Assembly: GCF_964355755.1 (NCBI RefSeq)
Contig: NC_092675.1
Location: forward strand, 2,080,312 to 2,144,311
Origin: Antedon mediterranea
Lineage: Eukaryota; Echinodermata; Crinoidea; Comatulida; Antedonidae
Direction of reading: 5' to 3'
DNA: 64,000 nt
Part shown: positions 1-64,000 of the stretch, piece by piece
Numbering within the stretch: position 1 is the stretch's first letter
How the letters are laid out: each line of letters begins with the position of its first letter
Notes under the pieces: generated by a model
Seen by the model: the letters and a program-made list of their open reading frames with translations, nothing else
Databases searched by the model: none
What the model was told of the DNA's origin: nothing
Position numbers and translations under genes: made by a program

Positions 1-34
1 TACCCAACATTGAACATGTTTTCTATTTGTATAG

Positions 35-3000
35 CCTGAACAAAGGGTATGGAACAATTGGGATACACTATTAAAAAACGAAACCAGTTTTTACTCACTG
101 CCAACGAAAGTTGCCACCGAGCAGGAAAACCTTGTACGGATAATGTCAGACTTGACTACTCAACAACGGCAATACTTAGGTCACCAAATCAACGACCTTC
201 TTGTTAACTGCTCTTGGATTGGCTACCCATGCTCACCACAGTAGGTTCTTTTTCAGATATAACCAGTAATGTATTAATATTGATGTCATTAGCATATCCA
301 CTAGTAAACACAATTATTAGAAGGGCATTTTCCTCGCTACGTAGATTGCGTTACGTCGCTTCGCTAGTGGGAACCAAGCTTTACTATTATCAAATAGAGT
401 GTGTTTGCTTCAATATACACAATTACCATTCCCGCAATCATCAATATTATTACTATCATTAGAGTATCGTCATCGTCGCCATCTTAGTCTTCATCATTAA
501 TTGTCAGCATAAAAATCGTTTTATAATGTATGTTTTTTTCTCTATTTTTTATATAGAAACTTTAGCAGATTCTTGAATCCAATTTACGGAAATTGTTACA
601 CGTTGAATCCACTCAACACATCATTCGCTGGGGGAGAATACAAATCTTCGTCATTTCCCGGGCCTTCTTACGGTAAGTTTTACTGATGACACAGTAGTGG
701 TGACACGGTTATACAATCAAATGGTCAAAGTTATATAAGCTACTCAATACACCAGTGGTGAGAACTTTTTAGTTGAGATTGGGACTTGTTACTTTTGTTG
801 AATTGGAGTCAAAATGCGAAAAAAATGTGTTGTCGGGAAAACCAGTTTTGCCAGGAAACTTCTATTTTCTATTTCATGTTTTACTACACTAAACTGCTTA
901 GATGTAATTTTTATAGCGAAAAAATAGCATAATGAAACAGTTAGAATAATCCCTAAAATAAAATGCTCTTGCTTTCTTTATTTGCAGGTCTAACAATGAC
1001 ACTTTTCATCGAACTGGCACAGTATCTACCGCAGATTTCTAGTAGTGGATTACGACTCCACATTCATTCACAAAATACGATGCCATTTCCTGAGGACGAG
1101 GGTTTATACATTCCGCCTGGCTACCGGACATCTGTCTCTATCAGAAAGGTAAATAAATATATAAAGGAAACACCTTATCCTAGCCCAATTTGTTCCTTTT
1201 ACCCATACAATGTACCTTGGGTAGGCTACATCACTGAAACAAATAGACATAGTAGGTCTGCTACAGTAATATGATATAGTCTCATATTTTCCATACAAAT
1301 GTGCGAATTACCTACAATGCAATTAGGCCTATATTATAATGTTAAAAACTAAAGGCATTGCAATATTATCGGAATGTCTAAAGACTATCTGTCCTCTGCT
1401 TACACTAAGTTAAGGTGTGGCAGATAAGGAGATGCTTAAACTCCGAGAACATACATGCAATAGCAACTATTCTTTAAATATCGGTCAATAAACACAACAA
1501 ATTGAGCATAAGAGATAATAAGTATAAGTAATTATGTAATATATCCTGTAATGTAGATGATTACAAGTCGCATTGGCCGCCCATACAACACATGCGTAAA
1601 GGATTCAGACGAAAGCTATCACAATATATATCATGATTTGTACGGAATGTCATATTCAGTTCAGGTAAAACACAATTAAGTAAAATGTTTACAAATCTTC
1701 CATCGTGGTGAATTTCAGAATACAAACTGTGACGTTGACGATATCAATCACTTGTAGTAATTAAACGGTGACGATAGCGAATATGATATCAATTAGTTCC
1801 GGTAAACGGTGATGATGAGGATGCCGATAATGATATCAATCAGCTTCGGTAAACGATGACGATGTCAATAATGATATCAATCAGCTTCGGTAAACGATGA
1901 CGACGCCGATACTAATATCAATCAGCTTCGATAAACGATGAGGATGCCGATAATGGTATCAATAAGTTCCGGTAAACGATGACGATGCCGATAATGATAT
2001 CCATAAGCTTCGGTAAATGGTGAAGATGCCGATAATAATATCAGTCAGCTCTTAGTAGACTAAACTGTGACATAGATAATTTATTATAGCGGATTAATAT
2101 TTACCAATTATTAGGCATGCACAAAAAGCTGTTACCAAAAACGAGTGGTAGGGCAATGTGGATGTTATGATTCAAATTACCCGTTTAAAGGCGGTACACA
2201 ACCTTGTAGATATTCAGATGTTGAACAAAGTAAGTACAGTGTAATAACGACAACATCGTATTCTTATATATAATGTTAGTATAAGGTACTGCAGTGTAGC
2301 TGTATATGTTCCGAGTTATATGACTATGGATGTATAAAATAATATGTTATACGTCCATGATGTTACTAAGCTGGTAGGTAAGAATGAACCAAACATTTTA
2401 CCTAACCAGAGTACCATCAATTGTATTGCATCATGATGTTTTACATTGTGATTTCTTTAAACAGAACAGTGTATGTCGAAAGTAAATGATGACTACAAAA
2501 ACAATGTATTTAAATGTGACTGTCCTCAACCATGCACGTAAGTAATGTATAATATAATATAGTATAAACTGACAGTTTTATACTATTTAAATATAATCAG
2601 TGCATGTATTAAATATAATGTATCAGTTAATGTAGGCATGTTATATATTGATGATAAATTTCAATATACAGTACACATTTTTTTAAATACGAATTTGAAA
2701 ATACCAAATGTAACAATAACCATACACATTAAGTAGTCTTAAAGTAAAAATGAAAAACAATAATTAATGTTCATCAATATAAATGATACAATATCGATAT
2801 AGCTTAATGTAATCTTTTTTTATATTAATACGCAGTGACGACACATTTAAAACAACCCAATCGTTTACATACTGGCCGACTCCAGAGTACAAGGTACCGT
2901 ATTCATTGCTAACATTACATGACATTGTCCCTATTTTAATAGAGAATGAATGTGAGTGGTACAGGTAGCATACAATAATAATATTCAAGGCTGTATCATA

Positions 3001-4315
3001 CTGAAGGATATCAGTTCGCGGGAGGAAAGTCGAGTGAACGCTCGCCGAATAATGATATTTCAAAATCTTTCAAATCTAATTGTACTTCTAGAAGCCCATA
3101 ATATTACATTTTGTTTGCAAACGTTCTTCCTTATTCACTACAATTCGGCACTACACTACTATCGAACAGTGTGCATTAATCACTTTAATGTGAGTTATGT
3201 TTGCTCAAATATCTTTCCTTGCATATCAAAGGCCTTTAAGTTTTCGTTAATCTTATGTCATGGATGGTTTTAATAAGTATAATGTGTTTTTACAGGTAGA
3301 TTTCATGGAACTTTTATCTGAAGCATCCCCTGCCCTAAATGATTTAGTTAGGAACGAAAACTTCGACGGTACAAGTTTAAGGTAGGCGCAACAACACATT
3401 GTATCCCATTGTTAACATTGGAATTGCTAATAAAATAAGCTGCATGTTATAACATTACGTGCATTTGAGTGACCATGTGCAGATGGTGCAATAGTACATC
3501 AAACTTGACATAAGCCTACATGACACTTGAATCTACTATGTTATTTATGAAACTTTAATTTCTATTAACAACCATTGTGATTAGAGTGAATATTTCTTAA
3601 AACATTAAAATTCGTATAAGTAGGCCTATTTTATACAAAATGTTGTTTATAATTTAGAGAAAATCTACTTCTTCTTGACATATATTTCGGAGATTTGAAT
3701 TATGATGCGATGGAACAATCTCCGCTTTATTCGGTAAGTTAATCCATTTATACCGTTGTTACGGTATATTATTCTTGGAAGCACTCATACAAAGTAGGAA
3801 CATTATTAAAGTTATACGAATTTTAATTGCGATATATTGAAAGTTGGTTTACTTGTCTGCTACGAATGTATTTGTGTTGACATTAAAATAATCATTAACT
3901 AAATCAAACATCGTTGAAACTAGCACATACATACAAAATTCCTTCTCTCATGCAAAACTAGTTCATTTTCTTCTCATTCCTTTGTATTTTAAGTTAACCG
4001 ATATATAATTCTCTCTAGAAGTCAGACCTAGCCGGTGGACTTGGTGGCACAGTTGGACTGTGGATAGGTGTCTCTGTCCTCACTGTTTTTGAAGCGATAG
4101 AATTCCTTTACGATGCAGTATGTCTTTTGTTAAAGAAAGCAGGGAAGAAACAAGCTAAATCAAACGAAAGTAATATAACAGTGATGAGTGAGGTTAAACC
4201 GACAATGCATGCGATAGATCGCAAGTTTGGTTTTATTGGAAACAGACATATTGTACCAATATCTAGCCCTGAGACACTTTCCAACAAAGAGTTTCTTTTT
4301 TCTGTTCCGACTTGA
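35..4315 (+). CDS. DEG/ENaC-family sodium channel subunit, C-terminal 431 aa (5' end outside window)
   Basis: Amiloride-type trimeric cation channel subunit of the plasma membrane; the closest style is FMRFamide-gated or acid-sensing channels. Ten exons join in frame: 35-240, 557-672, 988-1148, 1557-1664, 2115-2229, 2465-2537, 2836-2893, 3296-3381, 3658-3733, 4019-4315. Visible family motifs in order: NCSWIGYPCSP then YGNCYTLN (early extracellular loop); MPFPEDEGLYIPPGYRTSV (palm region); RPYNTC; the cysteine series CTKSCYQ, CGCYDSNYPF, CRYSD, CDCPQPC; YWPTPEY; and in the last exon GGLGGTVGLWIGVSVLTVFE, which is the pre-TM2/TM2 segment with the G-x-S selectivity filter (GVS). The cytoplasmic tail is short and Lys-rich at its start. 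TM1, the HG motif and the N terminus lie upstream of base 35. The family call is very secure; the gating ligand cannot be told from sequence. A possible poly(A) signal AATAAA is at 4544-4549. Confidence 0.95.
331..382 (-). mobile_element. MITE end fragment in DEG/ENaC intron
   Basis: Read on the minus strand this begins AAAGCTTGGTTCCCACTAG, matching the outer end of the element at 25600-25880. It contains the ACGTAACGC core of that family. It lies wholly inside the first intron visible in the window and has no coding role. Confidence 0.55.
1735..2045 (+). repeat. about 41-42 bp intronic minisatellite
   Basis: Roughly seven imperfect copies of a unit containing GATAATGATATCAATCAG followed by CTTCGGTAAACGATGACGA. 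It fills most of the intron between the exons ending 1664 and starting 2115. Copies differ by point changes and small gaps. Confidence 0.8.
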
Positions 4316-5616
4316 CAAAACTTATTATTATTATAACAAAATACAATTGTATATATAAAAAAAATGCTTCTTTTTAGTTTATCATTTATTAAGATTCTTT
4401 ATATTAGTAATGTATATTACAAAAAACAGGAAAAGGAAGTTTTAAACTAGTGCATTTGATTATTTCACATCATATTGTATGTTAAAAAACATTCATTGTC
4501 ATTCTGTATACTATTATTATCAAATGTACATCCAGCGTATTCTAATAAATGTATATATTATCATTATTTTCACAAATAGGTCTAATCCCAAGGTGGCAAA
4601 GAACTGTATATAAGCATGGAGAAATAAGCTCCATGATATAAGTAAGGACATAATGAACTCTTGCGAAACGGTACCACCTAATAAATGAGGGAACATACGG
4701 CTCACGGCCGGTATAGAACATGTCTTTAAATTTCTAGCACTTGGTGTGAATATAAACACTAATTACGAAGAATTAAATGATGCTACAGATGTATTTATAT
4801 ATTTATGATCATTAACATTGAAGTTGTACCTAAAACCATCCGTTACCGCTAAGGATTACAATCCTAGAATATTTACCGTCTGAATTTAAATTAAAAGCTA
4901 TTTGTCAAGGTTTATCGTTTCGTGTAGCGTTTTATATTCGTTCTTGTATAAATATTCGTAAAATATCCATCATTTGCTATAGACACAGTAAATATTTAAC
5001 TTAATGAATAATCAATACCGATACATATAGAAATTAATTGGATCTTTTTTTAATGATACACCGGAGTGCTTTGATCTTTGCCGCGCGTGCGCACAATCGA
5101 GTGTTTTCTTCTGCCCATAATATAAATTGATGTCTCAGTTCCACCCTAACAAGTTTAAAACACATAGGCAGCCACTCTGACATTCCGCACAATTACTGGT
5201 AAATTACACCACCCCTGGGCCGGAATGGGATAATTATCCAGTGTGTACTGTTCAAGCAGTGGTTTCGTCGGAGGAAGGATGTAGGCCTAGGCCTAAATCC
5301 AGGGTGTTACGGTATTGTCCCGGATACGACTTAGAGGAAGTCAACGAATATAATGTTAAACAAAATTACTTTCATTATAAAACCAAATACATGTTTTTGT
5401 AAACGTTATCGCTATGTAAATATGCATATTATTCCTTGTTCATATTTGAATGTGCTGAAGTGTCTAATATTATGAGAGCGACCTTTGGTCATTAGTTCAA
5501 ATTAGGCCAATCTATTGTATCTTTACTTCTAAACAACACAACCATTTCGCTTGTGTTGGATACACGTATTGGATGTATTTGGTTTAAAACTAGTTTAAAC
5601 TTAAACTGGTCTAAAG
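4316..5616. other. Intergenic spacer: 3' end of channel gene and 5' region of glucosidase gene
   Basis: No coding exon could be supported. The left part is the channel's 3' UTR, with AATAAA at 4544-4549. The right part, about 500 bp before the glucosidase ATG at 5617, must hold its promoter and 5' UTR; a short GC-rich patch GCCGCGCGTGCGC sits near 5080-5093, but no convincing core promoter motif is seen. The motif TAGGCCTAGGCCTA is at 5282-5295. Confidence 0.5.
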
Positions 5617-15570
<9,954 letters not shown>

Positions 15571-15732
15571 CGAATACAACCCATTTTATAATGTTTGAAT
15601 TGTAGGCATTGAGTTGGGTCTACTGTATCTGTTTTAATTTCTTTGAGCAGGGGAATCCATAATAATTGAATGGAGCATGCATGTATCATAAAGGCCCCTA
15701 ATTATGTATGTATGATTATAAAAATAGATACA

Positions 15733-15738
15733 AATAAA
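15733..15738 (+). terminator. Poly(A) signal AATAAA of the glucosidase gene
   Basis: Canonical hexamer 163-256 bases past the two possible stop codons. Because it lies downstream of both terminal exon copies, both would share the same 3' end. Confidence 0.6.
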
Positions 15739-15904
15739 GTAAATACATACAGTATGCTTACTTAACACACTAATGATTTCGTAACTTTTAATATTATCAA
15801 ACATAACATTATCATTAAAGAAATAGAGGATCTACAGCTATGGTATTCGTAATTCTCAAATCTACTAGACAATAAAAATTATATTTGGGCAGCTTTATAA
15901 CATG

Positions 15905-15910
15905 TTTATT
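15905..15910 (-). terminator. Poly(A) signal AATAAA (minus strand) of the MAM-ZP gene
   Basis: TTTATT on the plus strand, about 70 bases downstream of the minus-strand stop codon (15977-15979). Together with the plus-strand signal at 15733 it puts the two convergent 3' ends about 170 bp apart. Confidence 0.55.
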
Positions 15911-15976
15911 GGTTTTTTATTTTCATCTCATAAAACCAGGGAGGTCTGTGAACTCATCAATGACAAACTACAATAC

Positions 15977-18900
15977 CTAATTTGGTAATTGCGAACGTTT
16001 CTGGTCTTTCTGCATTTTAAACACTGTTGCTAAGCACAGAATGACTGCCATAAAGAACATTACAATGGATACAATGCTGCTTGGTGTTACCAACTTTGCA
16101 TTTGATTTCGTAGTATTGTCTGTCAAAAAATAAGTGTATGGTTCTGAAAAGAACGTGTGTTTCTAATGATTTACGTACGTGAAGTTATGATATGTTACAT
16201 TTTGAACAATTATAATGATAAAAATTGGGGGGGGGGGGGGGGGCTCAATTATGCTTTGATTATTGATTCTTTTTTTAAATATTTTTACTTGACTTTTTTT
16301 TCGCCGTTCTTGTTTGATTGTTTTACTTATTCAGTTTTTTTTTCTCAATAATATTTAAAAATGAAAACAAGTCGTTATTTCATGATTTGTCAAATATTTT
16401 AAAAACATCTTCACATTGTTTTTAAACATATTTTTAGCACATTCAATGTATTTTTAATGGTAAACATAAACAATATCAAAAACGTGTTTCGAAATTGAAA
16501 AAACAATACTTAAATTTACCTGTAGAAGAGACAAGTTGTACGGTTCGAGCGACAGAACGTTTGATGATCTTGTCGCCCTCTGTTGATCGTCGCTTCCTAG
16601 CAGGTGCTTCTTCGCAAGATGTCGGACATCTGCTAATACCATCGCGTTCATCACACAGAACTAAGTCGCATTCAAGAACAATCTGAAACGTAAAACATGA
16701 ATTAATGACTCCAATATATTAAATGTACACTGTTAACCTTTAACAATTTTTTAATATGAAATTTGATTTGATTAAAATACGCCGAACTATTGTAATTTTA
16801 TAAGGCATTTAGCTAACTTAGCAAAGTGACTTGACGAACTGATTTATTTCAAAACTGAACTTATTTTTATACTAACTTGTAAATTGACTTAGTTCTACTT
16901 GTAAAGTGACTTACTAGATCAACTGATTTATTTCGAAACCGAATTTACTTGTATAGGCCTACTAACTTGTAAACTGATCAACAAAACGCAAACAAACGCC
17001 TAGGCTGATTCATGTTAAGTTACTCCGCTTCACTGATCGTCAATTTGTACTGAGGAATGCTGCAAAAACGCTGAAGAACAATCCACTGCACACCAATCTT
17101 ATATATATTAGCGACGATGTTTCAAAGAAGGTGAGAGAGCAGCGGAAAATACTGAGGCAAAATCACATCGAAAGAATAAGACGGCGATCGGACGTTAAGT
17201 TCGCGTTTATCCCGTTCTGTGTGCCTCCAGTTATTAGATACCAGAAGCAAGATGGCCGCTTTGAATCATTCGTACCTGGACAAAACAGCAAATGAACTAC
17301 CAGGGTGTAAACAAAAGGTATTTTGATCCCTAGACTGTGAACACTTTTTATAATTTTCTTTTTTATCTATTACTACGGCATTGCAAATATAGATATTTTT
17401 TATATCAATTTACATGTACATGATAGCTACTCGCAGATGGCGATGGTTATCCAATGCTACGCATTTTTGTATTTGATGTTCTCAAGTGTAATTAATGTTA
17501 ATGTTATCTTTAATTTTATTTTTTTTATTTTGAGTATCGCATTTTATAGACTATTAAATGTGTATGTTTTTATACCCACGGTAATGGAAACGGCTATACA
17601 AAACCGGACTCCGCTAATTATTTGCATTCTTAACATATACTATTTATTTCCATCAGATAACGATGTACAGTATCTATAACGACGTTTATGATCTCAATTG
17701 TTATTATCTCTCTGATATAACTAAATGTATAATAATAACGCAGACAGTAATAAAACCACAAAAAAATAAATATGGGTAGCATAGATATATGTAGTTTAAA
17801 TGTACGGGGGCTTAGAAACCCTTTTAAACGCAGCACCGTATTTAATTGGCTAAGGGATCAACCCTTCTCCATATATCTCCTACAAGAAACCCACTGCACA
17901 CATGAGCTGGAAACTGCGTGGCGTAATGACTGGGGTTCTGAGATTAAATTTAGCAATGGAAAGAATAATTCGGCTGGAGTCTGTATTCTTTTAAAATTAA
18001 ATGTCAGCTACAAAATAGGAAACATATACAATGATCAAAATGGGAAATTTATTATTATGAATATACAAATAGAGGATAAACATATTACAATTGCAAATTT
18101 ATATGGACCAAATGATGACAACAGTTTCTTTTTTGAACAATTTAATAATAAAATTGAGGAGTTCGCACAGTACTCTCTAATAATAGGCGGAGATTTTAAT
18201 ACAATACTTGAACCTGATCTGGATAAGAAAAATGGAAGAGGTCAAATTCACCCGAGATCTGTAGAACAAATAAATAGTATAAAAGACAATTATAATTTAA
18301 TTGACATCTGGAGACAGGAAAATCCAACTAAAACCCAATTTACATGGCACTCCAATCAATCTCCAAAAGTGTTCTGTAGGTTAGATTATTTTCTTATATC
18401 CTATGAACTTTGGTCTCAAGTTGAAAAAACTTTAATATCACCGGGTTTTAAAAGTGACCATTCATTGATTACGTTATCAATACATGGAATAACAAGCAAA
18501 CGAGGGTCAGGTTTCTGGAAACTGAATACAAGCCTTTTAAGTGACCCACAATACGTTAAAGAAATTAAAGAAACCATAAAAAACACAAAAGAAGAATGTT
18601 TAGAAAATAACCCACATACTGTATGGGAAATGATAAAATGTAATACAAGGAGAACATCAATGTCGTATTCTGGTAGACTAAATAAAACAATTAAAAAAGA
18701 CGCGGATCGATTAAACAATGAAATCAAAACCCTAGAAGAGCAATATTGCGTAAACAGTAATGAAAAAATAACCGAAATGATCCAAATTAAAAGAAACGAA
18801 CTAGAATCAATCTATGAAATTAGAACACGTGGCTCACTGATTCGATCCAAAGCCCGTTGGATAGAAGAAGGAGAAAAAAGCACGAAATATTTTCTTAATT

Positions 18901-21587
18901 TAGAGAGGAGGAATTATAATAAAAAGCATATAACTAAAATTACAACAGATAATGGAGACATAACTAACCCCGACGATATAATAAATGAAGAAAAACGATT
19001 CTATGAATCATTATATAGTTTTGAAGGCGAAAATAACAATGTCAACCCTGCTGATATTTTTGACAAGATACACATAGATAAAATCAATAAAGATGATGAA
19101 TCTATATGTGACCAGCCCCTTAGAGATACAGAATGTTTAGAAGCATTAAAGGCGATGGATAACAATAAAACCCCTGGGACAGATGGTTTTCCTGCCGAGT
19201 TTTATAAACTATTTTGGAATGATATAAAAGATACGCTAATTAACGCTTACCATTATTCTTTCCAATCCGGGTTTTTAAGTATCTCCCAGAAACGAGGGGT
19301 GATATCACTTATACCGAAAAAAGATAAATCTCCGCTATTATTGAAAAACTGGCGTCCCATCTCGCTTTTAAATGTGGATTATAAAATTTTAGCAAAAGCC
19401 ATTGCGACTCGTTTAAAATGTGTGCTGCCATCAGTAATTAATCCTGATCAAACGGGCTTTCTTAAAGGCAGATATATTGGAGAAAACATAAGATTAGTCT
19501 ATGATGTAATAAAATATGCAGAAATGCACAACAAGCCAAACTTACTATTTTTTGTAGATTTTGAAAAGGCTTTCGATAAGGTGAAATGGGACTTCCTTGA
19601 TATGTCTCTTAAGAGATTTGGCTTTGGTAAAAATATGATAAATTGGATAAAAATATTATATAAAGACATTGTTAGTTGCGTTATAAATAACGGGGTAACA
19701 TCAAAATTCTTCAATTTAAAACGAGGCCTGCGTCAAGGATGTCCCTTATCCCCATATCTTTTTATAATTTGTGCAGAAACACTAGGTAACATGGTACGTC
19801 AATCAGACACATTTAAAGGTATAGAGTACAATAATGTAGACATAAGAATTAGCCAATTTGCAGATGACACTGTGTTTTTTCTCAAAGACCAAAACTCAAT
19901 TAAACCGATTATAGATATACTGGATGAATTTTCTATATATTCTGGACTCAGAATTAATTATGAAAAAAGTAACATTATGAGAATAGGATCGTTAAGAAAC
20001 TGCGACTATAAAACGCCATCTGAGAAAAGTATTTCATGGACCAAAGGCCCAGTAAAATACTTGGGTGTCAATATTTCTTGTAATTTTAATGATATTTTCA
20101 GACTCAATTTTCCAGATAAGGCTAAAAATGCTGAACAATTATTAAATATGTGGAAACAACGCTCACTTACTCTGTTTGGAAAAGCAACTATTATTAAGTC
20201 ACTGTTTCTCCCGATATTCACGTATGTTTTCTCAAATTTACCAGACCCACCCGATTGTTTCCTTCAAGATATTCAAAGTAAAATTTTTAAATTTATATGG
20301 AACGGAAAACCCGATAAAGTCAAAAGAAAAGTCATGCTTAACAATTTTGACGAAGGAGGGTTAAAAATTCCCCATATTAAGAGTTACTGTACATCTCTCA
20401 AATCATGTTGGGTGAAAAGATATCTTGATGGAAATCAATCCAAGTGGAAAGTGTTTTTAAAAAGTAAGATTAAAGAGGTTGGAGGAAATATTGTTTTCGA
20501 AACCAACTTTTCTAAATCTTCAAAAATATTAAAACAATTTGAAAGGTTCCATAAAGATATACTCTCTGCGTGGAGTGAATACAATTTTGTAGAACCGTAT
20601 ACGATAGAGGACATCTTAAATCAATCTTTATGGAACAACTCATGTTTTGATAAAAGAGAATTTAAAGTTGAAAAAAATTGGTTGGTTAAAAATGTAAACT
20701 ATGTAAAAGATATCGTGAACAAAGAAGGGAAAATATTAGAACTAGACGAATTTAACCAAAAATATAATTTTAAACCAGACTTCTTATTATATCACCAGAT
20801 TGTAAATTCAATTCCAAAGCTCTGGAAACAGAAATTAATTGAACAAGGTATAAACACAACTAATGAAGTTGAATCCAAATTACAGACATTCATTTCTGTG
20901 AAAACGAGAAATTGTCATTATATCTATAAACACATTATATTAAAAAATGTTGAAGAGCCAATTGGAATTGAATCCAAATGGGAAAAGGAGTTTGACAACA
21001 AACTTAATTGGAAAAACCTTTTCTCAAATTTACACGCCTGTACAAATGACACTAAGCTAAAAAATTTTCAATTTAAATTTATTCATCGTATAATTTATAC
21101 AAATACAATGCTCTTTAAGATGTCAAAGGTCGATTCACCAATGTGTAGTTTTTGCAAGGAAAAGCAGGAAACACTGCTACATATGTTCTTTGAATGTGAT
21201 CTGGTAAAGAACATTTGGGAAAATGTAAAACAATATATGTATCGAAATATCAACAATAACTTAATTATCACCAAAGAAAGTATATGTTTTGGTTTTGGAA
21301 AAACACACAGTGATGCAAACATTTTAATTTTAATTACAAAGTGGTACATATTTAGTTGCAAAATCAAAAAACAATTACTTAATTATAATCATTTATTTCA
21401 CATTTACCAAAAATACAAGGCAACCATATTATTAGCAAAATGATTATTATTAAGTGTATTTTTGCGATACATTATTTTTTTTTTCTTTAATTTCATTACT
21501 CTCTTATTTTTGAGAGAGTATTATATCGTTTTAATTGTTACGTTGCCTTTATATATTAATTTTGTATTATGTATGTGATGAAATGAA

Positions 21588-21623
<36 letters not shown>

Positions 21624-24600
21624 TGTAAACTGACTTAGTTCTACTTGTAAAGTGACTTACTAGATCAACTGATTTACTTCGAAACTGAACTTACTTTTAT
21701 ACTAACTTGTAAACTGACTTAGTCTAGTCTGGGTTCCAGACGGAGTTTTGTCTTAATATTAGTAAAAAGATAAATATTTTGGCACATATGGCGTTTCATA
21801 CGTATACTACTTGATTTTGGATACTCCGTCTGGGGAAACACGCACAAGTCACGTGGTTTGACACCAAGAATTCTTGGTGCATACGATTATCCGGTTGACT
21901 AGTTTCAGCTGCGATTGGCTATTCACTCGTACACCATTTTAATATTCATATTTCAGAATTTCTGAACTCAACAACTAAGATGATGCGCATGCGCTATGTT
22001 ACGTTTAGACAATGTGTACTTGGGTACATTTATGAAAGTTTCTGAAGGCTAGACATTATTTTACATGCCTAGTAGTCTGGTAAACATTTGATGGGATTTT
22101 TCCCAAGAACATGAAAACTCGTCTTGATATGATAGGCTAGCTTCTCCGCAAATCAAACATTGAATGGATACGTGTTTCACAAGTCTGTATTTTCAGACAA
22201 AAATCGCGGTCGAAATAAAAACAAATAAATAAAAAAAAAAGATAATACAGACTTGGGGCAAGTCTATGACTTAGTCCTACTTGCAAAGTGACTTACTAGA
22301 TCACAACTGATTTACTTTTAAAACTGAACTTACTTGTATACTAACTTGTAAACTAAACTTATGAAGTCATTTTACAAAATAAGCTTGTTTAGAAAGTAAC
22401 GTCCTTGTAAACTAACTTACTTAAAAAATCAAATTGTATCGTTGAGACCCACCGAGACGAACAAAGGTAAGTTAAGATCAACCCAGTATGCAATGAAACA
22501 GAGACAGAATACAAAGCATAAAAATAATGGACAAAGATAACTTGTAAAGTAATAAGAACCATAAATCCGCTACAAGCAATTGCTAAAAAGTGGAGATGGG
22601 CAAGCCAGGTTGCAAGACTCCACGATAAAGATCCAGTAGGACACCAAGGATAGGGAAAACCCAACGAAGAGAAGTAAATAAAGGGTTTTGGAGGAGGAAT
22701 ATATAACACCGAAGAAAGAAAATAACTTGCAAACTAGCATTCTAAACTAAGTTATTCACAAATAAACTTATACATTACTTATAAATTATCTTGTAAACTA
22801 AATTGTAACCCAAACTTACTTACTTTAGTACCACTATTAATAAACATGAATGCCTCGATTCCATAGAGTCGCTGATGTGCTGTAGTAGATTGGAATTCTT
22901 GCATCGTCGAGTCTCTCATACATCTGTAAAAGGACCGGGTAGTGATGACTGTAGTCACACATGTATGCAAGTTAGTGATTATCATGATTGAATGAAACCA
23001 GACGATTACTGCCTCTGTGGCATTCGGTACAATAGAAGCCAGTGTGTGCGTTGTCTTTAATTCTCGGGCATTTTATGAATCTATTACATTATTATTATTA
23101 ATAAATTACGAGGAAGGGAAGATTGGAAGAAATTACATCGGATATAAATATACAATCCGCTCAGGTTCAGCCAATTCCAAAAGCTATAGGCAGTGGTTCC
23201 ATTGATGTTCCGGAACTTAGACGATCAAATAGAATTCGAAACCAAATATCAAACCAAGTTCTGTGTATCATTAATAATTGAATGAAAATAACTAGAAACA
23301 CATTGGCCGACTCAAAATGATTGTATCAATTGTATTGATTTATTATTATATTGTGATTGCTTATTTTGTGTTATTGATGTATTATAAGAGTATTGTAATG
23401 CAATAAAATCATCAGAATAATTATTGTATAAAAAAGTTAATGTATTTTAAAAATAAAGACTTGGTATTATTAGAATCGATTAAAGTTATAACAATGAAAA
23501 TGATGTCAGTCTCGCAATAAGTAGATAAGATACATATTATTATTAAGTTATTCTGTTACTTCGTCTACCTAAAATTAGAATTTTGGCATAATTCAGTAAC
23601 CTACCCATGTTGTATTACGTAGTACTCGTCGTTAGTTGAATCAGTTGGAAGGGCTTTGCAATTGTCTGTGTATAAAACCACGTCTTCGTCAGAAATATCT
23701 ACACTCAAAGCAAAGTACATCATGTCACCAATTCGAGCTATAACAGGCTCTTGCTTCTCAGAGTCAAACGTTTCGTCCTATATAGATTTAATAGAGAAAG
23801 GTTTTATCAAAGAAAGTGTACATTCCATAGGTTTTGTATTTCAATTATGTTAGTAACTTAAGATGTAACTTCTAATTGAAAGGGATTGACATTAAAAAAA
23901 ATTTCCACTGCGAAGTAGTTTGATTTTCATGGTTACTGTACAGCTGACATAGTTTTTAAACATTACGTCCATAATATAATGATGAAAACAATATTTGCCT
24001 TATACGATTATAACCAATACAAACAAAATATAAAGACACGGAAGGATCTAAGAAAAAGAAGGTAATGATTCTTCAACACCGTTAACTCAAATCCACTATT
24101 CAATATTGATAAATAGTATGTAGGCCTAAATTTGTATTCAAATAATTTGGTTACTTAAGGAAAATTGATTGCAAATTTCACTGGAGTAACATTTAAAAAA
24201 ATGTCATTAAACATTTGAAATGAACACTATTACAGAAAATAATCTTTAAAAAAATCCCCCTTTTCAATAATATACTTTATTATATTACATTAAAGATGTA
24301 TTGTCCAAAATATTAATAATGAAAATTGATTAGTTTTAATAAAGTTAATCACTTCCATAGAGAAACAAGGCCATATAGATGGCTGCAGTCGCGTGCTCGT
24401 TAGTGTTTACCGACCGACCGACCAACCTACCAACTGACCGAAATTACTGAACATGGTTAAAAATGTTGAAATGTTTAAAAACATTTATATTTTTTTAATT
24501 TACACGTGCGTAGCCTGTCACTTTTGACGTGCTCGTATAACGTAATTTCGAGTTGAAAAGTAAGTCAAGAAAACAGAAATCGGGCAAAAAGCGTGCGCAA

Positions 24601-27600
24601 TAACATTTAAAGCGCAGTGCGCGCGCAAAAATCTGCGCACTCATGGCAATTTTGTAAACGCTTAAAATTGCCTGGAACGTACTCTTATTTCATCGAAAAT
24701 AAATTTTAAAAATTTTAAGCGCGCGTACGCATGCGTTACATGCGCTACGCACGTAATTGTATTGCCATAATTTATGATGATTTATGCCCTGAAATTTATG
24801 AGTACCAAATTTTATTTAATTGTGATTTATGGTTGTGAAGATATGATTACAAACGTGATTTCGTTAAATCGTGCGTAGACCGCGTAGATTTTTTTTCGCA
24901 CCGTGAAAACATAACCACATCGATTCCTGGCCATAAGGAATATACTGTGAAAAATTGACTTAGCTAGATTAAACTGATATCAAGATAAGGTCAGAAAGCG
25001 ATAAAACGCATAGTGATACCGGACCGACAGACAGACCGACCGACATAGTGAACTATAGAGTCGCGTCCACGCGACTAAAAAGGGTGAAATAACAAACTTT
25101 TGTTCGACCAAAATTTTGGTCAAGGTGGATAATAAAAATGATGTGATTTCTAATGATATATTCAACAACAAACATTGCAAAGAAATATTTAAGAGGGAAA
25201 ATATATCGTTTCGTCATAATAACCGTTCAGTGGTTTTACCTCATAAAAGTTCATGTGGAAATTGAAGTCTCCTTTACCATTGGCTCCAAAAGAAATTCTA
25301 TCGAATACTGGCAAAAACTCATTACTAATGCTTGACTTTTTGCTAAAGCTACAGGTTACTGGTATAGAAACGTCTTTCTTTCTGATAATATCGTCAGTTC
25401 CCGTATTAGAGCTTCTGATTAGGTTCGTATAAACAATCGCATCATCCTTTTCCTGTATGATTTTTTAGAAAGCAAAAGGAAACATTGGGGAAAATATACT
25501 CAATAGTAAATATATCAAATTGAAGTCTTAATCTTTTTTCCCAGATGTAACGTACGGAACCATCGTTTCTTCAAAAGTTAAATGGTAGCATTAATCATTA
25601 AGCTTGGTTCCCACTAGGGAGACGCAACGTAAGGGCATAGACGAATCGCAAGCGAATAGACCAATGAAAAGCGACAGTTGGAATAATCCATCGCTTTCGA
25701 TTGGTCAAATCACTTACCGTTGCGCTCACTTCTTTGCGTTACGTCCTAGTGGGAAGCAATATTTAATGCAAGCACAACAAGTTGACCATAACAATTAAGC
25801 TGTGGATTATGCAGACAGTAAACTCGCTAGCGTTGCGCTTACGTCATTGTTTTTCGTCCTAGTGTTATAAACCAAGCTTTAAAGAAAAATATAACAAGTT
25901 TAGATCATAATACTACCTGAGATATCGTTCCGCATGTTGTAGGTGTAAACGTAAATGTGACGTAATTGTCGTTGTACGATCCTTTACAACTCGGGTCATA
26001 GAGCCGTAAGCCAGTTACATCAGCATTCCCAAAATTATCCTTTGGTATTTGGACAGTAATTTGATCTTCTGTACAAGTAACTACTTGTTCTGAAACATAG
26101 TTAAAATAATTCGGAAATTAAACCCATATTTTAGTCATTTCATTTATTTAAAATCTTCTTTATAATTAAATCCAATGCGAATGGGACTTTAAACTTTAAC
26201 CTCGGCTTACACTTACCGTCTATTTCATGATTTGGTAAGCTGGTCTGAACAGGTTCTGGAATTAGCGTTACGTCATCGGTTTCCGAGTCTGTTACAAACA
26301 CTAAAAAAAAGTGATTTTCCACTATTTTACCGAACTATGACCAATGAACTGAAATGACCGCCAAACCCATTACTCAGCAAATTTAAGTTAGTAAATTGCA
26401 CAGTATAGTAAAATTGAACATCAATAATAATACAAGGATGTGGTTATGAATGTAGTTAGATTTCCGAGAAATAAAAAAATAAAATATATTCTAGTAGATT
26501 TTCGGGGTGATAATTAAAATGTAGATTAGTAACCAATAGGGGAATATTTTGATCAAAGTTCCAACCACGTGGGACGGGGAGGGAGAGATTCGACAGGCTG
26601 CTTTATAATTTGGTTTTTACAAATTGTCGAAAGTATGTGCGAGGTTGAGTTGAAACCAACTGGACCTTTAGAGTAGGTTACTTAAAAAATAGACTGTTAG
26701 CTAAAAATTATGACCTGATACTCAATGAATGTGAGTTTAGTTACTAGAAAACTTCATTGCTGCTTTGAAAATTCGATGCAGGCATATGGGCCTAGTAGTT
26801 CTACTGATACTGTGATGTATAACTAATTTGTTATAAATTTCTACAGCAAAATAAATTTACCACCAGTGCTTCCCAATTCACCACCAGTGCTTCCTAATTC
26901 TTCAGTTATCACTTCAACGATTTCTTCAAACTCTGTCACAAATTGTGTGACTGGCTTGACAGTGTGTTGTACATCGTGATCTGTGAAAACTAAACCCACA
27001 AGAAAATCATTTTGTTACCTGACCTCATATCTTCTTCTATAACTTGGTTTTGTGATGCCATAATTATATTACCTTTTGAAACAGTTATTATTGACTTTGA
27101 ATTAAATGTAATGATAGCTAACGCAATATCACACACGCCAGATACCCATCGTCTATATATTATGATTGTGATATCAAAATATTATGAGGCTCAAGCTTAT
27201 AATTTGTGGTAAAGACTACGTCTTTAACAAATATTTAAAAGACGATAATTAATAGCTTTGAATTGAATGATATCTTGGTACTGCAATATCACACACGCCA
27301 GATACCCATCATAGATACTTACATCATATAAACATAATCATAAACAATAAGTACAAACCTATTTGTTCAGTAGTCGGTTGTTCTGTATTTAGGTAGATCG
27401 TTTCCTCTATTGATGTAGTGGCAACTGGCTCGAGATTATACTCTGTGGTAAAGACTACGTCTTTCGTCGTAGGCATCGAAGTTGTAACATCTGATTAATT
27501 AAAACACATTTAATTGCGCTTGCAATTGTCACTATTAACATCTTTGTTATTATAGTTTTCACTATTATTCATTTATTTATTCATCTTCTTTATTTTGGAA

Positions 27601-30028
27601 TACCATAATTCCATACTTTTTCCATAGAAAAAACTACATAACTATCATAATCATCGCCATCATCAAGGTATCATTTATGATTAGAAGCACACCCATGACG
27701 TAAGTTCGATAACGTTGGTCCATTGCTAGAAAACCATACGTATGCCATTGATTCTAATCATGAATTTCATTTCAAGTAAAAATACGTGTTTGCTTCTACA
27801 TTTTAATAAACATTTTTTTCCCTTTTTTTTTACATTTTAATGTCTCTCTGTGCATGTTTAATTTTAATAGGTACCATTTTAATTTAATTTGTAACTAGCC
27901 TTTGGCCACGAGATGTTACACATAGATGTTATTGCATTTAATAAAAGTAATATATAACATTTGACTGGAAAATGTTCTATAGGATAGCCTACAGTACTTG
28001 TAAGTAAGTGTTGCCTACTTTTTCGATTTTGAGAGGCATGGTATTCATTGTTAATCAACTTATAGATTAAACTGTTTGTTATTGTTTTCTTTTTCAATTG
28101 AAAGAAGAAATGTTTGGTTGAATAACCGCAAATATACTTACCAGCCGGACATATATGCGAATTGATTTTGACAGAGTCGATTGCTACATCTCCAACGTAA
28201 GTATTTCCACGAATTCCTTCAAAAACGACCGTCGTTCCTCCAACCGTCACCATAAAAGATACCTCGGCCTTCATCCATTCATTTCCTTGTTCACCATGTT
28301 CACTCCAGATGAGATCACCGAGTTCGTTCTCTTCATTGGCTAGGCGTACTGCTAATGATCCGATGTCAACTCCTCGCATGTAGTACCAAAACGATAGACA
28401 GTAATAAAAGCCGACGTTATTTAGTGGTTCACTTATTAGTCTGGCCGTGTCGTAGTGTCGTCTTGGCGATGAAACTTCAATATAGATGTAGTTGTTGCCT
28501 GCGCATTCAAAAACATTACAAATAATAAAATAAGAGTTATATATTTCAGTACAATTTGAAGGTCCAAGAGTTTGTTTCATCAGGAAGATGAATAAATGAA
28601 ATTCAAAAGATGAACAAATACAGTTCGAAATATTTCTTTCGAAATTATCTTGTTTTATATATTATCGGTATAATATATTGCATTATATATTACATACATA
28701 TTATAATAGAATAAAAGCCACAATTAATCGATACATTTAGGTATAAACTATTTACAAAAAAATAAAAAAAATTATGGAAAAAATGAACCTAATTGTTTAA
28801 AATTAAGATATAAATGAAAAATAAAAATGGATTTCTAAAGGTAAGCCTAAATGTTCCGTAATCCTAAATGTTCCGTAATCTTACATGGTAACGGTATTGA
28901 TCCCTGATAACCATTGCTAGGCCCTGTTCCAGAAGAGGGTGTGTCACCGCATCTTCGAGTCCAATCGAAGTCATCTCCAGTGTCTTGGGTCCAACTACAG
29001 AATGACTGTTGGAAATCACACCATATTTCTACAAGAGGAGATATAGTATTCAAATGTAATGATATCTAAATTTACAATTTAATTGAATTGCACTAATTTG
29101 TATGCATTCTGTTAAGAATTCAACGCATGTTTCATTTTCCCGAATTATTGTTTCGATTGTGAGATAGTCTTTACATTAGTTTACAATTTGAATCATATCA
29201 TATTATTTATACCATCTTTTCAAATTATCTAGTAAAATGTATTCAAACAATAGAGTAATGGGAAACAATCAAGTACAATGATTAGATATGTGATATTTCA
29301 ATAATTCTATAGAAATACTTACATTAATAATAGGGAAAAAAACAAAAAGACAAAATATTGAAAGCTTAAGTTGCAAAATATTAAGTGTATAATAAACTTA
29401 AAATATGATAAATTATACTTTATAAAATAAGATAAATTCTTCTTAACGCTACGTTTAAAGAAGTTAATGTTAATTAATAATTGACTACAAATTTCCAAAA
29501 GCAGATATTTTAAAAGTCTAACAAAAAAGATATATTTGATATGAACAGGATACATAATAACAGCCACATATTAAAAATATAAGAACAAAAAATTACTTAT
29601 ACAGAATGGAAATTGAGCAAGCCGATGCTCCTTGTATTTATAACAATAAGGAAAGGAGTAGTGAAAAAAAATACCCTCTTCGTACTCTCTGCATATATCT
29701 GGTTGAAATAGAAACGATCATCAATAGGCCTATAAGGAAATATTTGACTTGTTGTGGTACACCACAACATTCTTAAAAGGAAGTAGGCAAAGTTGAGATT
29801 GCTTTACTACAATAGTCTTCTGTATAAACTGGAATTACTACAGTATGAATTCTCGTCAGTTCACATGAAAAAAAAACCACTTAAACAATACACTCCTTTA
29901 GCTCTACTACTACTAAAAAACTCAATATGTGAGATGCATAATAACTTTAAACAATGTTTACCTTCAGATTTCGACAGTGAAATTACAAAAAGAAAAAGAA
30001 AATGTAAGATCAACTTTTTTGGTGCCAT
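15977..30028 (-). CDS. MAM and zona pellucida (ZP) domain single-pass membrane protein, 625 aa
   Basis: Secreted-type glycoprotein whose ZP module normally polymerises into extracellular filaments after cleavage. Exons on the minus strand, 5' to 3': 30028-29962, 29028-28885, 28498-28142, 27490-27359, 26989-26861, 26300-26217, 26089-25917, 25452-25240, 23777-23605, 22923-22824, 16682-16520, 16119-15977. They total 626 codons with consistent phases. Exon 1 encodes a signal peptide ([19 protein letters not shown]). Residues 23-189 are a MAM domain ([45 protein letters not shown]). Residues 190-304 are an acidic Ser/Thr linker made of three phase-1 exons. The ZP module follows: ZP-N from [14 protein letters not shown], then ZP-C. 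A furin-type site RKRR (553-556) follows the last ZP cysteines, and a TM helix (about 590-612) with a short basic tail ends the protein. Introns between exons 2 and 7 are phase 1, as usual for shuffled modules. The intron 16683-22823 is enlarged by transposons. The ligand and polymer partners are unknown. Confidence 0.93.
16227..16243 (+). repeat. poly(G) run, 17 bases
   Basis: Seventeen consecutive G in the intron between the last two exons of the MAM-ZP gene. On the transcript strand this is a C run. Length is likely to be polymorphic or subject to assembly error. Confidence 0.8.
16815..16977. repeat. 84-85 bp tandem repeat, left block
   Basis: About two copies of a unit running TTCTACTTGTAAAGTGACTT ... 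CTAACTTGTAAACTGACTTAG. The same unit resumes at 21620-21722 and 22267-about 22400, so a once continuous array was split by two insertions. Confidence 0.85.
16978..17295 (+). pseudogene. L1-type ORF1 C-terminal fragment
   Basis: An open frame from the insertion boundary to TGA at 17293-17295 (105 codons), without a start codon. It contains [16 protein letters not shown] and [18 protein letters not shown], matching the C-terminal domain of L1 ORF1 RNA-binding proteins. The upstream coiled coil and RRM were lost by 5' truncation, so this copy cannot make ORF1 protein. A 476-bp spacer separates it from ORF2. Confidence 0.85.
17772..21443 (+). CDS. L1/Tx1-like LINE ORF2: APE endonuclease plus reverse transcriptase, 1223 aa
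   Basis: Replication enzyme of the LINE: it nicks target DNA and primes reverse transcription. The start is ATG at 17772. The endonuclease starts at once: SLNVRGLRN (Asn10), LLQETH (Glu39), GGDFN, and SDHSLIT at its end. The RT has [56 protein letters not shown] and the catalytic FADD (residues 696-699). A C-terminal zinc knuckle [18 protein letters not shown] (C-x2-C-x8-H-x4-C) is present. No stop or frameshift in 1223 codons points to a young copy. Clade assignment to L1/Tx1 rests on the LQETH and RT motifs and is less certain than the LINE call. Confidence 0.95.
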   Translation: MGSIDICSLNVRGLRNPFKRSTVFNWLRDQPFSIYLLQETHCTHELETAWRNDWGSEIKFSNGKNNSAGVCILLKLNVSYKIGNIYNDQNGKFIIMNIQIEDKHITIANLYGPNDDNSFFFEQFNNKIEEFAQYSLIIGGDFNTILEPDLDKKNGRGQIHPRSVEQINSIKDNYNLIDIWRQENPTKTQFTWHSNQSPKVFCRLDYFLISYELWSQVEKTLISPGFKSDHSLITLSIHGITSKRGSGFWKLNTSLLSDPQYVKEIKETIKNTKEECLENNPHTVWEMIKCNTRRTSMSYSGRLNKTIKKDADRLNNEIKTLEEQYCVNSNEKITEMIQIKRNELESIYEIRTRGSLIRSKARWIEEGEKSTKYFLNLERRNYNKKHITKITTDNGDITNPDDIINEEKRFYESLYSFEGENNNVNPADIFDKIHIDKINKDDESICDQPLRDTECLEALKAMDNNKTPGTDGFPAEFYKLFWNDIKDTLINAYHYSFQSGFLSISQKRGVISLIPKKDKSPLLLKNWRPISLLNVDYKILAKAIATRLKCVLPSVINPDQTGFLKGRYIGENIRLVYDVIKYAEMHNKPNLLFFVDFEKAFDKVKWDFLDMSLKRFGFGKNMINWIKILYKDIVSCVINNGVTSKFFNLKRGLRQGCPLSPYLFIICAETLGNMVRQSDTFKGIEYNNVDIRISQFADDTVFFLKDQNSIKPIIDILDEFSIYSGLRINYEKSNIMRIGSLRNCDYKTPSEKSISWTKGPVKYLGVNISCNFNDIFRLNFPDKAKNAEQLLNMWKQRSLTLFGKATIIKSLFLPIFTYVFSNLPDPPDCFLQDIQSKIFKFIWNGKPDKVKRKVMLNNFDEGGLKIPHIKSYCTSLKSCWVKRYLDGNQSKWKVFLKSKIKEVGGNIVFETNFSKSSKILKQFERFHKDILSAWSEYNFVEPYTIEDILNQSLWNNSCFDKREFKVEKNWLVKNVNYVKDIVNKEGKILELDEFNQKYNFKPDFLLYHQIVNSIPKLWKQKLIEQGINTTNEVESKLQTFISVKTRNCHYIYKHIILKNVEEPIGIESKWEKEFDNKLNWKNLFSNLHACTNDTKLKNFQFKFIHRIIYTNTMLFKMSKVDSPMCSFCKEKQETLLHMFFECDLVKNIWENVKQYMYRNINNNLIITKESICFGFGKTHSDANILILITKWYIFSCKIKKQLLNYNHLFHIYQKYKATILLAK
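21620..21722. repeat. 84-85 bp tandem repeat, middle block
   Basis: Continuation of the array at 16815-16977, resuming straight after the LINE poly(A) tail and running to TGACTTAG at 21715-21722, where the next insertion begins. Confidence 0.85.
21723..22266. mobile_element. hAT-like non-autonomous element, about 544 bp
   Basis: It interrupts the tandem repeat with the 8-bp sequence TGACTTAG on both sides (21715-21722 and 22267-22274). The left end TCTAGTCTGGGTTCCAGAC and the reverse complement of the right end, TAGACTTGCCCCAAGTCTG, are imperfectly alike. An inner inverted pair CCAGACGGAG / CTCCGTCTGG lies within the first 110 bp. No transposase ORF. The 8-bp duplication suggests hAT mobilisation; the family is inferred. 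Confidence 0.7.
22267..22400. repeat. 84-85 bp tandem repeat, right block (degenerate)
   Basis: The array resumes with CTACTTGCAAAGTGACTTAC and decays over about 130 bp. Loose ACTTGTAAACTA-like units continue to about 22800, close to the next ZP exon. Confidence 0.65.
24363..25083. repeat. Dispersed CpG-rich repeat with CGAC-CGAC blocks, longest copy (about 720 bp)
   Basis: Left end: CAAGGCCATATAGATGGCTG then CAGTCGCGTG and (CCGA)n. Right end: (CCGA)n, ATAGTGAACTATAGAGTCGC and CACGCGACTA. The left AGTCGCGTG is repeated inverted at the right end, so it may be a DNA transposon. Partial copies are at 30411-30480, 43647-43741 and 52612-52670. It is richer in CG and GCGC than its surroundings. 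It lies in an intron of the MAM-ZP gene and has no credible ORF. Confidence 0.7.
25600..25880. mobile_element. MITE with AAGCTTGGTT ends
   Basis: The left end AAGCTTGGTTCCCACTAGG and the reverse complement of the right end (AAAGCTTGGTTTATAACACTAGG) pair. An inner ACGCAACGTAAG / TTGCGTTACGTCCTAGTGGG pair lies at 25621-25752. It sits in the MAM-ZP intron between exons ending 25917 and starting 25452. No ORF. Confidence 0.7.
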
Positions 30029-30990
30029 GTTGGTACGACCACTCGGAGCTCACGAAGACAAATGAGTATTATTTGAGCGTTGATTAAGTTAGGCACAACG
30101 TGCAAACTTACACTCAATCTTCTTATGTCTCATATATTAGCCTCTTGAGTTTATTTTGCATTCTAATTTGAAAACCAACGCAGGGTTAAAGTGTCCGCTT
30201 TCGTTCTCCCGCACGGGTTTACTTTGGTTCAACGACATCTTTATCCAAGACCTACTTTTCTAAAAACAATTGTTAAAAAAAAGTATAAATGGTTTGTATA
30301 GGCATTTTATTGATATGAATGGTCTATTTGCTTAAACAATGTATTTCTATTAAAATCTACCCACATGTGGATTTACTTAGATATAGTAATTATTCCGGCT
30401 TAAGTTTAAACAAGGCCATATAGATGGCTGCAGTCGCGTGCTTAAGTTAGTGTTTCCCGACTGACCAATCGACCGACATAGTGTGCAACTAAAAAAACAT
30501 TTTGTTTAATTGAGAAACACATAATAATAATGTCGCTCTGTATTCACTATCAACATTTTTTGAAAAAGGAAATGTGATGTGGCCATATATGGACATGATG
30601 ATGTCATATCACTACCATATTTGGGCATGCATTTTCATAGTTTTTAACAGTATTTTTAAATGGTATTTTAACTTTGCCTTTTGCAATTTGATGTATTTTT
30701 CTTTGTTGTTTTATTGTCTTAATTATGCCAAGCAAAACGAATTTCCATTTTAAAGTGGACCAATACAATTTCTTGAATCTTGAATCATTACTAAAATAAT
30801 TCTTTAGATATCTTTAACTGTAATTTCTCTCAATTTAAATGTATTATTAATGAAATTATTTAAATAATCTTATTTACCTTTTTGTATATATTTATATTGG
30901 CTTATATTTATAGTTTAGTTATTTTATTTTCTACCTGTTATTGGTGTTTTAAACTGCTGGCTTGAAATAAAGAAGGAAAGGATTACTACC

Positions 30991-31046
30991 ATTGGGCACA
31001 TCACACTTTTTTTCTAAAACTAGTTTGATAGTGTAGACAGAGCTTA
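30991..31046 (-). mobile_element. Copy of the CAAACTAGTTTGA MITE family
   Basis: The minus strand reads AAGCTCTGTCTACACTATCA, then AACTAGTTTTAG and AAGTGTGATGTGCCC. The same family is at 34244-34305 and 42558-about 42706. A related palindromic stretch (ATGTGATGTGGCCATATATG ... CATATTTGGGCA) is at 30575-30640. Confidence 0.65.
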
Positions 31047-31881
31047 AGAAATATGAACATGACATGTCCGGTCCTGACTTTGTATTTTTGTCTGCCAGGT
31101 GTGTTTGGAAAATCCAGGCCCCATGTTTCACGTGACCAGTACGGTTATCTCCAAATTAAGTTTACCAGCGTGAGACAAACCAGGTACCTGTTTCAATTTC
31201 AAAAACAACACAAATCCCAATGGCCAGTATTATTGCATCGTATTGTAACCTATAACTTCTTCTTGATAGGGGGCATCGGTTAACTTAGCCATTATTTATA
31301 AAACTAGATGGCACGCTCGCTTCGCTCGCGTACCATCTAGGTCGTGCCCACAGATGGTTCTCGAATACACAGTATTTCCAGCGAGAAAAAAATGGAGATT
31401 TCAAACAGTGTACGTACCGCAGGACTATAATACATATTGTCGTTTACAGAAACGAATAAATATACACAATGATTTATGTAGTCAACCAAAATTAGCACCC
31501 TGGGAATTACTTCCGAGAGAAAAACAAAATGAGTCAAATTTTTTTATTTGGACTCATTTAAACAAACCCAATTTGTGTTTTGTATGTAACATTAAGGGTT
31601 GAGGGATGGGGGAGAAGATGGGTACAAAGAGGAAACATTTTAAAATATATTCTTATCCACTCAGTAACGAAATATTGTTTTTAATGTTTTATAGGCCTAT
31701 AAATAATATACCACTAAATACAGTAAAACATTTACGATTTAATACGGTACTTTGTTAAAACTCTCACTGTCATAGTCGATTGAAATAGTAAAGTACACCA
31801 CAACGACGTTTATATATTTTTAAATTATTAATTAATACAAACGTTGAGAAGCAACTGTCAGTAATAACATTTATTTATTTG

Positions 31882-32405
31882 TATATTATATGTTTATAAT
31901 CTAACAGTAGGGCCTACCCACACTCACAGTAATAAAGTTTATTTGTATATATTTTTATATTACATCTAACAGTACCAACACTCACAGTAAGAAATTTGCG
32001 ATTCAAATTGTGATCAAAAGTGGTTAATACCTTAACAGTATTGTACAGCATTGCAATACTATTTATGTTTATTCTCCAAGGGGGCCCATAAATCTAAATC
32101 TATACCTCTATGGTTAAACCAAATAATTTGGAATGTTTATTTCTATATTATATGTTTATAATCTAACAGTAGGGCCTACCCACACTCACAGTAATAAAGT
32201 TTATTTGTATATATTTTTATATTACATCTAACAGTACCAACACTCACAGTAAGAAATTTGCGATTCAAATTGCGATCAAAAGTGGTTAATACCTTAACAG
32301 TATTGTACAGCATTGCAATACTATTTATGTTTATTCTCCAAGGGGGCCCATAAATCTAAATCTATACCTGTATGGTTAAACCAAATAATTTGGAATGTTC
32401 CATTC
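31882..32405. repeat. 262-bp tandem duplication
   Basis: Two adjacent copies, each containing TAACAGTAGGGCCTACCCAC and CTCCAAGGGGGCCCATAAAT, offset by 262 bases with very few differences. Intergenic, no ORF. Confidence 0.9.
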
Positions 32406-33655
32406 ATCACAAATCAATACATTTGTAAAAACGTATATTAAATGTATCAAAATAGTATTTTTTAAAGAAAATCGGCCTGTCTTCAACATTATGATGCTGT
32501 ACTCGAACTGTTCAACCGGTTTTCAGCTATTAAAAACAATTATCGTAGGAGGAGATAGGAAAATGCGAAGCCTCCTCGCATTTTTGTGGCGGGTATTTTT
32601 CAAGACGGACATCCATTAGACAGTGTATACCACGATCGGAAAACACCCCTATTTGGGGCAAATCGTTGAACCTAAATTCGTTTTAATCGTCAATAACTAA
32701 TTATCTAACTTAATTTAATTAGTAAACAGGGTTACATCAGGTGGTTAAAATCAGTACCGAAAGTACCAACCAACTTTATATACCACCGTGTAAAAATTCT
32801 AGAAGTAAGGCGCGATTTACCGAATTTTGCCCTTACGTAAATTTATATATAGATAAGTTTACATCGTGCAGAGATAGTCTGAATAGATGAATAGAAAGTT
32901 ATTTCGTTCTTTATATCTGAAAATAAAACTTTTGTAGATTATTGTAGTTGTGGTTTATGATGATCGAATCTTGTAAATTATGGATAAACATGTTTGCAAA
33001 TTATTTGTCGGGGAGTAACTTCTGGCCAATCACCCATTAAGTCATTCATTTTATAAATGAGTAGTAGTGGGCTGTTTAGAACATAATACACATATTGCGA
33101 TTACGCTGGACGAGTAGCACTGTCTACCCGTAAGTCCATCAGCTGTCAGCGATTCTATACAATTATTTTATTAGAATAACGATTTGAGGCGGCGTTCATA
33201 TTTTCTCTCTGCCTCAGATTATCATAAATAAGTGTAACAGAATACACACATTAATGTCTCAATTTAAAAGTAGTTTTAGCATCAATTTTCAATTACCTTT
33301 GTAGGTAGAAAGCGCGGCGAGCGTGTACCAAAAATATAGTCAACTCTGCAACCAACAATTTCATAACAAATTATTTTTTAATTTGTTCACGAATGGTTTT
33401 GAGGAGATGAACCGGCGGTCAGGTAAGGTAGTTATTAGGTAATAGGTTTTGCTGAACCGTTTTACGGAATCTTAGAAGTCAATGTTGTATTTTGGTTTAA
33501 ATAGGCAAGTAACTCAGCAGTAAACATTATTATTTTAACGACCGTGAGTGTTATTATAGTTCGTGGATATACACATTTATTATTATTATTAGTAGTAGTA
33601 TCACATTCTACTGAATACTGTACGTGTACGGTGAGGACGTTAAAGAAGAGCAGAT

Positions 33656-36600
33656 ATGTTTCAGTTTAGAAGTTTGCCAATTTGTATTTATCTATGTATG
33701 TTGTGCTTGTTTTGCCGGATTAAAGCAGGTATGCTTTCATTAAGTTTACTCTGGTTTCATAGTTTAATTCATCTTTTTATCTTTCGATTATCAGGTTGTT
33801 TAAAATGTTTAAAAAACTCTCTCTACCTTTAATTTAGACGCAATATTTAAAAGTAAGATTAAAACGTATTGAACTATTTGGTAAAACAACAATTTCATAA
33901 TGGTAATGATAATGATAATTCTAATGATACGGATACTGATCCTGATTTAATAATACTACTACTAATAATAATAATAATATAGTTATTTCACTCTTCCCGT
34001 AATTGTTTTATATTCAATAGAACCCTCTTGTGATTTCGATGATGATTTCTGTGGATGGGAAAACATTACGGGCCTTAGTTCTCGTAATACACATTGGCAA
34101 CGTTCAAACGGAAAAACAGATGAAAACATTTGGCCAGGTCCAGGTAGGTTTTGTTGTGTTTGATACATTAATATTAGAATATAAACAAAATAACTATTGA
34201 CAGGCGAAACAAAGAAACGTGTTTGGGCCATGAAACGAACGATTACCATATTTGGGCACATCGCACTTTTGTCAAACTAGTTTGATAGTGTAGATAGAGC
34301 TTTACAACATACTTGTTTATTTACAGGTGATGAATATGCTTTTATCAAAAAGATTGGATCTCGGTCGTACTTAAAAGGAGATATAAAGACTACTAAGATA
34401 CCATCGTCTTGGGGTGATTTCTGCGTTAATCTTAACTATTATTTGAGTGATGGCAAGGATACATTAGAAATTTACCATATTTTGAATAATGATCCTGAAT
34501 CGATTGGAGAGTGTAAATACATAAGTACGGAATGGCAGAAATGTGATATCACCTTTACTACGGACAATACTTCAGGAGCTGAGAACTATATAAAATTCCA
34601 TGGAGAAACATATACAAACATTGTAGCTATTAACAACGTTAATATCAGTAAGGGAGCATGCCAAGGTAAGTCGTACTAGGCCTATATTGTAGTGGAAATT
34701 ATTTATTTACCATACAAACAAAACAAATTAACCAATACAATGATGACCATGTTGAAGATGAACGACACAAGTAGAAAGAAATTACACTGACTGTCTCTTA
34801 TAGATTATAGCCATAGAAATTTAGTTCCCTTTTGTATTGCTTGCCACTTACTTTGTTGTTGTTTTTGTGTTTATTATGTTTATACAAAACATAATAAAAA
34901 TAAAAATAATGCCAGTGTTATTACATTTCTGAGACCTACATCAATCTAAAGTATGTATGCTAGACTCTAGAGGGTACGCGAGCGAAGCCCACGACGGATG
35001 GATCACGAATAAAAAAAATAAATACTCATGAGAGTTTGAAAAACACTTATATACAGGGTATATCGTTTTCCCTAAAGTCGTTTTACTTTGATTGAACCGA
35101 ATTTGCGCTTACTTACATTTATAGATTTGTATTTTGGTTACATACTACACTTACAACAATAACAGAAAATAAAAATTTCTTAGCGTATATCTGACCTTAC
35201 ATTTTTTTTTAATGATTTTAGATTCACCTGTTACTACTACAACAGACTTTTCTACTACCTCGTTGATGTCTACTACCTCAGATCAACCTGGTGATACTGT
35301 TTCAGTTGGTAAGTTGTTTACCCATGTATCCTAAAATAGAAAAGATTAAAAAAAAAGTTTGAGGTTTGATTCATATTTTATGAAATAAATAGTATGAGTA
35401 GAACACGTATTATGAGACAACATTATTTTTTTTTTTTATTTTTTTTTTTATTTTATTCAATCGAAACCAACAGCGATAATTACCGCCACTAACAGGTTTT
35501 GATACAAACAAAGCCAGGAGAGTTTAAAGCACCTTGATTGGTCCTGACATTGATCAAGGGCTTCTCTCGTCCAGTGCCCACCTTGACCAGAGGTCTGAGG
35601 CAGATACTAGATGCAGGGGCTGCCATAAGAGTCAGCAGTGCTGATTTCAAATGCCTAACGGGACCCCAGCTCCGTACAGCACCCGCTATTCCCAGATGGT
35701 CTCCCATCCAAGCTCTAACCAGGCCCAACGTTGCTTAACTTATATTCGAAAGGCTATTAATATTATTATTCTACACCTATTATACCTTCATTGTTTCTTT
35801 GTTTATTCACAATTACAATTTCAATTATATTTACAACAACATCACCCAGCATTCAACAGTTCACCACTTGTCAGTTTGGTAACTTATTATTTAAATGCAT
35901 CTACATATACATACAACATGCAAAAAAAAATATGTACAAAAAAGTACAATTGTCGATTGCAGATTTCTTTATAGTACTTTAAGATACGTCGTTCTATATA
36001 GATATATTAATAATACTATTGTTTTTTATTCCACTACAACAGTCTTTCCTACTACCAAGGTGATTTCTACTGCCTCACATTCGCCTGATTATACTACATC
36101 AGTCGGTAAGTTAAGATTTTGTTGAACCATCTATCCTATGATATACTACAATACTCTATACCCACACAGGTATACTTTACATTTTAGTTTCATCGTTCGT
36201 GTTTCGGTAGTAAATTAACAAAAAGATAGGTGGTTCTATAAATGCTTGTAATATTAATGTTGTTGTTGATTCCACTACAGTAACTACAGTCTTTCCTACT
36301 ACCAAGGTGATTTCAACTGCCTCAAAATCGCCTGATTATACTACATCAGTCGGTAAGTTAAGATTTTGTTTAACCATTTATCCTATAATATACGTTCTTA
36401 ATGATATTTCTCCACGTCTATACTTTACATTTCAGGATCTGTTTTTCCTCACAGATTGAAATTTATGTTTTGTATGAATCTCACAGAAGGAATCTATCGG
36501 TACTAACTAAAGAACCTAATTAATTATTGAAATCCAACTGATCTAGTTTTTGTTCTTAAATATGTTTACGGATTATAAATATTCATTCATTCATTTATTT

Positions 36601-39600
36601 ACACAAAGCAAAATTCAAAATATGTTGAAAAAATATGAATCAAATTAATATTTAATGCCTTGTAACTGGAGAAACTCAAATAAACTCAGAGAGCTTTAAG
36701 ACATGTAGGTTCCACCAGGAAAAAAGTTGTTATAATATAATAATAATAATATATATAATATAATAATACAGTTTGGATCAATGTTCATAGACAGAGACAA
36801 CCAGGGTTACCGTAACAGACGGTACATACACAACGCAAGAGACCAACGCAATATTGATTGTATTTAAAAAAAAAAATAAAATTAGAATAATAAAAAAGAA
36901 ATTGTGCTATATTCACACAGGTCCATCAAGCGTAACAATAATAGATACTACCATAGCAACAGATGACCCTACTCCTACAACCGAAGAAGTTTCTGATACC
37001 ACAACCGAAGAAGTTTCTGATACCACAACCGAAGAAGTTTCTGATACCACAACCAAAGAAGTTTCTGATACCACAACCAAAGAAGTTTCTGATACCACAA
37101 CCGAAGAAGTTTCTGATACCACAACCAAACCATTTGAGAATGTTACGGTTACTACTCCATTCTGTAAGTTGGGAACTATCCTACCAAAATGAATACATTA
37201 TGTACTAAAAACTATCAAAGAACAAGATCTACATAATACATATTTCTTGTAATAAAAAAACCTAGATATCAGACATTGTATATATACATTGGTCGTTTAA
37301 CATTATAAGGTTGAGTACTAGAATAAAATGAAAAGTATGTGTATCTCTACAATATAAACTCATTATACACATTCAGATACTACGCCACCTAGCATAACAT
37401 GTCCGGACGACATAAAAACAACGAATACGACACCGTATTGGAAAGTACCAGATGCCAATAAAAAGAATGTAAACTGCACTGAACAACCAAATACAACATA
37501 TGAAATCGGTTCTATTAATGAAGTTACGTGTATGCTTGAAGTCCCTGCTAGTAACACCAATTGCTCTTTTCTAATAATTATTCGTAAGTAAAACAATTAA
37601 TATTATTATAATATTTTTACGGCAAAAATAATTAGTATTCTTCCTTACAAAATGTCTGAGGAATTGGGTAACAGCGATCATGTGATATTGAGTTATTGTT
37701 GCGCTATTTGAATTTATTTTATCTTAAAAATGTATTGTCGCCCAAAAACATTAACATTGAAGATTAATTAAATCAGGCTTTGAATATCCAACAGCCAATT
37801 TGACAATTTTTTGCTTTAAATTACATTTTTTTCAGGTAAATACACTTTTTTTCAATCCAATTTTTGGTCGAAGTGGATAACTAATATGTTACATTAAAAT
37901 GGAAATATTCAACAACAGTTTTTTTTCAGGGGACAGTATATCTTTAACAAATTCTCAGATAATAATTTATTACATATTTTATGAGGTACAATACAGTTTT
38001 ATTTCATTTTATTTAAAAGAGAAATTTAGGTGCGATGTTAATTGCCACTAAATAATTCCTTACTATATAATTATTTACTTAACTTACTGTACTTTCCTTT
38101 TAGAATCTAATCTTTCTGTGAATATAACAAAGATCACAATGGTACGTACAGATTTGTTTTAACAATCCTCGAGAATTGTTCTCACTGGTGCTGTAACACT
38201 CACAATTTTCAATCAATATACAATTTAAAAATCATCAATATTTAAACACACTTAAAAAATAAAAAACGTTACGTCTAGCCTAAAATTACCAGCAACATAT
38301 AGTTGAATTTGAAGTAACAAAAAGTATATTATAATAATATGAAAAATAACAATGGCAAAATAACATTAAGATAAATGGGAATTTGATTTGATATTTTGTT
38401 GTTAAATATATGTTCTTTTCAGAACGTTACTGAAGATAATGTTGAACAAGTCGCTGTCGATCTTAAAGAGATAACAGACAGCACTACCTTGCAATCTGCT
38501 GATATAATCGAAGTGTCGTCAGGGATAGAAAACATTGTTGAACTTAACTCCACGAATGAGAATGTAGGTAGACCTTTCTTAAATATTCGTTGTTTATAAT
38601 TTTTTTTTTCAATTTCCTGATAAATTTGCTATTTAAAAAATGTATTAAAATTTCATAAATAATTATCTATATACAGTAACTAGTATCCAATATAATGAAT
38701 GTATTTTGAAATAACAACATTATTTCTTCATGATGTCAAGAGTGGTGTAGTCGACTACACTGCATACATTTAAAGCAATTAGATAATGTTCTTTTTTTTT
38801 CTTTTTCTGTTTGTACGTGTGTTGATATGGATGGAATTTTCGAAATTAAAGAAATTGAAATTGAATTGAATGTCATTTGTATTCTCTTCAGGTTACTAAA
38901 GCTGTTATTAATATAATCGATAACGTTGTTGAAGCAGTAGAAGAAGATACTGAGGATCTCCCAGTTGAAACTATAGCGTCAATGTTGGCTTCACTTGAAC
39001 AACAAGTTGCCACCGCTTCTAGAGATGGTCAAAATCTTACCGAAAAAGCTGACAATTTTGCTCTGGAAACTAAAACTTTAAATACGCAATTTCTTATGTC
39101 AGATGTTGTGTTCATGGTTGATGGCACAGAAACAATCACGTGTCTTGATGAAAGCTGCGAAGAGTCTGAAAGATCAATTAGGTTGGCTCAAAACATCTTA
39201 CAAAACGGTAGGCCCTTACCAAATACTCGAGTTTAAATATATTATAGGTACATTCGTAAGGAGTCTTGATTCGTTTTTTTTCTAACAAAGTCCCTAAACA
39301 TTACTTTTCAGAAAAGCATATCCATCTTAGCTTCATTGTGTATTTCAACGATGTGCTTTTTCCATCAAAAATAGTGAAGGAAACAACGAATTCGACTTCT
39401 GAAGTTATTCTTGCAGCAACCATTTACAATACTCTTCCTCATACTATGATGTCGGAACCAATGGTCAAACTTGTGTTTGATGTTCCCGAGGTATAACTTT
39501 TAAATTTCAATAAGAAAATATGATTCGCTTTGTTCTGTAAACACGATTAACCTTAGATACTAAAACAATTATCTTTTACATTTTATTTTATTTTAAATGA

Positions 39601-42583
39601 TCAAAAGAAACGGGTGAGTTTTATATACCACAGATAGTCTTGAAATATATAATGCATTTATGGTTTGTAATATTCATAAATTCATTCATAAATTAAAAAG
39701 CAACGTACTGTATTCGGTTCTAAAGATAAACTATCTGTAATCTTAACACGATTTGGAAAATCTTTCCTACGGAAAAAAAAAATTATTAGAAAAGCTTATA
39801 AACCTATAATGTGTTCACAAGTCCAATCAAATGACGTCATGATCAATAAAAATATTACAATAATTGTATCGTCACGATTGTATTGTTCTTACTGATCACG
39901 ACGTCATTTGATTGTATTTTGAAAAAAATATATTTATCGAAGACAGTATTGTTTTTCTAGATTCATCTTTTTTGTTCATTTATCGTTCCTTATCGTCCTA
40001 GTATAAACGGGCCTTAATGCAATTAATAGCTCTAAATATTCACAATTTAGAATATGACAGAGGAAAATTCCACTTGTGTATATTGGGACGAAGCTATCTC
40101 CGAATGGTCAGCGTTTGGATGTAATAAAACCGACGAAAACGAAGATAACATCACGTGCGAATGTTCACATCTAACTAGCTTTTCTGTTCTTATGGTAATT
40201 GTTTTTTTGTTTGTTTTTTCTTTCTCTGGTATTCTCATATTAATGATTAATGACAATATATAATTCTCAAAGTCAAAGCCGACAGTGTTTCAATTATGTA
40301 CTTATTTGATGTTGAAGTTTAAATGGTAAATAAACACTAGTAGGAGGTAGTTAGAGAAAGTTACAGTGGCTTGTTATGTTACAAATTTCTTCTGCAGTAA
40401 TACATGTATTTTTTTACTACATTTTAGTTGCCTAAAAATAGAAGTGAGGAGGTGAATAATGCCTTGGACGTGATATCAACTATTGGTTGCTGGTTATCGA
40501 TATGCTGCTTTACTATTACAATAATTACTCTATTGAGTACAAAGTAAGTTTTACTCTTCTTAAGGTATGACAAATTACAAGTTCAGGGCTGTTGACATTT
40601 AACTTATTGGAAGTACTAACTATTTATTTGTAGATAATTTGAATAACAACACTCTGTAATAATTCATTATTATTATCAAAGACAATTATGTACGTGTATT
40701 TTTTTTAACTTGATACCAATATTATTATTATTATATAATGTCTCATTTTATTATTATAGAAAAATCAGAAATCGTCTGCCCCAAAAGATAATGATCAACT
40801 TATGTATCGCACTTTTGTGCTTGGATCTTGTATTTGTCTTGGGTATAGACAACCATAAAAAAGGAAGCACCTCCTGCATTGCTGTGGCAGCTCTACTACA
40901 TTACTTCTTGTTAGTGTCAATATCTTGGACCTTAGTAGAAGCTATCAGTATGTACTTTTTATTCATCAAGATTTTTGACGCTCCTGGAAGCAAGTTTTTG
41001 TGGACAGCAACAAGTTTAGCCTGGGGTAGGTTGAATTTTTTATTTTGTAATTTAATAATTAAACACTAATCCAGTTAACTCTACGAACGCGGTTATAATG
41101 CTATCAAGTTATTATTTTAAGTTTGATTTTTGTTACAGGAATACCATTGGTAGTGGTTGTGGTTTTGTCAGCGTCAGTTACAAACTTTTATACCAACGAA
41201 TTTTAGTAAGTAGACCTGGACTTGAGAAAAACTTAAACTTTAAAGTTGTCTTTTTATTCCACCGCCCAAACCAAAATGTTGAGAATATCTAGATTACGAC
41301 ATCGAAAAATCATCCTTACAATGATTTTTTCATTTTAACAATTACCGATGCAAGCAGAAATGGATGACAATTTTGCCCCGTATCCAAGAAAGTGCACAAT
41401 AAAAAGTTTGTTTTATTGGTTATTAGTGAACATCATATCCAAAATAGTAAATTGTGTAGGTTATGATTGGATTAATAGATACAAAGAAGATTGTTTGTAA
41501 TGGCGGCCATTCATTTGCATATTAGTTGCCAAATGTATGCATTATAATAAATTGTAAAGATGTATATGTCACTTTCTAAACTAAACATTCTTCTAGGCAT
41601 GTTTATCATGAATCAATGATATACAAAGAAAAAAATTGTATTTTACTAAAACAGCTAATTTGTATAATATATAATGTACGTGACTTTTGGGTCCCATTTT
41701 GGATATGTCATTCAGCACGGTATCATTGACCTATAATAAGCAATAAAAGAAGCTTTTGCAATTTATTTGACTGAAGGGTTTAATTCTGCATGACGGTAGT
41801 TTTCAGAATTATTGAAACTTGTATCAGTTAATAGGACACATTAGGTAGACAGTTGCAAATATTAGCAATATTTCGTTTTTCACATCAACTGCGCGCCTAT
41901 CGAGTGATTCTGCGCATAATCATGTTTCTGAGTATGCGCAGAGTGATGTTTCTATTCGACTGTCACTGCGTAGAGGTCGCTATTGTTTGAAAATTGGGAG
42001 AAGGAATTGAATTTTGGAAGGACTGTAATCAAGTTTCTTTTATTATTTCAGCTGCTATCTTAATGCTTCGATGACGAAATTCTTTATTGGTTTTGTGACC
42101 GCACCCATTGCTGTAATTATTGGTTGCAACTTCATCATGTTTGTAATGGTGATTAGAAAGCTTTTCTTCCAAGCGCCAATCAGTGGTAAGATCGCTACGA
42201 AATCCAGGAATACAAAAAGAAAAAGAGCCGCAAACGCAATGGCCATTTCACTGTTATTGGGTCTCACGTGGATGTTTGGTGTTTTGTATTTCGAAAATAT
42301 TGACCTAAAAGGGGAGATAGTATTTGTTTTTCTTTTTGTTTTATTGAACTCTTTCCAGGGGGTTGCTGTCTTCATTCTGTTTTGTGTACTACGAACGGAA
42401 TGTAGACAAGTATGGCGATCCTGGTTTTCTGCCGTAACAGGTTGTATCTCAAATATTCCGCCTCAACGTAAGTCGATGACAGTGTCTGATAGACGACAAG
42501 GAACTCATGATACGGTAGTGAATGATATTTCACTTTCGGCTATCCCTTCCACAAGTAAAGCTCTGTCTACATTATCAAACTAG
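33656..42583 (+). CDS. Adhesion GPCR with MAM, mucin-like, HYR and GAIN/GPS domains, 998 aa (paralog A)
   Basis: Seven-helix adhesion receptor, self-cleaved at the GPS and activated by its tethered agonist. Exons: 33656-33728, 34021-34143, 34327-34665, 35222-35308, 36043-36105, 36290-36352 (or from 36281), 36921-37163, 37377-37583, 38104-38141, 38423-38563, 38892-39207, 39312-39490, 40051-40194, 40428-40543, 40760-41025, 41139-41205, 42052-42583; 999 codons. Domains: signal peptide (1-24); MAM (25-178; CDFDDDFCGW); Ser/Thr-rich stalk of four phase-1 exons (179-330) with six TEEVSDTT-like repeats; HYR-type module (331-399; PPSITCPDDIK); GAIN (413-672). The GPS has CVYWDEAISEW and [13 protein letters not shown], with predicted cleavage between Leu665 and Thr666. 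TM1 is [22 protein letters not shown]6 has [13 protein letters not shown]7 is [16 protein letters not shown]. The tail is short and its last codons come from a repeat (see findings). G-protein coupling and ligand are unknown. Confidence 0.94.
34244..34305 (-). mobile_element. Copy of the CAAACTAGTTTGA MITE family in GPCR-A intron 2
   Basis: The minus strand reads GTAAAGCTCTATCTACACTA then TCAAACTAGTTTGAC and AAAAGTGCGATGTGCCCAAA. It is antisense to the host gene and between exons, and is the closest match to the repeat that forms the gene's own 3' coding end at 42558. Confidence 0.7.
35424..35739 (-). mobile_element. 5S-rRNA-headed SINE (SINE3 / Deu-SINE-like), about 316 bp
   Basis: On the minus strand, 35739-35673 matches the 3' half of 5S rRNA: GTTAAGCAACGTTGGGCCTG, then GCTTGGATGGGAGACC (box C of the internal promoter) and GGGAATAGCGGGTGCTGTA. 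The first 45-50 bases of 5S are missing. A body of about 180 bp follows, then GATTGAATAAAATAAAA and an A-rich tail at 35424-35459. It lies antisense in a GPCR-A intron (35309-36042). A 5S head plus unrelated body plus A-rich tail is the layout of SINE3-type elements; identity of the body with the Deu domain was not tested. Confidence 0.82.
36979..37128 (+). repeat. 24-bp coding minisatellite, six copies, in GPCR-A
   Basis: Unit ACCGAAGAAGTTTCTGATAC plus CACA encodes TEEVSDTT; two of the copies have Lys for the first Glu. It is part of the Ser/Thr-rich stalk, so copy changes alter stalk length by 8 residues without shifting frame. Confidence 0.95.
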
Positions 42584-42706
42584 TTCGACATAAAAAAAAA
42601 GTGTGATATGCCCAGATATGGTAGAGATATGGCCAAATATGGTAGAGATATGGCCAAATATGGTAGAGATATGGCCAAATATGGTAGAGATATGGCCAAA
42701 TATGGT
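42558..42706 (+). mobile_element. CAAACTAGTTTGA-family repeat plus 21-bp tandem array at the GPCR-A 3' end
   Basis: It begins AAAGCTCTGTCTACATTATC inside the last coding exon, includes the TAG stop (42581-42583), then AAGTGTGATATGCCC and about four to five tandem 21-bp units ATATGGTAGAGATATGGCCAA. The matching copies at 30991 and 34244 define it as a dispersed repeat. Confidence 0.78.
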
Positions 42707-44440
42707 GTGGTTATGGGGTTGTTAATATAATCTAAAGCTAATTAATGTTATTTAAATCTACCTTGCCGATCAGTATTTTTGCTATTGAATTTTCGTATTT
42801 TTTCAAATTTTTTTATATTGTATTTGTATTGTGATGATTTTTAAATTATAAAATTAATACTAAAGTCAAATTGTTCCTTATAGGCTATGCACGTGGTTTG
42901 TGAGCTAAAAATTGTGAGACAAAACGTTTTCGATAACACGGTTATACACCGTGAAATGTGTAATTAATACAATAATATTCTTTACTTCATGATTCAACAT
43001 AATATACTAAATGTTCATCTTTTATTACTTAGTACCTAACCTCCTTCCCATTTGATTGGTTGATCTCGTATAACATGTTTTAACAGTCATTCCCTAAAAA
43101 CAGATAACAGTGTACTAGGCCTTCCCGCATATTCTTGTACACATCATATCATATTGCTCAATGAACTCAACCTAAACTTAATAATGAGTGGACAAAGGTG
43201 TTACTTGAAAACAGGTATAGTGATCTACATTAAGTAAGTCATAATTATTATACGTTGGCATGTTGCCCTCTGAAGAAGTGATATGTTTCTTTCCTCACGA
43301 TTTTTTAAACAAACAACTAAAAACTATATAATGAATGCAATTACCGTTATAACTTTAAAATAACATAGTACATATCTTAGACTTTATCTTGTTACTTGTT
43401 ATCTTAATTGATCTTGTTAATTGTTATCTTAATTTATCTTATTAATTGTTATCTTAATTGATCTTGTTAATTTTTATCTTAATTAATGTTGTAATTTTAA
43501 TGTGTTCTTTACATTGTTGTGCGTATATCAAAAATATTTTCTTATTTCCATTTCCATTCAATTTACCAAACCTAAACTAATATTTAATAAACTAAACTAA
43601 TAATAAACTAATTTGTGTTTATATGATGTTTTTTTTATTTAAACAAATCCATATACATGGCTTCAGTCACGTGCGTAAATTTGAGTTAGTGTTTACCGAC
43701 CGACACCGACCGACCGACATAATGAGCTATAGAGTAAACTAAAAGACTAAAAATACCAATTCTGTACTATTTGGGTGAACAAACATTTCACTATCAATTA
43801 TTTATAGCCATGAATAATATTAATTATACTATTTAGAATATGTAAATTTCCTTGTAATTAAGCTTTGGCTGCGATGACGATATCTGAAATAAATTAAATG
43901 AAATGAAAAATGGTATGCATTATTAGTCTATGATTATTAGTCAAATCTATGGTTTGTTCCATGTTCACCGTAAACTCCAATACGCTAATCGTGAACTACT
44001 TCGTTTTAAAGCTAGTTTTGCTAGAATGCGATAAAGGTGAAGAATACTTTATAATTGTCCAAGCAACACATAATGTTTATTATTGTTATGTCCTATAAAA
44101 TGATATCAATACAAACACAATGTAACGTAATGTACTATACTTGTAATAGAAAGGCGGAAAATGTAACTTCAAACTAATGTTGGCATTATCTAAAACGTTT
44201 CCTTATTTCCGCATTATGTGGTTACAAGACATTTTTTTCTCAACACGTTTGTGGCAACAATAATTGCTTGTAGTTGCTTTCCCAGCTGTCTTCTTTTACT
44301 GTAAATACACCAGGAACTATATCAGTTTAAAGAAGTGTGTATCGTCTGAAAAAAGCATTGTTACCTTTATGACGTGGAAAATGCGCAATCAATCATAAGT
44401 CATAAATGTTCGATTCACGCGAATATATTCGCTAATGCAC
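42707..44440. other. Intergenic spacer between GPCR-A and the second LINE
   Basis: No exon supported. It holds a threefold direct repeat of TTATCTTAATTGATCTTGTTAAT-type units at 43385-43490 and a partial CGAC-rich dispersed repeat at 43647-43741. The 5' end of the LINE, including any promoter-bearing 5' UTR, may begin anywhere in the last few hundred bases; I could not fix it. Confidence 0.5.
43647..43741. repeat. Partial copy of the CGAC-rich dispersed repeat
   Basis: Contains CCATATACATGGCTTCAGTC, then GTTAGTGTTTACCGACCGAC and ATAATGAGCTATAGAGT: both ends of the 24363-25083 element joined with the centre missing. Confidence 0.7.
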
Positions 44441-44493
44441 AAGATGGTTAAAGGGCGAGAAAACCTTCATTTGGAAAGGTGTCTGACTATGTT

Positions 44494-45099
44494 ATGATAG
44501 ATAGGATAGCTTCTGATTTCGCTTCAATTAAAGGAGATATGTCGAAAGGATTTGACAGGCTAACTAAAAAAATAACTGATTTGGAAGAAGAAAATATAAG
44601 ACTAAAAAACACAAACAAAGTTATAACTACACAACTAGATAAACTAGAAGCTGAAAGTCGTCGTAATAACATCATTATTTATGATATCCCTGAAGATGAT
44701 AGAAATGAAACGTGGCTTGACTGCGAACGAAAGGTAAAGGATTATATAACAACAAATTTAGAAATCGAAGAGGTCGCTTTCGAGAGAGCGCATAGATTGC
44801 ACAGCAAAAGTAACCCACGACCAATCATAGCAAAACTTACTAGCTACAAACAAAAAGATGAAATAATGTCCAAAAATAGAGCACTCAAAAGGAAAATGAC
44901 TGGAAATAAATCAAAAATTAACATGGGTGAAGATTATACTTTCAGAGTCCGTAAAATTAGAAAAGGCCTACAACCAAGGATACAACAAGCAATCAAAAAC
45001 AACGATCGTTTTCGGCTCAGATATGATAAGCTGTTTATAGGCGACGAAGTATATACATTCAACGTAGAAGACAACAAAATCATAAACCTCACAAAATAG
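44494..45099 (+). CDS. LINE ORF1: coiled-coil RNA-binding protein, 201 aa
   Basis: Nucleic-acid chaperone of the LINE particle, resembling the L1 ORF1p fold used by several LINE clades. The first ATG of the frame is 44494 (MIDRIASDFASIKGD). A coiled coil of about 45 residues (LTKKITDLEEENIRLK...) leads into RRNNIIIYDIPE, the start of an RRM, and a basic C-terminal domain (YTFRVRKIRKGLQPRIQQA). It stops at TAG 45097-45099, which is in the same frame as ORF2. An upstream ATG at 44444 is in another frame and runs only a few codons. Confidence 0.85.
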   Translation: MIDRIASDFASIKGDMSKGFDRLTKKITDLEEENIRLKNTNKVITTQLDKLEAESRRNNIIIYDIPEDDRNETWLDCERKVKDYITTNLEIEEVAFERAHRLHSKSNPRPIIAKLTSYKQKDEIMSKNRALKRKMTGNKSKINMGEDYTFRVRKIRKGLQPRIQQAIKNNDRFRLRYDKLFIGDEVYTFNVEDNKIINLTK

Positions 45100-48000
45100 G
45101 GTTTTGGCCGTGGTCCTAATGAAGAACAATCTGAACCATCTTTGAAAGTCACTAAACACATTGATTGTATTTCTTGGAATATTAACGGTATTAATAACAA
45201 ATTCGCTGATTCTGACTTTATTGAGTATGTTAACAAATTTGACATAATTTGTTTTAGTGAAACATGGGATAAATATCGGAACGATTACAATATTGAAGGT
45301 TTTACTTGCATATCAAAATTACCAGATAAAACAAGTCGACATGGAAGAAATAGTGGAGGCGTAATGGTATATTATAAATTAAATCTCGTCGTTGAAGAAC
45401 TGCCAAGTGCATCGAATAACATTATTTGGTTAAGGATTACTCTATCCCCAACCGACACTGTTGTAATCGGTTTTTTGTATAGACCACCAAGTACATCCAG
45501 TTACGCGACAACTGACTTTTTTGACATTTTATCTAACGAATATTTGCATTACAGCTCCCAAATATCAGACATAGTATATGTAGTTGGCGACTTTAATGGT
45601 AGAACTGGTTCGGAGGACGATTACATATCTGCTGACGAAAATGACACATGGAACAATAATCTATTTCTGGAAGACAACATCCGGATTGAAAGTAGAACGA
45701 ATTCTGATTGTATACTAAATTGCTACGGTAAAGATATATTAGAATTTTGCAAAGAAACTGGTATGCGAATCACAAATGGTAGAATTGATAAAGAATCATC
45801 CAGTGGTTTTACATTTATCAGTTCACAAGGTAAAAGTGTATGTGATTACCTTCTTACTAACTCAAACAACTTTAAACTAATATCTTATTTAAGAATTGAT
45901 GACCGTGTTGAATCGGATCATATGCCAATTGCCTTTAGTATTCAATTCAAAGACAAAGAACACACCAAAATGATTGTCAATGAAGATGACACGTTTACCC
46001 AGAGTACGTTCAAATGGTCCAACATTTACATTAATGCATCCAAAGTCAGATGGGAACATGATATCATTGAAACTATTGATAATGATTTTATGAATGCTAT
46101 CTCTCAAAATAAAATTGATGAGGCAGTTTCACATTTATGTAAAATTTTTGAATACGTATGTAAAGGAATTAAGTATACACAAACAAGTAAGTCTTCAACT
46201 TCTACAAAACGAAACGAATGGTTTGATAAAGATTGTAAGAACCTTAAAATGCAGGTTAAACAATCATTAAAGAGATTTAGAATTATGCGCACTCAACCTT
46301 TTTTAAATAATTATATTCAGATAAAAAAGCAATATAAATCGCTATTAAAATGCAAAAAAAATAACTTTCATAAAAGAATACGCAAACAAATTATCGATTC
46401 ACTCAATACAAAGGATAGCAAAACGTTTTGGATGAAGTTGAAGACAAAACAGAAATTATCTTGCGAACTTTCTATTAATCAATGTTATATTCATTTTAAG
46501 AACCTATTTAAAAACGATGAGTCTATTGGTAGCGCTGAGTTGCCAAAAATCACAGAATGCCAACAGAATGAAGACGATGATAATTTAGACCACGACATAA
46601 CGGTGGATGAAATAAAAAAAGCATTTAATTCTCAAAATAGTGGAAAAGCTCCCGGCATTGATGGAATGAATTTTGAATTTTTGCTAAACGCCCCCAACAT
46701 TATTTTTGATATTTTAAAAATTCTTTTTAACGCCATATTTTTAGTTGAAAAATTTCCCAAACAATGGGCAACAAGCTTAATCGTTCCAATTTTTAAAAAT
46801 GGAGATAAAAACAAACCTGAAAATTATAGAGGTATTTCTTTAATTCCAATCCTAGGAAAAATATTTTTAAATATTCTTAATTCTAGGTTAACACAATTTA
46901 CAAATAGTAAAAAGTTAATTCATGAGGAACAAGCAGGCTTTCGTAAGGGATATAGAACGACAGATAATATATTCATTTTAGATACCCTCATCTCTAAATA
47001 CTTAGATAAAAAGCGGGGTAGGATTTTTGTTTGTTTTGTTGATCTTAAACGTGCCTTTGACTCTATAAATCATACACTTTTACTACATAAGTTGAAATGT
47101 ATCGGTGTTTCAGGCAGAATGTTACACATAATAAATTCCTTATACCAAAACTTATCTGCTCATGTTAAAATTGGCAACAAACTTAGTCCATCTTTTAATT
47201 GTTCGATTGGAGTACAACAAGGTTCTCCGTTGTCGTCTTTACTCTTTAATATTTACATTAATGATTTGAGTGGTATACTTAATCAGGTAAACGATTTCAT
47301 TCAAATTGGAGATTGTCATATGAATCATCTTCTTTATGCAGATGACTTAGTGCTTGTTAGTGATACGGTGAAAGGTCTCCAAAAATTAATAAATAAACTT
47401 GAACTTTATTGTGATACTTGGAAACTTACTGTAAACACTACAAAATCCAAAATTATGGTTTTTAAAAATGGCCGCAATTTAAGGAACAACGAAAAATGGA
47501 AGTATAAAAATATTCAATTAAAAATTGTTAATTCGTATAATTATCTTGGTGTTATTTTTAGTTCAAATGGTGCATGGAACAACTCAATGCAACATAATCA
47601 ACAAAAAGCAAATCAAAGTTTATTCTGCTTAAAATCATTCATTTATCGTAACTTATCTTTTCTTCCAATTAATACATGGAACCATATTTTTGATGTGAAA
47701 ATACTTCCTATTTTAACGTATGGAAGCGAAATCTGGGGAATGTCAGATAGCACAAACATTATAGAAAAAACACATACTAAATTTTGTAGATATTTATTGC
47801 AAGTTGGAAAAAATGCACCAAATGCCGCTGTTACTTCTGAGTTAGGTAGATTACCACTTTCTTTGGATTGTTTAGTTACAGTTATAAGATTTTGGTTACA
47901 TATTATTACTTTAGATCATGACAGATTCATTTTTAAGTGTTATGAGTTTCAACTTAGAAAAGTTAACCGTAATGAGAATTGTTGGGCACAACAGGTCAAA

Positions 48001-48531
48001 CACTTACTCTTTTCTACTGGTTTTGGTTATATATGGTTACAACAATATGTTAATAGTAAAGGTTTATTTTTGAGAGAATTTAAGTTGCGCTTATGTGATA
48101 TTGAAAAACAAAAATGCATTCAAAAATTTAGTTTACATAATAAGTTAAGGCTCTTTTCTCTTTATAAAAAAGAAATATGTTTAAGTTATCACTTGACCAA
48201 CATCATTAATTTTAAACAAAGAAGATTATTAACTAAGTTACGTTTAGGGATATTAGAGCTAGAAATTGAAAAGGGCAGATGGGAGGGTGTAGAAAGATAT
48301 AAGAGAACGTGTAAATTATGTAAAAAGAACATTGTTGAGGATGAATATCATTTTATTTTGCAATGCACATTTTACAATGATTTAAGAAAAAGTTTTATTC
48401 CAAGATTTATTCGTGTTTTTCCTTCTATTAATAAGCTTTGTTTATTACTTTCCAACACAAATTTTACTTATAATTTAGGAAAATACGTCTACTTTGCTTT
48501 TGAAAGAAGAAACCATTATCTTAAGTTATAG
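45100..48531 (+). CDS. LINE ORF2: APE endonuclease plus reverse transcriptase, about 1140 aa, no proper ATG
   Basis: Open from the codon after the ORF1 stop to TAG at 48529-48531. The endonuclease begins at about 45157 with DCISWNINGINNK, followed by FSETW, VVGDFNGRTG and ESDHMPIAF. The RT has NYRGISLIPILGKIF, EEQAGFRKGYRTTDNIF, CFVDLKRAFDSINH, GVQQGSPLSSLLFNIYIND and catalytic YADD (from 47335). The C terminus has CKLCKKNIVEDEYHFILQC (C-x2-C...H-x4-C). The first in-frame ATG, 45364, lies after the endonuclease Asn and Glu residues, so normal initiation would give a dead nuclease; readthrough, reinitiation or a non-AUG codon (for example TTG 45142) is implied. The clade is inferred from motif style. 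Confidence 0.93.
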   Translation, partial: GFGRGPNEEQSEPSLKVTKHIDCISWNINGINNKFADSDFIEYVNKFDIICFSETWDKYRNDYNIEGFTCISKLPDKTSRHGRNSGGVMVYYKLNLVVEELPSASNNIIWLRITLSPTDTVVIGFLYRPPSTSSYATTDFFDILSNEYLHYSSQISDIVYVVGDFNGRTGSEDDYISADENDTWNNNLFLEDNIRIESRTNSDCILNCYGKDILEFCKETGMRITNGRIDKESSSGFTFISSQGKSVCDYLLTNSNNFKLISYLRIDDRVESDHMPIAFSIQFKDKEHTKMIVNEDDTFTQSTFKWSNIYINASKVRWEHDIIETIDNDFMNAISQNKIDEAVSHLCKIFEYVCKGIKYTQTSKSSTSTKRNEWFDKDCKNLKMQVKQSLKRFRIMRTQPFLNNYIQIKKQYKSLLKCKKNNFHKRIRKQIIDSLNTKDSKTFWMKLKTKQKLSCELSINQCYIHFKNLFKNDESIGSAELPKITECQQNEDDDNLDHDITVDEIKKAFNSQNSGKAPGIDGMNFEFLLNAPNIIFDILKILFNAIFLVEKFPKQWATSLIVPIFKNGDKNKPENYRGISLIPILGKIFLNILNSRLTQFTNSKKLIHEEQAGFRKGYRTTDNIFILDTLISKYLDKKRGRIFVCFVDLKRAFDSINHTLLLHKLKCIGVSGRMLHIINSLYQNLSAHVKIGNKLSPSFNCSIGVQQGSPLSSLLFNIYINDLSGILNQVNDFIQIGDCHMNHLLYADDLVLVSDTVKGLQKLINKLELYCDTWKLTVNTTKSKIMVFKNGRNLRNNEKWKYKNIQLKIVNSYNYLGVIFSSNGAWNNSMQHNQQKANQSLFCLKSFIYRNLSFLPINTWNHIFDVKILPILTYGSEIWGMSDSTNIIEKTHTKFCRYLLQVGKNAPNAAVTSELGRLPLSLDCLVTVIRFWLHIITLDHDRFIFKCYEFQLRKVNRNENCWAQQVKHLLFSTGFGYIWLQQYVNSKGLFLREFKLRLCDIEKQKCIQKFSLHNKLRLFSLYKKEICLSYHLTNIINFKQRRLLTKLRLGILELEIEKGRWEGVERYKRTCKLCKKNIVEDEYHFILQCTFYNDLRKSFIPRFIRVFPSINKLCLLLSNTNFTYNLGKYVYFAFERRNHYLKL

Positions 48532-48614
48532 TTAATTTTTATTTGTTTGTATTAGGGCCAAAGGCCAATATACTTTGAACCAATAAATTCCCTGAAAAGG
48601 GAAAGAAGAAGATG

Positions 48615-49684
48615 TTACATACTAATAAAAAAAAACGTTCATAACAAAACAATCAGGAAACATAACATTAATATTTAAGCTCCAACTGAACAGACGGATA
48701 TTTGTACGCATCTATGTGTCATGCAATCTTACGGCAATAAATAATAATACGATACTAAATGTCTACATAAAAAAAGAAAATATCCGAGAGATTGACCTAA
48801 CACATACTTACATAATAATTCCATTTTCAGTTCTAAAATTCAATGAATGTTGTGCTGTAAGTTCGTTAAAACATTTCATATTTTTACCAGCACGTATGAA
48901 CTTTCATTCGAATAATAATTCCAATTAATAATTTTCAATTTAAAAGAACGAAGACAATGTTTACGATAAACTATTCTAGGTGTGCTTGTAAACTATTATT
49001 ATTATTCTATTCCATCAATTGGCAGAAAAGCATCTATCATGTAATCATGTAGATTTTAGATTATGATGATGATATGATGATGATAATATGATGATGATAA
49101 TAATGATGATATGATGATGACAATATTATGATGATGATAATGATGATATGATGATAATATGATGATGATTATAAGATGATATGGTATGATATGATAATGA
49201 TATGATGATGATGATGATGACGACGATGCTGATGTGACACTTTGTCATTAAGACTTCAAACGTAGGATAAATTGATGTAATATTTAGTCATCGTCTGAAC
49301 TATACATTGAGTAGTGCCACAAAGTCATTATCGGTATCATTTTGTTATATGTGTTAAGTTATTTATATAAATTGATAATTTATGGTTAATAAGGAACTAA
49401 ATAATATAACATAACACTAATAACCTAGTTGTTACATTTACTGCAAGGTTATCATGGTTTCCCGGAATCTATGTTTAAACGGGAAATAGTTGAAAAACAA
49501 GACAGAAACTGTTACACAAAGATAATAAGAATAAACAACAAAACTCAATAGCCTATTGAACTTATTACTAAGGTAAATGTTACGTGTACGTCAGTGTTCA
49601 GTGGTATTTGCAGTTTGTCGGAGTACAAAACGAATAAGTGATAAAGAAAGACTTTTCAACAAACATCTTTTCAAGAAAATCCTG
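48615..49684. other. Spacer upstream of GPCR-B, with GAT microsatellite
   Basis: No exon supported. It contains an ATGATG-type microsatellite at about 49062-49230, and the promoter and 5' UTR of the gene starting at 49685 must lie in the right part. No clear promoter motif was recognised. Confidence 0.5.
49062..49230 (+). repeat. (GAT/GATA)n microsatellite
   Basis: Imperfect run of GATGAT and GATAAT triplets over about 170 bp, 450 bp before the GPCR-B start codon. Confidence 0.85.
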
Positions 49685-52600
49685 ATGAATTTGTTTGTGT
49701 TGATTTTGTTGTCAATTCCTCATGTAATTATTTCCGTACCTACGGCAGGACGGTGAGTTTTTTTTAGTAATTTTTCTTAAAATATTTCTTTGTTCATGCA
49801 AAGTTAATGTTACAGTACTTAATTTGTTTGGAAAGAATCGATATTTTTTTACACGAAAGACAGCGTTTATGCGTTTATGCGTTTATGCGTCCGATACAAT
49901 GTCTTCTTGAATTTGTTTAAATATTGAGTTTGCGTGCATAGTTTGATGTTCTTTGAATAAATATGAATAACTATTGTCAGATTTGTTACTATAGATTGAG
50001 CTTAAAATAGAAATATTGATGGGTAGCGAATTGTAGTTTGTAACAGCTGCACTTCTTTGCATGATCTCTGCTGCTGAAAAATATATAATGAATTTGAGCA
50101 ACGCATAGCAAACGCATTGACAATGTGAAAACGAATAAATACTGTTACAAATAATTACTATTTTTTAGTCCTCATGTGTGTTCCAGAAAGGTTTCTTCTG
50201 TGCATTCAGTGACAGTTTCTTATTCCGTCTCTTATTCGACTCGATACTATTCATATTGTGGTGTGTTTGGTTGGGGTCGGTGTACAGCATACAGGTAAAC
50301 AAATCTAGTAAACTACAGTAGTTGAGAATAGTAATGAATAATGAATGTCATTATTACTATCAAACGGTCGTTGCCACTGCTGCATGAAGATCATTTCTTT
50401 AAAAATTGCGATTTGAATTTTTTATTAATTTAGGACTAAATACCGTAGGGAATATCGCAAGGAGTACCGCACGACGTACTCAACGAACTATTTTTGCTGT
50501 AGCGGTTGGGCGGAGAGTGGAAATGGGGGTTGTTCAATTCGTAAGTTTACTTTCCTATTATTGTACAAAGACATTAAATTTCTTAGATCTGTGAATAACT
50601 AAACAAAATTATGCATGAGGTCGTGACGTATAGTCAGCAGCCTTGCTTTACGTGCCGATTTTCTATGTTTGTTGTTTTCTTTTTATTAAGTAGGATACTG
50701 TAGGGATTATTTAGTGTGTTACCAGCATCACAGTCGAACTTATTTAACTTAGAAAAAAAAGACCATGGATAGCATACGTCATTGTAGGCTATTTCAACGA
50801 ACTATTATGTGGATTCTGTCTGGGAGCATACTGAGTTCAGGTTCCTAATTGTAATCTACTATTGTTTCGGTTAATTGTTGTTTTTTGTTTTAAACTTAGT
50901 ATAAAGCTGACAGACTTTTGTGTCCATTTTAGAAGACACACATATCATTACAATTGTACTTTCTGATAGCTATTTGTAACCCTTCGTGTAAGAACAAGGG
51001 CCAATGTGTATCACCCAGCAACTGTGATTGTCCAGATACATATACAGGCAGCAGATGCGAAATTGGTAAGTGTCTAAACACAAAAAAAAATAGCATTCAC
51101 AAACTCTTGGTAGATATTTTAGACACCTAACACCTAATAAAACCAATTTTCCTATGCTAGATTTAAAAATAAATCCATTATGTTGTTAACAATTACTGTA
51201 GGTGATATATTTTCGAACAGATAGGCACCAAATAATGGTAAATAATGTCGATTTTAGAGTGAACCAAAAATATTCCCTAATAGATTTTCAATGAAAACGA
51301 CTTAAGCAAAATCCACACTTTATGATTTTTTTTTCATAAACTAGAGTCTGATATTTATGGCATCGGTTTTTTTTTTATTGAAATCTCAAAATAGATTTTA
51401 AACTGAACTAGGCTTAATATCTCAAAAGATGAGGTTACGGCTCTGCGCCGATTTTGTGGTGCCATGCCTAATTTGCATATATCAAATTAATTTAGAATGA
51501 ATAAAGAAATAAATTAAAATAATCAGTGTTTATGAAATTTATTTACAATAATATGATTAAATAAAGACATTTTGTGTAAAACAATAAAAAGCGTAACTTG
51601 TGTGTATGCGTTGAAAGTACGATTTTAAACGAACTTACAGTAACATTATGTATTCACAACAAACGTACCCTCATACAGTAACATTGTATTATAATACAGA
51701 TGTCAATGAGTGTTCGGTGAGGTTTAAGGGAGGCTGCCAACATCGTTGTACAAATCTTCGTGGATCTTTCAGATGTTCATGTTACAATGGATATTCTGGC
51801 ACAAAGTACTGTACAGGTAATAACATACTCTATTACAAATACACTATTTGCAATTGAAACAACTGTTGTTCAATAAACATAATTTTAATACTAGATTTAA
51901 TTCGTCACTATGACGAATTATAGGTTATATGCATTGATTTAAATAAAGATAATTGATTGATTTAAGATATTTTGAATGATTGATTTTCTCAGAATCTTTA
52001 GTTATTTATAATATATGATATCCGGTATCATACTCCGATCAAAGATCCTTCTGCGTATATAATGTCATAAACCACATTTGTGTGTTTATCTAAATTTCAT
52101 TATAAATCATCTGTATAATATGTACACTAAGAAATACAATTAAACAAACAAGCCATACACAACTGACTAAAAATTATGGAAAGATTCCTCCGTGTATTTG
52201 TAACTATACAGTAACCACTTTGGTGCAGATAGATTATTACATACCGCATTGAATTATAATGTTTTACTATGATGACATCTTTAAAGATTTTTAAAAATGA
52301 TGCACTGTCAAACTATATACTTTTAACTTTAATATATGAACTTCTTAAGGAAGAAAGTTAATGTTAAGTTTGTTATTTCGGCCTAAGAAAATGTTATAAT
52401 TTGTTTGATTGTCGAAATTAATTTTTGTAAATTTAATATGCCAAAAATTTAATGATGACTTAATCAACTTTTGTTCTCTTAATTTCATAATAAATCATAC
52501 ATATGATACATACACTTCAAGAAAATGAAATAAAAAATTGGTGTTCCCGAGCATTCTAACGATATATATTAATTTTAAAATTTAGCATATTTTCACCATT

Positions 52601-55600
52601 TTGTTAACTTACACGTGCGTAGCCTGTCACTTTTGACGTGCTCGTATAACGCTGTTTCGCGTTGAAAAGTTAATACAATATGATGATATTGTTAAAGAAA
52701 GGTTATACAACAGTAATCGGACAAAAACATAAATCAAAGAAACTAGTTGCAATTGATACAACTGATGTTTTGTTTCATTATTTGTTTAATTGACATTATT
52801 GCTTACAATAAACATCAATTTATTCCATTGTTAAAGACACTTTTCCTGCAATTGTTTACGTGTTGTGAAATCAATGAACATATAATATTACATTAAACCA
52901 TGTCATCATTCCTGAATAATGTACATTCTGTGAATAATTTAGATAAAAAAGAGAAAAAAATAATGTACCCTCGCTGATCTCGTTGAATGGTATTTACCAG
53001 GCGTGCATATAGCTAGTGTGTAAGCTCCTGATAACAGCGGTAACGCAAGAACATCGTACTCTTGTATAGCTATAGATACAAATACTAACGGTAACATATA
53101 CGTAAAACATAAACAACTTAATGAAGCAGAAGAAGTAATGTTTGTTGGTGTTAAGATTGATAAACATTTAATTTGGAACAGTCATATTAATGATGTTAAA
53201 AACTAGAAAGAAGGCAGGCATTTTATTCAAACTAAGATATGTTGTACCCACAAATATATTAATCTTATTATATAAAATGTTTATTCAACCAAGTATCACT
53301 TATGGCATAGAAGTTTGGGGTAGCACGTATAAAACATATTTACAACCTATTGTTATCATTCAAAAAATGTGTATGCGGTGTATAACTTTTTCTGATTTTA
53401 ATGCTTCGTCGTCTCCGATATTTAAGCAACTTAATATTCTAGATGTTCATAAACTATACGAATTATGTGTACTTAATTTTGTTTTTGATTTATATAATAG
53501 AAACTCTGCACATCAAATCAGTTATTATTTTAGTACAGTTGATCATTTACGAACTACTAGGTTTAAAAAAGGTAATAACTTATCTGACCCAAAAGCCCGT
53601 ACTATGGCTGGTCAATTTAGAATTTCGTTTACTGGCACACAATTTTGGAATAATTTATCACTCGACATAAAAAATAATACATCAAAAATTAATTTCATAA
53701 AAATATAACTGAACTACTGTTATCGAGATACTGATTAATGCTGGCCCACCTCTTTCTTTTTGTCATTATTGTGTTTTCTTACATTATTGTATAATTATAT
53801 TATCAAAATCGTTTGCACTGAACAGTATTATAATTGTTAATCAGGTGTAAACCATTGACTAGCGAAAGCTATTTATTTATACGTTCTGGCTTTGGCGAAT
53901 GAAGAATTACAGCAAAATTGCAAAAGACCCGGTATTTTCGCTAAACAGTTGACGGTTCTTTATTTATTTTTTTTTATAATGATGATTGTGATACAAAATT
54001 TACAAAAACTATGTAATTTATTCTAACATATCACTAATTATATTTCTTTATAAGATATTAATGAGTGTGCTAGTGGTACACACGGATGTGCTCACCGTTG
54101 TATCAACTCAATGGGTAGCTTCAGATGTGATTGTAGACAGGGATGGTCACTTCATTACAACAAGAAAGACTGCACAGGTTAACAGTTTATTTCAATAGTA
54201 TAATGTATAATGATAGTGTGGAAGTTTGTTTGATAGTTAGATTCTGTTCAGATGTCGATAATAATAAATATGGGCATAATTATCTAATTCCAACTTTTGC
54301 TTTGTATTTATAGTATTTGAATTGAATTTTAAATAATCAATTGTTGTCTTATTTAATCCATACGATCAAAAAGCGAATCGTTGTGGTACATTTAAATGTT
54401 GTGATTAAAGGCGTTATTTGTTTTTATCCCAAATGTTTATAAAATCGCTGCCCTGTTTTGGGAGTTTCAAAACTGTTTCACCTGAAATACGCATGTCCAA
54501 TAATAAACATAATTGTTTTATAATACGTTCTGTAACAGATATCAATGAGTGTTCAGTGAATAATGGAGGCTGTCAACATTCTTGTAAAAATCTTCGTGGG
54601 TCTTTCAAATGTTTGTGTTCCGATGGATATTCTGGCACAAAGTACTGTACAGGTAATATATCATGGAAAAAGCCTCATTTGTTTCTATTATTTGATTATT
54701 TGCCGCCCTCTTTAATATTTCTTTTAATGGAAAATCTTGATTTACGGCTATTATAGTTGTTATTATACGGTTATTAAATTATCATATAAGGAACGTTTGA
54801 GGGTATTAGATTTACCAAATTTAATTTATAGACGCCATAGAGTTGACATGATTCAAGTTTTCAAAATTATAAATGGTATGGAGTCTGTCTTAAGTGATTT
54901 TTTTTTAATTAGATGTCGATTTAAGGGCCCGTGGACATAGGTATACATTAAAGTTCCATCGAGAAAAGTTAAACTTGAGAAGGAATTCTTTTCGTTTAGA
55001 GTTGTACTTTTGTGGAATTGTCTTTCTGACTATGTTGTTTAAGCTAGTTCTTTAAATTTGTTTAAAAATAGACTAAATGAGGCTTGGGTAAACCATCCAT
55101 TAAAGTTCACATCGTTTGTATAATATGACATGATAATCGCGAGGGGGCTTATGAGCTTCGCCTCAATTTCCCTCTATTCATACGACTATGAAGGATTACA
55201 AGTAAACAAGTAAGTAAACAAGAAAGTTCCATTTCTGAGAATACAGTTTGAAAAATTGTTCAATCAGTTGGTTTGATTTTAAAAATGTAAAACATCTCTC
55301 CCATACTGGACTGCGAGGTTTTATACTGCCTTAAAACTTTTAGGGTTCTCGTCGACATTAACCTTAACTTTATTCTCAAGTTCCGAGTCATGTATCTTTT
55401 TCTTTATAAGATGTTAATGAATGTGACGTTGGTATAGACAGATGCGACCAAGGTTGTCACAACTCAATCGGTAGCTTCAGCTGCAGTTGTAGACAAGGAT
55501 GGTCACTTGATCAAGATAAGAAAAGCTGCACAGGTATGTCATTTCTGAGAATCCATAGAGTTGAAAACAAATTTCTTAAATCATGTGGTGTGACTTCAAG

Positions 55601-58600
55601 ATCTTACACTACCTAAAACCATCAAGGTCGTGGTGGAAATTAACGATATTTTTGACATTCTTTAAATAGTTGCGATGATCTTTGTCGAACGTTATTATTG
55701 TTTCTGTTCACTTTATTCTTAAGTTCCGAGTCCTATTAATTAGACACAATTCCAACTTATACATCGTCTGATATCTACTTTATAGATGTCAATGAATGTG
55801 ATGCTGGCATAGACGGATGTGAACAACATTGTTCAAATTCCATCGGTAGTTTTAGCTGTTATTGCATGCATGGATGGAAACTTAATCCAGATAATAAAAG
55901 CTGTACAGGTATGAAAATACCATTTCTGAGATCCTTATAAATCAGTTAAAAATCCATCCATTGAGCTATCATTGTTTTAAACATCTGATGGAATGGTTCA
56001 CATTCAGTCGCACTGTCACCCAGTTAAAGAGACTGTAGTCTGGTATGAACGTCTGTCTTCTGCTTAGAACAGTTAGCGATTAGATCACTGCTTGTTTCAT
56101 AAAATAGTTTTAACAATTTCAACCTGCTTTTTTATTTCTATCTACAAATATAAAAGGGTGATATCTTTTCTAATTACAAAAAAAACCACAATTTAATTAC
56201 TTTAAAAATTAATTTAATTAATTCACAGGTCCACCACCAATAATATACGAGAATGGTACCACAGCAACCTATGCCCCTATTATTACAATGATATCTACTA
56301 CATTAGAAGAAGTTACCACTGTTTATGATACCACAACCAATTGCTCTGATTCAAAAAGAATTGAGAGTTGGGATTTTGTTTCCAATACTAGTCGGCATAT
56401 GGTGGTTATATCTAAAACACTCGTATTATTCATAAATATTCTTATTCTAAACTCTATTTTGCTTAGAAAAACTATATTCAAGATTAAATTAATTCAAAAT
56501 TAAACCTGCAATTAATAATATGAGTCATACTATTCACCCAGATTCAACAACATACAGGAATGTTACTGCTGCAACAGACGTACCTAATACCCAGATGATT
56601 TCTACTACATCCGAGGAAGGTACACCAGCTTATGATACCGATACCCCAACCAACTGGCCTGATAATACTCTTCCAGATGGTAACTTCTCGTTTAGCTTAA
56701 CCATGTATCCTATACTAATTGACAATTCTTAATGCTACGGCCCATGCATTCTGTTTTGCTGTTACTGTGCTGGTTGTAGGTTTTTAGATACACAAAATTG
56801 TCGCCATGATTTTTCAAGAATCAAGTTTTGGAAGGTTTAGACAATATACTACTGTGTTTGTTTGTTTGTTTTATGCGACTGTGACTAACTTATATTTACA
56901 TAATTGCTTTAAAAATGATTTTTCTAAAGTTTATCATAATATTCACGCAGATCCAACAACAGCAACATTGATTTCTACTGCATTAGAAAAAGTTACAACT
57001 GACGGTGGTACTGTTTCAGATGGTGAGTTCGAAAACTTTTATTTAAGAAACAAAAATGTAATTAAAACACATCTGCAATACAGATCCATCGACAATTTAC
57101 GAGAATGCTACCACAGCAGTAGATGCACTTACTACTCCAGTGATATCTACTGCATCAGAAGAAGTTACAACTGTTTATGACGGTACTGGTAAGTTGTTAG
57201 TATAGTTAGAATTCATTTTGGCCCTCCAGCTGATTTTGCTGTTTGAAAGATACGTCGTCGGAAAAAAACAAAAAACATTCTTAATATTCATAATTATTAT
57301 AGATGTTATAAATTATCAGATGTATAAATATATGTAAATAGACGTAAGGAACAAAACTGCAATACTATAAATCGTAATATTTACCCAGATCCAGCAAGTG
57401 CAACAGACGTCCCTACTACACAAGTGATTTCAAGTAAGCCCGAAGAAGTTCCAACTACAACCAATTTGCCTGATGTTACTGTTTCAGATGGTAAGCTGGC
57501 GTATTATTTAACCATTATACAGTATCCTATGTTGAGAAAATCAAAAAATTAAAGTAACTATTCGTACACACACACACATTTCCCATTAATACCTCAGCTA
57601 TTTCAATAATGAGTTAATTATCATTAGTTTATTCAACTATGTTCGTGCTTTTGATGACACTTTTGTAAATCTGTAAAAACTGTATCAAATTATATGGAAA
57701 AAGAAGATTCATGCTCATCAGATTCTTAAAATAGGTCTTCTTCAAATAGCTGGAAAAGTTTCTATATTTGGAGAATTTTTAAAATAAAATACTGCTTTGA
57801 AAAATAACTTTTATATATAACTTCTAAATATTTACTCACAGACACATCAAATGTAACAACAAATGACACTACCATAGAAACAGATGCTTCTACCCCCACA
57901 ACGATCTCTACTCCATCCGAAGAAGTTATCAAAACTAAATCATTAAGGAATGCTATAACTATTCCAGTCTGTAAGTTGCGATTTTATTCTGTTTGCTGTG
58001 AAACATTCGGATCTATTGTCATCGTATAAGTACATCTTTGTTTGCTTTAAGCGTTTGTTTCTTTGTACATAAACTACTTAAATACATTTAGATACTACGC
58101 CACGGATAAACATAATATGTCCAGACGACATAAAAACACAGGATCAGTCACCGACTTGGCACGTACCAGAGGGCAATGACGAAAATGTAATCTGTACTGA
58201 ACCATCAAATAGAAAATATGAGATTGGTTCGACTAATAAAGTTAAGTGTATGGTCGGAAACCGTGCTAATAGCAAAGCCGAATGCTCATTTTTTATAATT
58301 ATTCGTAAGTAAACCACTGGTTTTGTTTTTTTAGCATTCCTCTTTGCAAAATGTCACAATCATGGGTAAAAGCGCTCGTTAATGTGAGTTAATTCTGTAC
58401 TATTTGAATTATGTTATCAGGGATCACGAGTGAAATTATTGTCATTTCACTCTTTCCTAGTGATGTTATAAATCGCTTACGATTATTTTGTGTCTATCTT
58501 TACTTTCCTTTTAGAATCTGATCTTACTTTGAAGATAACTGAAATCACAATGGTATGATTTCTCTTTTCTATAACTTGCACTTGAAATCAATTTTCTAAT

Positions 58601-61600
58601 TAATACACATGTAAATTCATGTACATTTACCACCAGATTCTTGGTACTGTATCTAGATATTATACAATTGAAAAAAGGCAGAAGTTCTAAAAATACAAAA
58701 TACAGATTTATAAATTATAATAAAACACAAAAACAAAGCCAAATAGCATTAAAAAGGAATAGGAATTTTACTAATGCTTGTTGCTCTTCACCAGAATGTT
58801 ACTGAAGAAAATGTTGAACAAGTCACTGGCGTTCTTAAAGAAATAACAGATAATAGTACTGCTTTACAGCCTGCTGATATAATAGAAGTGTCGTCTGGGT
58901 TAGAAGGCATTGTTGGACTTAACTCAACAAATGAGAATGTAGGTTACAATTATAACGTTGATGACCCTTTTTTATAGGCAACTTGTCGACTTATTGTTAG
59001 GCCTACTCAATAATAAAGTCTTTATAATTCAATCAATGTATTGGGATGTTGAAGAAGAAGTTTTGATATTACATATTGTGGACATTATAACAATACCCTT
59101 CTATACCATTAGTAAGATGAACTCGTCGTTCAAAGTTGCAGGCGCAAAAATATGGAATAACCTACCAACTGAAATTAAATATTCCTCAACAATTGCTTCA
59201 TTCAAAGCTAGGTATCGATCTCATTTTTGTACACAAATCTAAACATTTGTCCCTGATTTTGTTATTATTCAACACAGGAACACAATGCAAAACAGGTTTT
59301 CTTTTACCTGTATAAAGATGTTGTTAAATAAATAAAAAATTAATAATGGAAAGTAATGATCACGAGTATACTGTACTACAGCTAATGTATTCTCTTTAGG
59401 TTACTAAAGCTGTGATTAATACAATTGATAATGTTTTGGAAGCAGTAGAAAATACTGAGGATCTCCCAGTTGAAACTATAGCGTCATTGTTAGCGTCACT
59501 TGAACATCAAATTGCCACCGCTTCTAGAGATGGTCAGAATCTTACTGAAAGAACTGACAATTTTGCTCTGGAAACTAAAAGCATAAATACAAAATCACTC
59601 AAGTCAGATGTTGTTTTGGTAGTAAATGATGCAGAAACAACCACGTGTCTTGATAAGGGCTGTGTAAAGGAGTCCGACAGATCAATTAGGTTGCCAAAGA
59701 AGATCTTACAAAACGGTATAAACTTTAGTTTAGATATACTATTGAAGTTTTTGTTTCTGACTGGGCGTTGGCCATCACGTTGTTCAACAATTCTATATTT
59801 CTTGCACTCCAACATCTCCACCTTCTGATATTTTACTGTTACTTGTAAAGCTGCTCACTCACAGCGCCCTTCTACCTCTTTTACTCTCTTCCCATCTTTC
59901 CAATTAAGTTTCAGTTCTTGATGCTCTCTTTTCTACTAACATGCCCAAGTAACTACTTGGCTCGTATATTACTGAACTGTTTCCTGTTGAATGCTCCTCT
60001 ATTTAACTTACTGCCATATTGTTAACGTTGTATGTTCATTATCTTCATCACTACCGTATGTGTATGTATCTATGATTTATATGACAATTATCAAAATGTC
60101 TTCATTTTGTTGGTAAAAGCGTTAGAAATATTGAAATAGACTTTTTGTAATACAATGCGTACAATAATAATGTGTCATTAATAAAACGTATTCATAAGAA
60201 AGTAAGCTTGTATGTCATCATTCATTATTGTTATTTGTAACAACGTTTTTTTCAGAATCACAGACAAATCTTAGCTTCATTGTGTATTTCAACGATGTAC
60301 TATTTCCATCAAAAATGGTAAAGGAAACTAAGACTTCGACCTCTGACGTAATTCTTGCAGCAACCATTTACAATACTCTTCCTCCTCATACTATGATGTC
60401 GGAAACAATGGTCGAACTTGTTTTTGATATTCCAGAGGTATAACTACATATTTTTTTATTTCACTAAAATTGACCAAGAGGTCCGTTTTAGACGATATAC
60501 AATATCGTTAACAATACAAAAAAAAATTACTCTAGTAAACAGGCTTCAAAGTTCAAAAGTTCTGATTAATGAATATCCATGTATTGATTAAGACAATTAA
60601 TAGAATCTAACTATTCATACTTTAGGGTTTGACGGCGGGGAATTCAACTTGTGTATTTTGGAACGAAACAATTTCTGAATGGTCAGATTTTGGCTGCAAG
60701 AAGATGATAGAAGAAACAAATAAAAATCACATCACATGTGAATGTTCGCATCTAACTAGCTTTTCTGTTCTTATGGTATTAGTTCGTTTCTTTGTTTATT
60801 GTTATGATTTTGGCATACCATCAAAAGGTATCGCTTATTTTGTCATCATTGTCATAAGGGGTTTCCGTCTTCCTAATTTATTCATATTTTATCCAAGCTG
60901 CTTTCATCTTTACACATTCTTAGTAGTAGTATTATTTTTCTTTCGACTGTATATTTAATTTTTTATACGAAGATGATTATTATACTAGAGGACATATATA
61001 AACATTTAAAAAAATTAGAAGCAAGCAATACATATTTGTTTTTATTACATTCTAGTTGCCTACAAAGATAGGTACTAAGAAGTCGAAGAAAGCATTGGAC
61101 GCGATATCAACCATTGGTTGCTGGTTATCGATATGCTGCTTTACTATCACAATAATTACTCTATTGAGTTCAAAGTAAGTGTTCTTCCTCAGGTCTAAAA
61201 AGATCTCAAATTCATTAATAGTTATTTAAAATGGAAAACCATCAAGCATATATGTCTCACTTTCTATTGTAGAAAACTCAGAAATCGTCTGCCTCAAAAG
61301 ATAATGATCAACTTATGTGTCGCACTTTTGTGCTTGGATCTTGTATTTGTCTTGGGTATAGACAACCATCAAACAGGAAACACCTCCTGCATTGCTATGG
61401 CAGCTCTACTACATTACTTCTTGTTAGTGTCGATATCCTGGACCTTGTTAGAAGCCATCAGTATGTATTTTTTAATCATCAAAATTTTCAACGCTCCCGG
61501 AAGTAAGTTTTGGTGGACAGCAGCAAGTTTAGCCTGGGGTAGGTCATATTTTGTTTGTTTAAAATCACACAGACTTTGTATCCAGTCAACTACAATCTCG

Positions 61601-62542
61601 GAGTAATTACATCAATCCAATTATAATATAATATTATTACAGTAAATACGTTTGTGTTTTGTTACAGGAACACCGTTGATATTGGTTGTTGCTTTGTCAG
61701 TGTCATTTACAGACTTTTATACCAGCAAAGATCAGTAAGTATATAGCTTGAACTACAGGAACATGTCAACAACATTACAATTTGATAGGAAAAACTTAGG
61801 TCTAGGAAAAATTGACCGTCCAAACTCAGAATATCTAAAATGCCTAATTTGTGACAATATTACGATTATAAGTCCTGATGTTTTTTTTAGTTTCATCGAG
61901 CAGTGAACAAATGGATGCTTAGTATTTGTTGGTATAATATATAGTATGTAATACTTAGAACCATCTTCCAATGAAATGACTGTAGTCAAAGTTGGTTTTT
62001 TTTTCAGCTGCTACATTGACGCTTCGATGACGAATTTCTTCATTATATTCGTAATTGCACCTATTGCTGTAATAATTGGCTGCAACTTCATCATTTTTGT
62101 AATGGTGATTAGAAAGCTGTTCTTTCATGTGCCAATCAGTGGTAAGATCGCTACGAAATCCAGGAATACGAAAAGAAAAAGAACTGCAAACGCTATATCC
62201 ATTTCACTTTTGTTAGGCCTCACGTGGATGTTTGGGTTTTTGCAATTTGAATATTTAGGCCTAGGCCTAAAAGGGATAGAGATAGTATTTGTTTTTCTTT
62301 TTGTTTTATTGAACTCTTTCCAAGGGGTTGCTGTCTTCATTTTGTTTTGTGCACTACAAACTGAATGCAGACATGTATGGCGATCCTGGTTTACTGTCGT
62401 AACACGTTGTATCTCAAATATTCCGCCTCAACGAGATCATGGGTCGATAACAGTATCTGGGTCACGCACAGGAACTGATACAGCGGCAGTAAATGATATC
62501 TCACTTACGGCCATCCCCTCCACTAGTAAAAGTGTTATTTAA
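49685..62542 (+). CDS. Adhesion GPCR with EMI, EGF, mucin-like, HYR and GAIN/GPS domains, about 1190 aa (paralog B)
   Basis: Tandem paralog of the receptor at 33656. Exons: 49685-49752, 50169-50294, 50434-50540, 50970-51065, 51700-51816, 54055-54177, 54539-54652, 55411-55533, 55786-55908, (56229-about 56363 doubtful), 56542-56679, 56951-57022, 57084-57188, 57389-57490, 57842-57970, 58092-58304, 58515-58552, 58795-58938, 59400-59715, 60256-60437, 60626-60775, 61056-61174, 61273-61538, 61668-61734, 62008-62542. Without the doubtful exon these sum to 1191 codons. Order: signal peptide ([17 protein letters not shown]); EMI domain over two exons ([32 protein letters not shown]); one EGF ([11 protein letters not shown]); five calcium-binding EGFs, each starting D-[VI]-N-E-C with the C-x-N-x4-F-x-C-x-C hydroxylation pattern; Ser/Thr stalk of short phase-1 exons; HYR module (ICPDDIKT); [20 protein letters not shown] (cut before Thr); seven TM helices ending [19 protein letters not shown] to C terminus closely matches paralog A. 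Poly(A) signal at 62615-62620. Confidence 0.93.
52612..52670. repeat. Fragment of the CGAC-rich dispersed repeat interior
   Basis: TTACACGTGCGTAGCCTGTC followed by ACTTTTGACGTGCTCGTATA matches 24500-24545 almost exactly. Located in GPCR-B intron 51817-54054. Confidence 0.75.
53092..53708 (+). pseudogene. Non-LTR retrotransposon RT C-terminal remnant, frameshifted
   Basis: An upstream frame reads [20 protein letters not shown] and hits a stop; a second frame from 53190 continues [20 protein letters not shown], then [18 protein letters not shown] and [20 protein letters not shown] to 53708. This is the post-RT C-terminal region shared by CR1/Jockey/Rex-like LINEs. The frame break and lack of 5' parts make it dead. 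It is in a GPCR-B intron. Confidence 0.8.
54748..55215 (+). pseudogene. LINE 3' remnant with ACAAG-rich tail
   Basis: Frame from 54748: [20 protein letters not shown], then [20 protein letters not shown]; it breaks, then RGHR-like and [13 protein letters not shown] fragments follow in other frames to about 55115. It ends in GTAAACAAGTAAGTAAACAAG. This is the typical end of Rex/CR1-like RT ORFs. Antiquity is shown by several frameshifts. Located in GPCR-B intron 54653-55410. Confidence 0.75.
56229..56363 (+). pseudogene. Probable decayed Ser/Thr cassette exon of GPCR-B
   Basis: An acceptor TTCACAG and a phase-1 reading frame ([18 protein letters not shown]...LEEVTTVYD) resemble the cassette at 57084-57188. 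No GT donor lies where the reading frame needs one; ATTGAGAGTTGGGATTTTG at 56361-56379 looks like a mutated form of the GTAAGTTGGG-type intron start seen after sister exons. Without splicing the frame reaches TAA at 56501-56503. All neighbours are phase 1 on both sides, so skipping keeps the frame. Confidence 0.55.
59045..59335 (+). pseudogene. LINE 3'-terminal fragment in GPCR-B intron
   Basis: Frame ending at 59242 with [20 protein letters not shown] and [12 protein letters not shown], the usual last residues of CR1/Rex-type RT ORFs, then a short 3' UTR with AACACAGGAACACAATGCAA and a TAAATAAATAAAAAATTAA end. It is severely 5' truncated, as is common for retroposed LINE copies. Confidence 0.72.
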
Positions 62543-63062
62543 CAGCCTTTGTCAAATTGTTAACATTGACGGAAATCTAAATTTGTAATAACTGATGTAA
62601 ATACGTAAGGCATTAATAAAGAAACACTAATTTTTGCTAACAAGTTTGTAAAAATGTAACGTTCATAAAAGTATTTCCCGCTTAGTCGCATATACGTTTG
62701 AATGCCGCCCTCTAAAGATTGTAGCCTTTCCCTCAGCCGCATTTTGGGAACTGTTGTGTACTATTGATATTTTCTTATATTTATGTGTATTGATAATAAA
62801 CATATTGAATTATATAATTATGATTAAATAAGCTATTACATTATTATTGTTTGACTTTTACAATTGCATAGATAATGAATAAAATTGACATTGGCATAAT
62901 AACTCATTGTTCAGACTACTATTTAAAAACAGATATTCGTGGCCATGTTGGGCATTAGTTGGATATTTTAATTGGCATTCTTTTCCAGAAATATCAATTA
63001 CATAAATAACTTATTGATGAATTATATCAACATTATATATTTAATCATCAAATATTAGAAAT

Positions 63063-63094
<32 letters not shown>

Positions 63095-64000
63095 CAAGTC
63101 AAGTCAAGTCAAGTATCATTTATTATCATTTGTTTTAAGAAAAAATAATAATATAACACATGATCCTGTTACGGCAGTGTTCTTTTGTCGAATTTCTAGG
63201 CTCATCCTTTAGGCTCACACCGAATCAATCAGTGTTTCAAATTTCTTGTTGTGCCAAAATGAATAAAAGAAATAGTAATACAGTACAAAAATAATGGACG
63301 AGTCCAACTTCACGAAAAGGCAATCACCTCTAATTGCAACTCTACGTACACTGTCATTAGGAAGACAGAAAGTGTACAAGATGGACAAGTACCGAGTCAA
63401 TTAGTGAATTTTAATTGAACAGTTATATTTGCTTTCCATTTACTCTATGTTGAAATCTGGAAATATTACATTAATGAATTTACACTAAAGGTATGAAGGC
63501 ATCATTTTGTTTATCTTATGTCTTTGCTTGGTAACGGTAGAGTATTTAATCACTTTGGCGTATATCCGGGTTCCTTTGTTTATCTTATGTCTTTGCTTGG
63601 TAACGGTAGAGTACTTAATCACTTTGGCGTATATCCGGGTTCCTTTTGTTCGAACTGTATTATTGCAAGCAGAAAGCCTGTTGAATTCGACATATTGTTC
63701 TGTTAGTTACTATACTATTGGAATAGTGTATAATTTATAAAAGTTCTACATTTATTATGGGCATGTTAATTAGAATTGCATTGTTTTATCGTAAGTCTCA
63801 CGTGCACAAAGAGTGACAATAATAGGCCAATTTTTATTTTATATATATAATTATATACAAATGTATTTTTTTTTCTTTTTGTTTATGGGTCTTGCGTGAC
63901 AAGCAATCTCTTCTTGCAAGATCCTCTATTAATGGTATTTTTGTATTGTCTCATTATAAATTACCACTCTTTTCATTGTATTGCTTTACCATTGATAGAA
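62543..64000. other. 3' flank of GPCR-B with simple repeats
   Basis: Poly(A) signal AATAAA at 62615-62620. Beyond it: (AAT)n and (CAAGT)n at 63066-63115, and a 69-bp direct duplication at 63506-63643 containing CTTATGTCTTTGCTTGGTAA. Short ORFs through the duplication are not credible genes. Nothing else recognised. Confidence 0.6.
63506..63643. repeat. 69-bp tandem duplication
   Basis: Copies 63506-63574 and 63575-63643 differ at one or two bases (GAGTATTTAATC versus GAGTACTTAATC). Because 69 is divisible by three it generates ORFs that repeat themselves, which should not be taken as coding evidence. Confidence 0.92.

Follow-up and report, generated by a model that had tools for sequence, protein, structure and literature searches.

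Introduction

It has been reported that EMR2 (ADGRE2), which stands with CD97 and EMR3, is an EGF-TM7 chimera maintained by gene conversion (Kwakkenbos 2006, via PMC2077338 and PMC2720389). EMR2 resembles genes A and B of the crinoid Antedon mediterranea described here, since neighbouring adhesion GPCR genes are involved and the ectodomain and the 7TM have different nearest relatives. In the EMR2 system a region is kept alike by conversion, which is seen here for a second tandem pair on contig C5 (C5_1 and C5_2) but not for A and B. Moreover, the parts of EMR2 all come from one EGF-TM7 cluster and are of EGF type, whereas the fronts here belong to unrelated domain families, and for one of them the relatives belong to a distant clade encoded on other chromosomes.

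In amphioxus, the expansion of adhesion GPCRs includes many new ectodomain types, among them Lectin C-type and SRCR, and domain shuffling has been proposed (PMC2246102); the part of that report drawn on here contains no near-identical 7TM halves with unrelated fronts and no description of exon-level breakpoints. In sponges, SRCR repeats are joined to GPS/7TM, comparable to the SRCR of C5_1, and the main text mentions neither MAM nor HYR (PMC4302439). A survey of choanoflagellates and metazoans proposed duplication and domain shuffling as the driver and found that N-terminal architecture tends to be conserved within a 7TM clade (PMC12716839); in contrast, four close 7TM relatives here carry four fronts. 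Gene conversion in tandem receptors is also described for TLR1/TLR6, which, like the C5 pair, combine a homogenised region with a diverging recognition region but, unlike the pairs here, keep the same domain architecture (PMC2077338). Searches of the open-access literature turned up no account of adhesion GPCRs that bear HYR or MAM. Domain-shuffled adhesion GPCRs and the EMR2 chimera are already known, and what is distinct here is that, in two separate tandem pairs, fronts that are unrelated or rearranged stand before shared halves of close similarity.

Materials and Methods

The window is the whole stretch of 64,000 nucleotides at C6:2080312-2144311, in a genome of 354 Mb with 18 contigs and about 32% G+C. 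All comparisons were made within this one genome and one assembly, in which C1, C3, C5 and so on are contigs. The models of genes A and B were built from open frames and GT-AG borders; their spliced proteins are predicted from genomic DNA, with signal peptides judged by eye only. Domains were called by Pfam search, with a cut-off of 21.7 bits for HYR (PF02494). A genome-wide search with the Pfam EMI model was uninformative, because the domain is split over two exons. The 7TM tree comprised 20 7TM sequences, all from the same genome.

Structure of the two receptor genes

Genes A and B adjoin in the same orientation (Table 1). Gene A has the order signal, MAM, Ser/Thr stalk, HYR-like, GAIN/GPS and 7TM, and gene B has the order signal, EMI, EGF, five cbEGF, stalk, HYR-like, GAIN/GPS and 7TM; the two different beginnings, already proposed by the sequence-only reading, are borne out by the gene models together with the Pfam domain search. 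The cbEGF repeats of gene B are alike within the gene (74% between units 1 and 3), and the last stalk exon of gene A contains a 24-bp minisatellite encoding TTEEVSDT repeats. At the 3′ border of stalk exon 10 of gene B, near 56345, a good GT donor was not found. The LINE at 44452-48528 lies outside both receptor genes.

Table 1. Coordinates of the features in the window, with exon phases written as start-end
Feature	Position	Strand	Exons, phases	Evidence
Neighbouring MAM gene, MAM exons	within 29065-28149	-		
Neighbouring MAM gene, ZP-N exons	26117-25192	-		
Gene A, 998 aa	33656-42583	+	17 exons	gene model
A exon 1, start codon and signal-like peptide	33656-33728	+	ends phase 1	gene model
A MAM	34021-34665	+	34021-34143, 34327-34665; each 1-1	Pfam MAM 1.2e-7, exon borders
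A Ser/Thr stalk	35222-37163	+	35222-35308, 36043-36105, 36290-36352, 36921-37163; 1-1 throughout	model, homology to B stalk
A HYR-like exon	37377-37583	+		Pfam 19.8 bits (sub-cut-off); 60% identity to C5 HYR above cut-off
A GAIN/GPS	38104-40194	+	38104-38141, 38423-38563, 38892-39207, 39312-39490, 40051-40194	Pfam GPS 1.6e-12, PDB matches to adhesion GPCRs
A 7TM and C-terminal tail	40428-42583	+	40428-40543, 40760-41025, 41139-41205, 42052-42583	Pfam 7tm_2 6e-41
LINE between A and B	44452-48528	+	ORF1-like 44452-45096, ORF2-like 45100-48528	open frames read by eye
Gene B, about 1,230 aa	49685-62542	+	25 exons	gene model
B exon 1, start codon and signal-like peptide	49685-49752	+	ends phase 2	gene model
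B EMI	50169-50540	+	50169-50294 (2-2), 50434-50540 (2-1)	Pfam EMI 8.5e-10
B EGF exon	50970-51065	+	1-1	model, Pfam
B five cbEGF	51700-55908	+	51700-51816, 54055-54177, 54539-54652, 55411-55533, 55786-55908; 1-1	Pfam EGF_CA x5, 8e-35
B Ser/Thr stalk	56229-57970	+	exon from 56229, then 56542-56679, 56951-57022, 57084-57188, 57389-57490, 57842-57970	gene model, homology
B HYR-like exon	58092-58304	+		Pfam 15.6 bits (sub-cut-off); homologous to A and C5
B GAIN/GPS	58515-60775	+	58515-58552, 58795-58938, 59400-59715, 60256-60437, 60626-60775	Pfam GPS 1.7e-12
B 7TM and C-terminal tail	61056-62542	+	61056-61174, 61273-61538, 61668-61734, 62008-62542	Pfam 7tm_2 3.5e-38

Both genes encode receptors of the adhesion GPCR class (B2), as seen from the 7tm_2 matches, from best PDB matches to the adhesion GPCRs L3, G2 and G6, and from a GPS directly before the 7TM with an HL/T or HL/S site (slash, predicted cleavage point), which reads HL/TSFSVLM in both A and B. 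The Pfam GAIN model scores 18.3 bits in A and 15.8 in B against a cut-off of 21.7, and the ADGRL3 alignment spans part of the GAIN region; the models also contain a large modular N-terminal fragment with a signal peptide (MAM or EMI/EGF plus stalk). Since the scores of L3, G2 and G6 are nearly equal, no vertebrate ADGR subfamily (A-G, L, V) is indicated. With regard to the EGF-TM7 receptors (ADGRE), gene B has EGF repeats, E5 is not its best PDB match, and EMI is an added N-terminal domain.

It is very improbable that the joined models are wrong and that the exons for MAM or EMI/EGF form genes of their own which happen to lie 5′ of the 7TM genes. EMI-EGF cassettes do occur elsewhere without a listed 7TM match, but the MAM of gene A ends in a strong phase-1 donor (AAG/GTAAGT), each stalk exon after it keeps the frame open into HYR, and no second signal-like start was noticed between the front and HYR. 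In addition, MAM, HYR, GPS and 7TM matches recur collinearly on one strand at C8:18615-18648k and C1:7225-7245k (known as positions, not as spliced genes). With these two loci, the combination of MAM, HYR and GPS, which the sequence-only reading did not recognise as a standard subfamily, is not unique to gene A.

The shared half and the stalk

Exons 8-17 of A and 16-25 of B have the same order and the same phases (1-1, 1-0, 0-0, 0-1, 1-0, 0-0, 0-2, 2-1, 1-2 and 2-stop). Four exon lengths are equal (38, 316, 266 and 67 bp) and the remaining ones differ by multiples of 3 (207/213, 141/144, 179/182, 144/150, 116/119 and 532/535), so that the correspondence noted from the sequence at first sight stands up to exon alignment. 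BLASTP gives 65% identity between A and B over 859 positions, stalk included; per exon the identity is 52-88%, with a length-weighted mean of about 76% over the shared half, far above chance, and 88% in the conserved exon of TM2-4. The Ka and Ks of the shared half are 0.13 and 0.34, respectively.

The likeness had been placed from the HYR exon onward. All ten exons from there do match, but the homology in fact begins further 5′, in the stalk: exon A7 pairs with B15 (z about 16, acceptor included), and A4-A6 resemble B11/B14, while 5′ of the stalk no similarity between A and B was found. The HYR assignment itself stands in part. Both exons fall below the Pfam cut-off of 21.7 bits, and their C5 counterpart, 57-60% identical to them, passes it with 41.7 bits in C5_1; they are named HYR-like on account of this homology only. 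Likewise, the idea that phase-1 modules could be swapped fits the MAM and stalk exons of gene A and the EGF and cbEGF exons of gene B, all of phase 1-1, but not the EMI of gene B, where the introns before and inside the domain are in phase 2. Being symmetric, the MAM exons can move as a cassette; the phase-2 intron 5′ of EMI makes it more likely that the 5′ end of gene B arrived with its own signal exon, and such a new 5′ end is probably the better account of EMI in this gene.

The sequence itself shows the shared half and the homologous stalk exons, the lack of relation between the fronts, and the tree conflict for gene A given below. As for their origin, A and B probably arose by tandem duplication of one HYR-GAIN-7TM receptor gene and, during or after the duplication, by an exchange of 5′ exon modules at the Ser/Thr stalk which would have left them with unrelated 5′ ends. 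This reading draws on the matching exons and phases, the Ks of 0.34, the adjacency and same orientation, the C5 pair, the tree conflict, the recurrence of EMI-EGF-cbEGF elsewhere and the lack of remnants: in the comparison of the A and B sequences, neither a MAM remnant near B nor an EMI/EGF remnant near A was found. In the case of A and B, an ancient conversion affecting the 3′ half, or loss from an ancestor of composite type, fits nearly as well.

The second tandem pair and probable gene conversion

When the genome was searched with the HYR-to-tail protein of A, the first match was B, followed by two genes on C5, then a C3 array (C3:33.33-33.46 Mb) and genes on C3, C4, C1 and C8. A YWTD-type propeller suggested by eye in the C3:377k paralogue is without Pfam support. 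The two C5 genes lie in tandem on the minus strand, with a Ks of 0.046 over the shared half, and their homology, read 5′ from HYR, stops at a stalk-exon acceptor. Read further in the 5′ direction from the shared part, C5_2 has U-stalk-U-stalk-HYR-HYR, one of the two HYR units being without Pfam support. In the same 5′ direction, C5_1 has a CTLD (8e-15), a decayed copy of the HYR exon, an SRCR (5e-33), U, stalk and a diverged U, making a composite ectodomain of four module types. From the N terminus, the fronts are thus U-U-SRCR-CTLD in C5_1 and HYR-HYR-U-U in C5_2. The unnamed domain U spans about 165 aa, is matched 14 times in the genome and has no credible Pfam or PDB match. Because the U and stalk blocks of C5_1 and C5_2 are about 90% identical, a whole unit was duplicated, and afterwards either one copy acquired SRCR and CTLD or the other lost them. 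A 6.7-kb tandem repeat in C5_1, whose copies are 99.985% identical, may be an assembly artefact.

Within the pair, C5:2622709-2620912, from the 3′ part of GAIN to TM4 with introns included, shows about 2 differences over 1.8 kb, where the divergence of its flanks is 6-9%, and a run of identity as long was reached in 0/5000 permutations. Judged from the sequence, this tract bears the signature of gene conversion in the signalling core, or else of a double exchange there that happened very recently. An unlikely alternative for A and B is that two receptors whose ectodomains already differed became neighbours and had their 3′ halves made alike by old gene conversion, in which case the shared half would be the part that changed. 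The C5 tract shows the process acting in the same family, and EMR2 is an established example of a chimeric adhesion GPCR that conversion maintains (PMC2077338). However, identity in most introns of A and B does not exceed background, and a Ks near zero is seen in none of the exons; by these two measures no recent conversion tract was found between them, and any conversion must be old. Furthermore, homology runs through the whole of the stalk and the ten 3′ exons, as duplication predicts, and the C5 blocks outside the tract are 90% identical as well.

The C5 pair also bears on a common ancestor that had MAM and EMI-EGF together, from which A and B would each have lost one set. Symmetric phase-1 exons are easily lost, and composite ectodomains exist, as in C5_1; yet this is highly unlikely, as no decayed remnant of the lost modules lies in A or B, neither MAM nor EMI occurs in the stretches read of C5_1 and C5_2, the next relatives, and loss alone gives no simple account of a signal exon standing directly before a different module in each gene.

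Duplication followed by replacement, as first suggested, thus agrees with the tandem paralogues, their one transduction half, the unrelated N-termini and the repetition of the pattern, at higher resolution, in the C5 pair; wholesale replacement of the front as the sole mode does not hold, since the ectodomain that the C5 genes have partly in common changed by insertion or loss of modules.

Origin of the fronts

The conflict between 7TM and ectodomain trees, proposed earlier as a check, was found for gene A. In the 7TM tree, A, B and the C5 pair form one clade (100/99), which sits among C3 and C4 receptors and is widely separated from the C9, C8 and C1 receptors located downstream of MAM arrays. 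The sister relation of A and B has only moderate support (91/84), and the AU test does not reject A with C5 (p 0.19). AU tests of the 7TM do reject three other placements: A with the MAM-array receptors (p 4e-4), A with the C3 receptor that carries a MAM itself (p 2e-82), and B with the C4 receptor that has EMI-like exons upstream of it (p 5e-6). On the other hand, the MAM of A is nearest to the MAM arrays of C9, C8 and C1 (50-54% identity) and groups with them at 99-100%. For this domain, the AU test rejects A with the MAM of the C3 receptor (p 0.005) and does not reject a three-way alternative that joins A to the two outgroup MAMs (p 0.056). The ectodomain and the 7TM of gene A therefore have different nearest relatives. 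The minus-strand neighbour was excluded as donor: it is absent from the matches of the A-MAM search, with an AU p of 0.007.

Under tandem duplication with exchange at the stalk, A would have received a two-exon MAM cassette related to the MAM arrays of the distant receptor clade, and B the 5′ end (signal, EMI, EGF and cbEGF) of an EMI-EGF gene family. EMI, EGF and cbEGF exons like those of B co-occur at C6:22.90, C9:22.12, C10:24.24, C10:4.11-4.18, C1:24.09 and C5:20.72-20.80 Mb, near which no 7tm_2 match is found among those listed, weak matches being omitted. Similarly, the CTLD of C5_1 has its closest counterparts in CTLD exons at C9:21.67-21.69, C8:19.19 and C5:20.06 Mb (58-63%), with no 7TM match listed nearby. 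The donors of the B front and of this CTLD may be ordinary secreted-protein genes.

Proposed working of the receptors

In adhesion GPCRs, the GAIN domain cuts at HL/T and the fragments remain together; when the N-terminal fragment is removed or shifted, the tethered agonist is exposed. From the motif, A and B would each be cleaved at HL/TS, and a partner binding to or pulling on the MAM or EMI/EGF front would expose the tethered agonist TSFSVLM. The closely similar 7TM would give a similar G-protein response, so that A and B may share signalling, as had been supposed. The fronts would set the partner and the 7TM the response, that is, different sensors would feed one engine; the symmetric stalk exons would form the joint between them, and the Ser/Thr stalk presumably an O-glycosylated spacer. 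At the C terminus, B and the C5 pair carry KSVI/KTVI (KSVI in B), which resembles PDZ-domain ligands, and A carries TLSN; since the tails of A and B differ, their scaffolding may differ.

Significance

The genome seems to change what adhesion-type receptors sense by exchanging their front end, and the C5 pair, in which the silent divergence of the shared half is about 5%, would be this process caught at a recent stage. More tentatively, it is conceivable, though doubtful, that a whole receptor-diversifying system is at work, in which a HYR-GAIN-7TM cassette, at times homogenised by conversion, is repeatedly joined via symmetric stalk exons to new fronts. Equally speculative is the extension by which these fronts (MAM, EMI/EGF, SRCR with C-type lectin, and the unnamed domain family) are likened to those of immune or self-recognition receptors. 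The four relatives, with an identity of about 65% or higher across the 7TM exons and with four different fronts, constitute a natural domain-swap set. If signalling were the same across the four, the sensor and transduction halves would be directly shown to be separable, and it would become apparent which modules can drive the same tethered agonist.

Tract and tandem repeat of the C5 receptors

C5_1 and C5_2, the minus-strand tandem receptors on contig C5, are the nearest paralogues of genes A and B, the two adhesion GPCRs of the window. Compared with C5_2, a tract running from GAIN to TM4 carries about 2 differences over about 1.8 kb, introns counted, while outside it the pair differs by 6–9%; the tract resembles gene conversion. 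The 6.7-kb tandem repeat on the same contig, whose units contain CTLD and decayed HYR exon copies, is at its identity either a very recent duplication or an assembly error. In a first look at the whole genome, the HYR model gave 1417 candidates, many of them arrayed on C1 close to adhesion GPCRs. A tandem run of at least 11 near-identical GPS motifs, one per ~3–6 kb, was also seen on C7.

Features in the window and on other contigs of the genome
Feature	Location	Strand	Remarks
GH31-like gene	window 5605-15208		
91-bp tandem copy	window 15386-15567		97% identical; crosses intron-exon border
LINE ORF2-like frame	window 17754-21440		long, open
MAM/ZP-N gene	window 29065-25192	minus	Pfam MAM 3e-37, ZP-N 1e-16
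262-bp repeat	window 31874-32397		2 copies, head-to-tail, 99% identical
24-bp minisatellite	window 36925-37153		gene A, last stalk exon; encodes TTEEVSDT/TTKEVSDT repeats
Gene A end	window 42583		
LINE ORF2-like frame	window 45100-48528		long, open; between genes A and B
RT-like fragment	window 53172-53705		inside gene B intron
Gene B end	window 62542		
C5 receptor ends	C5:2619281, 2663769		
GAIN-TM4 tract	C5:2622709-2620912		
6.7-kb tandem repeat	C5:2645704-2638994, 2638227-2631517		99.985% identity
U domain	C5:2676150-2676638, 2650456-2650953; C7:5.1 and 11.77 Mb; C5:25.4 Mb; C8:16.0 Mb		unnamed, extracellular, ~165 aa
GPS run	C7:2285068-2320980		

Ectodomains and neighbouring genes

The U domain, located in the ectodomains of both C5 receptors, has 14 matches genome-wide, and searches of Pfam and PDB with it returned nothing credible. 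In the window, the MAM/ZP-N gene stands head-to-head with gene A; its MAM was ruled out as the origin of that of gene A. The gene in which the 91-bp tandem copy crosses an intron-exon border looks like a GH31 alpha-glucosidase.

Stalks and C termini

The stalk repeat of the C5 receptors is TTTVRP, unlike that encoded by the minisatellite of gene A. Gene A terminates in TLSN, without KSVI or KTVI; one or other of these motifs forms the C terminus of gene B and of both C5 receptors, and these ends are similar to class I PDZ ligands.
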